From positions 6,324,001 through 6,388,000 of the forward strand of contig NZ_JAUSRB010000002.1 of assembly GCF_030811595.1 (NCBI RefSeq): a stretch of 64,000 nt of DNA, read 5' to 3'. This stretch comes from Streptosporangium brasiliense. Lineage in GTDB: Bacteria; Actinomycetota; Actinomycetes; Streptosporangiales; Streptosporangiaceae. A program made the translations under genes and the position numbers. Positions 1-64,000 of the stretch are shown here, piece after piece; within the stretch, counting starts at the first letter, position 1; every line of letters starts with the position of its first letter. The notes under the pieces were generated by a model. It did not search any database and was not told the origin of the DNA. It was given only the letters and a program-made list of their open reading frames with translations.

Positions 1-470
1 TCGGCCAGCTCCTCGAGCATGAGCTTGGCCTTATCGGCCCCCATCCCGTCGACGGCCTGGACGGCCTCGGCGTCGGCGGCCAAGACGGCCTCCATCGTGC
101 CGAAGTGGCGGGCGATGCGCCGCGACATCGACCGGCCGGTCCCACGCACGCCGAGTGCGCAGAACACCCGGCTCAGGGGCTGTTTCTTGGCCTGCTCGAT
201 GGCGGCCAGCAGGTTGTCGGTGGAGGTCTCACCCATCCGCTCCAGGCCCAGAACCTGTTCGCGGGTCAGGGAGAACAGGTCGGCGAAATCGGCGATGAAT
301 CCCGCATCCAGCAGCTGCTGGATGCGGGAGGTGGCCAGCCCCGCGATGTCGAGCTGGTCGCGGCTGGCGGCGTAGCTGATGGAGGCGATCGCCCGGCAGG
401 CGCGGCCGCGCACGCACCGCCACCGCTCCTGGGAGGCGTCGATCGCGTCGCCACAGTTCGGCGTCCCGCT
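1..470 (-). CDS. ligA: LigA-like NAD-dependent DNA ligase, partial (runs off left edge)
   Basis: Reading the minus strand inward to base 1, the frame gives a C4-type zinc-finger-like stretch (NCGDAID, then [11 protein letters not shown]) followed by [37 protein letters not shown] and [17 protein letters not shown]. This is the order seen in the zinc-binding and helix-hairpin-helix part of bacterial NAD-dependent DNA ligases, which seal nicks in DNA. The N-terminal adenylation domain is absent: the open frame continues upstream to an ATG at 620, but residues before about base 470 do not look like LigA. It is therefore either a 5'-truncated remnant or a gene broken at its 5' side by rearrangement next to the IS110 element. 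The 3' end lies outside the window. Confidence 0.6.
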
Positions 471-643
471 CCCGAGCGTGTCCCCAGCCCCAAGGTAGAT
501 CGGCCGCTGCAGCTCATGGGCCTTGGGGCTCTGCTCTGCCCCACCCATTCCGAGGTCGGGTTTCGGCATTGTTCGGCGGCGCGTTGACCGGGACCGAATT
601 GGTGCGCCACACCGTCTCATCGTGCTGACCTGCGGTTGTGCCG

Positions 644-685
644 TCCGGGTGACCGGGCAGAACCTGTGTTCTGTCCGGTCACCGG
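644..685. repeat. Hairpin-forming inverted repeat (CAGAAC/GTTCTG type)
   Basis: Arms at 644-663 and 668-685 are complementary over about 18 bases with two mismatches around a CTGT loop. The core (G)GCAGAAC...GTTCTGTCC recurs at 14498-14521 and, less completely, at 16056-16081, so this belongs to a small dispersed palindrome family. Confidence 0.6.
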
Positions 686-689
686 CCCA

Positions 690-2423
690 GATGGCGGCTA
701 ATCGCACGTTGTGAGCAGGCGCCAGCCTCAGAGCCTGACTTGGCGAGGGCACTGGATGCCTATCCCCAGACCGGCCGGGACTGGTGTCTGCTCGTCGAGC
801 GATCCGCCGCCGTTGTGATCGATGGATGCCGGGCTGATGAGCCTGACTTTTGGGAGGGTCTCCCAGATCTGCCCCCCGACCGGCCCTCCTGGCGTTCTCC
901 CGCCACGACCCCGGCTTTTCGACGAGCGTGGTGTTCGTGGTTCGAGCCCGTCTGCGGGATCGACCTCCTCAACGCGGCCGAGCCGGTGAGCTCTTGCGGC
1001 AGAAGGAGGCCCCGTGGATCGCTGGGGTCGCGAACGGCTGATCGGATGTCGGACCGGCGAGTCCTTCGATTAGCGGGCCGCGCGTCTCCGCTGCGGTTTG
1101 GAGCTGCACCGATGGTCGGCTGCCTGTCCTTGGAAGAACATTGACGAAGCTGTTTTGCGGGATCGACTGGGCCGAACACCACCACGACATCGCCATCGTC
1201 GACGACACCGGTGCCCGGGTCGCCAAGGCCCGCATCAGCAACGACGCCGCGGGCCTGCGTGCGCTGCTGGAGCTGCTGGCCGGCGTCGGCGACCACCCGG
1301 ACGACCCGATCCCGGTCGCGATCGAAAAACCGCACGGCCTACTGGTGGCCTGTCTGCGCGCGACCGGACGGCAGGTGTTCGCCATCAACCCCTACGCGGT
1401 CTCACGCTATCGAGACCGGCATGGCGTCGCGCGCAAGAAGTCCGACGAGCAGGACGCGTTGATCCTGGCCAATATCCTGCGCACCGACATGACCGCGCAC
1501 CGGCCGCTGCCCGCCGACTCCGACCTGGCCCGGGCGATCACCGTGCTGGCCCGCGCCCAGCAGGACGCGGTCTGGGACCGCATCCAGCTCGGCCAGCGGA
1601 TCCGATCGCTGCTGCACGACTACTTCGCCGCCGCCTTGCAGGCCTTTGCGCACCTGCGCAACGGCGGCGTCACCAAGGCCGAGGCCCGGGTCGTCCTCGC
1701 GCCGGCGCCCACTCCCGCCCGCGCCGCCGTCCTCACCCGTGGACAACTGCGGGCCGCGCTCAAACGGGCCGGGAGGGCTCGCTACCTCGACCGAGACGTC
1801 GAACGACTTCACGCGATCTTCCGCGCCGAACACATGCGGTTGCCCGACTTGATCGAGCAGGCCATGGGTCACCAGCTCACCGCCCTGCTCGGCCAGCTCG
1901 AAGCGGCCTGCACGGCTGAGCAGAACCTGGCCACCCGCGTGCAGGAGGCCTTCGCCCAGCACCCCGACGCCGAGATCATCACCAGCTTCCCCGGTGTCGG
2001 CCCGCTGGTCGGTGCCCGCCTCCTGGCCGAGATCGGCGACGACCGGACCCGCTTCACCGATGCTCGCGGCCTGAAGGCCTATGCCGGCTCGGCGCCGGTC
2101 ACCCGAGCCAGCGGCAAGTCGCGGCACATCATGACCCGCAAGGTGAAGAACGACCGCCTGGCCGCCGTCGGCTACATCTGGGCCTTCGCCGCATTACGGC
2201 CCTCACCAGGCGCGCGGGCGCACTACGACCGCCGCAAAGCAGCCGACGACGCCCATACCGCAGCTCCGCGGCACCTGTTCAACCGACTGATCGGCTGCCT
2301 CTATCACTGCCTCCAAAAGCGCCGAACCTACGACGGGTCCATCGCCTTTCCACCTCGTCCAGCAGCCGCCGCTTGACACCACAACATGCTCGGATGTCTG
2401 GGGACACGTTCGGGAGCGGAGGG
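690..2423 (+). mobile_element. IS110-family insertion sequence (borders approximate)
   Basis: The element comprises a long leader without a convincing gene (about 690-1140), the transposase gene, and a short right end. The right border is placed near 2423 because the opposite-strand Tn3 transposase loses its family sequence exactly there. The left border is not fixed: the sequence left of it does not continue the Tn3 gene, so the site has been rearranged since insertion. The leader has a direct repeat GAGCCTGACTT at 731-741 and 839-849. IS110 elements are now known to make a structured bridge RNA from a non-coding end, and this leader is the natural place for one. Confidence 0.6.
1141..2376 (+). 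CDS. IS110-family transposase (DEDD type)
   Basis: The 411-residue protein has the two-part IS110 layout: an N-terminal RuvC-like DEDD domain starting LFCGIDWAEHHHDIAIVD (first acidic residue in GIDWAE, later KKSDEQDALILA), and a C-terminal Transposase_20 domain with TSFPGVGPLVGARLLAEIGD, AYAGSAPVTRASGKS and the serine region typical of the family. Start is TTG at 1141 preceded by GGAAG seven bases upstream; no better ATG is available in frame before the conserved motif. Length is normal for the family, and no frameshift is seen, so it may be active. It recombines its element without classical terminal inverted repeats. Confidence 0.9.
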   Translation: MTKLFCGIDWAEHHHDIAIVDDTGARVAKARISNDAAGLRALLELLAGVGDHPDDPIPVAIEKPHGLLVACLRATGRQVFAINPYAVSRYRDRHGVARKKSDEQDALILANILRTDMTAHRPLPADSDLARAITVLARAQQDAVWDRIQLGQRIRSLLHDYFAAALQAFAHLRNGGVTKAEARVVLAPAPTPARAAVLTRGQLRAALKRAGRARYLDRDVERLHAIFRAEHMRLPDLIEQAMGHQLTALLGQLEAACTAEQNLATRVQEAFAQHPDAEIITSFPGVGPLVGARLLAEIGDDRTRFTDARGLKAYAGSAPVTRASGKSRHIMTRKVKNDRLAAVGYIWAFAALRPSPGARAHYDRRKAADDAHTAAPRHLFNRLIGCLYHCLQKRRTYDGSIAFPPRPAAAA

Positions 2424-3661
2424 CCGATCAGCTCGATCAGCCCGCGCCGATAATGACCGGTGTAGGAGGCCTTCAACGTGGTCTGTACCGTACGCCGGTA
2501 GATCGGCCCCTTGGTCTTGAACTCCTTGACCAGATCGCGCAACGTCTCCTCCCCGCCCCGCACTGCCGGGAACACCACCTGCCGCACCGTGCCGTCCGGC
2601 TCCGCGAGCGCCGCATCGGCAATGGTGAACAGTAGGTTCTCCTTGGCCGAGACCCGCTTGAAGGCGTTGACGAGCTCCTCGGTGACCTTGCGCTCGGCCC
2701 GCGCGCCGATCCGGTGAACCGTGGCGATCAGCAGGTCGACCAGGTTGTCGGTCACCTCCCGCTCCCGCTCGGCCACCAGCGCCGCCAGCAACGTCACCGC
2801 GCCCGCCGGCGAACTGGCCGCCCGCCGCCGCAGATGCGAGGGCGACTCCACCATCGCCCGCGCCTTCCACCCAGCCAGGACCTTGGGCGCCACGTCGGCG
2901 AACAACCCCGTCGGCAGCCCGATCGCCCGGATGGCGTTCAGCTTGCCGATCTCGGTCAGCATCGACTCCAGGCTGACGTTGCCCGGCATCGCCTTGATCA
3001 GCGCCAGCACCGAGCCCGCATCCCCCGCCCCGTCGTCCTGCTCCTCCGCTTTTCCGGGATTGAACTCGTTCTCACGGTCGATGTCGCTGTCCGTGTGGCC
3101 GTCCTCGGCCGCTCCCACCAGGCCCAGCAGGCGCGCCTGAGCGGTCGCGCCCACCCGATCGGCGATCCGGGTGAACCAGGCGGCCTCGGCCGTGTGCAGT
3201 GCCGAGCGAACCATCCGCGTCACCCGGGCCGCGGCAGGTGGTTCGATCCGATCGCGGCGGCACCGCGCGAGCAGTTCCTCCCGCACACGGTCGGGGTGAC
3301 GCTCGGCATGCGCGATGTTGACCGCCAGCCAGTCGGTCAGCTTGTCGGCGTCGGCAACGCCGCACACCCGAAAGCCCAGGTGTTCCCGGATCTGCGTGCG
3401 GTGGTACTCGATGGTGCTGCCCGACCAGTCATACAGCCCCAGCTCCGTCGCGGGCACCTTCATCTGCCGCGCCACATGCTCCACAGCCTCATCCGGGAGC
3501 TCGGCCCGGCCACGAGGAAAGCGACCGTGCTGGGTGTAGAACTTCAGCAGCGCGAAGCCCAGCCGCGTCGCACCGCGTTTATCTGAGACAAGTCCTCTCT
3601 CCTCCTCCAGGACCGTCCAGTGCTCGACCAGGTCGTCAATGCCTAACGGCGCGCGCTCCAT
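2424..3661 (-). pseudogene. Tn3-family transposase, N-terminal part, truncated by the IS110 end
   Basis: From the ATG at 3661 the product has a DUF4158-like N-terminus of Tn3-family TnpA proteins (RLGFALLKFYTQHGRFPRG, IREHLGFRVCGVADADKLTDW) and continues to HYRRGLIELIG, where homology stops at about base 2424. The next 48 or so codons to a stop at 2279 read antisense into the IS110 element and are not family-like. Full Tn3 transposases are near 1000 residues, so the catalytic DDE part is missing. No resolvase or terminal repeats of the transposon are recognisable nearby; a second, tiny Tn3 N-terminal piece occurs at 10142-10213. Confidence 0.8.
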
Positions 3662-3931
3662 GCCAGAAGATCCACGGTGGCGCCGTCACCATTACAACTC
3701 CCTCATCACCATGATCACCCGCGTTTGGGGCTGGTGACACGTTCGTTAACGGCACCCCAAGCCCCCGAGGAGGCACTGGCCGCCTCGGTGGCGCCGCTGC
3801 CGTGTCCGTCCGCCGGCGGTGTACACCCAGGCGATGTCGGCCACCGGCGGCCCGTCAGACGGGGTCCGTTTTCGCGTTGCCCTCTGGCAGGATGATCTTC
3901 CCGCACCACCCCTTCATGAAGGACATCCCCC

Positions 3932-4738
3932 ATGAGACGATGGCTCGCCCTCGCGGCCGCCACACTGATCGCATCCGCCGCCGCTGCGGTCCCCGCAGCC
4001 GCGCAGACCGGCCCGCCCGACCCGGCGCAGGCGGTCAAACGGCAGTTGCGGGCCGAACGCGGCGTGCAGATCGCCGAGATCTCCCACACGATCTTCAAGG
4101 ACGGGACCTCGGCCCGGTTCCGGTTCAACAGCAGGCTGCAGCTTGGCCCCGCCGGTCCCGTTGCCGCCGACAGCACTATGCAGTGGGTGCTTGACCCGAA
4201 GAGCAGGGGAATGGCGGAAACCAACGAACTGCTGGCCGACCTGGCAAGCCCGGCCCAGATGACCGTCGTCGGCGGGTACCTGTACGCCTCCGGCCTCTAC
4301 TCGCTACCTCAGGGCAAGACCTGGGCGAGGTCGCGGGCGCCGAGGCCCGACGCCCAGTACGCCACCGAGGCCGCCACCCAGCAGACGGCGGTCAACGTGT
4401 TCGACCCGGCTACGTTGAAGGCCTTGCTGAAGGGGGCGACGGTCAAGCCAGTGCCCGACGGGTTCTTCTATCAGGGCACGCTCACCAGGCCGACGATCTC
4501 CTGGCGTCTGTGGACCGACGCCGCGGGCCTGCCCAAGCGCCTGCTGACCAACAAGCATGTGACCGGCAAGTACAAGACCGCGAAGATCGAGAGGATCGAC
4601 ACCCGCTACGCCGATTGGGGGATGCCGATCGTGGTCGTTCCCCCGCCAGCCGATGAGGTGATCGACTACGAGGATCTGGAGGATCCCTTCGGTCTGTTCA
4701 AGCCTGAGCCGAAGGAGCTCATCAACGCGTTGCGGTAA
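3932..4738 (+). CDS. Secreted protein of unknown function
   Basis: The 268-residue product starts with MRRWLALAAATLIASAAAA and a likely signal-peptidase site after VPAAAQ, so it should be exported. The start ATG at 3932 follows a GAAGGA sequence ten bases upstream. The mature part has no cysteines in a lipobox position and no motif I can assign; the alternation of short beta-like segments (FRFNSRLQL, MTVVGGYLYASGLY, ISWRLWTDAAGLPKRL) recalls actinobacterial periplasmic lipid-binding or LppX-like folds, but that is only a guess. It stands alone between transposon debris and a convergent pseudogene. Confidence 0.75.
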   Translation: MRRWLALAAATLIASAAAAVPAAAQTGPPDPAQAVKRQLRAERGVQIAEISHTIFKDGTSARFRFNSRLQLGPAGPVAADSTMQWVLDPKSRGMAETNELLADLASPAQMTVVGGYLYASGLYSLPQGKTWARSRAPRPDAQYATEAATQQTAVNVFDPATLKALLKGATVKPVPDGFFYQGTLTRPTISWRLWTDAAGLPKRLLTNKHVTGKYKTAKIERIDTRYADWGMPIVVVPPPADEVIDYEDLEDPFGLFKPEPKELINALR

Positions 4739-4798
4739 TGAGCCGGCACCCCGCTGATCTTCGGACCGGCGGGGCGTTTCCACATGTCAGGGGTGGGT

Positions 4799-5285
4799 CT
4801 ACGCGCAGTTGATCCAGTCGACCCGGGTCGAGTTGTAGGAGCAGGAGTCGACGAGCCGCGCGGAGGCGTTGCGGATGGAGGCGGTGTCCTTGTCGTTGTT
4901 CCAGACGTAGGCTCGCCGGCCCCAGTAGACGGTGCTCGTGCCTGACTGGCCCCGGCCGGTGCGGATGGTGAGTTTCTTGCCGGCACCGAGGATCTGGTCG
5001 TCCCCGAAGCTGTACTAATAGCCGGTCTTGTCACGCAGCGTCCATCCGGCCAGGTCGATCGCGGTGCGGGTGGTGTTCTTGATCACGACGTACTCGCCGT
5101 TGAGGCTGGCGTTGCTGCGCAGGTCCGAGCCGGGCGAGTCGTAGTAGACCTTCACGATTTGGACCGCCGGAAGGGCCGCCGCCTGGGCAGAAACGGCGGG
5201 GGCGAGCACGACGGCAGCGGCGAGAACAGCGGCCTGGACCAGGGGGAGACGCGCCGGTGAGTCCTCCAGCGTGTGAGCAATGAGA
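4799..5285 (-). pseudogene. Lamin-tail-domain exported protein, interrupted by an in-frame TAG
   Basis: The minus strand encodes a hydrophobic leader (LPLVQAAVLAAAVVLAP, cleavage near SAQAAA) and a lamin-tail/LTD fold: YYDSPGSDLRSN, LNGEYVVIKNTT, IDLAGWTLRDKTGY, then after an in-frame TAG (5015-5017) YSFGDDQILGAGKKLTIRTG, YWGRRAYVWNNDKDTASIRN and VDSCSYNSTRVDWINCA, ending at 4799. The two halves are in the same frame, so one nonsense change breaks an otherwise intact gene. There is no ATG, GTG or TTG close to the leader; the MITE-like element ending at 5371 lies just upstream and probably removed the original start and promoter. LTD proteins of this type are secreted, calcium- or nucleic-acid-associated proteins of unclear role. 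Confidence 0.75.
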
Positions 5286-5370
5286 TGCCTGTGAGACTGC
5301 TGATCCCGGGTGTGGGTTGGCCGGTGGGCCCGATTCGGTTGGGGCTCCAGGAGGTGAGCAGTCCAGCCGG

Positions 5371-5622
5371 GGTCCGGCCCACATAAGCCCAAAACCCACA
5401 TTCGATCTCGCTGGGCTGCTGATGTACCGGATAACGCACCCGAGTCGCGCGGCGATCGTTCCGGTGAACCCGCAGGTCGCCGATACCTTGGCGACGGCCA
5501 TGTACCGGATAACCGTCCCTTATCCGGTACATCAACCCGTGTCCGCCGCGCGCCGCCCATCAGGCTCCTCGCCAGTGGCAACGCCTGGTGAATGTGGGTT
5601 TCGGGCTTATATGGGCCGGACC
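5371..5622. repeat. MITE-like element A (252 bp, 32-bp terminal inverted repeats)
   Basis: Bases 5371-5402 and 5591-5622 are inverted copies with 30 of 32 matches (core GTCCGGCCCA...AACCCACATT). Inside, the 13-mer ATGTACCGGATAA occurs at 5422-5434 and 5500-5512 and in inverse at 5520-5532, the last two forming a perfect hairpin with a 7-base loop. No gene is encoded. A lone copy of one end lies at 6330-6361. It resembles a non-autonomous element moved by a transposase encoded elsewhere. Confidence 0.7.
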
Positions 5623-5728
5623 TCGTCCTGCTTTTGCAACGGCTGGCCGCCGCGCAGGACGAACCCGATGACCTCGCCGCTGTGGGGCATCCGTACCGCC
5701 AGCGTGCCGGTGGGGTGGAGTCCGAGAG

Positions 5729-6094
5729 TCAGCCGGTCTGATCACCGGATCGGACCAATCGGCGTTCCCAGGCCAGAGCCGCGACCACACCGATGGCATA
5801 GGCGACCAGGTCCCATGGGTCGGGAAACGCGCCGACCAGGACACCGCCGATGCCCGGCGGGGTCATGCCGACTATTTGGTAAAACTCGACGGCGGCGGCG
5901 ATCGCGGCCGTGGCCAGGGTGCGGCGTGCGGCGGTGGTGCGCCACAGCAGCCCCAAGAACGCGTAGACCAGCATGGTGGCGCCGACGTCGCTCACGTAAC
6001 CGCGGATGAACGGTTGTCCCGGGCCCCGGTAGAAGAGGGCGAACGCGCCGACGGCGAGGGCGAGGCCACCCAGAAGGACCATGGTACGGCGCAT
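5729..6094 (-). CDS. DUF2809 family membrane protein
   Basis: About 121 residues with four predicted membrane helices (MVLLGGLALAVGAFALFY, VGATMLVYAFLGLLW, ATAAIAAAVEFYQIVG, WDLVAYAIGVVAALAW). The pattern FIRGYVSDVGATMLVYAFL...VEFYQIVG...DPWDLVAYAIG is characteristic of DUF2809 proteins, small integral membrane proteins without known activity. The ATG at 6094 is chosen because GGAGAAG lies upstream; a TTG at 6121 is an alternative. It is a single-gene unit with no informative neighbours. Confidence 0.8.
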   Translation of the reverse strand: MRRTMVLLGGLALAVGAFALFYRGPGQPFIRGYVSDVGATMLVYAFLGLLWRTTAARRTLATAAIAAAVEFYQIVGMTPPGIGGVLVGAFPDPWDLVAYAIGVVAALAWERRLVRSGDQTG

Positions 6095-6329
6095 GAGATT
6101 GACATCTTCTCCGAATCTCAACGATCAGGGCGAACCTGATCATAGAGCTCGTCCCTTATGGCGGCATGCTGATTGCGGCAGGTCAGCGACCGCGGTGGAG
6201 TGCCATGGCGACGGCATGCCAGCACGCTGGAACGTAGTGACGATCCATCCGGAATGAGGCCCGACCAGATGAAACAGTGCCCCGCGTGGTGTGAGGAAGA
6301 GCACTCCAACACCCGTTCATGATCCACCG

Positions 6330-6361
6330 AATGTGGGTTTTGACCTTATGTGGGCTGAACC
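6330..6361. repeat. Solitary end of MITE-like element A
   Basis: About three quarters of these bases match the right end of the element at 5591-5622 (AATGTGGGTTT...TTATGTGGGC). No inverted partner is seen, so this is probably a decayed copy or a shared recognition sequence. Confidence 0.5.
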
Positions 6362-6539
6362 CCCAGCCGGGCTGCACGTTCGGGTGTGCCGTCTGCGCGG
6401 CCAGCGGCCCTCCAGCGGGTCGAGCGCGGCTGCGGCGTCCATCCGGCCTTGGAGATCGTCGGAGGCGAAGACCGGCAGGTCCTGGCTGACCCGTTCGATC
6501 GTCATGCTGGGCGGGGTGTCGGCGTCAGGCCGCAGCCGG

Positions 6540-6815
6540 TAGTTGCGGCCCAGACGGCTGCCCGCGGGCATCCCGGGCGCGTCGATGGCTCAGTGGGTGC
6601 GATAAGCCGCCGCGCGGGCGGCGATGACCGGGTTGTCGATGAGAAGGTAGCCGCCCTCACCGGCGGCGTAGATCTTGCCGTCATTGAGGCTGAAGCAGCC
6701 AACCTCCCCGAAGGTCCCGGCCAGCCGCCCGCGGTGACGACTGCCCTGAGCCTGGCAGGCGTCCTCGATCAGGTTCAGGTTCAACTGCCGGGCCAGCGCG
6801 GCCAGCTCACAGAGT
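6540..6815 (-). pseudogene. DegT/DnrJ/EryC1 aminotransferase fragment with in-frame TGA
   Basis: The frame gives LNLIEDACQAQGS, GRLAGTFGEVGCFSLNDGKI, AGEGGYLLIDNPVIAARAAAYRTH, then an in-frame TGA followed by AIDAPGMPAGSRLGRNYRL. This matches the middle of PLP-dependent sugar aminotransferases: the EDACQAQGS segment and the region around the PLP lysine (SLNDGKI). The stop probably replaces a tryptophan. Both ends of the gene are missing, so it is a dead remnant left of the TetR gene. The original enzyme would have acted in nucleotide-sugar or natural-product biosynthesis. Confidence 0.75.
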
Positions 6816-6826
6816 TCAGGAATGAT

Positions 6827-6861
6827 TGTTCTTGACTAATTGTTCCTAAACTCGATACGGT
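6827..6861 (+). promoter_or_regulatory. Probable promoter/operator of the tetR gene
   Basis: TTGACT (6834-6839) is followed after 16 bases by GATACG (6856-6861), a plausible housekeeping promoter ending just before the ATG at 6868. Two copies of ATTGTTC (6827-6833, 6841-6847) overlap it and could be an autoregulatory operator. Confidence 0.4.
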
Positions 6862-6867
6862 CCTGCC

Positions 6868-7338
6868 ATGGGTCGACCGCGAGGATTTGACGAGGCCATG
6901 GTGGTCCAGATGGCCGCGGAGCTGTTCGCCAGCCGCTCCTACGACGGCATCTCCATCGACGAGCTTGTCGCTCATCTGGGAGTGCACCGCAACAGTCTCT
7001 ACAAGACGTTCGGTAGCAAGCGCGGCCTCTACCTGGCCGCGCTGCGGTGGTCGCTGGAGCATCACCTGGCGCCGATGATCGAGCAGATCACCCGGGCCGG
7101 CGAGCCGGAGAGGGCGGTGCGGAGCGCGCTGGAGGCGCCGGGCCTGGATCTGCTGTTGATGGCCACGGCCGAACGAGCGCCAGAAGATGCCGAGGTGGCC
7201 AAGGAGGTCGGTGGCGCGATCACTGCCCTCGACCACGCCGCCGCATCATCCCTTGGCCTCGACGCGCCCGCGGCCGTCCGGTTCACCGCGCAACTGTTGG
7301 GCCTTCGGCTACGGGCCAGGGCGAGCAACCTCTCCTAA
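6868..7338 (+). CDS. TetR-family transcriptional regulator (short)
   Basis: The 156-residue protein has a clear TetR DNA-binding domain at residues 1-50: RPRGFDEAMVVQMAAELFAS, then ISIDELVAHLGVHRNSLYKTFGSKRGLY, the conserved recognition helix. The remaining ligand-binding part is shorter than in most TetR proteins (usually 190-220 residues) and ends in a few hydrophobic helices. It is followed after 11 bases by a gene with a perfect AAGGAG site, so the two form an operon ending in the terminator at 7751-7793. The leader is very short, suggesting that the regulator binds its own promoter. Confidence 0.85.
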   Translation: MGRPRGFDEAMVVQMAAELFASRSYDGISIDELVAHLGVHRNSLYKTFGSKRGLYLAALRWSLEHHLAPMIEQITRAGEPERAVRSALEAPGLDLLLMATAERAPEDAEVAKEVGGAITALDHAAASSLGLDAPAAVRFTAQLLGLRLRARASNLS

Positions 7339-7349
7339 GGAGTTCAGGC

Positions 7350-7703
7350 ATGGCACAGGTGCACATCGAAGAAGGTTCCCTCGTTGTGGAGATCGAAGGA
7401 CTGGACAAGCTCTGGGCACTGAAGAGCCGCCTGGTCATTCCGCTGGCCAACGTCCGCGGCGCCACGGCGGATCCGGGTGTGGTCACCGAGCCGAAGGGCA
7501 TACGCGCGCCGGGGGCGCACATCCCCGGTGTTATCACGGCGGGCACCTTCCACATGGATGGCGAAAGAGTGTTTTGGGACATCCGTGACGCGAGTCGGGC
7601 GGTGGTGATCGAACTGGCCGACGAGCAGTACGCGCGCCTGGTCATCGGCGTGGAGAACCCGCGCGCCACCGTAGCGCTGATCGAGTCGTCACTGGCCGCG
7701 TAG
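7350..7703 (+). CDS. Small PH-like beta-rich protein of unknown function
   Basis: The 117-residue product (MAQVHIEEGSLVVEIEGLDK, RLVIPLANVRGATADPGVV, GIRAPGAHIPGVITAGTF, YARLVIGVENPRATVALIE) matches a common actinobacterial family predicted to have a pleckstrin-homology-like barrel. No catalytic residues are evident. AAGGAG ends seven bases before the ATG, and the gene is translationally close to the TetR gene, so co-regulation by it is likely. Function unknown. Confidence 0.75.
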   Translation: MAQVHIEEGSLVVEIEGLDKLWALKSRLVIPLANVRGATADPGVVTEPKGIRAPGAHIPGVITAGTFHMDGERVFWDIRDASRAVVIELADEQYARLVIGVENPRATVALIESSLAA

Positions 7704-7750
7704 CCGTAGTCGAAGTCGCCGCGACAGCACGGTTGAACGTCACAGATCCC

Positions 7751-7793
7751 TGAAGGGAGCCTGCGGATCGTCCCGATCCGCAGGCTCCCTTCA
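7751..7793 (+). terminator. Strong hairpin terminator after the tetR operon
   Basis: A 19-base perfect stem (TGAAGGGAGCCTGCGGATC and its complement at 7775-7793) with a five-base loop lies 47 bases after the stop codon at 7703. There is no T-run, as usual in high-GC actinomycetes; the symmetric stem may also act from the right. Confidence 0.75.
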
Positions 7794-8051
7794 GACGGTC
7801 TTGCCCCGAGTGTGTTCCGCCTCGCGTCGGATCAGATAGTGCACGTGCTCGGCGCGGGCGCCGTAACGCCACCGGTAATCGGCGCCGCGGGAGCCGCGGT
7901 CAACCCGCGCAGCCGAAGATGGTGAAGATCATCCCGCGCACCGCGGCGAGCTGAGCCTCCGGCAGATCGCCCATCTTGCCCTTTAGCCGTACGGCCGCGC
8001 GTCAGCTCCGAGGGCATCACCCCGGCGCGCGACGGCGGCGAGATCGGCCGG

Positions 8052-8360
8052 ATGGTGCAGGCCGCCGGGGACAACCTACGCGACCTGGCCCTGGTGCTGC
8101 GGGTCAGTGAGGTCTGCCGGGCCCGCGCCGACCACCTGATCCACCGCGTTCACCTCACCCCGCAGGTGCGCGCCGGCCTGGCCACCGTCGAACACGACGA
8201 ACTCCCCGACGGCACCCACGAGGTGGGCCATATCGAGTGGAGGGACTACCGCACAACCCGGGATCTGCCGATCTTCCCGCCGATCGGTCCCGCCCTGGCC
8301 GCCATCACCGATGCGGGCTTACCCGCGGTCACTGACGACAACTACACATGGATCATGTGA
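8052..8360 (+). CDS. Hypothetical protein or gene remnant
   Basis: An open frame of 102 codons (NLRDLALVLRVSEVCRARAD, IHRVHLTPQVRAGLATVEHD, DLPIFPPIGPALAAITDAG). The frame is open further upstream (VSSEGITPARDGGEIGR) without a good start or ribosome-binding site, which suggests the 3' part of a degraded gene. I do not recognise the family. Codon third positions are GC-rich as in real genes here. Confidence 0.35.
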   Translation: MVQAAGDNLRDLALVLRVSEVCRARADHLIHRVHLTPQVRAGLATVEHDELPDGTHEVGHIEWRDYRTTRDLPIFPPIGPALAAITDAGLPAVTDDNYTWIM

Positions 8361-8613
8361 CACGGGCGGAGGCGGTGGGAGCGGGATCGCAACCGCGGCG
8401 CGAAACAGAAGAAGACAGCCGTCCTGATGTGGCCGGTTACCGGGCCGAGCCCGCCCCGGCCGGGCACCGCAGACGCGATGACGTTCGCCGTCCCGCGACG
8501 GAGCCCGGCGAAGGCCCGGGCCGCCACCGGACTTCCCCGGCTTCCCCCTCGACCACAAGGGGGACCGGCATAATCGGGTGTCCGGGATCGGGCACCAAGA
8601 CGTCGGGGGATCC

Positions 8614-9711
8614 ATGGCCAGAGCCGGCATGCCGGAATCCGACGTGGCCATGCGCCTGCGGGCGGCCTCCGACGACGAGCTGCTCTCGATCCTGGCGGCG
8701 GCCGATGCCGCCGACATCGCGATGCGCCATCCCCTGGTCGCCGACCCGCCGCGTGCGGCCCGCCCGGCACCAGGCACGTGCGAGGTGGTGCTGCTGGGGG
8801 CGCTGGGCTGCCGGTACGGGATGCTCGCCGGCGGCGCCGGCGGCCACCTTGTCCGCACCGCGGCCACCACTGTGCTCGTCGACCCCGGCCCGGCCGCGCT
8901 GGGCCTGCTGCTGCAGCTCGCCGAGCAAGGGTTGTTCGCATGGAGCGAGTTGGACGCCGTCGCCGTCACGCATTTCCACCCCGATCACTACAGCGACCTG
9001 ATCCCGTGCCTGGAGGGCATGGCCAGCCACGCGGCCACCCCAGACCGGAAGCTCGTGCTGGTCAACCCCACGACGGCCGAGCGGTTCGCCGCGTTCTCCC
9101 CCTACCACGTGGGCCAGGACGGGATGGTGGACCTGGTCACGCTCGCGCATCCGGCGACCGACGGCCCCGGCGAGGCGTCGGTGCGGGTCGGCGACCTGGT
9201 CCTGCATGCCACCCCGGCGCTGCACCTCGAGGAACGCGGCTGCACCGGCTCGGCGATCGGCCTGATCTACGAGAGCGCGGCCGGGGCGATCTGGTATACC
9301 TCCGACACCACCCTCGCGCCGGATCTTCTTCACCAGGTGGCCGTGATCTCCCCAGCCCCTGTCCTGGTGATCGCCCACGCGGACGCCTCCAACATCGACC
9401 GGGCGCCGGGCCGCGCCGAGGCATGTCACCTGGAAACCCGCGACGTGCCCGTCATCGCCGCGGCGTTGCGGCCTCGCCAGGTGCTCATCCAGCACTATGA
9501 CGCGGCCTACTCCGGCGTCGACTACCGCATCGCCCAGGCGGTGTGGCTGCAGCGGCAGCTCGACCGCAGCGGCCTGCCCACCCGAGTGCTGCCGTCGGCC
9601 AGTGGCCTGCGCCTCGTGCTGTCCAACGGCCAGATCATCGATCACGCAATCGTGCTGGACAGCGAGGCGGCCTTCGCCGTCGCCGGCTATCTCCACACCA
9701 CCGGGAGATAA
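8614..9711 (+). CDS. MBL-fold metallo-hydrolase
   Basis: About 365 residues with the metallo-beta-lactamase fold: VVLLGALGCRYGMLAGGAGG, TTVLVDPGP, the metal motif AVTHFHPDHYSD (HxHxDH), LHATPALHLEERG, IWYTSDTTLAPDLL and the C-terminal QVLIQHYDAAYSG providing the last ligands. A dinuclear zinc hydrolase of the beta-lactamase superfamily is well supported, the substrate is not; closest style is the ribonuclease Z/YycJ-like group. ATG at 8614 is preferred because of GGGGGA just upstream; a GTG at 8578 would add 12 residues. A PhzF remnant follows directly. Confidence 0.8.
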   Translation: MARAGMPESDVAMRLRAASDDELLSILAAADAADIAMRHPLVADPPRAARPAPGTCEVVLLGALGCRYGMLAGGAGGHLVRTAATTVLVDPGPAALGLLLQLAEQGLFAWSELDAVAVTHFHPDHYSDLIPCLEGMASHAATPDRKLVLVNPTTAERFAAFSPYHVGQDGMVDLVTLAHPATDGPGEASVRVGDLVLHATPALHLEERGCTGSAIGLIYESAAGAIWYTSDTTLAPDLLHQVAVISPAPVLVIAHADASNIDRAPGRAEACHLETRDVPVIAAALRPRQVLIQHYDAAYSGVDYRIAQAVWLQRQLDRSGLPTRVLPSASGLRLVLSNGQIIDHAIVLDSEAAFAVAGYLHTTGR

Positions 9712-9719
9712 GCCCTGGG

Positions 9720-10056
9720 GACCCGCGCGGCTCTTCAGGTCGTCGGCCCCCGGATCAGGAGCGACGCTCGGAATCGGCCGGTCCGACATCGTGGACGTCG
9801 CGTGGGCCGACAACGGGCCCGGCTGGGTGGGGGTGCTGCTCGCAGACGCCGAGGCGGTGCTCACCCTCAAGCCCGGGTACCTCGACCCCGATACCGGTGT
9901 GGCCGGGCCGTACCCGGCGGGGTCGCCGTCCGCGTTCGAGGCCCGGACATTCATCCCGTTCGGCAGGGCCACGCTGGAGGACCTGGTGACGGGAAGCTTC
10001 AACGCCGCCCTGGCCCAGTGGCTGCTGGGTACCGGCCGTGCCATCGTTCCCTTCCA
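9720..10056 (+). pseudogene. PhzF-family isomerase fragment
   Basis: The frame contains SDIVDVAWADNGPGWVGVLL, AEAVLTLKPGYLDPDTGV, SPSAFEARTFIPFG and EDLVTGSFNAALAQWLLGTG, the order found in the middle of PhzF-like proteins (EDPVTGS motif, here EDLVTGS). The N-terminal half including the catalytic glutamate and the C-terminal end are missing; similarity stops near 10056. It is a decayed gene piece, not expected to be functional. Confidence 0.75.
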
Positions 10057-10141
10057 TCGTCATCGGTGCCGCCCATCGCCCGGACCAGGGAGAAGTGCGG
10101 CGCCGGGTGAGCGGCCTCCAACTCGCAGGCGTAGATGTCGG

Positions 10142-10213
10142 CGCGGCCGAGGGCTCCTCGGGGAAGCGGCCATAGCGGGCGATCTGCTCATCAGAGAGAA
10201 ATTCGAAAGGCAT
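10142..10213 (-). pseudogene. Tn3-family transposase N-terminal scrap
   Basis: An ATG at 10213 begins MPFEFLSDEQIARYGRF followed by EEPS, the usual first residues of DUF4158-type Tn3 transposases. Similarity lasts only about 24 codons. It is a transposon footprint in the debris between the PhzF remnant and the next broken gene. Confidence 0.6.
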
Positions 10214-10321
10214 GGCCCAGGAACGTAGGGCCCGAGACCTGCCCAAACGGGGGCCGTCACCGAATCGGTACGAAGATCAACTCTCTACCGCTAATTTCTG
10301 CACTCAGCCTCCTCGAAGGCC

Positions 10322-10638
10322 ATGTACGAGTCGGATTTCATCACCGGCATGCTCGACGCGCGCGTGGCCGAGTGGATCGTCCTCACCAGCCCCGCCATGG
10401 CCGAGTTCATCGTCGACATGCTGGGCCAGGCAGCCGACGACATGGAAGACCACGGCGCGTTCGAGCGGTACGCCGGCACCGCCCTCACCGCCGCCGCGTC
10501 GTGGCCGACGACCGTGACCGGATCCGCCACGGCTGGACCGCCGCTCTCGCCATGGCCCGCCGGATCAACGAGGCCCTCTCGGGCTGCGAGGACACCGACC
10601 AGCGGCTCAGCGCTCGGCCGGAGAGCACGGGCCTGTGA
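10322..10638 (+). pseudogene. Hypothetical gene, probably frameshifted
   Basis: From ATG 10322 the frame reads MYESDFITGMLDARVAEW, MAEFIVDMLGQAADDMEDH, FERYAGTALTAA, then turns low-complexity; at about 10495 the neighbouring frame continues protein-like (VVADDRDRIRHGWTAALAMA, RRINEALSGCEDTDQRL) to a stop at 10638. A one- or two-base indel would rejoin them into a roughly 104-residue helical protein. Family not recognised. Confidence 0.4.
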
Positions 10639-10673
10639 CTGGTCCCAACCTCCCTGACGGCTTCCTCCTCCTC

Positions 10674-10809
10674 GGGGTCCCGGTAGTAATGGCGCAGGAA
10701 ACAACGGATATGCAGGTCAGCGGCCCGTCTTCCAAGCTGTACTCGAAGGTCCTAAGGAGGCTCTGACCTGCATATCCGTTGAAAATTTCGCCGAAACTAC
10801 CGAGACCCC
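10674..10809. repeat. MITE-like element B, copy 1 (136 bp)
   Basis: Bases 10674-10720 and 10763-10809 are imperfect 47-base inverted repeats: outer GGGGTCNCGGTAGT and inner CAACGGATATGCAGGTCAG match exactly, with a diverged stretch between. The same outer sequence recurs at 13601-13798 and 32981-33017. It contains no gene. Confidence 0.75.
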
Positions 10810-10828
10810 GTACGTGAACCCGCAGTGA

Positions 10829-13105
10829 TCAGGTGCCTCCTCCGACCGGGGTGTTCATGTCCGCCTGGATCTGTTCGGCGGTCAGGGGCGTGGTGTAGAT
10901 GCGGACATCGTCGATCAGTCCCTTGAAGGACCTGTCGCCGAGGTGGGAGCGGCCGAGGTATATCGGGTTGGTCTCCGGTTTGATCGGATCGTAGGTGGGC
11001 TCGTAGTCCTTGGGTACCAAGACCCCGTTCACGTACAGGCGTATCTTGCCGCCGCCGAAGGTGGCCGCGAGATGGGTCCACGTGTTTACCGGCAGCACGC
11101 TCGTGTGCGAGACGCCGTAACTGTCGATCACGATGTAGGGACCGGACGGCGGCTCGTTCCAGTTGGCGAAAGTCGAGTACAGGGTGAATGCGTGTTGCCC
11201 CCACCGCTGCCCGGACCCCTTGGACGCCAACACGTGGGACCCGGTGATCTCCGTCGGGTAGACCCACGCCTCCACGGTCATGGCCGTGTCCAGGTGCAGC
11301 GACGGGGAGTAGGGCACCATGACCTCACTGGTGGTCGAGATGAACGCGAGCGCCCTGCCGTGCTTGCCGTCGGCTGAGGTGGTGGCGGTGGCCGTGCCGT
11401 TGTTGCCGTTGCCGGACGCGTCGGTGACGGTGACGCCGCCGTCTTCCATGCCGTACGCGGCGACGAGGCAGTCGGCGGGCGGGCACTCCGTCACGTCGGC
11501 GGCGGCACTGGCGGACAGTTCACCGGGCTGGTGGGCGGTATCCAGAGCGCGTACACGGTAGTAGTAGCGGCCCGCGGACAGTCCTGTGTCCACGACGGAC
11601 CGCGTGGTGACCTTGCCGACCAGGACCGAAGCGGTGCTGCCCGCCGAAAAGTTCCAGAAGGTGGATCGCCAGACCTCGTACGCGGTTACCGCGTCGTCGT
11701 CCGAGGCTGCCGTCCAGGAGATCTCCGCGCGGCCTGCCCCCGCCTGCACGGTGGCCTCCGGAGCAGTGGGCGGGAGATCGGGAATCCTCGCCGACGCCTC
11801 GTTGGACGGGGGCCCGACCTGGCCGGCGTAGTCCACGGCGATGACCCGGTAGTAGTAAACCCCGTCCTCCAGGTAGTAGTCGCTGTAGAGCGTGGTGGTG
11901 ATGTTGGCGATCCGGGTCTGGTCATTGGGCGTGAAGCCAGGCGTTGTCGACCGGTGGAGCTGGTAGTGGCTGACACCGTGAACGCCTTCGGCTTTGACGA
12001 AGCTCAGCTCGGCTCCGTCGAGTCTGCCGCCTGCGGTGAGCGGGCCGGGCGCCGACGGCGGATCTCCGGGCGTCGTGATCGTCGCGGTGGCCTGGTTCGA
12101 AGGCGCGCTGGCCTGCGTGGCGGTGTCCAGCGCGACGACGCGGTAGTAGTACACGCCCGACGGCTGGCCCACATCGGAGTAGAGCGTGGAACCCGCAGAG
12201 GTGGTGGCGCCGATCCAGGTGCTGGAAGAGGGGGTGAAGCCAGAGATCGTCGAGCGGTGGACCTCGTACCCCCGCACACCGTAGTCATCGCTCGAGGCCT
12301 TCCACCGGAGCCCCACGTCGGCGTACGTGGTCGAGACGGTCAGGTCCGTGGGAGCCGACGGTGGGCTGTCGGTCGCCGTGATCGGATTGGCCATGTCGAG
12401 CTGGATCTGGGCAGTGGTCCTGGCCACGTTGTAGATCCGCACTTCGTCGATGGAGCCCTTGAAGTACTCACCCCAGACGGGATGACCGCCGATCAGCAGC
12501 GCCCCGTCGTTTGACTGGATGGTCCCGGTGACCGCGGTCCGCCGCGACAGAAAGCCGTCGATGTATATCCGCAGCCACTGCCCGTCATAGGTCGCGGCGA
12601 GGTGGTGCCAGCCGTAGACGGGGAGGCTACGGCTGGCGCGTAGCTTCCGGAGGCTAAGGGTGTTCACGTACGCCGTGGGTATCCCCTCGTCCTGCGATCT
12701 CAGGCCGTCGCTCTCGGTCAGCGCGTACTCTGGCTCCTCGCCGAGGCCCTTCGCGATGACGGGTCGTCGGCCATCGGCGGTGGCGGGATTCACCCATGCC
12801 TCCAGCGTCATCGCCGACGACAGTCGCAGGCTCGCCGAGCTGTTCACCGTCACCAGGCCCGACAGGCCATCGAACGACAGAGCCTTACCGAACTTGCCAT
12901 CCACCCAGGTGGTGGCGGTGGCCGTGCCGTTGTTGCCGTTTCCGGATGCGTCGCCGATCGCGGAGCCGCTGCCCTCGTTCATGCCGAACGCGGCCACCAG
13001 GCCGGGCTCGGGGACGGATGCGCTTGCCGCACCGGGTGTGATAAGGAGAGCGCTGAGAGTAAAGAGGCTGCTCAGCACAGCGAGAGCATGACGGAACCTG
13101 TTCAC
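10829..13105 (-). CDS. Exported LamG-Fn3(x3)-LamG protein
   Basis: The 758-residue protein has a signal peptide (LSSLFTLSALLITPGAASAS), a LamG/concanavalin-like domain at about 30-240 (DASGNGNNGTATATTW, AMTLEAWVNP, WHHLAATYDGQWLRIYIDG, GSIDEVRIYN), three fibronectin type III domains at about 250-535 (each with YYYRV and DTATQASAPSN-like ends), and a second LamG domain at about 540-755 ending LTAEQIQADMNT. Such proteins bind carbohydrates or cell-surface material outside the cell; no catalytic domain is present, so it is an adhesin or a carbohydrate-binding accessory protein. Start is GTG at 13105 with GGGG upstream. The two LamG domains share DASGNGNNGTATATT, pointing to internal duplication. 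Confidence 0.85.
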   Translation of the reverse strand: MNRFRHALAVLSSLFTLSALLITPGAASASVPEPGLVAAFGMNEGSGSAIGDASGNGNNGTATATTWVDGKFGKALSFDGLSGLVTVNSSASLRLSSAMTLEAWVNPATADGRRPVIAKGLGEEPEYALTESDGLRSQDEGIPTAYVNTLSLRKLRASRSLPVYGWHHLAATYDGQWLRIYIDGFLSRRTAVTGTIQSNDGALLIGGHPVWGEYFKGSIDEVRIYNVARTTAQIQLDMANPITATDSPPSAPTDLTVSTTYADVGLRWKASSDDYGVRGYEVHRSTISGFTPSSSTWIGATTSAGSTLYSDVGQPSGVYYYRVVALDTATQASAPSNQATATITTPGDPPSAPGPLTAGGRLDGAELSFVKAEGVHGVSHYQLHRSTTPGFTPNDQTRIANITTTLYSDYYLEDGVYYYRVIAVDYAGQVGPPSNEASARIPDLPPTAPEATVQAGAGRAEISWTAASDDDAVTAYEVWRSTFWNFSAGSTASVLVGKVTTRSVVDTGLSAGRYYYRVRALDTAHQPGELSASAAADVTECPPADCLVAAYGMEDGGVTVTDASGNGNNGTATATTSADGKHGRALAFISTTSEVMVPYSPSLHLDTAMTVEAWVYPTEITGSHVLASKGSGQRWGQHAFTLYSTFANWNEPPSGPYIVIDSYGVSHTSVLPVNTWTHLAATFGGGKIRLYVNGVLVPKDYEPTYDPIKPETNPIYLGRSHLGDRSFKGLIDDVRIYTTPLTAEQIQADMNTPVGGGT

Positions 13106-13205
13106 ATGTGCCCCCGTAGGCAGAGAAGAACTGAAGCCCGTGGCGGCGATCCACCCCGTTGATCACCGAACTCGAATTGGATTATTTCTCCCGAAGTTCT
13201 CCGTG

Positions 13206-13297
13206 TCACGATGCTTCGCAGAGATTTATTTTGTCTAGTCCCGATTGATACTCGACGCGTTGAGTATCAATCGGGACTAGAACGACAGCATCGTGAT
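13206..13297. repeat. 92-base palindrome upstream of the LamG gene
   Basis: A perfect 20-base stem (TCTAGTCCCGATTGATACTC at 13234-13253 against 13262-13281, 8-base loop) sits inside a second pair, TCACGATGCT (13206-13215) and AGCATCGTGA (13288-13297). The stem contains no gene and lies between two minus-strand genes. It may be a transcription terminator for the 50-residue gene, a pair of abutting insertion-sequence ends, or a large operator. Confidence 0.7.
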
Positions 13298-13300
13298 GGC

Positions 13301-13453
13301 TCAGGAGTTGGCCTCCTCATGCGCCTCGGCCAGCCGGTTGACTGCTGCGGCGAGCGCGAGAATCGCGAGCACCTTCGCTGTCTCGGGGTTGTCGTTCGGG
13401 ACTGACAGTGCGCTGTTCTCAAGGCGGTGGTGGTCGAACTGGGCCGCGCCCAT
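13301..13453 (-). CDS. Small protein (50 aa) of unknown function
   Basis: A 50-codon gene, MGAAQFDHHRLENSALSVP then DNPETAKVLAILALAAAVNR, ending HEEANS. The ATG at 13453 is preferred over the ATG at 13459 because a GAGGAG site lies six bases upstream of it and directly abuts the other. The second half is a hydrophobic-amphipathic helix flanked by acidic residues. It could be a small regulatory or exported peptide; no family is recognised. A 92-base palindrome follows its stop at once. Confidence 0.5.
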   Translation of the reverse strand: MGAAQFDHHRLENSALSVPNDNPETAKVLAILALAAAVNRLAEAHEEANS

Positions 13454-13600
13454 TGGCATCTCCTCTGTTCGGGGGATCGCCGAAAGGTTGCCCCTTGAAG
13501 TCTTCCGGCAACCGGGCCGCCTCCTCGGCGTGCTCCTGGTCCTCGTCGACGAACGGCCCGGATTGGGGGGGCAGACCAAGTAAGCCAGAAAGGGCTAATA

Positions 13601-13798
13601 GGGGTCCCGGTAGTAATCGCGGAAAATCCAACGGATATGCCTCTGAACTGCTCTGATGCAAGAGCGTTGCAGAGCTGGTGCGCCAGTTGGCGGGCGCCGC
13701 GCATCGGGCCGAGGATGCCGCTGATCTTGCCTGGATGCTCTACGTCGACGCTGGTCAGCGATATCCGTTGGATTTTCCGCCATTACTACCGGGACCCC
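13601..13798. repeat. MITE-like element B, copy 2 (198 bp)
   Basis: Terminal inverted repeats at 13601-13638 and 13761-13798 match at 37 of 38 bases (GGGGTCCCGGTAGTAAT, then GGAAAATCCAACGGATAT). It is inserted at the 5' side of a phosphotransferase gene, whose sequence resumes at 13799. Its interior encodes nothing convincing. Confidence 0.8.
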
Positions 13799-14313
13799 AG
13801 GCGCGTGGCGGACTGCTGCACGGCTGGGCGGAGTTGCTGCGCTGCGGCGCCGCGGACGATCCCGCCGCCGGCCTTGGCCCGTGGGAACGGGATCGGCTGG
13901 GCATGCCGGCCGACCTCGAACGCGTGTGGGTTGCCTGCACGGCCGGGCCCTCGCTGGTCCACGGCGACATTCGGCCGGACGACCTGCTCATCCGCGACAG
14001 CGATGACGCGCTGATGGTCGTTGACTGGGCGCAGCCGTCGATCGGCGCCGCATGGCAGGACGTCGTGGACCTGATCCCGCACATGATCATGGCCGGGCAC
14101 GCGCCGCTCGATGCGGAGAAAACACTCGGCGGTGTGCCCGCGTGGCACGACCTGCCCGGCCTCGTGGTCACCAGCTACGCCGCCGCGTACGCCGGGTACT
14201 GGACGCGGGCGAGCAAGCTGTCTCCGCCGCCGGGTGTGCCGCACTTGCGCGCCTACCAGGCACGCGCCGCGCTGGCCGCGCTCGCCTGGACCCGGGCCCG
14301 GCTGGCCGCCTAG
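13799..14313 (+). pseudogene. Aminoglycoside/choline-kinase-like phosphotransferase, 5'-truncated by a MITE-like element
   Basis: The readable part shows the phosphotransferase catalytic core: SLVHGDIRPDDLLIRD (Brenner-type HGDxxxxN motif, but the final Asn is Asp) and LMVVDWAQPSIGAAWQDVVDL (metal-binding DW). The N-lobe with the ATP-binding lysine is missing, because element B copy 2 ends at 13798 immediately before the first codons. Such proteins phosphorylate small hydroxyl-bearing molecules. With the N-lobe lost and the metal-coordinating Asn changed, activity is unlikely. In-frame start codons exist only inside the repeat. Confidence 0.7.
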
Positions 14314-14512
14314 GTCGCCACCGTGAAGGGGGTGCCGCTTCCACTTCCTGCGCAAGGAAGGAAAGCTCCGGCTGCGCGCCGACGACCTGGCGGTCGGTTG
14401 GGTCGGCGGCATCTACGAGCCGGAGAGCGACGCCTTCGGCGGCCTTGAAGGGGGGCAGACTAAGTACGGGAGAAAGAGGCAACGGCGGCGGGCATATCGG
14501 ACAGAACCTTCA

Positions 14513-14695
14513 TTCTGTCCGGTTCTTGGGACGCCGTCCGACCAGGTCAGCGCAGTGTGGGCGCTGTGGGAGCCAATCCGGCCCCACACCGGGCGCCGCC
14601 ATCCACAGCCGAAACCCCGGCTTCCGCTCCCACCGCCTGACGTGCGGTCTCCAGCGGGCGCGGCCCGTTTCCGCCGTATTCCGGTGGCACCCCTG
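14513..14695 (+). repeat. Left direct repeat flanking the pentapeptide-repeat gene
   Basis: This segment recurs in the same orientation at 16072-16316 (shared blocks TTCTGTCCGGTTCT, AGGTCAGCGCAGTG, CCATCCACAGCCGAAACCCC, CGGCCCGTTTCCGCCGTATT). The hairpin CGGACAGAA/TTCTGTCCG at 14498-14521 marks its start. Confidence 0.75.
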
Positions 14696-14757
14696 TCTGA
14701 TTCGCGGCGATAACGATCATGTAGCGTCCGGCCGGATGCGGGCCGCGGGCGGCTGGA

Positions 14758-16017
14758 ATGGAGGGCATGCCGTTACTGCCGCGTCGCCTTTCCTCCCGAG
14801 TTGATGTGCCGGTTGTCGCGGCGGAGGTGGTTCCGCCGCGGTTGCGTACTCCCCGGCCGGCGGCGTGGTGGATCGTGCCGGTCACGTTGCTGGTGGGTGG
14901 GGTGGTCGGTGGGCTGGCCTGGCTGCTGCTGGGGGCCGGGTGGAGCGCGGCCGAGGCCACCGCCCGTCAGGGTGCGATCCAGACCGCGCTGGCGGCCGGT
15001 GCCGGGGTCGGCGCGGCGGTCACGCTGATGCCGGCCTTCCGCCGGCAGCGTCACCAGGAGCACGCCGCGCACGTCACCGCCTACCTCGCCGAACGCAACG
15101 CCCAGCTGACCGAGCAGGTGGCCGACAACACCAAGCACGACGCCACCGAGCGCCGGGTCACCGAGCTGTACACCAAGGCCGTCGAGCAACTCGGCAGCGA
15201 CAAGGCCGCCGTCCGGCTGGGCGGCTTGTACGCGCTGGAACGCCTGGCCCAGGACAACCCCGGCCACCGCCAGACCATCGTCAACGTCATCTGCGCCTAC
15301 CTACGGATGCCATACACCCTGCCCCCGAGACTCGATGAGGCCGCCGACCGGGCCGAGGCCCTGCGCGCCGCCCGGCGCCGCCACCACGCCCTACGCGCCG
15401 CCGCGCGCGGACGCACCACACCCCCACCCGGCCCGACCGGCGCCGGCACGAGTCAGGACGCCGAAGGCGAACGCCAGGTCCGCCTCACCGCCCAACGCAT
15501 CCTCACCGACCACCTGCGCGACGAACGCCCCGCAGACCAGCGCTCCACCCTCCCGGCCGCACCGACCTTCTGGGAGAGGATGCGCCTGGACCTGACCGGC
15601 GCCACCCTCATCGGCTTCAACCTGACCGGCGGCCACGTCACCGACGCCGGGTTCGGCGGGGTGACCTTCATTGGGAGTGCCCTGTTCGGCGGGGCGACCT
15701 TCACCGGGGGCACCCTGTTCGGCGGGGCGACCTTCACCGGGGACACCTGGTTCGGCGGGGCGACCTTCACCGGGGACACCTGGTTCAGCGGGGCGACCTT
15801 CACCGATGATGCCGGGTTCGGCGGGGCGACCTTCACCGGGGACACCATGTTCGACGAGGCGACCTTCACCAAGACTCCCTCGCTGGGCGAGGCGGTGGCG
15901 GTCGATCCCGCGGCCGCTCATGTGTGGCCGGACGGGTGGCGGCTGGAGGTGACGCCGGATGGGCGCGGCCGCTTGATTCGAGAGGAAGCAATCGGCGGCC
16001 CCGCCGAGGATGCCTGA
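14758..16017 (+). CDS. Membrane-anchored pentapeptide-repeat protein
   Basis: The 419-residue protein has two membrane segments near the N-terminus (WWIVPVTLLVGGVVGGLAWL and AIQTALAAGAGVGAAVTLM), a conserved cytoplasmic stretch (DNTKHDATERRVTELYTKAV, RLGGLYALERLAQDNPGH, IVNVICAYLRMP) common to actinobacterial proteins of this type, a variable Arg/Pro-rich linker, and from about residue 285 a pentapeptide-repeat solenoid (LDLTGATLIGFNL then repeats of the pattern FGGATFTGDT). The repeats are encoded by nearly identical 30-base units at 15651-15870, a sign of recent expansion. Pentapeptide solenoids mimic DNA or scaffold proteins; the role here is unknown. The gene sits alone between long direct repeats and may move as a cassette. 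Confidence 0.8.
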   Translation: MEGMPLLPRRLSSRVDVPVVAAEVVPPRLRTPRPAAWWIVPVTLLVGGVVGGLAWLLLGAGWSAAEATARQGAIQTALAAGAGVGAAVTLMPAFRRQRHQEHAAHVTAYLAERNAQLTEQVADNTKHDATERRVTELYTKAVEQLGSDKAAVRLGGLYALERLAQDNPGHRQTIVNVICAYLRMPYTLPPRLDEAADRAEALRAARRRHHALRAAARGRTTPPPGPTGAGTSQDAEGERQVRLTAQRILTDHLRDERPADQRSTLPAAPTFWERMRLDLTGATLIGFNLTGGHVTDAGFGGVTFIGSALFGGATFTGGTLFGGATFTGDTWFGGATFTGDTWFSGATFTDDAGFGGATFTGDTMFDEATFTKTPSLGEAVAVDPAAAHVWPDGWRLEVTPDGRGRLIREEAIGGPAEDA

Positions 16018-16071
16018 CTGGAGGCGGCGCGCCGGCGGCGACCCTTGGCCGTATACCGGACAGTGCGTTGG

Positions 16072-16316
16072 TTCTGTCCGGTTCTCGGGGCGGCGCCTGC
16101 CCAGGTCAGCGCAGTGGGGCCACGATGGAAGCCAATCCGGCCCCACGCCGGGCACCGCCATCCACAGCCGAAACCCCGGCGTCCGCTCCCGCCGCCTGAC
16201 CGGACGGCGAGCCGGTCGGTTCTAGCGCCAAAATCCGGTCCGATCCTCCCCGGAGGCCTGACGTGCGGTCTCCGGCGGACGCGGCCCGTTTCCGCCGTAT
16301 TCCGGTGGCACCCCTG
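16072..16316 (+). repeat. Right direct repeat flanking the pentapeptide-repeat gene
   Basis: It is the second copy of 14513-14695, with an additional block of about 60 bases inserted at the sequence CCTGAC. Together the copies bracket a unit of about 1.6 kb holding only the pentapeptide-repeat gene. Confidence 0.75.
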
Positions 16317-16422
16317 CGAAGCCGGGCCGACCCCGCAGGTGCTTGTACACCGATCGATGTACGGGCAGGTGTCTGCAATCGGACGACGCCGAGGATCAGG
16401 AGTCTTCTCTAACGTCGTCGCC

Positions 16423-17004
16423 ATGAAGAAATTGGTTCTGGCCGGAGTCGGTGTCGGCACTGCGGCTTTCGTGATCTCGGACGTGGTCAACAGGGAAATG
16501 AGCCCCGTGGGGGAGACGATCAGCAGGTTCGTCAACACGGGTGCGGGCTGGCTGGTTCCGCTGGGGCTGGTGGCCATCGCGGTGGCCGCGGCGGCCCTGA
16601 CGGTCGCGGTGGCCCGCACCGGTACCAGCCGGGCGGGTACGTGGCTGCTCGGCCTCTGGTCGGCGGGGCTCCTCCTGGCCGCGATCTTCCCCGCCGACCC
16701 GCCCGGGCAATGGGACAACCCTTCGGTGTCGGAGTCCGTGCACGGCTTCTCCGCCTGGGTGGCCTTCGCGGCCTTCACGGCCGCCGGCGTGGTGCTCACC
16801 CGCGCATGGCCGAAGGACGCCCCGCTAACCGGTGCGACCTATGTCCTGGTGTCTGGAATGATCCTGTTTGTGGTCACTCTCGTGGACGTCATGGTCGCGC
16901 GTTCCCTGCCTCCGGTGGTGGGGCTGACGGAGCGCGTCGCCATCGCCGCCTGCCTCGGCTGGATGGCCCTGGCCGCGGTGCGCCTGCCCCGTACCGGCCG
17001 ATGA
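16423..17004 (+). CDS. DUF998 family membrane protein
   Basis: The 193-residue product has six hydrophobic segments in the DUF998 layout, with SPVGETISRFVN after the first helix, a conserved FPADPPGQ loop and SVHGFSAWVAFAAF. DUF998 proteins are multi-pass membrane proteins of unknown activity, often next to two-component genes. The ATG at 16423 begins MKKLVLAGVGVG. Its stop overlaps the ATG of the histidine kinase gene (ATGA), so the three genes to 18724 form one operon and the protein may be part of the sensing unit. Confidence 0.8.
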   Translation: MKKLVLAGVGVGTAAFVISDVVNREMSPVGETISRFVNTGAGWLVPLGLVAIAVAAAALTVAVARTGTSRAGTWLLGLWSAGLLLAAIFPADPPGQWDNPSVSESVHGFSAWVAFAAFTAAGVVLTRAWPKDAPLTGATYVLVSGMILFVVTLVDVMVARSLPPVVGLTERVAIAACLGWMALAAVRLPRTGR

Positions 17005-18074
17005 TCATCACTCTGCTGCCCGCGGTTCTCACGACCGTCGCCGTCCTGACCGGGATGGCGGCGGTCGGGGCTCCGATCGGCTGGCCGGTGGCCACGATGG
17101 GGCTCCTGCTCGGCGGGTTGCTGGTGGTGCGGCGGCGGTGGCCGGTCGGCGTGCTGCTGGTCTCGGCGGTCGTGCTGCTCGCCTTCCAGGGAGCGGGGCT
17201 GTTCGAGGGCGGCTGGGTGTGGCCGCTGACCGTGGCCTGCTACACCGTCGCCGCCTCGGGCCGTACCCGCTGGGCGGTGGGCGTGGGAGCGGTGCTGCTG
17301 CTGTACGCGCTGGCCTGGGACTGGGCCGTCACCGGCGGTTCTCCGGCCCGCGTGCTCGCCGCCGGCGGAGCCGAGACGCTCTGGCTCGCGCTCGTGCTGG
17401 CGGTCGGGAACGCCCGTCACCTCCAGGCGCGCTGGCGGGCGCAGGTGGAGCAGGCGAGTGAGGCGGAGGCCCGCCGCCGGCTCGCCGAACAACGGCTGGA
17501 GATCTCCCGTGAACTCCATGACGTCGTCGCCCACACGCTGGCCGTGGTCGGCGTACATCTCAACGTGGCCGCCGACGCGCTGGAGGAGGATCCGGAGGAG
17601 ACGCGTGCGGCTCTGCGCACCGCGATGGAGGTGCGCGGCAAGGCCATGGCCGACCTGCGCTCGCTCATCGGGGTCCTGCGGATCGACGGCGACACGGCCC
17701 CGGTGCCGGACCTGGACGGGATCGCCGCTCTCGTCGCCGCTGCCAGGACGACCGGCCTGAAAGTCGACCTGCACGAGGAGGGCGACCCCACGGCGGTCCC
17801 CGGCCCGCAGGCCGTCGCGACCTACAGGCTCGTCCAGGAGGCACTGACCAACACCATCAAACACGCCCAAGCCACCCACGTGTCGATACGGCTGCGCTCG
17901 ACGAGCACCACGGTGATCGCCGAGGTGACCGACGACGGCCGTGGAGCCGCGGCTCCCGCCGAGGGACACGGCCTGACCGGGATGCGCGAGCGCATCACCC
18001 TTCTGGGCGGCACGCTGAGCATCGACGGGAGCGGGGGGTTCACCATCCGGGCGAGCATCCCCCTGGGCGCATGA
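17001..18074 (+). CDS. DesK/NarX-type sensor histidine kinase
   Basis: The 357-residue kinase has four or five N-terminal membrane helices (to about residue 135), a coiled linker (RRRLAEQRLEISRELHDVVA), the HisKA_3 phosphoacceptor histidine in SRELHDVVAHTL, and a compact HATPase domain (LVQEALTNTIKHAQATHVS, VTDDGRGAAAPAEGHGLTGM). No extracytoplasmic sensor domain is present, so the signal is probably sensed in or at the membrane. It starts within the stop of the DUF998 gene and its own stop overlaps the response regulator start, a classic three-gene unit. Confidence 0.9.
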   Translation: MIITLLPAVLTTVAVLTGMAAVGAPIGWPVATMGLLLGGLLVVRRRWPVGVLLVSAVVLLAFQGAGLFEGGWVWPLTVACYTVAASGRTRWAVGVGAVLLLYALAWDWAVTGGSPARVLAAGGAETLWLALVLAVGNARHLQARWRAQVEQASEAEARRRLAEQRLEISRELHDVVAHTLAVVGVHLNVAADALEEDPEETRAALRTAMEVRGKAMADLRSLIGVLRIDGDTAPVPDLDGIAALVAAARTTGLKVDLHEEGDPTAVPGPQAVATYRLVQEALTNTIKHAQATHVSIRLRSTSTTVIAEVTDDGRGAAAPAEGHGLTGMRERITLLGGTLSIDGSGGFTIRASIPLGA

Positions 18075-18724
18075 CCGTCAAAGTCCTGCTCGCCGATGAC
18101 CAGGCCCTGGTCCGGGCCGGCTTCCGCGCCCTGCTCCGCCGGTCCAAGGACCTCACCATTGTCGCCGAGGCCGCCACCGGCGACGAGGCCGTACGGCAGG
18201 CAAGGGCCACGGAGCCCGACGTGATCCTCATGGACATCCGCATGCCCGGAATGGACGGCATCGAGGCCACGCGTCGCATCCTCGGCGAACGCCCGGCGAC
18301 CAAGGTCATCATCCTCACCACGTTCGACACCGACGAGCACGTCTTCGCCGCGCTGCGCGCCGGCGCCAGCGGCTTCCTCACCAAGGAGGTCGAGCCCGCC
18401 GAACTACGCCGCGCCGTCGCCGTGGTCGCGGCAGGGGAGGCACTGCTGTCGCCGGGCGTCACGCGGCGCGTCGTCCAGCAGTTCGCCCATCGGCCCGCGC
18501 CGGCGAGCGGCGACGGGCTGGCAGCCCTCACCGCCCGCGAGCGCGAGGTCGTCCGCCTGGTGGCCGAAGGCCTGTCCAACGATCACATCGCGGAAAAACT
18601 CGTGATCAGCCCGCTGACCGCCAAGACCCACATCACCCGCGCCCTGATGAAGCTGAACGTCCGCGACCGGGTGCAACTGGTGATCCTCGCCTACGAGACC
18701 GGGCTTGTCCGGGCCGGCTCCTGA
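18071..18724 (+). CDS. NarL/FixJ-type response regulator
   Basis: The 217-residue protein has a receiver domain (VKVLLADDQALVRAGFRALL, phosphoacceptor Asp in VILMDIRMPGMDGIEATRR, then IILTTFD and conserved Lys in GFLTKEVEP) and a LuxR-type HTH at about 150-205 (LTAREREVVRLVAEGLSNDH, AKTHITRALMKL). It is the partner of the kinase encoded immediately upstream. The receiver sequence is of the common DesR/LiaR type, not of the DosR type. Confidence 0.9.
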   Translation: MTVKVLLADDQALVRAGFRALLRRSKDLTIVAEAATGDEAVRQARATEPDVILMDIRMPGMDGIEATRRILGERPATKVIILTTFDTDEHVFAALRAGASGFLTKEVEPAELRRAVAVVAAGEALLSPGVTRRVVQQFAHRPAPASGDGLAALTAREREVVRLVAEGLSNDHIAEKLVISPLTAKTHITRALMKLNVRDRVQLVILAYETGLVRAGS

Positions 18725-18753
18725 AGGCGTCCCGTCCCGCAGGGCCGGGGCCG

Positions 18754-18787
18754 CAGGCGGGATCGATCCTCAGGCGGGATCGATCCT
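18754..18787. repeat. Perfect 17-base tandem duplication
   Basis: CAGGCGGGATCGATCCT occurs twice head-to-tail (18754-18770, 18771-18787), and each unit contains the palindrome GGGATCGATCC. It lies just after the two-component operon and before the IS3 remnant. Confidence 0.7.
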
Positions 18788-18851
18788 CGGGCCAGGGTGG
18801 GCTTGATCCGGTTTGACGGGCATCTGAGATCAGGGGCTCGTCCCCGGAAGG

Positions 18852-19142
18852 ATGTCCATGATGGAGAGCATGGGGAAGAAGAAACCGCGCCCTCGCCGTT
18901 CGTTCACCCGCGAGTTCAAGACCGAGATCGTTGAGTTGTGCCGGCGAGGTGACCGTTCGATCGGCCAGGTGGCAGCAGACTTCGATCTGACCGAGACCGC
19001 GGTCCGCGACTGGATCCGGCAAGCCGAGGTCGACACCGGCGATCGAGACGGGCTGACCAGTGGTGAACGCGAGGAGTTGGCCGCGCTGCGGCGCGAGAAC
19101 CGTCGGCTGCGCGAGGACGTCGACATCCTCAAGCGGGCCACC
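18852..19142 (+). pseudogene. IS3-family orfA, cut by the IS30 element
   Basis: The product begins with the HTH of IS3 orfA proteins (SFTREFKTEIVELCRRGDRS, VAADFDLTETAVRDWIRQAE) and continues into the leucine-zipper-like LAALRRENRRLREDVDILKR before homology ends exactly where IS30 begins at 19143. The orfB catalytic part is not found on the other side of IS30, so more than a simple insertion has happened. It cannot support transposition. Confidence 0.8.
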
Positions 19143-20343
19143 TTAGATTCAGACGATCAACGCAACGCCGCTAGTGGATGGGTGGATCGTGGCTCGGATG
19201 GGTCGACCGGGAATGTCGGACGCGATGAAAGAAGACTTGTGGCGGCGGTGGCGCGCCGGTGAGTCCATCAGCGTGATCTCCCGGGCACTGAGCAAGCCTC
19301 CGGGGTCGGTTTTCACGGTGCTGAAGCATCACGGTGGCATCGCGCCGGCCGAGCGGGCGCGCCGGGCCGACCGCTTGAGCGCCGAGGACCGGGAATCGAT
19401 CTCTCGCGGCCTCGAGGCTGGAACCTCACTACGTTCGATCGCCGTGTCGATCGGTCGCCCGGCATCCACGGTGAGCCGGGAGGTCGCCCGCAACGGCGGC
19501 CGAGTGAAGTACCGTGCGGTCGCCGCCGAGCAACGCGCTCAAGAGCAGGCACGTCGCCCAAAATCGTCCGCCTTGCAGGGCAACCCGGTGCTGCGCCAGT
19601 TGGTGATCGAACTGCTCGACAACGAGTGGTCCCCGGAGCAGATCGTGGGGCATCTGCGGCTGATGCACGCCGGCAACCCGCTTATGCGGATCAGCCACGA
19701 AAGCATCTACCGCGCGATCTACACGACCCGGTGGAAAGTGATTCCGCGTGAGCTGTGCACCAAGCTGCGCACCCGCCGTCCCATCCGCAAAAACAAGAAG
19801 AACACGGTCAAGGGCCAGTGGCGTTCCCAGATCACCGGGGCACGACCGATCGAGGAACGGCCTGACGCAGCCAACGCCCGAACCGAGCTCGGCCACCTCG
19901 AAGGCGATCTCATCGTCGGAGCCAAGAACAGCCAGGTCGCGACGCTGGTCGACCGCAAGTCCCGCTACCTGACCATGGTCGCGCTGCCCAGCCGTCACAC
20001 CACGACGGTCATCCCCGCCCTGCAGCAGGCGTTCTCACTGATGGATGCTCGCCTGCTCAGCACTCTGACCTGGGACCGCGGTATGGAACTCGCCGGCCAC
20101 CGGCTGCTGACCGAAGCGACCGGCGTCAACGTCTTCTTCGCGGCACCGCGCAGCCCATGGCAGCGGGGCACAAACGAGAACACGAACAAACTGATCCGGC
20201 AATACCTACCGAAAGGCATCGATCTGAGCCTGTACAGCCAAGCCGACCTCGACGCCCTGGCCGCCCGACTGAACAACCGCCCCCGCAAGTGCCTCGGCTA
20301 CCGAACCCCGGCCCAATGTGTTGCCTTGACTCTTTGAATCTAA
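19143..20343 (+). mobile_element. IS30-family insertion sequence
   Basis: Inverted ends start TTAGATTCA at 19143 and finish TGAATCTAA at 20343; over 24 bases the two ends match at 19 positions. The transposase fills the element. No target duplication is obvious at the borders, consistent with later loss of the right-hand IS3 sequence. Confidence 0.85.
19198..20337 (+). CDS. IS30-family transposase
   Basis: About 379 residues: an N-terminal HTH region (ESISVISRALSKPPGSVFTV, LRSIAVSIGRPASTVSREVA) and the DDE core with GHLEGDLIVGA, LTWDRGMELAGH and SPWQRGTNENTNKLIRQYLP, the IS30 pattern including the final glutamate in NENTNK. ATG 19198 gives the usual MGRPGMSDAM start; a GTG at 19174 is possible. 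No disruption is seen, so the element may be active. It accounts for the break in the IS3 orfA. Confidence 0.9.
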   Translation: MGRPGMSDAMKEDLWRRWRAGESISVISRALSKPPGSVFTVLKHHGGIAPAERARRADRLSAEDRESISRGLEAGTSLRSIAVSIGRPASTVSREVARNGGRVKYRAVAAEQRAQEQARRPKSSALQGNPVLRQLVIELLDNEWSPEQIVGHLRLMHAGNPLMRISHESIYRAIYTTRWKVIPRELCTKLRTRRPIRKNKKNTVKGQWRSQITGARPIEERPDAANARTELGHLEGDLIVGAKNSQVATLVDRKSRYLTMVALPSRHTTTVIPALQQAFSLMDARLLSTLTWDRGMELAGHRLLTEATGVNVFFAAPRSPWQRGTNENTNKLIRQYLPKGIDLSLYSQADLDALAARLNNRPRKCLGYRTPAQCVALTL

Positions 20344-20707
20344 GAGGTTCGCCTTCACCGGGTCGACGCTCCGATCGAGACAGCCGGACCCGGGGCCGGA
20401 TAAGACCGTGTGCCTGCCTATGCGACTGCGGTTACTGCCATCCATGCTTGTCGACCCTCTACTTGCCGGGTAGGGCGAAAGTCCCACGCGTCTCACTGTG
20501 GGCGTCCCGGCGGTCATGGCTATCGTGCCTCGGCATATGGAGCCGGTGGCCTTTGCCGTCTCACCCGACCGACCAGCCATGACGGCCCGACGACCTCCCC
20601 GGCCATGGCCATAGCGGAAATCAGGGCGGAAGGTCCTACGCCGGTGGGACCTTCCGCCCTGCCACGCTGAGGTCTTTGCCGCCGATCCTGGGAAGGGGGT
20701 GGAAGGG
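20344..20707. other. Intergenic region before the first USP gene
   Basis: No gene is supported here. It holds a half-site GGGCGAAAGTCCC at 20473-20485 and a full two-part motif at 20623-20660, and so is the regulatory region for the gene at 20708. Confidence 0.6.
20623..20660. promoter_or_regulatory. DosR-like two-part box upstream of USP gene 20708
   Basis: AGGGCGGAAGGTCC (20623-20636) and GGACCTTCCGCCCT (20647-20660) are perfect inverted copies around a 10-base spacer. The site ends 47 bases before the ATG. It is the most symmetric member of the motif family found throughout this half of the window. Confidence 0.7.
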
Positions 20708-21616
20708 ATGACTGATTCCCGCGACGTCGTCGTCGGCTATGACGGCTCCGACTTCTCCATGCAGGCCCTGGAGTGGGCGATGGACGAGGCCGAGCTGAGG
20801 AAGCTGCCGCTGACGGTGTCCCACGCCTGGCGATGGCCGTACGGCGAGGCCGACGAGGAGGCCAGAGGCCACCTGCGCAAGGCCGCCGAGCACGTGCTGT
20901 ACCACGGCGGCGAGTGCGCCCGCTCGTGCAGCACGATCACCGATGTCGCTACCGATCTGTATGAGGGAGCCGCCGCCGAGCGGCTGGTGGAGCTGTCGGC
21001 CCGCGCGGAGCTGGTCGTGGTGGGCTCGCGCGGGATGGGCGCTCTGGCCCGGGCCGTTGTGGGGTCGGTGGCCGGCTACGTGGCGGCGCACGCGTGCTGC
21101 CCGGTGGTCGTCGTGCGTGGGCCCGGCCCGATTCCCGTTCCGCGGCACCGTGGGTCGGTGGTCATGGGGATGACCGGGCACACGCCCGACGCGGCGATCG
21201 AGTTCGCCTTCGCCGAGGCCGACATCCGGAGGCTGCCCTTGGTGGCGGTGCACGTCGGACATCTGCAGCCGATGGCGTGGAGCGCGCCGATGCCGCTGGT
21301 GCCCGACACACAAGCCATTACGACGGCGGCCGAAGACGACATGCTCGAACGGTTGCAGCCGTGGCGGGCCGCCCATCCCGCGGTGTCGGTGCGCACCTAC
21401 TTTGTCGCCGCATCACCCAAGGACGCCTTGCTGGATCTGTCGAAGGAGGCCGCTTTGATGGTGGTCGGCGGCGCACGCGGGCACGGCAGGCTCGGCTCGG
21501 TGACCGCCTCGATCCTTCAGCATGCGTCCTGCGCCGTCGCGGTCGTCCCTGTCCTGAAGGAGAAGCCACTGCAGGCCGAGGGTTCACTTTCCACCTCCCA
21601 CGCCGTCGAAGGCTGA
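20708..21616 (+). CDS. Universal stress protein, two USP domains
   Basis: The 302-residue protein has two tandem USP domains. Domain 1 has VVVGYDGSDFSMQALEW and the ATP-loop VVGSRGMGALARAVVGSV; domain 2 (from about residue 150) lacks the usual Asp (VVMGMTGHTPDAAIEF) and has an altered loop (VVGGARGHGRLGSVTAS), so ATP binding may be confined to domain 1. The ATG at 20708 is chosen by alignment with its paralogue at 39408 (MKESRKIVIGYDGSDFSM). A CBS-BON gene follows 40 bases later and is probably co-transcribed. A DosR-like box lies upstream. Confidence 0.9.
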   Translation: MTDSRDVVVGYDGSDFSMQALEWAMDEAELRKLPLTVSHAWRWPYGEADEEARGHLRKAAEHVLYHGGECARSCSTITDVATDLYEGAAAERLVELSARAELVVVGSRGMGALARAVVGSVAGYVAAHACCPVVVVRGPGPIPVPRHRGSVVMGMTGHTPDAAIEFAFAEADIRRLPLVAVHVGHLQPMAWSAPMPLVPDTQAITTAAEDDMLERLQPWRAAHPAVSVRTYFVAASPKDALLDLSKEAALMVVGGARGHGRLGSVTASILQHASCAVAVVPVLKEKPLQAEGSLSTSHAVEG

Positions 21617-21656
21617 TCAGAACATCCTCATCGAGGAGAAAGCCGGGGAACAGCTC

Positions 21657-22340
21657 ATGGTGACGCAGGTGAAAGACGTCATGGGTGTGGTGGCCATCGC
21701 GGTTCACCGGCAAGCGACGTTCACCGAGTTGGTGGCGACCATGCGCCGCTTCAAGGTGAGCGCCGTCGCCGTGATCGACACCGACAGACACGTAATCGGG
21801 ATGGTGTCGGAAGACGATCTGCTGTTGAAGGAGACGGGCACCTCTTACGGCGAGCCCCTTTTCGAGGGCCGCCGGCGACAGCACGAGCCAGAGAGAGTTG
21901 CCGGGTTGACCGCTCAGGAGATCATGACCAGTCCGGCATTGACGGTCACTGCGGAAACCCCGATCAGGGAGGCGGCCCGGCTGATGCACGATCACCGGAT
22001 CAAGCAGTTACCGGTGGTTGCCCCCACCAGCGGGAAGATCACCGGCACCGTTCACCAGGTCGACCTGCTGAAGGTCCTCGACAGGTGGGCGCCTGACATC
22101 CTGGCGGATGTGGCCGCGGCCATCGCACGCCTGCACCTGGATACGCGGACGCTGGCGATCACCGTGGACGATGGTGCGGTGCGCGTCGGGGTCAGGCTGA
22201 CCAGACGCTCACAGGCCGCCCAGCTCGCTGAAGCCGGCCGCCGGATCGAGGGAGTGGTGGACCTGGAGGTCGACGCCATCTACGACCACGACGATCAGAC
22301 GAGAACCCATCCGATTCCGCCCGCTTGCATGCCCATATAA
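21657..22340 (+). CDS. CBS-CBS-BON domain protein
   Basis: The 227-residue protein has a CBS pair (VKDVMGVVAIAVHRQATF, VIDTDRHVIGMVSEDDLLL; EIMTSPALTVTAETPIREAA, VVAPTSGKITGTVHQVDLLK) and a C-terminal BON-like segment (RTLAITVDDGAVRVGVRLTR, EGVVDLEVDAIYDHDD). CBS pairs bind adenosyl nucleotides and sense energy charge; BON domains often contact membranes. It probably forms an operon with the USP gene upstream. CBS proteins such as Rv2626c belong to the mycobacterial DosR regulon. Confidence 0.85.
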   Translation: MVTQVKDVMGVVAIAVHRQATFTELVATMRRFKVSAVAVIDTDRHVIGMVSEDDLLLKETGTSYGEPLFEGRRRQHEPERVAGLTAQEIMTSPALTVTAETPIREAARLMHDHRIKQLPVVAPTSGKITGTVHQVDLLKVLDRWAPDILADVAAAIARLHLDTRTLAITVDDGAVRVGVRLTRRSQAAQLAEAGRRIEGVVDLEVDAIYDHDDQTRTHPIPPACMPI

Positions 22341-22465
22341 TCATTTATATATATGTATGTGAGGTTATAGCTGTCGGGGTATCTGGGCTGGACACGGGCC
22401 GACGATTCGGTCGTATTCTCCGACGAGCTCGCATAGCTCCGCCACACCGTGGCGAGCCGGTATCT

Positions 22466-22880
22466 TTACCGCCCTCTCCAGACCGGGGTGTCGTCTTGGT
22501 CCCACTCCAGTTTGTCAATCACATCGACGACCCCGTTCACCCGGCCGGCCATCCGCGCCGCGAGCTGGGCGTCACTGCGCCGGTGCATGCGCCCGGTCAG
22601 TGTGACGATCCTCTGGGGCGGTGGCGTCGTTGGGCTGCTCCCACAGGGTGTGCTGCAGGATCTCCTCGCACACCTCGTCGGCGATGTCGGCGTCCCGGCG
22701 GACGAAGACCTTCAACAGGTCATGGTGGCTGACGATGCCTTCGAGAAGGCCGTCGCCGTCGACGACGGGCAGTGTGCTGACGCTGTGAGCGATGAGCGCC
22801 TCGGTGGCGTCCTTGAACGGAGTACTGCCGTTGACCGACGCCACCTGCATGGTCATGACATCCTTGACCTCAACGCGCAT
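22466..22880 (-). pseudogene. CBS-BON gene with internal deletion and frameshift
   Basis: From ATG 22880 the frame starts like CBS1 (VEVKDVMTMQVASVNGSTPF), but at VVDGDGLLEGIVSHHDLLKV continues as the end of CBS2, so one CBS equivalent has been lost by in-frame recombination between similar sequences. Around 22615 the reading frame also slips: after QHTLWEQPNDATAPE the BON sequence RIVTLTGRMHRRSDAQLAAR and VNGVVDVIDKLEWDQDD continues in another frame to a stop at 22466. The annotated frame itself ends at 22572 (102 codons). A single CBS unit might still be made, but the gene looks damaged. It is divergent from the sensor kinase gene. Confidence 0.65.
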
Positions 22881-23061
22881 CGCTGAACCTCCTCACACGC
22901 ATATGGGCCCGGTCGATGGCGTGCGTGGCTTCGCGTCCGCCCGAGTTCCGGACGATGGGGATGCTCTGCCCACTCAGTTCTCGCTGGGCTCCTTACCCCT
23001 TCATCTCGCCGCCATCGGGATCGGCGGGGCAGAAGTCAGAGGTCCTCTCCTGAAATGGTCG

Positions 23062-23120
23062 GCATTCGAACGTTTGAATGCCTGCTCAGTGTCGGGATGG
23101 GCATTCAAATGTTCGAATGC
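23062..23120. promoter_or_regulatory. Twin palindromic operators before the sensor kinase
   Basis: GCATTCGAACGTTTGAATGC (23062-23081) and GCATTCAAATGTTCGAATGC (23101-23120) are near-perfect palindromes and nearly reverse complements of each other, starting 39 bases apart. The second ends 13 bases before the ATG at 23134. The sequence is AT-richer than its surroundings. This looks like a cooperative repressor or autoregulator site unrelated to the DosR-like boxes. Confidence 0.65.
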
Positions 23121-23133
23121 GCAACTCATAGGT

Positions 23134-24834
23134 ATGGCACAGATTGAGCCCAGCACATTGCTCCCGAACATGCAGCTGGATGAGCTGTTGTCGGAGCTGC
23201 AGGTGCGGCTGGAGGCCGTGCTGGGCACCCGGGACCGGGTGCACGCGCTGCTGAACGCGGTCGTGTCAGTAGGCAGTGATCTGGACCTGGAGACGGTGCT
23301 GCGCCGGATCGTGCGGGCCGCCACCACGCTGGTCGACGCCACCTACGGGGCGCTGGGTGCGGTGGGGGAGCACAAAACGCTGGTGCAGTTCGTCCCGGTG
23401 GGGCTGACGGAGGAGGAGATTGCCCGGATCGAGCACTGGCCGCACGGCTTGGGCCTGCTGGGCCTGCTGATCAAGGAGCCGCAGCCGTTGCGGCTGGCCC
23501 ACATCAGGGATCATCCCGAGTCATATGGATTCCCGCCGGGGCATCCCCCGATGGGGGCGTTTCTCGGCGTGCCGATCCGGGTGCGCGAGGAGGTGTTCGG
23601 CAACCTCTACCTCACCGAGAAACGCGGGGGAGGGGAGTTCGACGCCGAGGACGAGGCGATCGTCACCGCGCTGGCCGCGGCAGCGGGTGTCGCCATCGAA
23701 AACGCCCGGCTGTACGCCGACAGCCGCCGGCGGGAACGGTGGCTGCAGGCCTCCTCCGACGTGACGACCAGCTTGTTGTCAGGGGCCGAGCCAGGGCAGG
23801 TGCTGACCTTGATCGCCCGGCGTGCGCGGGAGATGGTCAGCGCCGATGTGGTGGCGGTGCTGCTGCCCGATGACAGCAGGCGCATCTTGCAAGTGATGAT
23901 CGCTGAGGGGTTGGCTTGTGGGGAAGTGGTCCGTGCGCAGGCGCCGGTCGCCGACTCTTTGGCGGGGCGGGCGTTCACCAAGGGTGAGCCGTTGATGGTG
24001 GCCGATCCGGCCGAGGCCGGAGTGCCGATCGCGATCGCGGACTATGCCGCGCTGGGTCCGGTGGCCGCGGTGCCGATCGGCGCGGCGGGCAGCGTGCGCG
24101 GGGTGTTGTCGCTGGGCAAGCGCTCAGGACGGTTGCCTTTCAGCCAGGCGGAGTTGCGGATGTTGCACGCCTTCGCCGGGCAGGCGGCGATTGCGTTGGA
24201 ACTGGCCGAGAGCCGGATGGACGCCGAGCGGCTGGGGTTGCTGGAAGATCGTGACCGGATCGCCAAGGATCTGCATGACGTGGTGATCCAGCGGCTGTTC
24301 GCGGTGGCGATGACGTTGATGAGCACGGTGCGGACGGTCGAGCGGCCGGAGGCGTCGTCGCGGTTACAGATGTCGATCGATGAGTTGGATGCGATCATCC
24401 GGCAGATTCGTTCAACCATTTTCGCCTTGCAGATCTCTTCGGAAGACGGTGAGAAGGGACTGCGTGCGCAGATCGTAGGGCTGGTAGAGGGCGCCCGAGG
24501 CCACCTGGGCTTCATGCCGGGCCTGACCATGGAGGGCCGGCTCGACATCATGGTGCCGGACCAGGTCGCCGAGCAGGCGCTGGCCGTGCTGCGGGAGGCG
24601 TTGTCCAACGTGGTGCGTCATGCCAGGGCGGCCAAGGTCGAGGTGGTGGTCGAGGTGGATGAGGATCGGCTCATCCTCACCGTGCTCGACGACGGGGTGG
24701 GGGCGTCGGAGGGCGGTCGGCGCAGCGGGCTGCGCAACCTCCAGGGGCGAGCCGAACGCCTCGGCGGCTCCTTCACGGTCGAATCTCGCCCAGGGGGCGG
24801 CACCTGCTTGATGTGGAGCGTGCCGCTGGCCTAG
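23134..24834 (+). CDS. devS: DevS/DosT-like GAF-GAF sensor histidine kinase
   Basis: The 566-residue soluble kinase has GAF-A (about 36-190), GAF-B (about 205-355), a HisKA_3 domain with phosphoacceptor His381 in IAKDLHDVVIQRLFA, and a C-terminal HATPase (ALAVLREALSNVVRHARA, VLDDGVGASEGGRRSGLRNL). GAF-A ends GHPPMGAFLGVPIRVREEVF, GNLYLTEKRGG, matching mycobacterial DevS/DosT, where the histidine of the HPPM motif is the heme ligand; here it is His137. It is therefore likely to sense O2, NO, CO or redox state. ATG 23134 is used although the frame is open upstream, because homology starts there and two operators precede it. No DosR-type partner gene is adjacent. Confidence 0.85.
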   Translation: MAQIEPSTLLPNMQLDELLSELQVRLEAVLGTRDRVHALLNAVVSVGSDLDLETVLRRIVRAATTLVDATYGALGAVGEHKTLVQFVPVGLTEEEIARIEHWPHGLGLLGLLIKEPQPLRLAHIRDHPESYGFPPGHPPMGAFLGVPIRVREEVFGNLYLTEKRGGGEFDAEDEAIVTALAAAAGVAIENARLYADSRRRERWLQASSDVTTSLLSGAEPGQVLTLIARRAREMVSADVVAVLLPDDSRRILQVMIAEGLACGEVVRAQAPVADSLAGRAFTKGEPLMVADPAEAGVPIAIADYAALGPVAAVPIGAAGSVRGVLSLGKRSGRLPFSQAELRMLHAFAGQAAIALELAESRMDAERLGLLEDRDRIAKDLHDVVIQRLFAVAMTLMSTVRTVERPEASSRLQMSIDELDAIIRQIRSTIFALQISSEDGEKGLRAQIVGLVEGARGHLGFMPGLTMEGRLDIMVPDQVAEQALAVLREALSNVVRHARAAKVEVVVEVDEDRLILTVLDDGVGASEGGRRSGLRNLQGRAERLGGSFTVESRPGGGTCLMWSVPLA

Positions 24835-24981
24835 CTGCGCTGCCTGGCCCAGCGGGAAGTTCAATCGGTGATTCCCCGAGTCTCCATGGCGGCGCGTGTG
24901 AGTTCTGCGCCCGGCAGCCCTATGAGCCAAGGTATTCGCACGTTTTCACTGGGTTCAGCTTTACCTGAATGATGCAGATGA

Positions 24982-26475
24982 TCAGCCGGGTTCCATCTGA
25001 GGGCGTCGGAACCGCCAGGAAACAGGGGCCGGAGAAGCGTTGATCACGGTCAACGCCCGCTGCAATGCCTGTTCCGGGGAGGCGCTGGTGTCGATCTCGG
25101 CCGCGTCGGGCCAAGGGGCCATCCTCGCCGCCACGGCCGCGCCGATCGCCTGATCGGCGTCTGAGACGGCGCCGGTACGGCGGGCGAGGCGTTCGGCGGC
25201 GACCTGCGGCAGAGCGGTGCAGTGCAAGGCCACCAGGTCGCTGGAGGTGCGCTGGGCGAGGCGCTCGGCCGCTGCCCGGTGCCCGGCGTCGCCCCATGAA
25301 GCGTCGAGGATGACCGGCTCGCCATGCTCAAGCAGCTTCCCGGCTCGCGACAGCAACTCGTCGTAGGTGCGTTCGGTGTGCTCATGGGTGTAGATGCCTT
25401 CGCCGAAGGGAGCGGAGGCGGACTGGTCAGGCGAGATGCCGGCCAGTTCCTTACGGACGCGGTCGCTGTTCAGCAATGTGTAACCGAGACGGTCGGCGAG
25501 GGCGGCGGCCAGGGTCGATTTGCCGGTTCCCGGGGCTCCGCCGACGAGGATCAGGGTTATCGTGCCTGCCCGCAGGTGGCGCAGTGTGAGCTCGGCGAAC
25601 TGGCGAGCCTCCCCGGCCGCACCGGAGTCTCCCTGCCCCTGTCGGAAGCAGGCGACCTTGGCGCGGACGAAAGCTCGGTAGGCGACATAGTGATGCCACA
25701 GCGAGGGCGGGGCGGGGTCGCCGGTGAACTCGGTGTAGTGGTGCAAGAACACCTCCGCCAGCCGCGGTGCTCCCAGCCGTTCCAGGTCCATGGCCAGGAA
25801 GGCCGCGTCGTCAAGGCCGTCGACAAAGCGCAGTCGTTCGTCGAATTCCAGGCAGTCCAAAATCCGCGGTCCGTCGTCCAGGCAGAAGATGTCCTCTGCG
25901 AGCAGGTCGCCGTGGCCGTCCACGATGCGGCCCTCATCGGCACGGACGGTGAACAGGGCATCACGGCCGTCGAGGAAGCGCAGCGTGAGCCGTTCGATCT
26001 CCCCGACGATCTCGGGGCCGAGGACCGGCTCGGGAAGCGCCCGGACCTGATCGAAGCTCGCGCTCCACCGTGAACGTAGCGCCTGCTCGCTTCCCTGCTG
26101 GTCGATCTGGGGGCTGTGGCGGGAGCGTCCGTGCATGCTCGCGACCATCCGGGCGATCTGTCGCAGGTGTTCCTCGACCGGTTTCCCCGAATCGATCATG
26201 GCGGCGAGGCGGCGTTCTTCGGGCATGCGCCGCATCACGACGAGATGCTCACAGACCTGCCCGTCCGGGCCGAGCACGTCGGCGACTCCCTCGTAGACAT
26301 CCGGAGCCAGCCGCCGGTTCAGTTCCACCTCCTCATGGCAGCTCATCTCCCGGGCCTGCCGGGTGGTGAAGTCCACGAAGCCGAGGTTCACCGGTTTCTT
26401 GAGTTTGAAAGCGTGATCCCCGAGGAGGAGCACGACGCCGATGTGCGTCTCCTTGATCTGCGCCCATGGTCTCAT
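24982..26475 (-). CDS. Rv2004c-like bifunctional phosphotransferase / P-loop kinase
   Basis: The 497-residue protein joins an aminoglycoside-phosphotransferase-like half (FKLKKPVNLGFVDFTTRQAR, the catalytic IVDGHGDLLAEDIFCLDDG and ILDCLEFDERLRFVD) to an AAA_33-type nucleotide kinase half (TLILVGGAPGTGKSTLAAAL, LLNSDRVRKELAG, VILDASWGDAGHR). This architecture is that of Rv2004c, a DosR-regulon member in M. tuberculosis. Substrates are unknown. ATG 26475 is chosen because GGAGG lies eight bases upstream; an ATG at 26490 overlaps that site. It is divergent from ftsH, and the boxes at 26672-26707 lie between. Confidence 0.85.
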   Translation of the reverse strand: MRPWAQIKETHIGVVLLLGDHAFKLKKPVNLGFVDFTTRQAREMSCHEEVELNRRLAPDVYEGVADVLGPDGQVCEHLVVMRRMPEERRLAAMIDSGKPVEEHLRQIARMVASMHGRSRHSPQIDQQGSEQALRSRWSASFDQVRALPEPVLGPEIVGEIERLTLRFLDGRDALFTVRADEGRIVDGHGDLLAEDIFCLDDGPRILDCLEFDERLRFVDGLDDAAFLAMDLERLGAPRLAEVFLHHYTEFTGDPAPPSLWHHYVAYRAFVRAKVACFRQGQGDSGAAGEARQFAELTLRHLRAGTITLILVGGAPGTGKSTLAAALADRLGYTLLNSDRVRKELAGISPDQSASAPFGEGIYTHEHTERTYDELLSRAGKLLEHGEPVILDASWGDAGHRAAAERLAQRTSSDLVALHCTALPQVAAERLARRTGAVSDADQAIGAAVAARMAPWPDAAEIDTSASPEQALQRALTVINASPAPVSWRFRRPQMEPG

Positions 26476-26671
26476 CGACGATGCCTCCATGTCCGGGTCC
26501 GCCGTCCAGGCGATCGAGACCGGAATGGACGGATGGCGCCCGTTTCCAATGCCGGCTCAGGTGAGTGGGACAGACTCCCCATGTCTGATTTCTCCCCTGG
26601 TCATGGCTGGTGAATCGGGCGGACCGTGACAGACCGTATCGATGACCGGACGGGGGTGCCGGCCCGTGAGA

Positions 26672-26707
26672 GGGGCCTTCCGGCCTGGTCTTCGGGTCTT
26701 TCGGCCC
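26672..26707. promoter_or_regulatory. Tandem DosR-like boxes upstream of ftsH
   Basis: GGGGCCTTCCGGCC (26672-26685) and GGGTCTTTCGGCCC (26694-26707) stand in the same orientation, 22 bases start to start, about two helical turns. The second box ends 66 bases before the ftsH ATG. Confidence 0.6.
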
Positions 26708-26773
26708 TGCTGCGCCTCTGTCGTGTGGTTGAAAGCTGGCGGTGAGCAGGGAAACCGATGGGGAGACCGGCTG

Positions 26774-28699
26774 ATGATCACGCGAATTCGACTGCGCGGC
26801 CGGCATGCGACGGGTAAAGCGAAGCCAGGACCACCGAATGAGCCCCCACCTCCGCCGGCGACACCGCCGCCTCCCAACTGGCGGAGTTGGCTGCTGCCGG
26901 CGGCGATGACGATCTTCCTGTTGTGGCTGCTGATACCCGTCATGTTCACCGGGTCGGCGGCCACGCCGTACTCCTACAGCGACTTCGTGACGAAGGTGAA
27001 CACCGGGCAGGTCAAGGCGGTGACGGTCGATGATCAGGGTGCGGTGTCCGGCGACCTGAAGGATGGCGCGAGGTTCACCACCCAGATTCCCACAGCCCTC
27101 AACGTCGGCCGGCTGGACGCTCAGCTTCAGTCCAATCATGTTCAGATCACCGCGACCCGGTCCGACGGCTCCCTGGGGTCGATCCTGATCAGCTTCCTGC
27201 CGTTGGCGCTGCTGATCGGCCTGTTCATGTGGAGCGGACGGAAGGCGCAGCAGTCCCTGGCCGGTGGTCTCGGGGGGTTCGGCCGGTCACGAGCGAAAAT
27301 CATCGAGGCGGAGCGGCCGACTACCCGGTTCGGCGACGTCGCCGGTTATGACGGTGTCAAGCAGGAGATCAGCGAGGTCGTGGACTTCCTGCGGGCCCCC
27401 GAGCGGTACGCGGCGGCGGGCGCGAAACCACCCCGAGGCGTGATCATGGTGGGCCCTCCGGGGACGGGAAAGACGCTCATCGCCCGCGCCGTGGCCGGTG
27501 AGGCAGCCGTGCCGTTCCTGTCGGTCACCGGTTCGGCGTTCGTGGAGATGTTCGTCGGTGTGGGCGCCTCGCGGGTCCGTGACCTCTTCGACGAAGCACG
27601 CAGACGCGCGCCCTCCATCGTCTTCATCGACGAGATCGACGCCATCGGCGGCCGGCGGGGCGGAGCGGTCACCGGCGGCAACGACGAACGCGAACAGACG
27701 CTCAACCAACTGCTGGCCGAGATGGACGGCTTCGATCAGAGCAGCGGAATCGTCGTCCTGGCCGCGACGAACCGGCCCGAGACCCTTGATCCGGCCCTGC
27801 TGCGCCCCGGCCGCTTCGACCGGCAGGTGACTGTGCCGCTGCCCAACCAGGTCGAGCGGGCGGCGATCCTGGCCGTTCACGCGGCCGGGAAGCATCTGGC
27901 CCCGGACGTCGATCTCGGGGTGATCGCCCGTGGCACCCCGGGATTCTCCGGCGCGGACCTGGCCAACCTCGTCAACGAGGCCGCCATCAACGCCGTCAGG
28001 GCGGGCCGTACGACCATCGACGCCCATGACCTCGACGCGGCACGCGACCGGGTACTGCTGGGCCGCCGGGAGACCTCCAACGCTCTGCTCCCGCAAGAGC
28101 GCCACGCGGTGGCCGTGCATGAATCCGGGCATGCGCTGCTCGCCACGTTGTGCGAGCATGCCGACCCGGTCGCGAAGGTGACCATCCTTCCCGCCGGTCT
28201 GACACTCGGCGTCACCGAGCAACTGCCCGAGGCCGAGCGGCACCTCTACAGCGAGAGCTATCTGGCCGACCTGCTCGCCGTACGGCTCGGCGGCCGGGCC
28301 GCGGAACTGGTCGTCTTCGGCGAAGGCTCCACCGGCGCCGCCAACGACCTGGCGGCCGCCACGCAGATCGCCACTCGTATGGTGCGTGACTTCGGCCTGT
28401 CGCCCGCGCTCGGCCCGGTCGGCTACTCCTCGGCCACTTCTCAGTATCTGGGCGAGGACGCCGAAGAGTTCCGGCGCAAGCCGTACTCCGAGCGGACCCA
28501 GAAGATCATCGACGAAGAGGTGGCCCGGCTTCTCAGCGGGGCGGAGAAGCGCGCGATCGACCTGCTGCGCGCCCACCGCGGCGCTCTCGACCGGCTCGCG
28601 GCGATCCTGGTGGAACACGAGACCATCGCCGGTGACGTCGTCGGTAGCGTGTTGCAGGCTGAGCGGCCTGCGGTTATCGGTCTGGACGGCATCGCATGA
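26774..28699 (+). CDS. ftsH: FtsH-type membrane ATP-dependent zinc metalloprotease
   Basis: The 641-residue protein has two N-terminal membrane helices ([20 protein letters not shown] and [17 protein letters not shown]) around an extracytoplasmic domain, then an AAA+ module with Walker A GPPGTGKT, Walker [13 protein letters not shown] and [22 protein letters not shown], and an M41 peptidase with zinc motif HESGH and later Asp in [16 protein letters not shown]. It degrades membrane and misfolded proteins. The N-terminus is proline-rich ([11 protein letters not shown]). GGGGAGA precedes ATG 26774. Tandem DosR-like boxes suggest a stress-induced paralogue rather than the housekeeping FtsH, which would usually sit near hpt/folate genes. 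Confidence 0.9.
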
Positions 28700-28854
28700 G
28701 GGGCGATAGGTCCGAGATCGGCATGTTCGCGCCAAGAGTGCGCAGCAGCCCGCGATCTTCACCGGCCGTTACGGTGGAGATGAAGAAGAATGGTCCTGAG
28801 TCGTTCTTTGGGGTGGCCCTTCAGGGAAGGAGCCACCGGGGGGAGGCCACGACG

Positions 28855-29322
28855 ATGCATGCGAGGGACACGACGTCGTCCACAGGTGGCGGTCAGGTCG
28901 AGGTTCTGGACCGCGGCACCTGTATGGCGTTGCTGCGGACCGTCAGAGTCGGCCGGGTCGCATGGTCGGCCCCGAGCGGTGAGGTGGTGGTGCTGCCGGT
29001 CAACTTCGTGGTGGACCGCGATGGTGTCGTGTTCAAGTCCTCGCCAGGAGGCAAAATTGACGTTGTGCACCGAGGCGGCCTCCTGTCGTTCGAAGCTGAC
29101 GACATTGAACCCGCACTACGCGTGGGCTGGAGCGTGTTGTTGGTCGGCTTCGGCGAAATCGTCACCGACCTCGACCAAATGCGACACCTGGAGGAGCTGC
29201 CTACTACCTGGATAACCGCGGCCGAGCCGGTGTTCGTCCGCCTGACGGCTCGGCAGGTAACCGGCCGTCGTCTGCCGCTGCAGCCGGGTGGAGTCGCCGT
29301 CGAGCGGAGCGGCGGCGCCTGA
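28855..29322 (+). CDS. Pyridoxamine 5'-phosphate oxidase-fold protein
   Basis: The 155-residue protein has the split-barrel flavin fold: LDRGTCMALLRTVRVGRVAW, VVVLPVNFVVDRDGVVFKSS, GGLLSFEADDIEPALRVGWS, VLLVGFGEIVTDL. Small proteins of this kind bind FMN or F420 and act as oxidoreductases or scavengers; Rv0080 in the mycobacterial DosR regulon is similar in type. The ATG at 28855 follows a GGGGGAGG sequence. A weak box-like GGGGTGGCCCTTCAGGG is seen at about 28809-28825. Confidence 0.8.
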   Translation: MHARDTTSSTGGGQVEVLDRGTCMALLRTVRVGRVAWSAPSGEVVVLPVNFVVDRDGVVFKSSPGGKIDVVHRGGLLSFEADDIEPALRVGWSVLLVGFGEIVTDLDQMRHLEELPTTWITAAEPVFVRLTARQVTGRRLPLQPGGVAVERSGGA

Positions 29323-29420
29323 GCGAGTGCCCGAAACCGCCTGGGTGGCGAGCGGATCACCAAGGCGACCGGCTCATTTGTCACCGTCGCGGGAACGGTG
29401 TGATCGTCCCGGTACTCCGA

Positions 29421-29627
29421 TCATGATGTCCCGGGTTCCGCGCGCCGACGCTCGATGTGGGCGTCCGGCCCTGGAAAGATCATGACATCGTGTTCCTGGT
29501 CGAGCCAGTGCACGTCATAGGGCGGCGAACCGTCGGCGTGGTGTAACGCGGTGATGATGCCGATCCGGCGTGACTCCCCCAGGTGGGTGCTTTCAACGAT
29601 CAAGCGGTCTCCGACCTCTGCTTTCAT
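29421..29627 (-). CDS. DUF1918 domain protein
   Basis: The 68-residue protein (MKAEVGDRLIVESTHLGESR, RIGIITALHHADGSPPYDVH, WLDQEHDVMIFPGPDAHIE) is a typical DUF1918 small SH3-like barrel; the PPYDVHWLDQEHDVMIFPGP segment is diagnostic. Rv0569, a DosR-regulon protein, has the same domain; its role is unknown, possibly nucleic-acid binding. ATG 29627 follows GGGGAAGA. It lies 87 bases behind the DUF1876 gene and is probably in its transcript. Confidence 0.9.
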   Translation of the reverse strand: MKAEVGDRLIVESTHLGESRRIGIITALHHADGSPPYDVHWLDQEHDVMIFPGPDAHIERRRAEPGTS

Positions 29628-29714
29628 GGTTCTTCCCCTTTTTCTTCCTTTTCCGTTCCGCCCGGGCACCGATGCCCCGGTCGCACCGCCCCGCCTGTGT
29701 GACGTGAGAGGTCT

Positions 29715-29972
29715 TCACCATGAGGTGGGCCCGGTGAACTGAACGATGTCCTCCGAGGTAACGATGAGCAGCCTGTTCCCCAGATCGATCAGCGCACGGG
29801 CGGCCGCGAGCTCGTCGCCGATCTCAGGTGCCGACTGATCGACGGGGTTGCGACGTGCGTGTCCCACCCCGGTTATGTGAGTTTTGTCCCTAGTGGATAG
29901 CACTGCCCGGGCGGAAGTGTCGTCGCCCTCTTCGGTGATGTAAACCTGCACGGTCCACTGTTTGGCTTCCAT
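29715..29972 (-). CDS. DUF1876 domain protein (Rv1738-like)
   Basis: An 85-residue protein (WTVQVYITEEGDDTSARAVL, THITGVGHARRNPVDQSAPE, IGDELAAARALIDLGNRLL). It matches DUF1876, whose M. tuberculosis member Rv1738 is strongly DosR-induced and folds like a ribosome hibernation factor. A role in slowing translation in dormancy is an inference from that family. It is divergent from the CtpF-like ATPase gene and shares its upstream region with the box at 30116-30130. Confidence 0.9.
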   Translation of the reverse strand: MEAKQWTVQVYITEEGDDTSARAVLSTRDKTHITGVGHARRNPVDQSAPEIGDELAAARALIDLGNRLLIVTSEDIVQFTGPTSW

Positions 29973-30115
29973 GGGAAGAACCTCCCACCGAACGATTGTT
30001 CGTATCGCTGCGCCGTGTTCGCGGCGCTTGTTACCTTGCGCTCACCGTCGAGTGCCTGTCCTCATGTGCGCATGCCTTTCTCATCCACTGTCGATGCCTT
30101 ACGACGACGCCGACA

Positions 30116-30130
30116 GAGCCGAAGGTCCCC
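30116..30130. promoter_or_regulatory. DosR-like box between DUF1876 and ATPase genes
   Basis: GAGCCGAAGGTCCCC matches the left half of the composite motif (its complement reads GGGGACCTTCGGCTC). It ends 57 bases before the ATPase ATG. A clear right half is not seen. Confidence 0.55.
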
Positions 30131-30187
30131 CTCCTGTGTGACGGTCTCCTCTATATCGGCGATGACTCCGCTCGGCAGCGTGAAGGC

Positions 30188-32692
30188 ATGTCGACTATGT
30201 CCCCGGTGCGGTCGGGTCTGACCTCCGCGGAGGCGGCGCGGCGCCTCGCTGGCGGAGGAGCGAACATGCTGCCGACTGGTCGGCGGGTGTCGGCGGCCAT
30301 GCTGCTGCTCCGGGAGATGGTCCACTTCTTCGCGCTGATGCTGTGGGTGGCGGCGGGATTGGCGGTTCTGGCGGGTATGCCTCAGCTGGCACTGGCCATC
30401 GTCGTGGTGGTGGTGCTGAACGGAGCGTTCGCCTTCGTCCAGGAATATCGCGCGGACAAGGCCGGGCAGCGCCTGCGGGAACTGATCCCCGCCGAGGTGA
30501 GGGTCGTCCGAGACGGACGCCGCATGATGGTGCACGCCGCGGATCTGGTCGTGGGCGACATCGTGCTGCTGGAGGCGGGTGATCGGATCTCGGCAGATCT
30601 AGGGCTCGTCGAGGTGCACGCACTGGCGGTCAACGAGTCGATGCTGACGGGAGAGAGCGTCCCGACACGACCTCACGAGGGGACGGCGGTCTTTGCGGGC
30701 ACCTTCGTGGTCGAAGGGGAGGCGGTCGCCGTCGTGGCAGCCACGGGGCCGCGCACCCGGTTGGCCGGTGTGGCCGCGCTCACCCGGAGCGCGACCCGGC
30801 CGCCGAGTCCGCTCGCTCGCCAGCTCGGGCGGGTTGTCAAGGTGGTCGCCGTGATCGCGGTCGGTGTCGGAGCGATGTTCTTCACCCTGGCCCTGATGCT
30901 TGGCATGGCCCCTTCTGCGGGTTTCCTGTTCGCACTCGGGGTCACGGTGGCGCTGGTCCCTGAGGGGCTGCTGCCCACGGTCACGTTGTCGCTGGCCCGG
31001 GCGGCGCAGCGAATGGCCGCCCGAAAGGCCCTGGTCCGCCGCCTGGAGGCCGTGGAGACGCTCGGCTCGACCACGTTCATCTGCGCGGACAAGACCGGAA
31101 CCCTCACCCGCAATGAAATGACCGTCGTGCAGGTGTGGACCCCCGCCGGCGTCCTCGACCTCGCCCGGCCGGTGTCCGCTGCCGAGATCATGCGTTCTGC
31201 CGTGCTCAGCTCGACTGGCCGACTGGTGTATACGAACGGCCGCTGGAAGCCGGTAGGCGACCCCATGGAGGTCGCCCTGCACGCGTTGGCACTGCGTGCC
31301 GGATCAAGTGAGGACGCGGCGGTCACCAGACGCTTCCCGTTCGATTCCGCCCGCCGTCGCGCTTCGGCGATCGCCGACGGCGTGCTTCACGTCAAGGGCG
31401 CCCCGGACTCGGTTTTGCCGCTGTGCACGGCCACAGGGGAGGCGGAGCAGGCGCTGGAGGACATGAGCCGGCACGGGCTTCGCGTCCTGGCCGTCGCCCG
31501 CCGGACCGCTCCGGCGGGTGCCACCATGGCTGAGGCGGAGCGGGACCTGACCCTTCTCGGCCTCGTGGGTCTGGAGGACCCGCCTCGTGAAGATGTGGCG
31601 GAGGCTATCGAAAGATGCCGCCTGGCGGGAATCAAGCTGGCCATGATCACGGGAGATCATCCCGGTACGGCCCGCGCGATCGCGGAAAAGGTCGGCTTGC
31701 TCGGGCCGGAGGGGACCGTGGTCATCGGCGCCGAGCTGCCCGGGACCGATGACGCCCTCGGCGCGTTGGTCGACCGCGACGGAGTCGTGATCGCCAGGGT
31801 GACGCCGGAGGACAAGCTGCGCATCGCCCGTGCGTTACGCGGGCGCGGGCACGTGGTGGCGATGACCGGGGACGGAGTCAACGACGGACCCGCGCTACGC
31901 GAAGCCGACATCGGGGTGGCCATGGGGGCCTCTGGTACCGATGTTGCCCGCGAGGCGGCGGACCTGGTCCTGCTAGATGATCATTTCGGAACCATTGTCA
32001 CAGCGGTGGAGCTCGGACGGGCCACCTACGCCAACATCCGCAGGTTCCTCACCTACCATTTGACCGACAACGTGGCCGAGCTCACCCCATTCGCCGTCTG
32101 GGCGCTCAGCGGCGGCACGATCCCGCTCGCGCTCACCGTGCTGCAGGTGCTCGCCCTGGACATCGGCACCGATCTGCTGCCCGCCCTCGCCCTGGGTGCC
32201 GAACCACCCAACCCACAGACTATGCACGGTCCCGCGCGGGCAGGTTCGCTGGTGGACCGCCGCTTGGTCCACCGGGTGTTCGGGATCCTCGGGCCCGCGG
32301 AAGCCGTTATGGAGATGGCCGGCTTCGGGGCCGTATTGGCGCTGGGCGGGTGGGTGTTCGGCGCCGAGCCGTCACCGGAACTGCTCGCTGCGGCCTCCGG
32401 CACGGCTTTCGCCGCCGTGGTTCTCGGTCAGCTCGCCAACGCCTTCGCTTGCCGCAGCGAGACCAGCTGGGTTGGGCGCCTGCGATGGGCGGGTAATCCT
32501 CTCCTGCTGTGGGCGGTCGCGATCGAGATCGTGATACTGCTGGTCTTCCTCGGTATCCCGCCGCTGACCGGCCTGCTCGGCGGATCGTTCCCTCCACCCG
32601 CGGGCTGGGCACTGGCGGCGTTGGCCGTGCCCGCAGTCGTGGCGGCCGATACGCTGCACAAGGCGATTCAGGCCCGGAGCAGCCCACGATGA
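30188..32692 (+). CDS. CtpF-like cation-transporting P-type ATPase
   Basis: The 834-residue pump is a type II P-type ATPase: an N-terminal LTSAEAARRLAGGGANMLP, actuator loop with LTGES (SMLTGESVPTRPHEG), phosphorylation site CADKTGTLTRNEMTVVQV, nucleotide-binding KGAPDSV, hinge MTGDGVNDGPALREADIGVA and six C-terminal membrane helices. It most resembles calcium-type pumps such as mycobacterial CtpF (Rv1997), a DosR-regulon member. ATG 30188 is supported by GAAGG; the frame is open further upstream, but family sequence starts here. The canonical Ca-binding membrane residues cannot be judged without alignment. Confidence 0.85.
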   Translation: MSTMSPVRSGLTSAEAARRLAGGGANMLPTGRRVSAAMLLLREMVHFFALMLWVAAGLAVLAGMPQLALAIVVVVVLNGAFAFVQEYRADKAGQRLRELIPAEVRVVRDGRRMMVHAADLVVGDIVLLEAGDRISADLGLVEVHALAVNESMLTGESVPTRPHEGTAVFAGTFVVEGEAVAVVAATGPRTRLAGVAALTRSATRPPSPLARQLGRVVKVVAVIAVGVGAMFFTLALMLGMAPSAGFLFALGVTVALVPEGLLPTVTLSLARAAQRMAARKALVRRLEAVETLGSTTFICADKTGTLTRNEMTVVQVWTPAGVLDLARPVSAAEIMRSAVLSSTGRLVYTNGRWKPVGDPMEVALHALALRAGSSEDAAVTRRFPFDSARRRASAIADGVLHVKGAPDSVLPLCTATGEAEQALEDMSRHGLRVLAVARRTAPAGATMAEAERDLTLLGLVGLEDPPREDVAEAIERCRLAGIKLAMITGDHPGTARAIAEKVGLLGPEGTVVIGAELPGTDDALGALVDRDGVVIARVTPEDKLRIARALRGRGHVVAMTGDGVNDGPALREADIGVAMGASGTDVAREAADLVLLDDHFGTIVTAVELGRATYANIRRFLTYHLTDNVAELTPFAVWALSGGTIPLALTVLQVLALDIGTDLLPALALGAEPPNPQTMHGPARAGSLVDRRLVHRVFGILGPAEAVMEMAGFGAVLALGGWVFGAEPSPELLAAASGTAFAAVVLGQLANAFACRSETSWVGRLRWAGNPLLLWAVAIEIVILLVFLGIPPLTGLLGGSFPPPAGWALAALAVPAVVAADTLHKAIQARSSPR

Positions 32693-32804
32693 GCGGCTTC
32701 CTCCTGCTTTCCGACGGCAGGCGCCAAAAGCCGGTGCGGGCAGGCTGGACGTCCTCGCCGAGCAGATCCGTCAAACCTGAGGCCGCCAGTGGCGGCGATC
32801 ACAG

Positions 32805-32824
32805 GGGGACGTGGTTTCGGCCCG
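32805..32824. promoter_or_regulatory. Degenerate DosR-like box before the split USP gene
   Basis: GGGGACGTGGTTTCGGCCCG resembles the right half-site with three extra bases in the middle. It lies 118 bases before the ATG at 32943, further than usual. Weak candidate. Confidence 0.3.
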
Positions 32825-32942
32825 GCCGATGATCATAGGAGGAGCGGCCGGGATCAGCCATGATCGCTGAACCCGTATCGGTCCGCAACCACATCCAGGG
32901 CGCTTGGACCGCCTGACATACTGACGTCTGAGGAGCCCCGTC

Positions 32943-32987
32943 ATGAACAGATCCGTAATCGCCGGCACCGATGGCTCTCCGGGCCCC
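32943..32987 (+). pseudogene. 5' fragment of a universal stress protein gene
   Basis: ATG 32943, preceded by GAGGAG, begins MNRSVIAGTDGSPGP, the first beta strand and ATP-binding Asp of a USP. Family sequence stops where the MITE-like element B end starts at about 32981. The matching 3' end of a USP is found about 4 kb away at 37045-37184 in the same orientation, so a gene was split by the insertion. Confidence 0.75.
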
Positions 32988-33017
32988 GGTAATAATCGCG
33001 GAAAATCCAACGAATCC
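32981..33017 (+). repeat. MITE-like element B, copy 3 (one end)
   Basis: It matches the left end of copy 2 with a few changes (CCCCGGTAATAATCGCGG, then AAAATCCAACGAAT). No inverted partner is visible downstream, so it is a single end. It marks the left edge of the material inserted in the USP gene. Confidence 0.65.
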
Positions 33018-33053
33018 ACCTCTAACAGGGTGAATCGAGAGTGTTCTGCCTGG

Positions 33054-33665
33054 TCAGGCAGACTCGGTTCGGTAAGCCGCCGCCAGGTGAGCACTGACTG
33101 CCTCCGGGTCGTTGAGCCCTAAGATCAGATCGTGCCCCTGGCCGGTGGCCGGGAGGGTGCTCGTGAGCACTGATCCATTAGGGCGAGATGGTTCTCCTGG
33201 AGGGCTTACATCGGCCGTCTGGTGAAGGAGGAACCGGATGCTGTTCGTCGGGGATGAATGGTCCGAGGAGCACCACGATGTCGAGCTCCAGGGCGCTCTT
33301 GGCGAGCACCGTCTCGATCGTTCCCTTTACCAGCTCGTCGGCGATGGCGAGGATCACGGTGTTTCGGCCTGCATCTGTTCGACAGGGCGGTGTAGCGCTC
33401 GACACCGCAGCGTTGCTCGGCGCTCACGTCGAGGGCGGCCCAGCGCCAGCCCTGCTCGGCAACAGCTCGTTGTCCTCAGCGGTCTGGGTGAAGACCGCTT
33501 GACCTGTGTGACGGTGGCGTCATCGAGGACGTAGGGCGTGGCGTGGCCTTTTTTCAGAGTGGCGTGCTGCTCGCGCACCATGGTCACGCCGTCCTCGACG
33601 TGCGCGGTCAACATGGCCAGCATGCTGATCGGCTGCCAGGTCGGTTCCTCCTGTGGTGCCACCAT
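33054..33665 (-). pseudogene. Multiply frameshifted gene of unknown family
   Basis: Protein-like segments follow one another in changing frames: TWQPISMLAMLTAHVEDGVT, REQHATLKKGHATPYVLDDA, VFTQTAEDNELLPEQGWRWA, ALDVSAEQRCGVERYTALSN, VILAIADELVKGTIETVLAK, ALELDIVVLLG, and finally DLILGLNDPEAVSAHLAAAY to a stop at 33054. Rejoined they would give roughly 190 residues. I do not recognise the family; it travels here with a recombinase and a small cysteine-containing protein on the same strand. Confidence 0.5.
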
Positions 33666-33703
33666 GGTGCGCGTCCTTCGCGGTGACCTGCCGGGGGATC
33701 GGG

Positions 33704-33970
33704 TCAGCGTAACGACGTGGTGCCCGCGCACGCAGGACAACGACCTCGGTGGTCAGGCGCCACCACCCGCTGTGTGCCCGGCCGGGGTCGGTCCGGCTCG
33801 AAGGTGAACAGCTCCAGCTGCTCGCCGGCGGGTATCTGGTTGGTGAGTTTCAGGCATCGGCGGCAGGTGACCGGGCCTCGGTCGGGGTGCGCCGCAGCGG
33901 GATCCCAGCCGCTGACGCCGGCTATGCAGGCCGGGCCGGGCATGCGCTCGTCGGCGAACCACTTGGTCAT
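33704..33970 (-). CDS. Small cysteine-containing protein, possibly decayed
   Basis: About 88 residues from ATG 33970: MTKWFADERMPGPACIAGVS, GPVTCRRCLKLTNQIPAGEQ, ELFTFEPDRP, ending CPACAGTTSLR. CxxC pairs suggest a zinc-ribbon-like fold. The family is unknown to me. It is encoded between the recombinase remnant and the frameshifted gene, in the same direction, as in a small integrative element. Confidence 0.4.
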   Translation of the reverse strand: MTKWFADERMPGPACIAGVSGWDPAAAHPDRGPVTCRRCLKLTNQIPAGEQLELFTFEPDRPRPGTQRVVAPDHRGRCPACAGTTSLR

Positions 33971-34076
33971 CGCGACTTCGTGCACGATGCCCGAGGAGCG
34001 CACCCGCAGGTTGGAGCCGCCTGCGCGATCGTGGTAAGCGCCTCCTGCACGCCTGGCGTCGGCGTGGTGTTCTCTA

Positions 34077-34215
34077 TCAGGCATCTCCGCCGAGGATGGA
34101 GGCCATCTGGTAGGCAGCGTGGGAGTCGAGTTTGCGGCGGCCGCGGTTGTAGCGCTGGGTGGTGACCGGGGGGCGTGCCCGAGCAGCTTTGGACGTCGGC
34201 CAGCGGCCGAACGGC
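34077..34215 (-). pseudogene. Tyrosine recombinase, C-terminal fragment
   Basis: The frame reads PPVTTQRYNRGRRKLDSHAA then YQMASILGGDA and stop. TTQRYNRGRRKLDSHAAY contains the nucleophilic tyrosine region of tyrosine recombinases. LLGHAP just before it is in another frame, and the arginine-histidine (HSLRH) segment is missing altogether. It is the other end of the gene whose 5' part lies at 36089-36910. Confidence 0.7.
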
Positions 34216-34347
34216 TAGTGCTGTGACCGGGAAGGTTCACCGGTTTGGCAGGTGTGATGAGGGGCCAGCCGGGACGGGAAAACTGATTGCGGGCGGTGGG
34301 AGTGTGTCTGACACTGTGCGGGTTTCAGTTACTCCCGTGAGGTTCTC

Positions 34348-34827
34348 ATGACGATCTACTTCTACGGTGCTGACGAGGTCCCGTACGGATGCTTCTCGAA
34401 CTTCTCCGATCATGGCTTCGACCTTGACGGGTTGTGGTGGCCCACTTCAGAGCACTACTTCCAGGCGCAGAAGTTCGCAGGCACCCGCCACGCCGATCTC
34501 GTCCGGCGTGCTCGCACGCCACTGCGGGCAGCCGAACTGGGCCGTGATTCGTCCAAACCTCTACGGAGGGACTGGGAGCGGGTCAAGGACGACGTGATGC
34601 GCCGCGCGGTGGCGACCAAGTTCCGTGCGCATGCCGCCATCCGTGAGATTCTGCTGTCCACCGGTGACGAAGAGATCGTCGAGGACACCACCACCGATCA
34701 TTACTGGGGTCGTGGCCGGACCGGGACCGGCAAGAACATGCTCGGGAAGATCCTGATGCGCACCCGTGGCCGACTCCGCGCTGAACTCGCCGAAGCCCGC
34801 AACGGTGACGGGCGCCTCGGTCGGTGA
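34348..34827 (+). CDS. NADAR-family (YbiA-like) protein, IS passenger
   Basis: The 159-residue protein shows the full NADAR signature: PYGCFSNFSDHGFDLDGLWW, PTSEHYFQAQKF (Glu35 is the conserved catalytic-type acid), PLRAAELGRDSSKPLRRDW, LLSTGDEEIVEDTTTDHYWG and GKNMLGKILMRTR. NADAR proteins hydrolyse N-glycosidic bonds in riboflavin intermediates or remove ADP-ribose, for example from DNA modified by DarT-like toxins. The gene lies entirely within the IS630 element, 36 bases from the convergent transposase gene. No toxin partner is present, so a role in element maintenance, phage defence or NAD-related metabolism is only inference. Confidence 0.9.
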   Translation: MTIYFYGADEVPYGCFSNFSDHGFDLDGLWWPTSEHYFQAQKFAGTRHADLVRRARTPLRAAELGRDSSKPLRRDWERVKDDVMRRAVATKFRAHAAIREILLSTGDEEIVEDTTTDHYWGRGRTGTGKNMLGKILMRTRGRLRAELAEARNGDGRLGR

Positions 34828-34863
34828 CGGAGCAAATGTGCGGTGTTCCGCGTGTGGGGCGAC

Positions 34864-35985
34864 TCAGGCTGCGGGTGCGAGGGGGCGTCCGCCCCAGCGA
34901 ATGCCCTTCTCGCCGCGGATGCGTGCGCGTTCTCGGCGTTGTGCGGCGAGTACGTCGGGGTGGCGGGCGTGGGCGTTGCGCCAGCGCAGGTAGCGGTGCA
35001 GGGCCCGGGTCTGCACTGTGTGGTTGAGGTGGTGGGAGTTGGCCAGGGTGAACTGCCGCAGCGGTCCGAAGTGCGCCTCGATAAGGTTGGCCCAGGAGGC
35101 GTTGGTCGGAGTGAAGCACAGCTCGACCCGGTTCTTCAGGGCCCAGGCGCGGATCTTGGCGCCCTTGTGCGCGGAGAGGTTGTCCAGGATCACGTAGATC
35201 GGGGCGCCGTCCGGGCGGGCGGCCCGGATCGACTTCAGGGCCGCGAGGGTGTTGGCCGCGCCTTTGCGGCGGCGGTTGACACCCCACAGGGTGTCGTCGC
35301 CGACCGAGTAGCAGCCGTGGAAGTAGGTGACTCCGTGGGTGCGGTGGTAGGTCGCCGGGACCCGGTCGGGGTGGCCTTGTTCGGCCCAGCAGGCCCCGCC
35401 GGTGGGACGGGTACCCAGCGGGCCGAACTCGTCGAACGCGAAGGTGCGGTCGGGGAAGTGCTCAAGGACATGCTCGATGCGGTCCAGTTTGCTGTCGCGC
35501 TCGGGGTCGCTGGACTCCTTCCAGGTCTTGGTCCGCTGGAACGTGATGCCGTGGCGGGCGAGCAGGCAGCGCAGAGCCTCGCGGCCGATGCGGATCATCC
35601 GGCCGTGGACACGGCGCAGGTAGGCGGCGAGCTTGCGTAACGACCAGCGGGTGAAGGGCTGGGCGAGTTTGGCAGGGCGGGTGGTGGCCGTCGCCACGAC
35701 GAAATCCTCGTCGTCAGGGCTGAGCAGGCGGGGACGGCCTCCCGCCCACCGAGGGTCCAGACAGGCCAGCCCGATCTCGTTGAACCGGTGGATCACGTCG
35801 CGCACTGTGTCCTCATCAGCCTGCACCAGCTTGGCGATCACCGGCACTCGGTTCCCACCTGCCGAGGCCAGCAGCATCATCGTGTGCCGGTAGCGCACCG
35901 AGCTGGTGCTGCCCCGGCGCACGATCTGCTGCAGCCGTTGCCCCTCCTGATCGGTCAGCCTGCGGACTCGAACGGGCTCTGCCAC
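34864..35985 (-). CDS. IS630-family transposase
   Basis: The 373-residue transposase has an N-terminal HTH part (RRLTDQEGQRLQQIVRRGST, IAKLVQADEDTVRDVIHRFN) and a DDE domain with RTFAFDEFGPLGTRP, YVILDNLSAHKGAKIRAWA and FTPTNASWANLIEAHFGPLR, giving the D-D-E triad with the acidic residue in LIEAHF. It is uninterrupted and of normal length. The gene starts about 100 bases inside the right end of the element, as usual. Confidence 0.9.
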   Translation of the reverse strand: MAEPVRVRRLTDQEGQRLQQIVRRGSTSSVRYRHTMMLLASAGGNRVPVIAKLVQADEDTVRDVIHRFNEIGLACLDPRWAGGRPRLLSPDDEDFVVATATTRPAKLAQPFTRWSLRKLAAYLRRVHGRMIRIGREALRCLLARHGITFQRTKTWKESSDPERDSKLDRIEHVLEHFPDRTFAFDEFGPLGTRPTGGACWAEQGHPDRVPATYHRTHGVTYFHGCYSVGDDTLWGVNRRRKGAANTLAALKSIRAARPDGAPIYVILDNLSAHKGAKIRAWALKNRVELCFTPTNASWANLIEAHFGPLRQFTLANSHHLNHTVQTRALHRYLRWRNAHARHPDVLAAQRRERARIRGEKGIRWGGRPLAPAA

Positions 35986-36088
35986 CGCGCCTCCACCTGT
36001 CGATGGTTCGTCGTTGCCTCACATCCAACCGGGCCGGCACCCACCACCGCGGGCCGCAACCTGGTGAACCATCCCGGTCACAGCACTA

Positions 36089-36910
36089 GCCATCGGCCTG
36101 GACGAACAGCGACTCACTCGGGGAGCGGTCATCGAGGAGCGGCTGCAGCAGGGCGCGCACCCGGGGCGGGATCGGCATGCGGTCGACCTTGCGGCGAAAC
36201 AGGATCACCGTGTGATGGCCGGCGTCGGCGGCCACCGAGGAGACGGTGAGGGCGACCAACTCGCCGACGCACATCGCGCACACGCTGAGCAGCGCCACGG
36301 CTGCGGCATCGGCCGGGTAGGCGGCACTGATGGTCTCGGCGCCGTCGACCAGGGCGGTGGCCTCCTCCACGGTGCGGGCCGGAGTAGTACCGACGATGGA
36401 GACCTCGGGCCGCTCGACCGGATCGGCCAGGTTGACCGGGTTGACCGCGGTGAGACGTCGGCGCAGCGCGTAGCCGTACAGGCTCGACAGGCGGTGGGCC
36501 ACCGTGGCCGGAGTCAGCGCAACCCCCGGCCGGGCCAGGCCGGCGCGGGCCGATCCGGTGCCGATGCCGTCGCGGTAGTGCGTCAGGTGATCCTCGCTCA
36601 CCTGCAGGAGGTCGACGCCGGGCAGCTCGGCGTCCAGCCAGCGTAGGAGGGCGGCGACGTCGGTCAGGCGGGCGCGGCGGGTGGTGACGGCCGTGCCCGC
36701 CTTCAGCTAGGCCGCCACCGCCGACCACTTCGCATGGGGGAGCGCGTCGACATCGTCGACGTCGGCGCCGGGCACCTCGCCGCCGGCGCTCCGGGGGCGG
36801 CGCGACCGCAGGCCGGCGATGTCGCCCACGGTGGCGACCATCGGCTCCGGCACGGCCACCGCTGTGGTGAAGAGACCGGCGGCCGGGCTGACATAGCGGC
36901 CGGGCGGCAT
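36089..36910 (-). pseudogene. Tyrosine recombinase, N-terminal part with in-frame TAG, cut by IS630
   Basis: From ATG 36910 the frame reads PGRYVSPAAGLFTTAVAVPE and SAVAA, then an in-frame TAG at 36706-36708, then LKAGTAVTTRRARLTDVAAL, GVALTPATVAHRLSSLYGYA, CAMCVGELVALTVSSV (altered box I, no clear Arg) and ESLFVQADG, where IS630 begins. The continuation after the IS starts PFGRWPTSK in the same style. Besides the IS, a nonsense codon and loss of the HxxR region mean the recombinase was already dead. Confidence 0.7.
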
Positions 36911-37044
36911 GCGGGTGTACGAAAGAGGGCGACTACGGGGTGCATGACCCCTTGCTGTCGGCGACTCGTAGGCTCAGCGTCGTGCCGTAGTGCTGGCGCA
37001 TGCTCTGGCCGGCGGGCGGGTCCTGGGTGCAGACGGCGCGTTCG

Positions 37045-37184
37045 AGGTGCGAACCGTCGTCGGATCCCGCGGCCACGGCCTGCTCGCCTCCGCCGTCTTC
37101 GGCTCGGTCAGCCACGGCGTCCTTCACCACGCCCACTGTCCCGTCGCCGTCCGTCCGAAGAGGCCGGCTCCGGAGCCGGCGTAA
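37045..37184 (+). pseudogene. 3' fragment of a universal stress protein gene
   Basis: RTVVGSRGHGLLASAVFGSV and SHGVLHHAHCPVAV are the ATP-loop and last strand of a USP domain 2, followed by KRPAPEPA and stop. The rest of the gene is replaced by inserted DNA that starts at 32981. It pairs with the 5' fragment at 32943. Confidence 0.75.
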
Positions 37185-37305
37185 TCCTCCGGACGGAGCA
37201 GGCGCCCGAACGCGATCGGCGGGAAAGGCGGTGCGGTGGCGCGCCTGATCGGCCGCGGCGCCGGAGAATCCTCAGCCACGTGACCGGACTCTCCGCCGGG
37301 GGAAA

Positions 37306-37340
37306 GGGCGAAGGTCCTGTTCATGCCGGGACGATCGCCC
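37306..37340. promoter_or_regulatory. DosR-like two-part box upstream of USP gene 37402
   Basis: GGGCGAAGGTCC (37306-37317) and GGGACGATCGCCC (37328-37340) form the inverted composite motif, ending 61 bases before the ATG. Confidence 0.65.
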
Positions 37341-37401
37341 CTGGGGAAAACGCCGACGCTGCGGTCGGATGGAAGCGCAGCAGAAGCGAGAGGAACACGT
37401 C

Positions 37402-38253
37402 ATGACCGAATCGATCACCGCTGCGACGGACGGCTCGCCCGCCGCCATGGCGGCCGTGAAATGGGCGGCTGATGACGCCGCCCGCAGAGGGTTGCCGTTG
37501 CAGATCGTCCACGTCGTGGAGCGCTGGCCGTATGGCGTCGCCGCGTTCCCGCCGCCCGACTGGGCCGAGCTCGCGGCGCGCGCCGGCGAGCAGGTGCTCG
37601 TCGAAGCGATCACCGTGGTCACGGAATACCGGCCGGACGTCCGGGTGAGGACCGAACTGATCGAGGGATCACCGGCCAAGGTTCTGCGGGAGCAGGCCGG
37701 CACGGCCACCGAGATCGTGATCGGCAGCCGCGGCCTGGGCGGCTTCGTCGGCGCCCTGCTGGGCTCAATGGTCCTCCACGTGGCCGGTCATGTGCCCGGC
37801 ACCGTCGTGGTCGTCAGGGCGGATGCCGGCGAGCCGCACGGTGAGATCGTCGTGGGTGTCGACGGCTCCGCCGAATGCGAGCCCGCGCTGGCCTACGCCT
37901 TCGAGCAGGCCAAACTGCGCGGCTGCGCGTTGCGCGCCGTCCACGCCTGGCAGCGGCCGGTGTACGGCCTCATACCGGAGATCCCCGCCGACATAGAAGA
38001 GGTTCACCGTTCCCACCAGCGTATGGTGCGAGACAAGCTCGCTGCCTGGCGGGAGAAGTTTCCCGAGGTGGAGGTGGTGGAGGACGTTCGGAGCGCGCAT
38101 CCGGTCGAGGCTCTGGCCGATGCTTCGACCAGGGCCGACCTGGTCGTCGTGGGCTCGAAGGGGATGGGGGCGGTCGGCTCGGTGCTGCTGGGCTCCGTCA
38201 GCCGAGGCGTGCTGCACCACGCCCACAGCCCGGTGGCGGTGGTCAACTCGTGA
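37402..38253 (+). CDS. Universal stress protein, two USP domains
   Basis: The 283-residue protein has ATDGSPAAMAAVKWAADDAA with loop VIGSRGLGGFVGALLGSM in domain 1, and VVGVDGSAECEPALAYAFEQ with VVGSKGMGAVGSVLLGSVSR in domain 2, so both domains look able to bind ATP. It is a paralogue of the gene at 60492 (shared MTESI start, HVPG segment and SAECEPAL). ATG 37402 follows GAGGAAC. It stands 99 bases before another USP gene and may be co-transcribed with it. Confidence 0.9.
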   Translation: MTESITAATDGSPAAMAAVKWAADDAARRGLPLQIVHVVERWPYGVAAFPPPDWAELAARAGEQVLVEAITVVTEYRPDVRVRTELIEGSPAKVLREQAGTATEIVIGSRGLGGFVGALLGSMVLHVAGHVPGTVVVVRADAGEPHGEIVVGVDGSAECEPALAYAFEQAKLRGCALRAVHAWQRPVYGLIPEIPADIEEVHRSHQRMVRDKLAAWREKFPEVEVVEDVRSAHPVEALADASTRADLVVVGSKGMGAVGSVLLGSVSRGVLHHAHSPVAVVNS

Positions 38254-38352
38254 CCACCGGCCTCGTACGGCAGGCCTGACGAGCCGTCGGCGTGAGCCGC
38301 TGACCGTCCGCTCACGCCCATCAGCCGCGGTTCGACCAAGGCAGAAAATCTC

Positions 38353-39210
38353 ATGATCGTCGTTGGAGTCGATGGTTCACCGGGCGGCTTGGCTGCTGTG
38401 AGCTGGGCGATGCGCGAAGCTGACATGCGCGGCGTCAAGGTGCGCATCGTGCACGTTGTGCCTGCGTGGGCGTATGAGCTACCCGATGACGCGCCTCATG
38501 CCCACGTGGGCCGCTGGATGCGCCAGAGTGCCGCCTCTGTGCTGGCGGACGCCCTGCGGCAGGCGCGCGACGAGAGGCGCGGGGCCGAGGTGGAGTCCGA
38601 ACTGCTGCGGGGAGATCCCCGGCTCAGTCTGATCAGGGCCTCCAAGGACGCCGACCTCCTGGTGGTCGGCAGCCATGGGCTGGGCGGCTTCGGCGGGCTG
38701 CTGCTCGGCTCGGTCGCGCTGGGCGTGTCCGGCCAGGCCACCTGCCCCGTGGCCGTCATCCGCAGGATGCGCACGCAGCCGCGCAACGAGGTCGTCGTCG
38801 GTGTCGACGGCTCCCCAGGCGGTGCCGCCGCGATCGAGTTCGCGTTCACCGAGGCCGACCTGCGCGGCGCCGACCTACGCGCAGTCCACGCCTGGAGCGA
38901 ATCCACCGCCGGGTGCCGGCCTGAGAGCACATCGGCCCCGACCGATCAGGCCGGTGCGGAACGGCTCCTGCTGGCCCGGGCGCTCACCAGCCAGGGAGAG
39001 CATCCCCCGGGAGTCAAACTCGTGGAACACGTCGAACGAGGACATCCGGTGGAGGTCCTGTTGAGAGTCTCCATGGGCGCCGGCCTGCTGGTGGTGGGAT
39101 CACGCGGGCGCAGCGACGTCGCCGGGATGCTCCTCGGGTCGGTCAGCCACTCGCTGCTCCACCACGCCGCCTGTCCCCTTGTCGTCATCGCCGTCGCAGA
39201 CAGCGCCTGA
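38353..39210 (+). CDS. Universal stress protein, two USP domains
   Basis: The 285-residue protein begins MIVVGVDGSPGGLAAVSWAM; the first loop is VVGSHGLGGFGGLLLGSVAL, the second domain has VVVGVDGSPGGAAAIEFAFT and VVGSRGRSDVAGMLLGSVSH. Both ATP loops are intact. It is most similar to the USP encoded at 45225. No DosR-like box is seen in the 99 bases before it, so it is probably expressed from the gene upstream. Confidence 0.9.
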   Translation: MIVVGVDGSPGGLAAVSWAMREADMRGVKVRIVHVVPAWAYELPDDAPHAHVGRWMRQSAASVLADALRQARDERRGAEVESELLRGDPRLSLIRASKDADLLVVGSHGLGGFGGLLLGSVALGVSGQATCPVAVIRRMRTQPRNEVVVGVDGSPGGAAAIEFAFTEADLRGADLRAVHAWSESTAGCRPESTSAPTDQAGAERLLLARALTSQGEHPPGVKLVEHVERGHPVEVLLRVSMGAGLLVVGSRGRSDVAGMLLGSVSHSLLHHAACPLVVIAVADSA

Positions 39211-39324
39211 TCGCAGGCAGCCCTCTCCGGTCAGGCCGGTGCTCGCCCCGACCACAGGTCGCCCGCGACCTCGTTGAACCGCGGCGCAGATGACTCGCCG
39301 ATGTGCCCGGCTCTAACGAAAAAA

Positions 39325-39360
39325 GGTCGGAGGTCCCCAGTGAACAGAGACGTTTCGCCC
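39325..39360. promoter_or_regulatory. DosR-like two-part box upstream of USP gene 39408
   Basis: GGTCGGAGGTCCC (39325-39337) and AGACGTTTCGCCC (39348-39360), in the standard spacing, end 47 bases before the ATG. Confidence 0.65.
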
Positions 39361-39407
39361 TACTGACCAATCCGGGCATCACCGACCATGGAACCGAGGC
39401 GATAACC

Positions 39408-40265
39408 ATGAAGGAATCTCGCAAGATCGTCATCGGCTATGACGGCTCGGATTTCTCCATGCAGGCCCTGGACTGGGCGATGGACGAGGCGGAACTCAGA
39501 AAACTTCCGCTGACCCTCACCCACGCGTGGCGGTGGCCATACAGGGAGGTCGACGGCGGAGCCAAGCTTCATCTCCGCGAAGCCGCCGAGCACGTTCTGC
39601 ACCACGGAGCCGACTGCGCCCGCGCGTGCAGCATGATCGCCGAGGTGGCGACCGATCTTTACGGAGGCTCTGCCGCGCAGCGGCTCGTCGAGTTGTCGGC
39701 CGGCGCGGAACTCGTCGTGGTCGGCTGTCGGGGACTGAGCTTTCCGGCCCGGTCTGTGTTCGGTTCCGTTACCGCCACCGTCGCGGCCCATGCGCGCTCG
39801 CCGGTGATCATCGTACGAGGGGCAGGCCCCCTGTCCGTGCCCTTGCACCCGGGTCCCGTCGTTCTGGGCCTCATGAACACCACGGCTGACGAGGTGCTCG
39901 ACTTCGCCTTCCATGAGGCGGCTCTGCGGCATCTGCGCCTGCGCGTAATACACGCAGGTCATCCGCGCCTTCTGACGTGGGGCGTCGCCATGGCGTCCCT
40001 GCCCGATCCCGACGACTCAAGCCGGGCCTGCCAGGAGCGGCTGAACGAACGTCTCGCACCGTGGCAGGAGAAGTACCCAGAGGTCTCCGCCGATGTCGCC
40101 CTCACCATGAGTGCGCCGAATGAGGCGTTGAGGGCAGCCTGCGCCGAGGCCACTCTCATCGTCGCGGGCACGGGCCGGACGGCACGCCGCACGGGCCATC
40201 TCGGTATGATCACTGGATCGCTGGTCAGGCACGCGTCTTGCTCCGTCGCCGTCGTTCCATCCTAG
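39408..40265 (+). CDS. Universal stress protein with degenerate ATP loops
   Basis: The 285-residue protein starts KIVIGYDGSDFSMQALDWAM, nearly identical to the USP at 20708 over the first 60 residues. However, its first loop reads VVGCRGLSFPARSVFGSV and the second domain has VVLGLMNTTADEVLDFAF and VAGTGRTARRTGHLGMITGS, so the glycine pattern for ATP is eroded in both domains. It may be a non-nucleotide-binding partner that dimerises with other USPs. Its stop overlaps the stop region of the convergent hydrogenase protease gene by four bases. Confidence 0.85.
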   Translation: MKESRKIVIGYDGSDFSMQALDWAMDEAELRKLPLTLTHAWRWPYREVDGGAKLHLREAAEHVLHHGADCARACSMIAEVATDLYGGSAAQRLVELSAGAELVVVGCRGLSFPARSVFGSVTATVAAHARSPVIIVRGAGPLSVPLHPGPVVLGLMNTTADEVLDFAFHEAALRHLRLRVIHAGHPRLLTWGVAMASLPDPDDSSRACQERLNERLAPWQEKYPEVSADVALTMSAPNEALRAACAEATLIVAGTGRTARRTGHLGMITGSLVRHASCSVAVVPS

Positions 40266-40765
40266 GAGGGGCGGAGCCGTACTGAGCTCTGCGGGACGAG
40301 ATCGGCTATGGTCGCGACGGTCTCTTCGACGGCATGCCGTACGGCGGGCGTCATCGGGGCTCCGAGCCCGAAGTCGGCGCCCTCAATGGTGTAGAGCGCG
40401 AGTTCACGAGGCAGACGGCCGAGTGCGTGGCCGAGGGCGACCGCATCGACGACGCCTAGAGCGTGGGAGCTGGCGTACTGGATGGTGGTGGGGGGCGGCT
40501 GCGGAGCGTCCCCCTGTGCGGGAGAAGAACCGAGGACGGTGTGCCGGACCACTGCGCCCGGGGGCGCGCCGGAAATCGCCGTGTCGATCACGATCACAAG
40601 GTCCACGCCGGTCCACGCCTCGATCAGCTCGGCCGGGTCTCCCTCGTTCTCGATCACGGGAACCTCCGGGGGAAGCATGCCGCGCAGCAGTCGGGCCGCC
40701 TCCAGCCCTGCGGCGTCGTCCCCTCGGAAGTCGTTGCCGATCCCGATGACGATAGGGGCGTGCAT
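40262..40765 (-). CDS. Hydrogenase maturation protease (HycI/HyaD type)
   Basis: The 167-residue protein begins with the family signature IVIGIGNDFRGDDAAGLEAA, where the acidic residue after GN(D/E) binds nickel, and continues with VDLVIVIDTAISGAPPG and the histidine-containing SSHALGVVDAVALGH. It cuts the C-terminal tail from the large subunit after nickel insertion. It is the last gene of the hydrogenase operon, 24 bases after the large subunit gene. No Hyp accessory genes are in the window. Confidence 0.85.
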   Translation of the reverse strand: MHAPIVIGIGNDFRGDDAAGLEAARLLRGMLPPEVPVIENEGDPAELIEAWTGVDLVIVIDTAISGAPPGAVVRHTVLGSSPAQGDAPQPPPTTIQYASSHALGVVDAVALGHALGRLPRELALYTIEGADFGLGAPMTPAVRHAVEETVATIADLVPQSSVRLRPS

Positions 40766-40789
40766 GATCCCTCCCGGGTTGGATCGATC

Positions 40790-42076
40790 TCAACGGTCCA
40801 GGTGAAGGTGGAGGAAGTGGGCCGAGCAGGAGATACACGGGTCGTGGTTGCGTACCGCCCGCTCGCACAGCGCCGCCAGCTCCGCCTCCGGCAAGTCGAG
40901 GCGGGGCTCGACGAGATGACGCAGATCCATCTCGATGCGAGCCTGATTCTGCGAGGTCGGAGGCACGATGTCGGCCTCGGCGATCAATCCCGCGCCGTCG
41001 ATCCGGTAGCGGTGGTAGAGCGTGCCCCGCGGAGCCTCCGAGACCCCGTGACCGACTCCGGGACGGGGCTCGGCCGGTATGGACGGCGCCTGCGGTTCGG
41101 TGTAATCCTCGATGATCCGGATCGCCTCGTCGCAGGCGTGCAGGATCTCCACCGCCCGGACCACGATGCTGCGGAACGGGTTACGGCAGACGGGGCCGAG
41201 CCCGGCGGCTTCGGCCGCCGACCGGGCCAGCGGGGACAGCTGCCGCCCGTTCAGGGCGTAGCGCGCCAGAGCGCCCACCAGATAGCCGGCGGTCCCGTCG
41301 AGCCGCGCGTGCAGCGCGGTGGAGTGCGGAACCTGCTCTTCCACGATGTGGGCGGGCCAGTCGGCTGCCGCGAATCCGGTCCCGTCACTCACCGCGATCG
41401 TCCCGGACAGGATGGCGTACTCCGCCGGGTGGTGCAGCGCGAGGAAGCGGTAGTCGTGCTCCACGTCGGGAAAGTCGAACCCGGCCACCCATTCCACCGT
41501 CGCCAGTGCCTCCTCGCGGGCTCGGCGCAGCCGTTCGGCGACCGGCGCGAGCTCGGCGCGGGCGGGCGCCCGGTAGAAGCCGCCCACCCGCACGTTGACC
41601 GGGTGAATCGCCCGGCCGCCGAGAGCTGCCACCAGTTCGTTGCCGGCCTTCTTCAACGTCAGCCCCCGCTCCACCAGGTGGCGGTGGTCGGCCGCCATGG
41701 CCACGCCGCTGTCATAGCCGAGGAAGTCGGGGGCGTGCAGCAGGCAGATGTGCAGGGCGTGCGACTCGATCCACTCGCCGTAGTACAGCAGCAGCCGCAG
41801 GTCCCGCAGGGGCCCGGTCACCTCTATCCCGCAGGCCGCCTCGATGGCCTGACAGGCGCTCATCTGGTAGGCCACCGGACAAATGCCGCAGATGCGGGCG
41901 GTGATGTCGGGCGGCTCGGTGTGATCCCTTCCGCGCAGCAGCGCCTCGAAGAAGCGCGGCGGCTCATAGATGTTCAGCTCCACGTCGGTGACGCGGCCGT
42001 CGCGGGCACGCACCAGCAGTGACCCCTCGCCCTCCACGCGGGTCAGCCCGCCGATCCTGATCGACTTATGTGTCAC
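40790..42076 (-). CDS. hyhL: Group 3b [NiFe] hydrogenase large (alpha) subunit
   Basis: The 428-residue protein carries both nickel-binding motifs: [20 protein letters not shown] near the N-terminus and [17 protein letters not shown] at the C-terminus. The length fits the cytoplasmic bidirectional NAD(P)-linked group 3b enzymes, shorter than membrane uptake hydrogenases. The C-terminal extension beyond DPCxxC is the piece removed by the protease. GTG at 42076 starts within the end of the small subunit gene (11-base overlap). Mycobacterial Hyh enzymes of this group are DosR-controlled and recycle H2 and reductant in hypoxia. Confidence 0.9.
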
Positions 42077-42863
42077 TTTCGGCCTCCTCGGCGGCCTGGC
42101 GGAAGGGTTCTTCGGTGGCGTTGAACGTCCGGTAGACGCGCACCAGTTCGGGGGTGCTCATGCCGAGTTCTCGTAACTGCGCGTTGAGCGCCCGGGCGTT
42201 GGGGCTCTCCATCGGGCCGAAGCAGCCGTAGCAGCCCCGGTTGAACGCCGGGCAGAGCGCTCCGCAACCGGCCTGGGTGACCGGGCCGAGACAGGGTGTG
42301 CCGTGGGCCACCATGACGCACACGTTGCCGCGGGCTTTGCACTCCACGCAGACGCTGTGGGCGGGTACGAAGGGGCGCCGGCCGGCTAGGAAAGCCGAGA
42401 TGACCTCCAGCAGCTGTCGTTTGTCGATGGGGCAGCCGCGCAGTTCGAAGTCGACCGGCACGTGGGCCGAGATCGGTGTGGAGCGTTCCAAGGTAGCGAT
42501 GTAGTCGGGCCGGGCGTAGACGATCGCGGCGAACTCGCGCACCTCGGCGAAGTCGCGCAGCGCCTGGATGCCGCCCGCGGTCGCGCAGGCACCGATCGTC
42601 ACCAGACGCTTGGACACGCGTCGCACATGTCGGATCCGCCGCAGGTCGTCGGGGGTGGTGATCGACCCCTCGACCAGCGACAGATCGTAGGGCCCGGGCC
42701 CGACCGCGCTCGAAGCCTCCAGGAAGTAGGCGATGTCCACCTCGGCGGCGACCGACAGCAACTCGTCCTCGCAGTCCAGCAAGGTGAGCTGGCAGCCGTC
42801 GCAGGAGGCGAACTTCCACACCGCCAGCCGCGGGCGCCCGGCCGTGGCCGCCGGCCCGGCCAT
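42066..42863 (-). CDS. hyhS: Group 3b hydrogenase small (delta) subunit
   Basis: The 265-residue protein has the [FeS] small-subunit pattern [71 protein letters not shown] and [17 protein letters not shown], providing cysteines for three clusters. No Tat signal is present, which agrees with a cytoplasmic enzyme. ATG 42863 overlaps the stop of the upstream flavoprotein gene by four bases, and its own stop overlaps the large subunit gene. Confidence 0.9.
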
Positions 42864-43672
42864 CACAGCTCCCTCACGGCCAGCAGGCCGGCGGCCCGCT
42901 CGTAGCTCAGCACCGGACCGTCGAGGCAGGTCAGCAGTGGGCCGAGCTGGCAGTGGCCGCAGCGGCCGACGCCGCACTTCATGTCGCGCTCCACCGACAG
43001 CATCACCCGTGCGGCCGAAACCCCCCGTCGCACCAGCTCGGCCGCGGTCGCGCGCATCATGATCTCGGGACCGCAGACGAAGGCGAACGTGCGGCGGGGT
43101 TCGAAGACGATCCGGTCGATCAGCCGCGTGACCAGGCCCACCGGCCCTTTCCACGCGAGGTCGGGGTGGTCCACGGTGACCTGGACGTCGATGCCGTCCC
43201 TGTCGCGCCAGCGGGCCAGCTCACCGGGGTAGATCAGGGTCGCGGGCGTGCGGGTGCCGACGATCAGGCTGATGCGACCGTACCGGGAGCCGTGAGCGGC
43301 CAGCTCTCGGATGACCGGCCGCAGCGGGGCCAAGCCGAGCCCACCCGCGGCCACGACCACGTCCAGACCCGCTGCCGCCGACAGATCCCACGCCGTGCCG
43401 TACGGCCCGCGCACCCCCACCACGTCACCGCGCCGGGTGCGGCACAACGCCCCGCTGACCGCGCCCACGGCGCGGATCGTCTGCACATAGCCGCCGGAGC
43501 GGGCCCGACCGCTGATCGAGACCGGTATCTCCCCGACCCCAGGGGCGTAGATCATCGTGAACTGACCTGGTAGAAACGGCGGACACGGGCCCTCGACCGG
43601 CTTGAGAGCCAAGGTCACCGTGTCGGCCCGGTCCGGGCGGCGGGAACGCACCAGGTAGGGCGCCGACGTCAT
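42863..43672 (-). CDS. hyhG: Hydrogenase FAD/NAD(P)-binding (gamma) subunit
   Basis: The 269-residue protein is a ferredoxin-reductase-type module: FAD-binding [23 protein letters not shown]-binding [20 protein letters not shown] and [18 protein letters not shown], and a C-terminal cluster motif [19 protein letters not shown]. It passes electrons between the hydrogenase and NAD(P)H. ATG 43672 overlaps the stop of the beta subunit gene (ATGA); an ATG nine bases upstream is also possible. Confidence 0.9.
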
Positions 43673-44742
43673 AGGATGCATCCCAGCTCCTCGGTGACGT
43701 CGATACCGGTTGGGCACCAGGTGATGCACCTGCCGCAGCCCACGCAACCGGACATGCCGAACTGGTCGAACCAGGTGGAGAACTTGTGGGTCAGCCACTG
43801 TCGGTAGCGGGCGGATCCCGAGCCGCGCACGGAGGAGCCGCCGACTTCGGAGAAGTCCAGCGTGAAGCAGGAGTCCCACACCTCCGTCCGCTCTGCGACA
43901 CCGCCGGTGAAATCACTGGAGTCCTCGACCGTGGTGCAAAAACAGGTGGGGCAGACCATCGTGCAGTTGGTGCAGGCCAGGCAGCGAGAGGCGACCTCGG
44001 CCCAGCGTGGGGAGTCATGGGCTCCGGCCAGGCGCTCCTGGATGCCGTCGGTATCCACTTGGCGGCCCATCCGGGTGGCGGCGACGCGAGAGATCTCCTC
44101 GGCGGCCGAGATGTCGTCCCCGGTGGCCGGTCGATGCGAGATCGTCGTGACGATCTCCGCTCCCCGCCCGCTTCCCGTCTCGATCAGGAAGCGGTGCGGG
44201 TCGCTCAGTTCGGTGAGCGCCAGGTCGAACCCGGCGGTGGCTTTCGGCCCGGTGCCCATGGAGACGCAGAAGCAGGTGCCGCCGGGCACCGCGCAGTTCA
44301 CCGCGATGAGCAGCATCGCCTCGCGCCGCTTGCGGTAGGCCGGATCGGGATGCCTGCCGCCGAGGAACACCCGGTCCTGCACGGCTATCGCGGCCAGATC
44401 GCAGGCGCGCACGCCCAGCAGGGCGATACGAGGTGCCTCGGCCTCCGCCTCCTCCACCGTCCCCTCACGCATCCGGAACAGGCTCTGCCGGGGCGGCTGG
44501 GTATAGCGTTTGGCCGAATCGGGGCTTGCGGCGAAACCGAACACCAGAGCGTCGTGCCGCTCGGTCAGCCGGTAGCGGCCGGGTTGCTGCTCGTCACCTC
44601 GCCCTGCGGGTAGCTGCGCGGCGCAGGAGATTTCGGCGAACCGAACAGCCCCGTCCCGCGTCGTCGGCCCGACGACGGTGAAGCCACGAGAGCGCAGCCC
44701 GGCGATGAGCGGTTCCAGCGACTCTGTCACAACTGCGTTCAT
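43669..44742 (-). CDS. hyhB: Hydrogenase iron-sulfur (beta) subunit
   Basis: The 357-residue protein is the 4Fe-4S dicluster subunit of group 3b hydrogenases: GVRACDLAAIAVQDRVFLGG in the middle, then RCLACTNCTMVCPTCFCTTV and VGCGRCITWCPTGIDVTEEL near the C-terminus. It relays electrons from the small subunit to the flavoprotein. ATG 44742 follows AGGGGGA six bases upstream. It is the first main gene of the operon hyhB-G-S-L-protease, all overlapping or closely spaced. Confidence 0.9.
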   Translation of the reverse strand: MNAVVTESLEPLIAGLRSRGFTVVGPTTRDGAVRFAEISCAAQLPAGRGDEQQPGRYRLTERHDALVFGFAASPDSAKRYTQPPRQSLFRMREGTVEEAEAEAPRIALLGVRACDLAAIAVQDRVFLGGRHPDPAYRKRREAMLLIAVNCAVPGGTCFCVSMGTGPKATAGFDLALTELSDPHRFLIETGSGRGAEIVTTISHRPATGDDISAAEEISRVAATRMGRQVDTDGIQERLAGAHDSPRWAEVASRCLACTNCTMVCPTCFCTTVEDSSDFTGGVAERTEVWDSCFTLDFSEVGGSSVRGSGSARYRQWLTHKFSTWFDQFGMSGCVGCGRCITWCPTGIDVTEELGCIL

Positions 44743-44840
44743 GGGACGTCCCCCTTTGTCCCTGGCTTCTCGTATGTCGGATCCTCACCCGGGGGACAGG
44801 AGACGATGTCATCTTCCTTCCACACGGGCGCGCCGGCCAT
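44739..44840 (-). CDS. Possible 33-residue leader protein coupled to hyhB
   Basis: ATG 44840 opens MAGAPVWKEDDIVSCPPGED, PTYEKPGTKGDVP, and its TGA overlaps the hyhB ATG (ATGA), as between the other genes of the operon. There is no clear ribosome-binding site, and the frame is open further upstream. It may be the end of a decayed upstream gene or a small coupling peptide. Confidence 0.3.
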   Translation of the reverse strand: MAGAPVWKEDDIVSCPPGEDPTYEKPGTKGDVP

Positions 44841-45020
44841 GCCGATGACGCGTCTGAGATTTCGCCGTGGCCGTACCACGATGGTCACCCCACCGCGCCG
44901 ATCCGGCAGGCAGGACCACCATGTCGACGCCGATGCCCCCGGAAAGACCATCCACAGGGGCGATGTCGCACGACGAGACCCCTTATCTCGAACATTACGT
45001 CTTGCCGGTGAGAACGCGCA

Positions 45021-45034
45021 GTGCCGAAAGTCCC
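45021..45034. promoter_or_regulatory. DosR-like half-site in the hyh/USP intergenic region
   Basis: GTGCCGAAAGTCCC fits the left half of the motif; the expected right half about 21 bases on is poor. It lies about 280 bases before hyhB on the other strand and may serve that operon. Confidence 0.4.
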
Positions 45035-45138
45035 TCGTCGGACGGCCAGGAGACCTCAACGCGAGGAGACGGCGGGTCCTTCCTGACAGGAGCCCGACGG
45101 CATCCCGCCGGGCTTGCGGCGCACTTCACGGGATGACC

Positions 45139-45164
45139 GTAGGTCCCACGAGAAGGGGACCTAC
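45139..45164. promoter_or_regulatory. DosR-like palindromic box upstream of USP gene 45225
   Basis: GTAGGTCCC and GGGACCTAC are perfect inverted 9-mers around an 8-base spacer, followed by GCCGGTGGCACCTCCTGCC, which repeats the spacer and right half of the site at 20631-20660. It ends 60 bases before the ATG. Confidence 0.6.
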
Positions 45165-45224
45165 GCCGGTGGCACCTCCTGCCGCCCGGCGGTGTGATGC
45201 TGCCATGAGCATCGGGAGGTCGCC

Positions 45225-46094
45225 ATGATCATAGTAGGAGTCGACGGCTCGCAGGCCGCTCTCAAGGCCGTGAGCTGGGCGGTGGGAGAGGCCGGCGTGC
45301 GTGGTGCCGCGCTGCGCATCGTGCACGCCGTCCCCGCCCTACCCTTGACGACAGCGAAAGACGCGGCACACGCCGATACGGACCGGCGGATGCGTGATGC
45401 GGCCGCGTCCATGCTGACGGCGGCACTGGAACGCGCACGTCAAGAAGATCCTCGTGTGAAGACGGAGTCGTCGCTGCTGGCCGGTGACCCACGCCTCGTC
45501 CTGATCGAGGCCGCGAAGGAAGCGGAGCTGCTGGTGGTCGGCAGCAGCGGGCTGGGAGGATTCCAGGGCATGCTGCTCGGCTTGGTGGCGTTCGGCGTGG
45601 TAGGACATACCGCTTGCCCGATCGCCGTCATACGGAATCCGCCCGCGCAGGCACGCGGTGAGGTGGTCGTCGGGGTCGACGGCTCTCCGGACGGCAGGGG
45701 CGCCATCGAGTTCGCCTTCGCCGAGGCGTCCCTGCGTGGTGCCGGTCTGCGGGCGATTCACGCCTGGAACTGGCCCGTCGGCTGCGGGACGTTCGCTCTG
45801 TCTGCTATGGAGGAAGAAGAGACCGCCGAAGGTGAGCGGCGTCTGCTGGCCGAGGCGCTGGCGGGCTGGAGTGAGCGCTATCCGGATGTCAAGCTCATCG
45901 AGCAGGCGGAGCACGGGCATCCGGTGGAGGTTCTGAAGAACGCCTCGGCGCACGCCGACCTGCTGGTCGTGGGGTCACGTGGACGCGGAGACTTCGCCGG
46001 GCTGCTGCTGGGCTCGGTCAGTCACGCACTGCTGCACCACGCCGCCTGCCCGCTGATCGTGGCGCCCGCCGCGGTGGTAGCCGAACACGTCTGA
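45225..46094 (+). CDS. Universal stress protein, two USP domains
   Basis: The 289-residue protein starts MIIVGVDGSQAALKAVSWAV, with loop VVGSSGLGGFQGMLLGLVAF, then VVVGVDGSPDGRGAIEFAFA and VVGSRGRGDFAGLLLGSVSH in domain 2. Both ATP sites look intact. It is the closest paralogue of the USP at 38353. GGGAGG precedes ATG 45225. It is divergent from the hydrogenase operon across about 480 bases holding DosR-like sites. Confidence 0.9.
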   Translation: MIIVGVDGSQAALKAVSWAVGEAGVRGAALRIVHAVPALPLTTAKDAAHADTDRRMRDAAASMLTAALERARQEDPRVKTESSLLAGDPRLVLIEAAKEAELLVVGSSGLGGFQGMLLGLVAFGVVGHTACPIAVIRNPPAQARGEVVVGVDGSPDGRGAIEFAFAEASLRGAGLRAIHAWNWPVGCGTFALSAMEEEETAEGERRLLAEALAGWSERYPDVKLIEQAEHGHPVEVLKNASAHADLLVVGSRGRGDFAGLLLGSVSHALLHHAACPLIVAPAAVVAEHV

Positions 46095-46310
46095 TCAAGG
46101 AAGGACTCTCTCGATGGCCGCGGAAACGGGGCGGACGCCCCGTACGCCGTCGGTCTCGCGTCCCCGCCCGACGCGGGGCCGTACAGGCAAGCGGAGAGAC
46201 TTCCCGAGAGCTTCCCGCGTTGGTAGATCGTCGGGCGCGTCGAGATTCCCTGACTCCCGCTGGTGTTGTTCAGGGATGGCCCGATGGTCTGCCGGAGCCG
46301 GCCCTGGGCG

Positions 46311-46344
46311 GGACGGAAGTCCTGAAAGCGGGGGACGTTCGCCC
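46311..46344. promoter_or_regulatory. DosR-like two-part box upstream of USP gene 46414
   Basis: GGACGGAAGTCC (46311-46322) and GGGGACGTTCGCCC (46331-46344), ending 69 bases before the chosen ATG. Confidence 0.65.
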
Positions 46345-46413
46345 GCTGCGCGTGACGGCCTCCAACAGTGAGATGGAGATGGAAGACACGGAGCTCCCGA
46401 CAAGGAGATGACC

Positions 46414-47286
46414 ATGAGTGGGCAGATCGTCGTCGGTGTCGATGGTTCCGCGACCGCGACGGCGGCGCTGGAGTGGGCAGCCGATGACGCCGCGCGAAAG
46501 GGCGCCACCTTGAAGATCGTGTGCGTGCGTGAACCGTGGGCAGGCGACTTCCCCTTCCACACCGCCCCCGGCCTGAGCGACGCGTTGAGAGAGCACTGCG
46601 ACGAAGTGCTCGCCGCGGCGGCCGCTCGGGCCCGCGAGCGAGCGCCGGAGATCGAGGTGACCACCGACCAGGTGATCGGCGCGGTGGTCGAGCGGCTGAA
46701 AAGCGAATCCGAGACCGCCGACACGCTCGTGCTCGGCAGCCGTGGATCGGGCGGTTTCGCCGGCCTGGTCCTCGGATCGGTCGGCATGGGAGTCGCCGGG
46801 CACGCGGCCGGCCCCGTGGTCATCGTGCGGCAGGCCGCCCAGAGCGTTCACGGTGAGATCGCCGTCGGCTACGACGGATCCGTTCACGGTGAGGCCGCCC
46901 TGGAGTACGCCTTCGAGCAGGCCCGGCTGCGCGCCGCGCGACTCCACGTCGTTCACGCCTGGCAGACCCCGGCGTTCGCCTCCCGCGCCGTCACCTACGC
47001 CGATCTGCTGCAGGAGACGTTCGAAAGCGAATCCCGCATGGCCCGCCAGCGTCTGGTCCTCTGGCGCGACAAGCACCCGGATGTCTCGGTGAAGGAGTCG
47101 ATCCTGTGCGGCCACCCGGTACCCGCCCTCACCGACGCCTCACGTGCCGCTGATCTGGTCGTGGTCGGCTCACGCGGCCTCGGCACCCTCGGCTCGGCCC
47201 TGCTGGGCTCGGTCAGCCACGGTCTTCTGCATCGTGCCCACTGCCCCGTCGCCGTCGTGCGCCCCGGAAGGGCTCCATTGAGGTGA
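46414..47286 (+). CDS. Universal stress protein, two USP domains
   Basis: The 290-residue protein starts QIVVGVDGSATATAALEWAA, loop VLGSRGSGGFAGLVLGSVGM, then IAVGYDGSVHGEAALEYAFE and VVGSRGLGTLGSALLGSVSH. ATG 46414 is preferred over 46408 because AAGGAG is six bases away. It is paralogous to the gene at 62426. The last codons and the stop (47284-47286) lie inside an IS terminal sequence starting at 47279, so the extreme C-terminus may have been changed by that insertion. Confidence 0.9.
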   Translation: MSGQIVVGVDGSATATAALEWAADDAARKGATLKIVCVREPWAGDFPFHTAPGLSDALREHCDEVLAAAAARARERAPEIEVTTDQVIGAVVERLKSESETADTLVLGSRGSGGFAGLVLGSVGMGVAGHAAGPVVIVRQAAQSVHGEIAVGYDGSVHGEAALEYAFEQARLRAARLHVVHAWQTPAFASRAVTYADLLQETFESESRMARQRLVLWRDKHPDVSVKESILCGHPVPALTDASRAADLVVVGSRGLGTLGSALLGSVSHGLLHRAHCPVAVVRPGRAPLR

Positions 47287-47470
47287 TCTCAGCGACTTTT
47301 AAATGAGTCTGCTGTGCTCGAAATGGGTGAGGACAAGTGCGGCGCGGGTGATGTCATCGATTTTGCTCGGGCTGGCGGTGATGTGCTGCAGGGTGCGCCA
47401 GCGTTGCGTGAGTAGAGCGAAGCCGCGTTCGCCCAGGCGGCGCAGCGCGCGCAGCAGCATGGTGCGGGTG
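47279..47470 (-). pseudogene. IS5-superfamily (DDE_4) transposase, C-terminal remnant with IS end
   Basis: The minus strand encodes LRRLGERGFALLTQRWRTLQ, HITASPSKIDDITRAALVL, THFEHSRLI and stop, the C-terminus of HARBI1/DDE_4-type transposases. Bases 47279-47301 are an IS end (TGAGGTGATCTCAGCGAC then TTTTA) that is repeated perfectly in inverse at 51331-51353. It is one border of the multicopper oxidase segment. Confidence 0.75.
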
Positions 47471-48597
47471 CGGGTGTCGATCGTGGACCAGATGCACGCC
47501 GAGCTCGACGACCTCGCCGCCGCCCACCCCGACCTGGTACGGCTGCGCCGCATCGGCACCTCACGTCTGGGCGAGCCGCTGCGCGTGGCGACCATCGGCG
47601 CGGGCCCCCATGACGCCGTGATCATCGGCGGCCCCCATCCCAACGAGCCCATCGGCGCGCTCACCGTCAGCGCGCTGCTGCGGCAGCTCGTCGAGGACGC
47701 CGCGCTGCGCGAGGACTTCGGCTTCCGCTGGCACCTCATCCCGTGCGTCGATCCCGACGGCGCCCGGCTCAACGAGGGCTGGTACACCCGGCCGAGCGAC
47801 CGCCGCGCCTACGCCGAGCACTTCTACCGCCCCGCCGAAGTCGACCAGGTCGAATGGACCTTCCCGCTGACCGGCGAGGACTACTTCTTCGACCGCACCC
47901 TGCCGGAGACCGAGGCGCTGATGCGGCTGATGGACGAGGTCAAGCCCGCCTTCGTCTACTCCCTGCACAACGGCGAGCTCCAGGGCGCGTTCTACTACCT
48001 CAGCAAGCACGACCCCGCGCTCGCCGCCCGCCTGGCCGCCATCGCGACCGCCGAGGGCCTGCCCCTGCACATGGGGCCGCCGGAGGTGCCGAGCGCCGTG
48101 CCGATCGGCCCCGCCGCCTACATGACCCCGAGGGGCGCCCAGATCGCCGCCACCTACGGCATCGGCGGCGCCAGCGTCGACTACGCCGACCGCTTCGGCG
48201 CCCTGCACCTGGTCACCGAACTGCCCTACTGGGCCGACTCCCGCGTCGCCGACCAGACCCCCACCGACCAGCAGTACGGCGACGTGATCCAGGACGGCCT
48301 CGCCGCGCAACGCGCCCTGATCGCCGAACTGGCGCGGTCGGCAACCGGCAGACCGCGCACCTCATGCGGCTGAGGTACTGCGGGACCTGCCTGCGCATGC
48401 TGGACGCCGAGCTCGGCGCGGGCAACCAGACGCCCGCCATCCGGGCCGAACGGGCCCGGTTCGGAGCACGCTTCGACGACTGGTTCACCGGGGCCGAAGC
48501 CGACGCGACGCCCACCCCGATCCCGCTCCGCTCGCTGGTCGCCGTGCAGCTCGGCGCGGCCCTGCTCGCCGCGGAGTCGGCCAAGCGGAAGCCCTGA
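47459..48597 (+). pseudogene. M14-type zinc carboxypeptidase, damaged at both ends
   Basis: The frame from ATG 47459 shows an M14 peptidase: AELDDLAAAHPDLVRLRRIG, zinc motif IIGGPHPNEPIGALTVSALL (HxxE), the second ligand in VYSLHNGELQGAFYYLSKH, and a catalytic-type Glu in LVTELPYWADSR. The stop at 48373 follows non-family residues; from about 48340 the neighbouring frame continues protein-like (VGNRQTAHLMRLRYCG, MLDAELGAGNQTPAIRAERA, SLVAVQLGAALLAAESAKRK) to 48597, indicating a frameshift. The 5' end is fused to the IS remnant, so the native N-terminus may be lost. A truncated enzyme could still fold, but I score it as a pseudogene. Confidence 0.65.
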
Positions 48598-48936
48598 GCC
48601 GAGCGACACCGCATCGGGTCACCGGCCGCGCCGGGCCGCTTTCGTGTCATTCAAGAAGTCACCAGGAACGCCGGAAAAATCGTGGGCATCGGCGCGTTGA
48701 ATTATTGGCATATTTCAGAATCGGCAGCCCGGCATGCGGTTAATGGCCGACCGTTTACCAAGCAATGAGATGAGTCTCGCCAACCGGACGGTGGCCGCTC
48801 AATATGGTTTATCTCGCACAGAAGAGGCAGGGGTGGGCGCGCGTCTGCCTTGCAAAATAAAGAAATATCCACATTTGTAGCCTATGGCTGAAATTGCCAA
48901 TTTCATTGCCATCTTCGATAGGAGTTCGGAAGACAT
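48598..48936. other. AT-rich leader of the multicopper oxidase gene
   Basis: No gene is supported. This is the most AT-rich stretch of the window (for example 48845-48930) and probably contains the oxidase promoter. A GGAG site lies 13-16 bases before the ATG at 48937. The base composition differs from the rest, in keeping with transfer. Confidence 0.5.
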
Positions 48937-50871
48937 ATGCCTGAGCTTGTACGGCGACGATTCCTGCAGATCGGCGCGATTGCCGGAGCCTCCATGCTGG
49001 CTCCGACCCGGTTCGCCGAAACATCCTTCGCGCGATCCCTGCCGGGACGAACGGTCGACCCGACCGCCATCAGAAAGTACGTTACACCGCTGGTGATCCC
49101 GCCGGCGATGCCGCCGTCCAAGACAAAACGCAAGCTCGACTACTACGAGATTGCCGTGCGCCAGTTCAGGCAGCAGATCCTGCCTCCGGGCCTACCGGCG
49201 ACGACGGTGTGGAGCTACGGATCGGTCGACCAGCCGAAGTCGTTCAACTATCCGGCGTTCACCATAGAAGCTCGCTATCGGCGACCGATCCGAGTCAAAT
49301 GGATCAACGATCTCGTCGACCAGCACGGCTGCTTCCTGCCGCACCTCCTGCCGATCGACCAGACCTTGCACTGGGCCAACCCCCCGGGCGGCAAGCAGCA
49401 CCGCGACTCGAACAGCACCGATCAGACCCCCTACCGCGGACCGGTGCCGCTCGTCACCCACGTCCACGGCAACCACACCTTCGACTACAGCGATGGATAC
49501 GCCGAGGCGTGGTACCTGCCGGACGCCTCCAACATCCCAAAGGGATACGCACGCGAGGGCTCTTTCTTCAAGTTCTTCAAGGAGAAGTCACCGCTGGGCC
49601 ACGACTGGGACACCGGTGAGGTGGTCTTCGAATACGGCAACGACCAACCGGCCAACACGCAGTGGTACCACGACCACACTCTTGGCATGACCAGGGCCAA
49701 CGTCTACGCCGGGCCGGCCGGCTTCTATCTGCTCCGCGGCGGCCCCAACGACCTGCCGCAAGGTTACTTGCCCGGCCCCGCGCCGCAGGTCGGCGACCGA
49801 CCGGGCAAGCGCTACTACGAGATCCCGCTGGCCGTCCAGGACCGCTCGTTCAACAACGACGGTTCCCTGTTCTACCCCAACAGCCGGGCCTTTTTCGATG
49901 GGTTCACCGGCCCGTACGCGCCGGACAGCGACGTGCCGCCGATCTGGAACCCGGAGTTCTTCGCCAACACGATCGTCGTCAACGGGAAGACCTGGCCGGC
50001 ACTCGGGGTGGAGCCACGACGGTACCGCTTCCGCATCCTCAACGGATGCAACAGCCGCTTCCTGATCTTCAAGCTGGTGTCCGACCCGCTGGCGCCGCGT
50101 CCCGCTCCAGCGGTGTTGCCTCTCTGGGTGATCGGCGCGGAAGGCGGCTTCCTGCCCGCACCGGTATCACTCGACAATCTGCTGATGTCGCCGGCCGAAC
50201 GGGCTGACGTGATCGTGGATTTCACCGGCCTGCCCGTGGGCACGGAGATCTATCTGATCAACGAGGGGCCGGACGAGCCCTTCAACGGCCAGCCGGGGAC
50301 CTTCGCCGATCCCGCCACCACCGGCCAGGTCATGAAGTTCAAGGTCGTGCCGCTCACCTCGCGTGACACCAGCACTCCACCGGATCGGTTGAAGCTGCCG
50401 GCGGCCGCCCCGCTCGGTGCGGAGACCAACCGCCGGCAGGTTTCCCTCAATGAGCAGGATTCGGCCGTCCTGCCGGGTGTGGGCCCGGTTATAACGCTGC
50501 TCGGCACAGTGCAGAACGGCGCGGCCGTCCCGTTGCGGTGGGACGACAAGATCACCGAGAATCCCGCACTGAACTCCATCGAAGTCTGGGAGATGTACAA
50601 CTTCACGGCGGACGCGCATCCGATCCATATCCATGAAGTGCAGTTCCAGGTCGTCGACCGGCAGCCGATCGACGGTGATCCGCGACCGCCGGAGCCATGG
50701 GAGCGAGGCTTCAAGGACACCGTAATCGCCTACCCTGGAGAGATCACACGGGTGAAGGCGAAATTCGACCTGCCCGGCCAATACGTCTGGCACTGCCATA
50801 TCGTCGAGCATGAGGACAACGAGATGATGCGCCCCTACCACATCGGGCCCATTCCTCCGTCTCTACCATAA
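48937..50871 (+). CDS. CotA/bilirubin-oxidase-like multicopper oxidase
   Basis: The 644-residue protein has a Tat-type leader (MPELVRRRFLQIGAIAGASM) and the four copper motifs of laccase-like oxidases: VTHVHGNHTFDYSDGYAEAW, QWYHDHTLGMTRANVYAGPA, HPIHIHEVQFQVVDRQPIDG and VWHCHIVEHEDNEMMRPYHI, the last giving the type 1 copper Cys, His and Met. Three cupredoxin domains are expected. It probably oxidises phenols, bilirubin-like compounds or metals outside the membrane using O2. It is the only intact gene in a segment bounded by inverted IS ends, and its leader region is AT-rich, so recent acquisition is likely. Confidence 0.9.
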   Translation: MPELVRRRFLQIGAIAGASMLAPTRFAETSFARSLPGRTVDPTAIRKYVTPLVIPPAMPPSKTKRKLDYYEIAVRQFRQQILPPGLPATTVWSYGSVDQPKSFNYPAFTIEARYRRPIRVKWINDLVDQHGCFLPHLLPIDQTLHWANPPGGKQHRDSNSTDQTPYRGPVPLVTHVHGNHTFDYSDGYAEAWYLPDASNIPKGYAREGSFFKFFKEKSPLGHDWDTGEVVFEYGNDQPANTQWYHDHTLGMTRANVYAGPAGFYLLRGGPNDLPQGYLPGPAPQVGDRPGKRYYEIPLAVQDRSFNNDGSLFYPNSRAFFDGFTGPYAPDSDVPPIWNPEFFANTIVVNGKTWPALGVEPRRYRFRILNGCNSRFLIFKLVSDPLAPRPAPAVLPLWVIGAEGGFLPAPVSLDNLLMSPAERADVIVDFTGLPVGTEIYLINEGPDEPFNGQPGTFADPATTGQVMKFKVVPLTSRDTSTPPDRLKLPAAAPLGAETNRRQVSLNEQDSAVLPGVGPVITLLGTVQNGAAVPLRWDDKITENPALNSIEVWEMYNFTADAHPIHIHEVQFQVVDRQPIDGDPRPPEPWERGFKDTVIAYPGEITRVKAKFDLPGQYVWHCHIVEHEDNEMMRPYHIGPIPPSLP

Positions 50872-51099
50872 CCGCGTCGTATCGATCATCATATAGAGCA
50901 ATTTCAGTAAAAGCGGTATCGACCTATCGCGTTAACTCTTTTGTCGCCTCCGGCTCGACTCCCCCCGAGGGCCGTTTCCATCGGATGAGCATCGTTCTGC
51001 AGGTGCTTTCACAACGAGGGCGGCGTGCCGGCCGATGACCGACGGGTTACGCGGTTGAAACCGCAGGCCCGCGCGGATCCCACAGTCCAGGGCTGACCG

Positions 51100-51353
51100 A
51101 TGCCGCGAGAAGACCACCAGCGTCAAAGGCGAAAGCCTCGACCTGCGGTACTCCGGAAGGCTCATCACCACGGCGGCAACACCCAAGCGCTGTTCGCCCC
51201 CGACGGCATGCCGTTGTGGGTCTCCGACGTCGAGCCCGGATCGATCCACGACATCACCGCCGCCTGCGCCCACGCCCTGCCGGCCCTGTATCCCGCCTGC
51301 GCCCGCGGCCTGCCCGTCCTGGCCGACCCCTAAAAGTCGCTGAGATCACCTCA
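51100..51353 (+). pseudogene. IS5-superfamily (DDE_4) transposase, central remnant with IS end
   Basis: HHGGNTQALFAPDGMPLWVS, DVEPGSIHDITAACAHALPA and YPACARGLPVLADP are the central DDE region of HARBI1/DDE_4 transposases. The gene then stops at the IS end TAAAAGTCGCTGAGATCACC (51331-51353). It is the inverse counterpart of the IS end at 47279-47301; the two remnants carry different parts of a similar transposase. Confidence 0.75.
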
Positions 51354-51597
51354 CTGAGGAGCGGTTTGCGGGCGCGGGTCAGGCGATGGACCCCCTCTGA
51401 TCATCGCCTGATCTCGTGAGAAGGATTACGGGAGTGTCGTCGACGATGCCGGCAGCAAAACGCCTTCAGACGGCTGCGCAGACCCATCGCGATCACCGTG
51501 CCCTTCCCGAGCCCGGCCCCCAGGGTGTCCTGGTCGCTACCTCGGTGATCGTCACGTCCCCGCCGGTAACGCGCGCCTTCTCCAGCCGTGAGGCCAT

Positions 51598-51627
51598 GCG
51601 GGCCCGCTTCACCTCAAGCGGGCCCGC
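51598..51627 (-). terminator. Hairpin terminator after the hsp20 gene
   Basis: GCGGGCCCGCTT and its exact complement form a 12-base stem with a 6-base loop, nine bases beyond the hsp20 stop codon. Confidence 0.75.
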
Positions 51628-51635
51628 GCGACCCG

Positions 51636-52067
51636 TCAGGTATCCGGCTGCGGCTTGGACTCGATCGGGATGCGTTTCCCCTCCTGCTCGGCGTCGGCGA
51701 GTTTGACGCTGACCTCCAGGATGCCCTTGTCGTAGGTCGCCCTGATGTCGTTGTCGTCCACGCCGACGGGTAGCGTGACGGAACGAGTGAAGGAGCCGTA
51801 GCGGAACTCCGTCCGGTGCTGGTCCTTGCGTTCGTCATGCCGCTCGGCGCGGACGGTCAGGACGCCGTTGGACAGAGTTATCTCGACATCTTTTTCGGGG
51901 TCGATTCCCGGCAGTTCGGCGCGTAGTACGTAGCGGCCTTCCTTGACATAGTCCTCGAATTTGATGGGCTGGGTCATGGGCGGCCGCAGGGCGGCGAAGG
52001 GAATCTCCAGCAAATCGAACAGATCGGGGACGAGGCCCCGCTGCTCCCGGCGCATCGGCGTACTCAT
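51636..52067 (-). CDS. Hsp20/alpha-crystallin small heat-shock protein (HspX-like)
   Basis: The 143-residue chaperone has an N-terminal arm (LVPDLFDLLEIPFAALRP), an alpha-crystallin domain (IKFEDYVKEGRYVLRAELPG, DVEITLSNGVLTVRAERHDE, RYGSFTRSVTLPVGVDDNDI, GILEVSVKLAD) and a C-terminal IPI motif (KRIPIESK). It holds unfolding proteins without ATP. M. tuberculosis HspX (Rv2031c), the hallmark DosR target, has the same architecture. GGAGG precedes ATG 52067, and the DosR-like box at 52133-52166 is 65 bases upstream. Confidence 0.9.
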   Translation of the reverse strand: MSTPMRREQRGLVPDLFDLLEIPFAALRPPMTQPIKFEDYVKEGRYVLRAELPGIDPEKDVEITLSNGVLTVRAERHDERKDQHRTEFRYGSFTRSVTLPVGVDDNDIRATYDKGILEVSVKLADAEQEGKRIPIESKPQPDT

Positions 52068-52132
52068 GTTTCCTCCCTGCCCTTCGGAGTTTCCTTACCT
52101 TGATGCCATCACCGAGCAGGGGCGGGCGCAGC

Positions 52133-52166
52133 GGTCGGAGGTCCCTGAAGAACAGGACTTTCGGCC
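52133..52166. promoter_or_regulatory. DosR-like two-part box upstream of hsp20
   Basis: GGTCGGAGGTCCC (52133-52145) and AGGACTTTCGGCC (52154-52166). The right half is the copy closest to the mycobacterial GGGACTTTCGGCCC style of box. Confidence 0.65.
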
Positions 52167-52201
52167 GCCGTTGTGAAACAGCTGGAAACGGCTGGTTTCC
52201 T

Positions 52202-53167
52202 TCAGGCTGTTTCGAGGATGTCCGAAACGGGACGGCGTGGGGTGCCGAGCACAGCCGGGCCATAACCGAAGCGGATGATCATCTGTGGGTGGGCGCGGTG
52301 GTGCCGCGGATCTGTCCGGCCGCGCATGTCCCGCAGGTCCAGTGGCTGGTTGAGGAACGAGGCGGATACACCATAGAGGGTCGCGACCAACAGCACCCGT
52401 TGCAACGCTTGTCCGGCTCGCAGCCAGTCGAGCGGGTGATCATCCCAGGTGGTGAGGACGGCGAGCTGCGGACGTGTCTCCCACCGGGTGTCACTTGCCG
52501 GTAGCTGACCGAAATCGCGGTTAAGTGTCCCGGTGCCTCCTCCGGGGCCGAGATGATCCGGCGGGATACCGTCCGTCCGCGGGACGTCGGTGGTCCAGCG
52601 AGCGAGCTCCGCGCGGTAGTCGCCGTCAGCGTGGAGCCGAGTGTCGGCCATGCCGATCTGCTGCAGGAACGTGTCGCTGATCCGGGTGTCCACGATGATC
52701 AGGTCCGTGCCTTCGGAACGTGCGGCCCGGACCAGCTCGTGCATGATCGGACGAGGGACGATGCATCCAGAGAACGGTCGGCGGTTGGTGTGCCGTGCCG
52801 CGATGGCGTCGTAGAGCCTTCGCTCCTCGCCGGAGGGCGGGATCGATCGGGCCGGGCGCACGACGGCGAGCAGCGGTACCTTCATCTCCGACTCCTCGGT
52901 CCGCGGCAGTAGCCAGGTCACAGGGTCATAGCCGGCCACGCGCAGTGCCAGCCGCAGGTTCAGCAAGGCGGCGCCGCAGCTGATGTGCAGGCAACGATCG
53001 CGTGGATCGGCCACCGTCAGCCTGCGGTCCAGATCTGCCCGCAGTCGCACGGTCTCGTCCCCGTACACGCTGAAGCGCCAGGGCTGGGTGTTGTGCATCG
53101 ACGGAGCGGCACCTGCGGTGGCGATGAGCCGCCGGGTTTCAAGGCGTCCCTCGGCTGGGCTGGGCAT
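52202..53167 (-). CDS. Acg-like nitroreductase-family protein
   Basis: The 321-residue protein belongs to the atypical double-length nitroreductase group: AGAAPSMHNTQPWRFSVYGD at the N-terminus, CLHISCGAALLNLRLALRVA, AARHTNRRPFSGCIVPRPIM, and a C-terminal HPQMIIRFGYGPAV. Acg (Rv2032) and Rv3131 of the mycobacterial DosR regulon have this form. They bind FMN poorly and may sequester flavin rather than reduce nitro compounds. It is separated from hsp20 by 134 bases in the same direction, each gene with its own box, like the acr/acg pair in M. tuberculosis (there divergent). Confidence 0.85.
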   Translation of the reverse strand: MPSPAEGRLETRRLIATAGAAPSMHNTQPWRFSVYGDETVRLRADLDRRLTVADPRDRCLHISCGAALLNLRLALRVAGYDPVTWLLPRTEESEMKVPLLAVVRPARSIPPSGEERRLYDAIAARHTNRRPFSGCIVPRPIMHELVRAARSEGTDLIIVDTRISDTFLQQIGMADTRLHADGDYRAELARWTTDVPRTDGIPPDHLGPGGGTGTLNRDFGQLPASDTRWETRPQLAVLTTWDDHPLDWLRAGQALQRVLLVATLYGVSASFLNQPLDLRDMRGRTDPRHHRAHPQMIIRFGYGPAVLGTPRRPVSDILETA

Positions 53168-53215
53168 GACGCACCTCCTCCATCTGAGGCTTGCCTACCG
53201 CAACCGGACTCGGCA

Positions 53216-53249
53216 GGACCGAAGGTCCCAAGTTGTGCGGTCTTTCGGC
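53216..53249. promoter_or_regulatory. DosR-like two-part box upstream of the nitroreductase gene
   Basis: GGACCGAAGGTCCC (53216-53229) and GCGGTCTTTCGGC (53237-53249), 48 bases before the start codon at 53167 on the minus strand. Confidence 0.65.
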
Positions 53250-53327
53250 GTGCAAAGATGTCGTCGGCGCGCCCGAAACCGCTGGACGCTAGCTCTCCTG
53301 GGATGTCGGAGGCAGGGGCCAAAGCCT

Positions 53328-53885
53328 TCAGCGCCGGCACCGGGCAAGATCAGCGACTGATGCTCCGGTCTGGGCATTCGCCCGGCGGCATGCCGACGTC
53401 ACCAGAACCTCCACGCGGACCTCACGTTCGATGTCCCGGTCAGAGCGGGCGAACACCTTCAGCAGGTCATGGCGGCTGACGATGCCCACCAGATGGCTGT
53501 GGTCGTCCAGCACCGGCAGCCGTTTGACGCCGTGGTGCTCCATCAGGCGGCCGGCGGTCGCCACCGACGCATCCATCGAGACGGTGACTGCGGGGGCGGT
53601 CATCAGCTCCCGGGCGACCTTGCCTCTGGCCTTGTCCGCATGCGGCCCCTGGTCCGGCCGGGCCTGCGGCGGCGGACAGCTCTCACCGTAAACCCGCTCT
53701 CTGTCCTCTTCCTTGTGCAGGAGATCGGCTTCGGAGACGATGCCGGTCACGTGGTCGTCACCGTCCACGACCGGTACGGCGCTGACCGCGTGGGTGACGA
53801 GCAGCTCGGCGATGTCCTTGAAGCAGGTGTCCTCACCTACCGAGATCACCCGCTGGGTCATGACGTCCTTGACGTTGACAGGCAC
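53328..53885 (-). CDS. Two-CBS-domain protein (BON domain lost)
   Basis: The 185-residue protein has CBS1 (VNVKDVMTQRVISVGEDTCF, VVDGDDHVTGIVSEADLLHK) and CBS2 (ARELMTAPAVTVSMDASVAT, PVLDDHSHLVGIVSRHDLLK), then EREVRVEVLVTSACR and an unrelated tail where relatives carry a BON domain. GTG 53885 is chosen because GGAGG lies five bases before it; an ATG at 53909 is further upstream. It probably senses adenine nucleotides. Its C-terminal truncation parallels the damaged relative at 22466-22880. Confidence 0.8.
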   Translation of the reverse strand: MPVNVKDVMTQRVISVGEDTCFKDIAELLVTHAVSAVPVVDGDDHVTGIVSEADLLHKEEDRERVYGESCPPPQARPDQGPHADKARGKVARELMTAPAVTVSMDASVATAGRLMEHHGVKRLPVLDDHSHLVGIVSRHDLLKVFARSDRDIEREVRVEVLVTSACRRANAQTGASVADLARCRR

Positions 53886-53928
53886 CTTTGCCTCCAGACG
53901 GGCCCACAAGTGCGATGGGCCGGCTCGT

Positions 53929-56583
53929 TCATCGGAGCCGCCGGCGGAAGAGCGAGGGCGGCGGGGCTGCGGGAGCGAGCCGTACTCGCACGTCCACGGC
54001 CACCGCGCCGGCCGGGGTGACGATCACCGGATTCAGGTCGAGCTCGACCACCTCCGGGAGATCCTCCAAGAGCCTCCCGACGCCAGCGATCTGCTTCCGT
54101 AACGCGGCCACGTCGACACACGGGCGTCCGCGATAACCGGTGAGCAGGGGAGCGCAGCGGAGCTCGGCGATCATCGCCGCCGTGTCCTGGTCGCCGAGTG
54201 GCGGCACCCGGAAGGAATGGTCGGCCAGAAGCTCTGCGGTGACGCCGCCCATGCCGACCATGAGTAAGGGCCCGAAGGCCTCGTGCGCGACGCCACCGAT
54301 GATGATCTCAACACCCGCCTCGATCACCGGCTGGACGACCGCGCCGGTCATGGCCGGTCCGATCGAGCTGGCCATCTCCCTGTAGGCGCGGCCGACCTCG
54401 TCCGGCGTGCCGAGACCGACGCGAACGCCACCGACGTCACTCTTGTGCACCAGGTCCGGACCGGTGGCCTTGAGCACCACCGGCAGCCCGATCATGACGG
54501 CCGCCGCCGCGGCGCTGTCCGGTCCGTCGGCCTCGATCGACTCGGCCGTCTGGATGCCGTAGCAGCCGAGCAGGCGGGCGGCGGTGCCATAGTCGAGCCA
54601 CCGGCCGCCGGGGTGGCGCGTCAGGTCCGCCTCGACGATGCCGCATGCGGTGACGGTGTCGGCCGGGCGCGGCTCGGCGGGCGGGACTTGCGGTGCGGCG
54701 CGCCAGGACGCGTAGTCCACCGCGTGGTGCAGCGCCTGCACCGCCTGCTCGGGGAAGGCGTAGCAGGGCACACGCCCGTCCAGCAGGCCGTCATGCCCGC
54801 TGATGCACGCGGCCACGGTCTTGCCTGCCGACGTGGCCGCGCGGGCGATGGCCTGGCGGGTTCTGCCCAGGCCGGAGCCGAACGGCGGGGTATATACGAC
54901 CATGACGATGTCGATGCCCGGATCGGCCAGGACGGCCTCGATGGCGAACGCCAGCTCCTGCGCGCTGCCGTCGGCGGTGAGGTCGACGGGGTTGGCCACG
55001 GCTGCCGCGACCGGCAGCCGGGAACGCAGCCGCCCGCGGGTGACCGCCGCCAGCTCGGGGACCAGCAGATTGCGCTGCTCGCAGGCGTCGGCGGCAAGGG
55101 CCTGCGGTCCGCCGGAGTTGCCGACGATGGCCACCCGCCTGCCCTGCGGCAGCGGTTGGGTGGCCAGGAGGCGCGCAGTGTCGAGCATGTCCTGGACGGT
55201 GTCTACGCGGATGACGCCTGAGGCTTTCAGCAGGGTGTCGACGACCACGTCCGGGGTGGCGGCGGCTGCGGTGTGGGAGCGGACCGCCCGCTCGCCTGAG
55301 CCGCCGCGGCCGCTCTTGACCGCGATGATCGGTTTGTGCCTGCTCACTCGCCGTGCGATGCGGCCGAATCTACGAGGGTTGCCGAACGACTCCAGATACA
55401 GCGCGATCACGTCGGTCGCCGGGTCGTCCTCCCAGTACTCCAGCAGGTCGTTACCGCTGACATCGGCCTTGTTGCCGACCGAGGCGAAGGAGGAGATGCC
55501 GACCTCCAGACGGGCCGCGCGGTCGATCAGGGCGACGGCGACCGCGCCGGACTGTGACATCAGGGCCAGATGCCCCGGGGCGGGCGGGTGAGGCAGGAAG
55601 CCAGCGTTGAGCCGGGCTGCGGTGTTGACGATGCCGAGACAGTTGGGACCGACCAGCCGGATGCCGGCCTCACGGCAGATCCTCAGCAGTTCAGCTTCCA
55701 TGCCCTTCTCTCCGGCCTCGGCGAATCCCGCCGTGACGACGACGAGGTTCCGCACGCCGTGGCCGGCGCAGTCGCGGGCGACTTCCAGCACGGTGCAGGC
55801 CGGGGTCGCGATGACCGCCAGATCGATCGGGCCCGGCACGCTGCCCACATTCGCGTAGACGGGCAGGCCGCACAGTTGCCTGGCGTATGGGTTGATCGGG
55901 TAGACGGGGCCGGGGAAACCTCCCTGAAGGAGGTTCCGCAGAATGTGGTGGCCGACTCCGCCCGGGGTGCGGCCGGCGCCGATCACCGCGACTGACTCCG
56001 GGCAGAACAGCCGCCTCAGGGAGGTCGACGCCGCCTGATGCGCGCGTGCCTCGATCCGCTCCAACATGCCCGAGGTGGGTCGCGGATCTATCCGGACCTC
56101 AACCGATCCGTCGTTGAACGCGCGGGTGACGTTCAGCCCGATGTCGTCCAGCACCCGGAGCATGGGCCGGTTCTCGGCGAGCACGTCGGCGACCAGCTCA
56201 CGCACGCCCTCGTCGGCGGCGTTCAACGCCAGGTGTTCCACCAGCAAGGTGCCCAGACCGTGGTGGTGCATCCCGTCATCGATCAAGATCGCGATCTCGG
56301 CGTCGCCCGCATCGCCGGGAATGTACTCCGCGACCGCCACCAGTCGGCCCTGTGACAGAGCCACCAACGCGCGGCCCGGGTAGCCCGGCGCTGTGATGCG
56401 GTCCATATAGGCGTGGGCGGTCGCCGTGCCGCCGGTGAAGAAACGCAGATAGGCCGAGCGCTCAGAAGACCTGTCGACCAGCTCGTGCAACCGCGCGCGG
56501 TCGTCCGGCCGCAGCGGCCGAATGCGGGCGATGCCGCCCTCACGCAGCAGGACGTCGCACTCATCGGGAACGGTCCGTCTCAT
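53929..56583 (-). CDS. GNAT - acyl-CoA synthetase (NDP-forming) fusion, Pat-like
   Basis: The 884-residue protein joins an N-terminal GNAT domain at about 15-165 (IRPLRPDDRARLHELVDRSS, LVALSQGRLVAVAEYIPGDA, HHGLGTLLVEHLALNAADEG) to an NDP-forming acetyl-CoA synthetase-like body: CoA-binding (VAVIGAGRTPGGVGHHILRN), ligase (IVGNSGGPQALAADACEQRN) and ATP-grasp (VVLKATGPDLVHKSDVGGVR, GVEIIIGGVAHEAFGPLLMV). Such fusions are lysine acetyltransferases that control acyl-CoA synthetases and other metabolic enzymes, often with the synthetase part inactive. The phosphoryl-transfer histidine cannot be judged by eye. It is divergent from the MgtA gene with shared boxes between. Confidence 0.85.
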   Translation of the reverse strand: MRRTVPDECDVLLREGGIARIRPLRPDDRARLHELVDRSSERSAYLRFFTGGTATAHAYMDRITAPGYPGRALVALSQGRLVAVAEYIPGDAGDAEIAILIDDGMHHHGLGTLLVEHLALNAADEGVRELVADVLAENRPMLRVLDDIGLNVTRAFNDGSVEVRIDPRPTSGMLERIEARAHQAASTSLRRLFCPESVAVIGAGRTPGGVGHHILRNLLQGGFPGPVYPINPYARQLCGLPVYANVGSVPGPIDLAVIATPACTVLEVARDCAGHGVRNLVVVTAGFAEAGEKGMEAELLRICREAGIRLVGPNCLGIVNTAARLNAGFLPHPPAPGHLALMSQSGAVAVALIDRAARLEVGISSFASVGNKADVSGNDLLEYWEDDPATDVIALYLESFGNPRRFGRIARRVSRHKPIIAVKSGRGGSGERAVRSHTAAAATPDVVVDTLLKASGVIRVDTVQDMLDTARLLATQPLPQGRRVAIVGNSGGPQALAADACEQRNLLVPELAAVTRGRLRSRLPVAAAVANPVDLTADGSAQELAFAIEAVLADPGIDIVMVVYTPPFGSGLGRTRQAIARAATSAGKTVAACISGHDGLLDGRVPCYAFPEQAVQALHHAVDYASWRAAPQVPPAEPRPADTVTACGIVEADLTRHPGGRWLDYGTAARLLGCYGIQTAESIEADGPDSAAAAAVMIGLPVVLKATGPDLVHKSDVGGVRVGLGTPDEVGRAYREMASSIGPAMTGAVVQPVIEAGVEIIIGGVAHEAFGPLLMVGMGGVTAELLADHSFRVPPLGDQDTAAMIAELRCAPLLTGYRGRPCVDVAALRKQIAGVGRLLEDLPEVVELDLNPVIVTPAGAVAVDVRVRLAPAAPPPSLFRRRLR

Positions 56584-56640
56584 ACGGTCCAGCCTCGCTC
56601 ATCGCCGAGGCGACCCTTAGAGTCCAAGTGCCCTTGCGGG

Positions 56641-56703
56641 CAGGGACTGTCGGCTCTAAGGGGCGCGGGTGCCGAAGGTCCCTCCAGCTGGTGCCTTTCG
56701 GCC
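56641..56703. promoter_or_regulatory. DosR-like boxes between the GNAT-synthetase and mgtA genes
   Basis: A composite TGCCGAAGGTCCC (56670-56682) and GGTGCCTTTCGGCC (56690-56703) ends 38 bases before the mgtA ATG. A further CAGGGACTGTCGGCTC lies at 56640-56655, nearer the divergent gene (start 56583). Confidence 0.65.
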
Positions 56704-56741
56704 GGAGAGCCATCCCGCCTGGCGGTGCTCTGCTGGGGAGT

Positions 56742-59435
56742 ATGGGGACCGCCGTGCACATACCGTCGGGTGCGGCACACCTGATGGGTCTGTCCGCCGG
56801 TGAGGCGGCCGCGCTGCCCGCCGTACAGGTGCTCGACCGGCTGGGCGTCACCGAGGCGGGGTTGTCCGGTGCCGAGGCCGCGCGGCGCCGGGCGATCTGT
56901 GGTCCGAACGCGGTGCGCGTCCACCACGCTCGGGCGTTGCGGGTGCTGGGGCGGCAGCTGCGCAATGCGGTGCTGGTGCTGCTGGTGGTAACAGCGGTCG
57001 TTTCGTTCTTTGTCGGGGACAGCACCAACGCGGTGATCATCGGGGTGATCCTGGCGGCCAGTGTGGGGTTGGGCTTCGTCAACGAGTATCGGGCCGAACG
57101 GGCGGCTCAGGCGCTGCATTCCCAGGTCAGGCATACCGCCGTGGCGGTGCGCGATGGCCGGCTCGTCGAGGTTGACGTCACCGTGCTGGTGCCCGGCGAC
57201 GTGGTACGGCTGACGCTGGGCGGGATCGTCCCGGCGGATCTGCGGCTGCTGACCACGACCGGTCTGGAATGCGACGAGAGCGTGCTGACCGGTGAGTCGC
57301 TGCCGGTGGACAAGATGGTCGCGCCCGTCCCGTCCGGCACGGTGCTGGCCGAGCTGCGCTGCTGCGCCCTGATGGGCACGGTCGTGCGGGCGGGTGGCGG
57401 TACCGGCGTGGTGGTCGCGACCGGTGGACGCGCGGCCTTCGGCCGCATCGCGCTCGGCCTGGGGCAGCGGCAACCGGAGACCGCTTTCCAGGCCGGGTTG
57501 CGGCATTTCTCGGTGCTACTGCTGCAGGTCGCGATCACGCTGACCTCACTGATCCTGGTGACGAACCTGGTGCTGCAGCGCCCGCTGATCGAGTCATTGC
57601 TGTTCTCCCTGGCGATCGCGGTAGGCATCACCCCACAGCTGCTGCCCGCGGTGGTCAGCACCAGCCTGGCGGCCGGTTCTCGGCGGCTCGCCCGATGCAA
57701 GGTGCTGGTCAAACGGCTGGTCTGCATCGAGGACCTCGGCGACATGGACGTCCTGGTCACCGACAAGACCGGTACCCTGACCGAGGGCCGGATCGCTTTC
57801 GTCGCCGCCCTGGGCCCGGACGGAGCCACCGACGACCGGGTGCTGCTTCTTGGTCTGCTGGCGACCGAGTCCGATCTGCCGGCCGAGGCCGCCTCTGCGA
57901 CAGAGGCCGACCTGCCGGCCGGCGGCTCGGTCGCGGTGGGAGGAAATTCGCTGGATGCGGCGCTGTGGCAGGCGCCAGGTGCTCCGGTGCACCTGGCCGG
58001 CGGCTACACGCGGCTCGGGCTGCTGCCGTTCGATCATGAACGCCGAATGACCACCGCCGTGCTCCGCGGTCCGGACGGCACCCGGGTGCTGATCACCAAA
58101 GGCGCGCCCGAGGCCGTCCTGAGCCGCTGTCCGGACCTGCCGGCCGGAGCTGCTGACACGCTGCGGGCTCAGTTCGCCGCCGGCAGCCGGGTCGTGGCCG
58201 TCGCCACCCGGCCCGTTGCCGGTCTGACCGTCCCGACGCCGGCCGACGAACGCGACCTGATCCTGGCTGGGTTCCTGGTGTTTCTCGATCGGCCCAAGGA
58301 AGCCGCCGCCGCCTCACTGCGCCGCCTCGCCGCGCTCGGCATCACCGTGAAGGTCGCCACCGGAGACAACCCGCTGGTCGCGGAGAAAGTCTGCGCCGAC
58401 CTCGGCCTGACCTCGGGTGGCACCATGACCGGCACCGACATCGCCGCACTGGACGACGACGCCCTCGCCGCCGTCGCCGAGACCACCACGATCTTCGCCC
58501 GGGTCTCTCCGGAACAGAAAGCGCGGCTGATCCGGCTGCTGCGCCGCCGCGGACGTGACGTGGGATTCCTCGGCGACGGGGTCAACGACGCGCTCGCGCT
58601 GCACGCCGCCGACGTCGGGATCTCGGTGGACACCGCCACCGACGTCGCCAAGGACGCCGCCGACGTCGTCCTGCTGGAAAAGGATCTCGGGGTCCTGGCC
58701 GACGGGGTCGCCGAGGGCCGGCGCATCTTCGCCAACACCATCAAGTACGTCCTGATGGGCACCTCGAGTAACTTCGGCAACATGTTCAGCGCCGCCTCCG
58801 CCTCAGCGGTGCTGAGCTTCCTGCCGATGCTTCCGGGCCAGATCCTGCTGAACAACCTGCTCTATGACACCAGCCAGCTCAGCATCCCCACCGACCACGT
58901 CGATCCCGAACAGCTCCACGCCCCCTCGCACTGGGACATCGGCTTCATCCGGCGGTTCATGTTCTTCTTCGGCCCGATCAGCTCCCTGTTCGACTTCCTC
59001 ACCTTCGCGATCATGCTCGGCGTTTTCCACGCCGGCCCCGAACTGTTCCGCTCCGGCTGGTTCGTGGAGTCCCTCGCGACCCAGACTCTGATCATCTTCG
59101 CGATCCGTACCCGGCGGATCCCGTTCTTGCGCAGCCGGCCCAGCGTCCCGCTGCTGGCCGCCGTCCTCGGTGTCGTCGCCGTCGGGATCGCGCTGCCGTC
59201 ATCGCCGCTGTCGCACGCGCTGGGATTCACCACACTGCCGCCCGTGTTCTTCCTCACCCTGACCGGAATGCTCATCGCCTACCTGATCCTGGTCGAGTCC
59301 GCCAAGAAGGTGTTCTTCGCAGGCCCTGTCGACAGGCCGCCCACTGTCCGCCGCCGCGACCATGTCCATCACATGCAGCGCCGGGCCTCCCGGTTCAGCC
59401 ACCAAGGTCCGCTGCCCGGCCGCACCGGCCGGTGA
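56742..59435 (+). CDS. mgtA: MgtA-type magnesium P-type ATPase
   Basis: The 897-residue pump is a type IIIB P-type ATPase: SVLTGESLPVDKMVAP (actuator), LVTDKTGTLTEGRIAFVAA (phosphorylation site), FLGDGVNDALALHAADVGIS (hinge) and the diagnostic C-terminal LLNNLLYDTSQLSIPTDHVD with the following membrane helices. These pumps import Mg2+. ATG 56742 follows GGGGAG; it gives MGTAVHIPSG before LSAGEAAALP. MgtA genes are usually controlled by Mg2+ or phosphate; here DosR-like boxes directly precede it. The gene ends exactly at the stop codon of the convergent GH65 remnant. Confidence 0.9.
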   Translation: MGTAVHIPSGAAHLMGLSAGEAAALPAVQVLDRLGVTEAGLSGAEAARRRAICGPNAVRVHHARALRVLGRQLRNAVLVLLVVTAVVSFFVGDSTNAVIIGVILAASVGLGFVNEYRAERAAQALHSQVRHTAVAVRDGRLVEVDVTVLVPGDVVRLTLGGIVPADLRLLTTTGLECDESVLTGESLPVDKMVAPVPSGTVLAELRCCALMGTVVRAGGGTGVVVATGGRAAFGRIALGLGQRQPETAFQAGLRHFSVLLLQVAITLTSLILVTNLVLQRPLIESLLFSLAIAVGITPQLLPAVVSTSLAAGSRRLARCKVLVKRLVCIEDLGDMDVLVTDKTGTLTEGRIAFVAALGPDGATDDRVLLLGLLATESDLPAEAASATEADLPAGGSVAVGGNSLDAALWQAPGAPVHLAGGYTRLGLLPFDHERRMTTAVLRGPDGTRVLITKGAPEAVLSRCPDLPAGAADTLRAQFAAGSRVVAVATRPVAGLTVPTPADERDLILAGFLVFLDRPKEAAAASLRRLAALGITVKVATGDNPLVAEKVCADLGLTSGGTMTGTDIAALDDDALAAVAETTTIFARVSPEQKARLIRLLRRRGRDVGFLGDGVNDALALHAADVGISVDTATDVAKDAADVVLLEKDLGVLADGVAEGRRIFANTIKYVLMGTSSNFGNMFSAASASAVLSFLPMLPGQILLNNLLYDTSQLSIPTDHVDPEQLHAPSHWDIGFIRRFMFFFGPISSLFDFLTFAIMLGVFHAGPELFRSGWFVESLATQTLIIFAIRTRRIPFLRSRPSVPLLAAVLGVVAVGIALPSSPLSHALGFTTLPPVFFLTLTGMLIAYLILVESAKKVFFAGPVDRPPTVRRRDHVHHMQRRASRFSHQGPLPGRTGR

Positions 59436-60450
59436 TCACGGTCGAGCCTGTGCCTCGAACAGGCAGACGACCCCGGCCATCGCGCCGAGATGGATCCCCT
59501 CGGCGGTGGTGCCTCCCTGGAGATCTTTCCCGTCGTTGTTCAGCGCCTCCACCAAGAAGGGGTGGGAGGCGCCGGGGCGCAGGCGTGCCAGCACCCCGGC
59601 GTGGACGACCGCGCTCAGCGTGGAGCCGTGGCAGGTGCGGGCCAGGTAGTAGTCCACCGTCCGAGCCGCCATCTCGGCGTTCCACTCGTAGCCGAGGCCG
59701 GTCAGGATCTCGCCGACCCCTTCCTGTCCCAGCAGGTGCAACAGCATGAGCACGTCGGCCTGCTTGGAGACCTTGTACCGGTTCGGGGTGTCCCCTTCGG
59801 CCTCCAGAATGCGATCCAGCCGCCGGATGTCTGTGTATTTCTCATCGAGTTCCGCGAGGTGCGGGGAGGCCGTCTGCAGCAGGTGGAAGAGGCACAGGTT
59901 GAGGATCTGCTGCGCCTCGACGTCCTCGGCGGTGACGTGCGCCCGCTGCCACAGCCGGTCCCAGGCTCGGGCGTGCCGCTTGAGCAGGGACGAGAAGCCG
60001 CCCGCGCGCACGACCGCGGCTCTGGCCGCGGCCTCGCTCTCGGTGATGGCCCGGTCCCGGGAGGTGTACAGGGCGACGACCTTCTCCACGGTGACCGCCT
60101 CGCCCGCTTTCACCTCGACGGTCCGCTCGTCGCTCACCCAGCCCTCCTCCACGCCGGTACGGCAGGGCCCGCCGGCCAGCGTGGTGCGAGCGGCGAGCGC
60201 GATCTCCACACGGGAGGTGGCGGTGCGTGCCAGCAGTTCGATCACGCCGTGGGCGGCGTGCCCACAGATCGGCACCAGGTGCCGGTCGGCCAGCCCGCGG
60301 TAGCGGGCGACGCCGGCGTTGGTGACGCGCCCGTCAAGCACCGAGCGGATCTCCAACGGCCCGCTCCAGTTCTCCGCGACGACCGTCATGGTCAGAGCCG
60401 CCAGGTGAGGGTCGTCCATCGAGACCAGGCGGCGCTGCTCCACCCGGGGG
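59436..60450 (-). pseudogene. GH65 trehalose/maltose phosphorylase-like gene with catalytic core deleted
   Basis: Reading from 60450, RVEQRRLVSMDDPHLAALTM, NWSGPLEIRSVLDGRVTNAG and LNLCLFHLLQTASPHLAELD belong to the N-terminal beta-sandwich and start of the barrel of GH65 enzymes; the next residues, EKYTDIRRLDRILEAEGDTP, YKVSKQADVLMLLHLLGQEG and LARTCHGSTLSAVVHAGVLA, belong to a point several hundred residues later. The barrel part with the catalytic Glu is lost in frame, the first domain strands are absent (USP gene 60492 begins here), and the C-terminal strands after IHLGAMAGVVCLFEA are gone. Rv2006, a DosR-regulon gene, contains a GH65 part, so this was probably a regulon member. Confidence 0.75.
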
Positions 60451-60491
60451 AAACCGCCCGTGCCGTGCTCCGATGGGCGGCGGGGGAAGTC

Positions 60492-61340
60492 ATGACTGAA
60501 TCGATCGCCGTCGGAACGGACGGCTCGGCCGCCGCGACCGCAGCCCTGGCCTGGGCGGTCGATGACGCCGTCCGCAGGGGCTTGCCCTTGCGGATCGTTC
60601 ACGCCGTGGACCGCTGGCCGCACGACGTCGCCGAACTTCCCGCACCGGGTCGGCCCGACCACTTGTCGCGCCTGGGTGAGCAGGTGCTCGCCGAGGCGCT
60701 CACGGCCTCCGCCGAACGCGGGCCGGAGGTCTGCGTGACCACCGAGTTGATCGAAGGGCCGCCGGTCGAGGTCCTGCGCGAGCAGGCCGGAGCAGCCGTC
60801 GAGTTGGTGATCGGCAGTCGTGGCCTGGGGGGTTTCGCCGGATCACTCCTCGGTTCGGTCCCCATCCGTGTGGCGGGTCACGTGCCCGGTGCCGTGGTGA
60901 TCGTCCGGCCGGGTGGCGGACAGACACGCGGTGAAGTGGTCGTGGGCATCGACGGTTCCGCCGAATGCGAGCCCGCCCTGGGCTTTGCCTTCGAACAGGC
61001 CGGACTGCGCGGATGCCCGTTGCGGGCGGTCTACGCCTGGCAGGCACCGGTTCACGGGGTCACGCCTGAGGGCGCCCGCGACATGGACGAGATTCGGGAG
61101 GGACAACGCCGGATGGCCGCGGATCGGCTGGTCGAGTGGAGAGAGGCGTTCCCCACGGTCGATGTCGTACAAGAGGTGACATGCGCGCACCCGGTACCGG
61201 CTCTCGTGGCCGCCTCGGCACGAGCCGACCTGCTCGTCATGGGGTCCCGCGGCCTCGGCGCCGTCGGATCGGTCCTTCTGGGCTCCGTCAGCCGCGGGGT
61301 GCTCCACCATGCTCACTGCCCCGTCGCGGTCGTCAGATGA
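60492..61340 (+). CDS. Universal stress protein, two USP domains
   Basis: The 282-residue protein starts TESIAVGTDGSAAATAALAW, loop VIGSRGLGGFAGSLLGSVPI, then VVVGIDGSAECEPALGFAFE and VMGSRGLGAVGSVLLGSVSR; both sites look functional. It is the paralogue of the gene at 37402 (shared ELIEGPPVEVLREQAG-type stretch and HVPG). The ATG follows GGGGGAAG. It lies divergently next to the GH65 remnant; no DosR-like box is seen within 100 bases, perhaps removed together with the 5' part of that gene. Confidence 0.9.
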   Translation: MTESIAVGTDGSAAATAALAWAVDDAVRRGLPLRIVHAVDRWPHDVAELPAPGRPDHLSRLGEQVLAEALTASAERGPEVCVTTELIEGPPVEVLREQAGAAVELVIGSRGLGGFAGSLLGSVPIRVAGHVPGAVVIVRPGGGQTRGEVVVGIDGSAECEPALGFAFEQAGLRGCPLRAVYAWQAPVHGVTPEGARDMDEIREGQRRMAADRLVEWREAFPTVDVVQEVTCAHPVPALVAASARADLLVMGSRGLGAVGSVLLGSVSRGVLHHAHCPVAVVR

Positions 61341-61437
61341 ATCGAATCAGCCTGCCCGGGGCGCGTGGCGGGTTTCTTGGGGCCCGGTGGCAATGATGCC
61401 GACCCGGTGACCGCTCCGGCGTACACCTCTTCGAGGA

Positions 61438-62109
61438 TCATGAAACGTGCCGGATGCGGCGGCCGGTGATCTCTGCCGGGACGATGCTGAGGTACAGCTC
61501 CCGCTCGCCGCCCGCCCAGGGTTGGACTCCTGAGGCGGCGGCCGCGGCCTGCTCATCGGCGGAGACGTGGTGGGCGCCGCCCCGGATGAGCACGCTCCAG
61601 CCCTCGCGGGCGGCGTCGTCGATGCGGTCGACCTCGAATGCGATCTTGAACTCGGTCCCCTGGACACCGGTGCGCAGGTTGTCGTCGAGCGGGCCGCCGA
61701 CGGCGGTGCGGACGATCACTGAGTTGTTGCGTAGCACGTAGTTGACCGGCAGAATCGCCGGTCCTCCGGGCTCGTTGAAGGCCACTCTGCCGACGCCGCC
61801 GGGAGCGATCAGCCGCAGGCACTCCTCGGCCTCCAGCCTCTCCAGACGAGGATGAGGGGCGGGATGGCCGCGCCCGGGCGGCAGGTCCATCGTCCCGCCG
61901 AGCAGTTCCTCGACACCGGTATTCAAGGCGGCGGCCAGTTTACGCACGGTGTCGAGAGTCGGGGAGGCGGCTGTCTCCTCCAGGTAGCCGAGGTATCCGG
62001 GATCGATCCCGGCCTGGCCTGCCAGCTGCTCGCGGCTGAGGCCCAGCTCCTTGCGCCGCAAGGCCAGCCGACGGGCCAGGTCGCCGGGGGCCGTCACACG
62101 TTCGGTCAT
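61438..62109 (-). CDS. XRE-type HTH fused to a pyridoxamine-oxidase-fold domain
   Basis: The 223-residue protein has an XRE/HTH_3 domain at about 5-70 (LARRLALRRKELGLSREQLA, IDPGYLGYLEETAASPTLDT) and a flavin split-barrel domain from about 80 (RLEAEECLRLIAPGGVGRVA, AILPVNYVLRNNSVIVRTAV, FEVDRIDDAAREGWSVLIRG, VPAEITGRRIRH). Such a fusion could be a transcription factor using FMN, F420 or heme binding as its signal. ATG 62109 has AGGAG seven bases upstream. It is convergent with a USP gene and divergent from another, with the box at 62330-62363 between. Confidence 0.85.
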   Translation of the reverse strand: MTERVTAPGDLARRLALRRKELGLSREQLAGQAGIDPGYLGYLEETAASPTLDTVRKLAAALNTGVEELLGGTMDLPPGRGHPAPHPRLERLEAEECLRLIAPGGVGRVAFNEPGGPAILPVNYVLRNNSVIVRTAVGGPLDDNLRTGVQGTEFKIAFEVDRIDDAAREGWSVLIRGGAHHVSADEQAAAAASGVQPWAGGERELYLSIVPAEITGRRIRHVS

Positions 62110-62329
62110 CGGAATCTCCTGACGGGAAACAAACAACGATCATGGGTTGGGGCTGTCGGATGCCGCCTACCCTCAACCGGACAGCGTGCGGGCCTTTCGG
62201 TATCGCTCGCTTCCTATCACAGGGGAACAGCGCTCAGCAGGCCAAGAGCGCCGCCGTGTGCCGGTCCGCCTTCGCAGGGAGGCGTTTCCCATGTCCTTCA
62301 TTCCACTACGGACGAAGTCCGGTGACAGG

Positions 62330-62363
62330 GGTCGGAAGTCCCTGACGGCCGGGTCCTTCGACC
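62330..62363. promoter_or_regulatory. DosR-like two-part box upstream of USP gene 62426
   Basis: GGTCGGAAGTCCC (62330-62342) and GGGTCCTTCGACC (62351-62363), ending 62 bases before the ATG. Confidence 0.65.
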
Positions 62364-62425
62364 GCTGTGGAAAACGCCGGGAGAAGGTCGGATGGAAATG
62401 GAAGGGGAAGCCAGAGGAGGACGAC

Positions 62426-63292
62426 ATGACAGCGCATGTAGTGGTGGGCGTGGACGGCTCACCTTCCTCGCAGGCCGCGGTCGAATGGGCCACCGACGAC
62501 GCCGTGCGGCGCGGATGTGCCCTGCGGATCGTCCAGGTGTGCGAGCCGTGGATCTACGACATCCCGCTCCAGACCCCGCCGGGCTTCCGCGACTCGGTGA
62601 CCGAGTCCTGCCAGGGCGTGCTGGAGAACGCGGCCCGCCTGGCGCGCGAGCGCGCCCCGGGGATCGAGGGCGATACCGTGCTGGAGACGGGCCGCCCGGT
62701 CGAGATCCTCCGGCGTGAGGCCCAGGACGCCGAGCAGGTCGTGCTGGGCAGCCGGGGCCGCGGCGGGTTCACCGGGCTGCTGCTCGGCTCGGTCTCCCTC
62801 GCCCTGGCCGGGCGCGTGGCCGCGCCGGTCGTGGTCGTCAGAGGGGCACAGGAGCGGACCTACAACGAGGTCGTGGTCGGCTTCGACACCTCGCCCCATT
62901 CGGCGGCGGTCCTGGAGTACGCCTTCGAGGAGGCCGCCCGGCGCGGTGCCCGGCTGCACGCGATCCACACCTGGCAGATGCCCGTGGTGGGACAGGGGGC
63001 CACTGTCTACACGCCGCTGTTCGAGGAGATCTCCGCCGCCGGGCGGCGCATCGCGGCGGACACGCTCACTCCCTGGCGGGAGAAGCACCCGGAGGTGGAA
63101 GTCGAGGAGACGGTGGTCTGCGGGCATCCCGTCGCCGTCGTCTGCGAGGCATCGGAGGCCGCGGACCTGGTCGTCGTCGGTTCGCGGGGACTGGGCCGGC
63201 TCAGCTCGGCCGTACTGGGGTCGGTGAGCCACGGGATCCTGCACCACGCCCGCTGCCCCGTCGCGATCGTGCCCGCCCGGGAGGAGGCATGA
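62426..63292 (+). CDS. Universal stress protein, two USP domains
   Basis: The 288-residue protein starts HVVVGVDGSPSSQAAVEWAT, loop VLGSRGRGGFTGLLLGSVSL, then VVVGFDTSPHSAAVLEYAFE (DTS in place of DGS) and VVGSRGLGRLSSAVLGSVSH. It is paralogous to the gene at 46414 (both share PGxxxDSV/L and the LYDIPLQTPPG/FPFHTAPG type loop). Upstream GGAGG supports ATG 62426. Its stop overlaps the start of the CBS gene, so the two are translationally coupled. Confidence 0.9.
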   Translation: MTAHVVVGVDGSPSSQAAVEWATDDAVRRGCALRIVQVCEPWIYDIPLQTPPGFRDSVTESCQGVLENAARLARERAPGIEGDTVLETGRPVEILRREAQDAEQVVLGSRGRGGFTGLLLGSVSLALAGRVAAPVVVVRGAQERTYNEVVVGFDTSPHSAAVLEYAFEEAARRGARLHAIHTWQMPVVGQGATVYTPLFEEISAAGRRIAADTLTPWREKHPEVEVEETVVCGHPVAVVCEASEAADLVVVGSRGLGRLSSAVLGSVSHGILHHARCPVAIVPAREEA

Positions 63293-63771
63293 TGGACGTA
63301 CGCGAGCTCACGGTTGCGCAGGTGATGAGCCGGACGCTGGTCGCCGTCGAGCCCGATGAGTCCCCGCTGATGGCGTGGGAGATCATGCGCCGCGCGGGTG
63401 TCCACCACCTGCCGGTCGTCGACAGGCGCGGTTGCCTGCGGGGCGTGCTGACCCGGGAGGACCTCACCGCCCGCTGGTCCGGCGGCCCGGCCGAGCAGTC
63501 ACGCGCGCGGGTCCACCCGCTGCTGGCCGAGCATCGCTGCCCGCACACCACGCTCGACGCGCGCCTGGCCGACGCCGCGGAGGCCATGATCGGCGCGGGT
63601 GTCGACGCGCTCCCGGTCCTGGGGGAGTCGAACAAGCTGGTGGGGATGGTGACGGCCACCGACGTGCTGCGGGCCGTGGCCGGCCGTCTCGCCGGGTCAC
63701 AGGAGACTCCGGAGCTGCTGACGGGGATGTTCCGCCTGGTCCCGGTCATGCCCCACGCCCCAGGGGAATGA
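63289..63771 (+). CDS. Two-CBS-domain protein
   Basis: The 160-residue protein consists of two CBS motifs (VAQVMSRTLVAVEPDESPLM, LPVVDRRGCLRGVLTREDLT; CPHTTLDARLADAAEAMIGA, LPVLGESNKLVGMVTATDVL) and a short tail. It begins inside the stop of the USP gene (ATGA). The CBS pair presumably senses AMP/ATP and may modulate the coupled USP. A further USP gene follows after 67 bases, so this is likely an operon USP-CBS-USP. Confidence 0.85.
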   Translation: MMDVRELTVAQVMSRTLVAVEPDESPLMAWEIMRRAGVHHLPVVDRRGCLRGVLTREDLTARWSGGPAEQSRARVHPLLAEHRCPHTTLDARLADAAEAMIGAGVDALPVLGESNKLVGMVTATDVLRAVAGRLAGSQETPELLTGMFRLVPVMPHAPGE

Positions 63772-63838
63772 TGCGGAGCCGTCACTCTCCTCTTGAACGT
63801 CGAACGGCGTGACGTCGCCGCTGGAGGGAGGGGAGCTC

Positions 63839-64000
63839 ATGAGGCGAGAGATCGTCGTCGCCTTCGACGGATCACCGCAGAGCCGTACCGCCGTCGAATG
63901 GGCGGCGCGGGAGTGCGGGACAGGCCGGGCGGAGCTGACCATCTGCCACGTCTGGGACGGCCCCCACGCCGAGCGCGAGGCGGCGATCACCGGGCAGGTG
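63839..64000 (+). CDS. Universal stress protein, 5' part (runs off right edge)
   Basis: ATG 63839, with GGGAG upstream, opens MRREIVVAFDGSPQSRTAVE and ARECGTGRAELTICHVWDG, the first strand, ATP-binding Asp and first helix of a USP domain. The rest is outside the window. Confidence 0.85.
   Translation, partial: MRREIVVAFDGSPQSRTAVEWAARECGTGRAELTICHVWDGPHAEREAAITGQV

Follow-up and report, generated by a model that had tools for sequence, protein, structure and literature searches.

Upstream of stress genes in this part of the Streptosporangium genome a two-part DNA element recurs, which raises the question of what reads it. Judging from sequence, we consider the elements very probably to be pairs of predicted binding sites for the strain's own DosR/DevR/OsdR orthologue. 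In the window (the whole stretch of DNA that was analysed, 64,000 nt) we found nine paired elements, each consisting of two facing boxes of 13–14 bp belonging to the near-palindromic type GGGACNTTCGGCC, with their centres 22 bp apart. The boxes lie 21 bp apart from start to start in seven pairs and 22 bp in two, giving an element of 34–35 bp, so that the pair geometry described in an earlier note on this DNA holds while its range of 20–24 bp narrows to 21–22 bp. All eight main copies listed there are full pairs (20625, 37306, 39325, 46311, 52133, 53217, 56670 and 62330), and the forms it had called variant or partial are of several kinds: 45139 belongs to another full pair, the ninth, located at 45135, 26672 is a pair in direct orientation (26673/26694), 45021 is a single minus-strand box at 45022 with a CTG, and 30116 and 20473 are boxes standing alone, neither with a convincing partner and both probably due to chance. 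The features concerned are the following.

20625..20658, + strand: paired predicted DosR boxes (21 bp), upstream of the USP at 20699-21616
20699..21616, + strand: universal stress protein (USP)
22792..24834, + strand: DevS/DosT-like GAF-GAF histidine kinase, candidate oxygen/NO sensor
26642..28699, + strand: FtsH protease; ORF start over-extended, probably near 26774
26673..26706, + strand: paired boxes in direct orientation (++, 21 bp), then CTG, upstream of ftsH
30117..30129, - strand: single box with weak partner, function doubtful, near the start of a CtpF-like P-type ATPase
37306..37340, + strand: paired predicted DosR boxes (22 bp), upstream of the next USP; near-identical copy in L009
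37369..38253, + strand: universal stress protein
39303..40265, + strand: universal stress protein; start probably near 39408
39325..39359, + strand: paired predicted DosR boxes (22 bp), upstream of this USP; also at L198
40262..44742, - strand: NiFe-hydrogenase set (maturation protease, large and small subunits, Fer4 protein)
45022..45034, - strand: single box then CTG, tentative, upstream of the NiFe-hydrogenase gene set
45135..45168, + strand: paired predicted DosR boxes (21 bp), upstream of the next USP
45225..46094, + strand: universal stress protein
46311..46344, + strand: paired predicted DosR boxes (21 bp), upstream of the next USP; identical 34-mer in genome G012
46408..47286, + strand: universal stress protein
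51636..52067, - strand: Hsp20
52133..52166, - strand: paired predicted DosR boxes (21 bp), upstream of hsp20, recurring at the hsp20 genes of L165, L185, L190 and L205
52202..53167, - strand: nitroreductase-family protein
53217..53250, - strand: paired predicted DosR boxes (21 bp), upstream of the nitroreductase gene
56628..59435, + strand: P-type cation ATPase (mgtA-like); ORF start over-extended
56670..56703, no strand assigned: paired predicted DosR boxes (21 bp) without adjacent CTG, between a divergent GNAT/acyl-CoA-synthetase-like gene and the mgtA-like P-type ATPase gene
62147..63292, + strand: universal stress protein; ORF start over-extended
62330..62363, + strand: paired predicted DosR boxes (21 bp), upstream of this USP (start near 62426); identical 34-mer in genome G012
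62365..62394, + strand: example of the downstream core promoter, CTG beside the box and ATGG about 27 bp further, the inferred -35/-10

In seven of the nine pairs the element ends 28–65 bp before the ORF or gene start (40, 28, 56, 63, 65, 49 and 56 bp); the other two are complicated by over-extended ORF starts. Pair 39325 overlaps such a start (-57), with the previously proposed start at 39408 lying 48 bp downstream, and pair 56670 stands 86 bp away from the gene on its left while falling within the over-extended start of the gene on its right. A search matrix was trained on the nine window pairs and used with a score threshold of at least 20. It covers three bases either side of each box, both sides alike, and is thus slightly biased towards a flanking CTG or CAG. 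No pair reached this score in 20 order-3 Markov copies of the window.

Outside the window the matrix found 13 distinct sites of at least 20 in other parts of the USP islands (three in L002, two in L003, one in L006, four in L009, of which two are near-identical copies of window promoters, and three in L010) and one further site in L014 with a score of 20.3. No such site was present in 26 control loci (L015–L040, 520 kb), although distant Usp-domain matches occur in four of them. A genome-wide scan gave 14 paired sites with at most three mismatches against two for the reversed pattern (Poisson P about 3e-8), using a pattern restricted to the 21-bp form, to which four of the nine window pairs (37306, 39325, 45135 and 53217) do not conform. 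The shared element claimed for 42 kb is real, but the sites do not form a single block: they are laid out in three USP islands, and of three further sites lying apart one is 9 kb upstream of the window. In 15 other Streptosporangium genomes we counted 105 pair matches against 21 in the control, with modest enrichment further out: 45 against 18 in the rest of the family (21 genomes), where 16 of the 45 come from one genome, and 25 against 8 in 23 genomes of order and class. A single box followed by CTG is not enriched in the genome (37+36 matches against 64+74 in the reversed control), which makes the pair the specific unit, and the single box with CTG was dropped as a genome-wide predictor.

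Which regulator could bind these pairs? Among the candidates (150 of 208 were scored) L046 (gene at L046:1498-2139) is the single clear DosR orthologue with 60% identity to DevR, the next best paralogue reaching 43%, and the genome has one DosR match at E<=1e-75. This protein keeps the contact residues K179, K182 and N183, the phospho-acceptor D54 and T82, and of eight other response regulators examined, none has the full set of three contact residues; the roles of the DevR residues are taken from the accessible parts of PMC4082495 and PMC3029386. DosR is found at 89–100% identity in 15 of 16 genus genomes, our strain included. Its gene at C2:7.785 Mb is 1.4 Mb from the window and adjoins none of the three DevS-like GAF kinases (5.850, 6.308 and 6.347 Mb), so that regulator and kinase do not share an operon in this genome. 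As DosT of M. tuberculosis is also unlinked, a shared operon is not strictly defining for a DosR regulon. The kinase encoded at 22792-24834 matches DevS GAF-A structures at E 1e-49 and keeps the PPxHPPM histidine, which we take to be the haem ligand of a putative haem-GAF sensor. No pair was found in the promoter of the strain's own dosR (L046/L220). Among 15 dosR loci of the genus, that of genome G012 has a pair of at least 18 before dosR (L222:1381) and that of G007 a 20-bp form with a score of 18.6 (L229:1478), and in the 80 named DosR loci five have a pair of at least 16 there, L085 being the best. A box of its own before the regulator gene is not strictly defining either.

The window itself encodes a NarL-family response regulator (18071-18724) only 1.9 kb from the first pair and next to a kinase (16641-18074), and this or another NarL/VraR-type regulator might bind the sites instead. 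Genome G008 would fit such a reading, having pairs (seven against none in the control) and 20 other NarL-type matches, while a DosR orthologue was not found in this 80-contig draft (best match 40%). However, the window regulator is not the DosR orthologue: it scores VraR and NarL above DevR and two of three contact residues in its recognition helix differ from DevR (K179L, N183T), for which reason we judged it an unlikely binder. Moreover, in other genera of the family (16 genomes) 13 of 44 pair matches lie within 15 kb of dosR, where about 0.2 would be expected, the count covering those of the 45 matches that have a position. We thus regard a different NarL-type binder as improbable and continue with DosR.

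To describe what lies downstream, we collected pairs of at least 20 that are followed at 0–140 bp by a window-protein homologue (more than 120 bits) and removed near-identical copies as well as loci L042 and L043. The resulting 49 sites include eight of the nine training pairs (39325 fell out), and pairs without such a homologue, e.g. L009:18242, L167, L169, L206, L213 and L216, were not counted. A CTG abuts the promoter-proximal box in 40 of the 49 (it is absent at pair 56670), and CAG stands beside the distal box in only seven. When the 46 sites other than three without xTG were aligned, 31 had an ATG 27–29 bp beyond the CTG. This ATG was rejected as a start codon, since it matches the homology-estimated start in one case, and a conventional -10 was rejected as TANNNT is absent within 70 bp downstream of all 49 sites, with about ten expected from shuffles. 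From the conserved CTG and ATG we infer a putative -35 next to the proximal box.

Some copies, such as 20625, are near-perfect inverted repeats, and one could read them as RNA hairpins of a terminator, an attenuator or a 5' UTR element. The arms, however, do not covary, arguing for a protein site: their complementarity is 0.732 compared to 0.724 +- 0.011 for arms re-paired between sites, and when only the 41 sites that are not of the CCTTCCGCC type are taken it is 0.687, below the re-paired 0.712. As no TTTT occurs within 20 bp downstream in the 49 sites, and as the conserved CTG and ATG suggest an element located upstream of the promoter, a hairpin or terminator was rejected as very improbable. 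Less credible still is that a dispersed repeat, or the end of a mobile element, has spread by copying among the islands and plays no regulatory role. Near-identical duplicated blocks (97–99%) do exist between the window and C2:7.68-7.71 Mb, but after de-duplication the boxes in seven gene families (21-bp pairs only, at least four members each) are 63–100% identical and the upstream flanks 33–49%, the identity within the boxes being partly built in because sites were chosen by box score. The spacing is also fixed and the gene distance similar across species, and pairs at 20–23 bp are found near dosR in other families. Several Streptosporangium genomes have pairs before USP, CBS-domain, hsp20, nitroreductase and PNPOx-like genes. 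Single elements recur as well: that of 20625 at USP1 homologues in L002, L009, L168, L177, L184, L189 and L199, and the pair type of 56670 at L197 in genome G004.

The DosR-like regulon with paired boxes two helical turns apart, as proposed in the earlier note, is thus favoured by the box consensus, the DosR orthologue, the DevS-like kinases, the expected targets (USP, nitroreductase and small heat-shock protein in the window), the co-localisation with dosR in other genera and the conservation of the element over its flanks. According to our model, low oxygen or NO would turn on the DevS-type kinases, which would then phosphorylate DosR. Two DosR dimers would bind the box pair cooperatively on the same helix face, the proximal box centred near -42 and the distal one near -64. 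The proximal dimer would sit directly beside a weak -35 (CTGnC) and recruit RNA polymerase to a target promoter without a canonical -10 in a class II activation.

In 80 named DosR loci a consensus-only test, with family labels assigned by us from record titles, gave 22 bp from centre to centre as the top spacing, though only joint top in Streptomycetaceae, where 24 pairs at 20–23 bp near osdR homologues compare with 1.4 in shuffles; raising the threshold to 10 of 10 left only 1, 0, 2 and 1 pairs at 20–23 bp. With the window matrix a facing pair at 20–21 bp was found in only ten of the 80 loci, all from Streptosporangiales, and in none of the Streptomyces loci among them. It is a tentative idea, and rather doubtful at present, that in Streptosporangiales the dormancy switch is hard-wired into a composite promoter. 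This would consist of two boxes at 22 bp with a CTG directly adjoining them and, about 28 bp on, an ATGG that replaces the TANNNT -10, so that transcription would be wholly DosR-dependent or need an alternative sigma factor; the 22-bp pair would then be a rule inherited by DosR promoters throughout Actinomycetota from their ancestor. What is novel is the fixed composite promoter, the regulon being otherwise of the familiar DosR kind. Among the papers covered, a search for DosR with Streptosporangium found none, and a phrase search for a box-spacing rule gave nothing relevant by title among the matches listed. The DosR dormancy regulon would hereby be extended into Streptosporangium, and 'paired Dev boxes' would become a geometric rule of 22 bp between centres plus a conserved core promoter. 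Such a pair rule could improve regulon prediction in actinobacteria over single-box scans, which fail in this genome, and might offer a harmless soil-bacterium model for the mechanism of DosR cooperativity.

As the two-part switch matches the low-oxygen switch of tuberculosis bacteria and Streptomyces, the system is real but largely familiar, its layout being defined unusually well. Each box fits the DosR/OsdR consensus, in line with the resemblance to the DosR/DevR box noticed earlier; the Dev box of M. tuberculosis has the same GGGAC...GGCCC core, and the P-type ATPase gene ctpF is also a target of M. tuberculosis DosR. Both organisms share an orthologous regulator with identical contact residues and GAF-GAF kinases of the DevS type. 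USP, nitroreductase and heat-shock protein are likewise common targets, as listed in the consulted part of PMC5069765. The sites are close-packed in both, and DevR of M. tuberculosis, in the portion of PMC3029386 available, binds adjacent boxes cooperatively, the near one overlapping the -35; cooperative binding is predicted for Streptosporangium. In apparent contrast to M. tuberculosis, the Streptosporangium spacing is nearly invariant with boxes mostly facing, the regulator is not beside a kinase and has no pair of its own, and the genes are spread over three islands. For OsdR/OsdK of Streptomyces coelicolor the accessible text of PMC5069765 reports a 16-bp palindromic site, AGGGCCGATCGGCCCT, and a USP-rich core region around osdR, both similar to what we see here, as are the pairs near osdR homologues in Streptomycetaceae from the consensus-only test. 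That text describes one 16-nt site there and no fixed pair, whereas the Streptosporangium box, of the form GGGACNTTCGGCC, is more asymmetric. At SCO5979, in a region bound by OsdR in gel shifts according to the same part of PMC5069765, the predicted OsdR site contains the Streptosporangium consensus box exactly.

Each element in the window (C2:6324001–6388000 of the 10.5 Mb genome) consists of two facing 13-mers of DosR type, GGNCGRANGTCCC on the left and GGGACNTYCGNCC on the right, whose start-to-start distance is 21 bp in seven of the nine pairs and 22 bp in the other two. All eight main elements described in an earlier note were found again in this form, with a spacing tighter than the 20–24 bases it gave. 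The site at 45139, listed there as a variant, is in fact a ninth full pair. From its partial forms, the ftsH site does possess two boxes but not facing ones, and three others have one box each and no pair:

ftsH site: paired boxes in direct orientation
45022, 30117, 20473: single boxes
45022, minus strand: single box with CTG, upstream of a NiFe-hydrogenase gene set (40262–44742) that sits among the universal stress protein (USP) genes within the island

We built a scoring matrix from the nine pairs in the window and required a score of at least 20, which no site reached in any of 20 randomised window copies from an order-3 Markov model. Same-genome DNA outside the window gave 13 distinct sites in five loci (L002, L003, L006, L009 and L010), two of them being copies of window promoters, one site with a score of 20.3 in L014 and none in the 520 kb of L015–L040. 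Genome-wide, the 21-bp pattern with up to three mismatches matched 14 sites versus 2 for the reversed pattern, and 11 of the 14 lie in three USP islands (C1:1.876–1.903, C2:6.344–6.392 and C2:7.686–7.704 Mb), the remaining three being located at C2:6.315, 5.906 and 6.856 Mb. Counts for the pattern and its reverse were 105 and 21 over 15 further genus genomes, 45 and 18 over 21 genomes from other genera of the family (one genome supplying 16 of the 45), and 25 and 8 over 23 genomes from the order and class. A single box with CTG showed no enrichment.

A search with DevR identified a single orthologue (C2:7784919–7785557, 60% identity; runner-up 43%), which retains D54, T82, K179, K182 and N183, and none of eight other regulators checked, including the window's own, has all three contact residues. 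DosR is present with 89–100% identity in 15 of 16 genus genomes, our own counted. The sole contrary case among them is G008, an 80-contig draft without a DosR orthologue (best match 40%) that carries pairs upstream of the usual genes. For the other genera of the family, DosR was found at E ≤ 1e-70 in 19 of 21 genomes and 13 of 44 located pair matches lie within 15 kb of it, with about 0.2 expected. Judged from sequence, the window pairs are very probably binding sites of the strain's own DosR/DevR/OsdR orthologue, our confidence being held slightly down by G008 and by the modest excess of pairs in genomes beyond the genus. The window kinase aligns to DevS GAF-A structures with an E value of 1e-49, and it retains the PPxHPPM histidine, the presumed haem ligand; it has two paralogues (80% and 61% identity), and none of the three DevS-like kinases adjoins dosR:

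C2:5850454: DevS-like kinase
C2:6308168: DevS-like kinase
window 22792–24834: DevS-like kinase

To compare the element between genomes we read all listed matches in G001, G002, G004, G006–G009 and G012, 3 of the 10 matches of G015 and three own-genome sites, and located homologues of the window proteins there. The comparison set comprises 49 non-redundant gene-proximal pairs (eight being window training pairs), which share ancestry and thus are not independent events; their spacing is 21 bp in 45 and 22 bp in 4. Downstream are 27 USP, 11 CBS-domain, 4 hsp20, 4 nitroreductase-like, 2 PNPOx-like and 1 GNAT/acyl-CoA-synthetase-like genes. Across seven gene families identity is 63–94% in the left box, 69–100% in the right box and 33–49% in the 60 bp upstream of the element, a contrast that is partly built in since the sites were picked by box score. 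For USP2 the 30 bp downstream are conserved too (0.83). Upstream of USP2 homologues two pairs lie 60–61 bp apart in L010 (3677 and 3737) and L166 (1440 and 1501), possibly forming a four-box array.

A CTG adjoins the proximal box at 40 of the 49 sites (1–5 at seven other offsets) and the mirror CAG adjoins the distal box at only 7, so the CTG seems to mark the promoter rather than belong to the box. An ATG follows 27–29 bp past the CTG in 31 of 46 cases (best other three-base range 12) and coincides once with the start codon as estimated from homology. TANNNT within 70 bp was found at none of the 49 sites, where shuffles predict about 10. We infer a core promoter made up of a −35-like CTGnC and a weak −10 that ends in AT, the two separated by a spacer of 18 bp; on this layout the boxes would sit near −42 and −64.

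As for DosR loci of named organisms, all figures refer to the best 80 of at least 578 confirmed. Here 34 pair matches scored ≥22, one counted in two registers, with CTG adjoining one box in 19. The window matrix detected 18 facing pairs at 20–21 bp in 10 loci, all from Streptosporangiales. A consensus-only test (palindromic GGG[AC]C N4 G[GT]CCC, at least 9 of 10 positions matched) on these 80 loci made 22 bp the most frequent distance between centres for Streptosporangiaceae (7), Thermomonosporaceae (5) and other Actinomycetota (7). In these three groups, pairs at 20–23 bp numbered 9 versus 0.6 in shuffles, 5 versus 0 and 12 versus 0.6, respectively. For Streptomycetaceae the count was 24 versus 1.4, with 22 bp and 14 bp tying for first (10 each), and the rule is less sharp there because further spacings are raised as well (86 versus 14.4 summed across 14–60 bp).

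The mechanism and the family are already known, as the binding of S. coelicolor OsdR to AGGGCCGATCGGCCCT (PMC5069765) and cooperative binding of DevR to adjacent sites, the near one overlapping the −35 (PMC3029386, PMC4973870), have been published. A search of the literature collection used here for DosR together with Streptosporangium found no paper, and as far as our searches go the strict geometry, the putative conserved core promoter and the occurrence in this lineage are new.

Part of the USP island has been duplicated about 1.3 Mb away, as indicated by 97–99% identical blocks in inverted orientation, separated by gaps, at C2:7.68–7.71 Mb: window 20598–28705 and 37055–38386 correspond to L009 and 59174–61338 to L010. 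IS110-type, IS30-like and DDE transposases and an integrase fragment flank and break up the island, and a gene for a NADAR-domain protein inside it adjoins the DDE transposase and the integrase fragment:

1141–2376, 19174–20337, 34864–36601: transposases and integrase fragment
34348–34827: NADAR-domain protein
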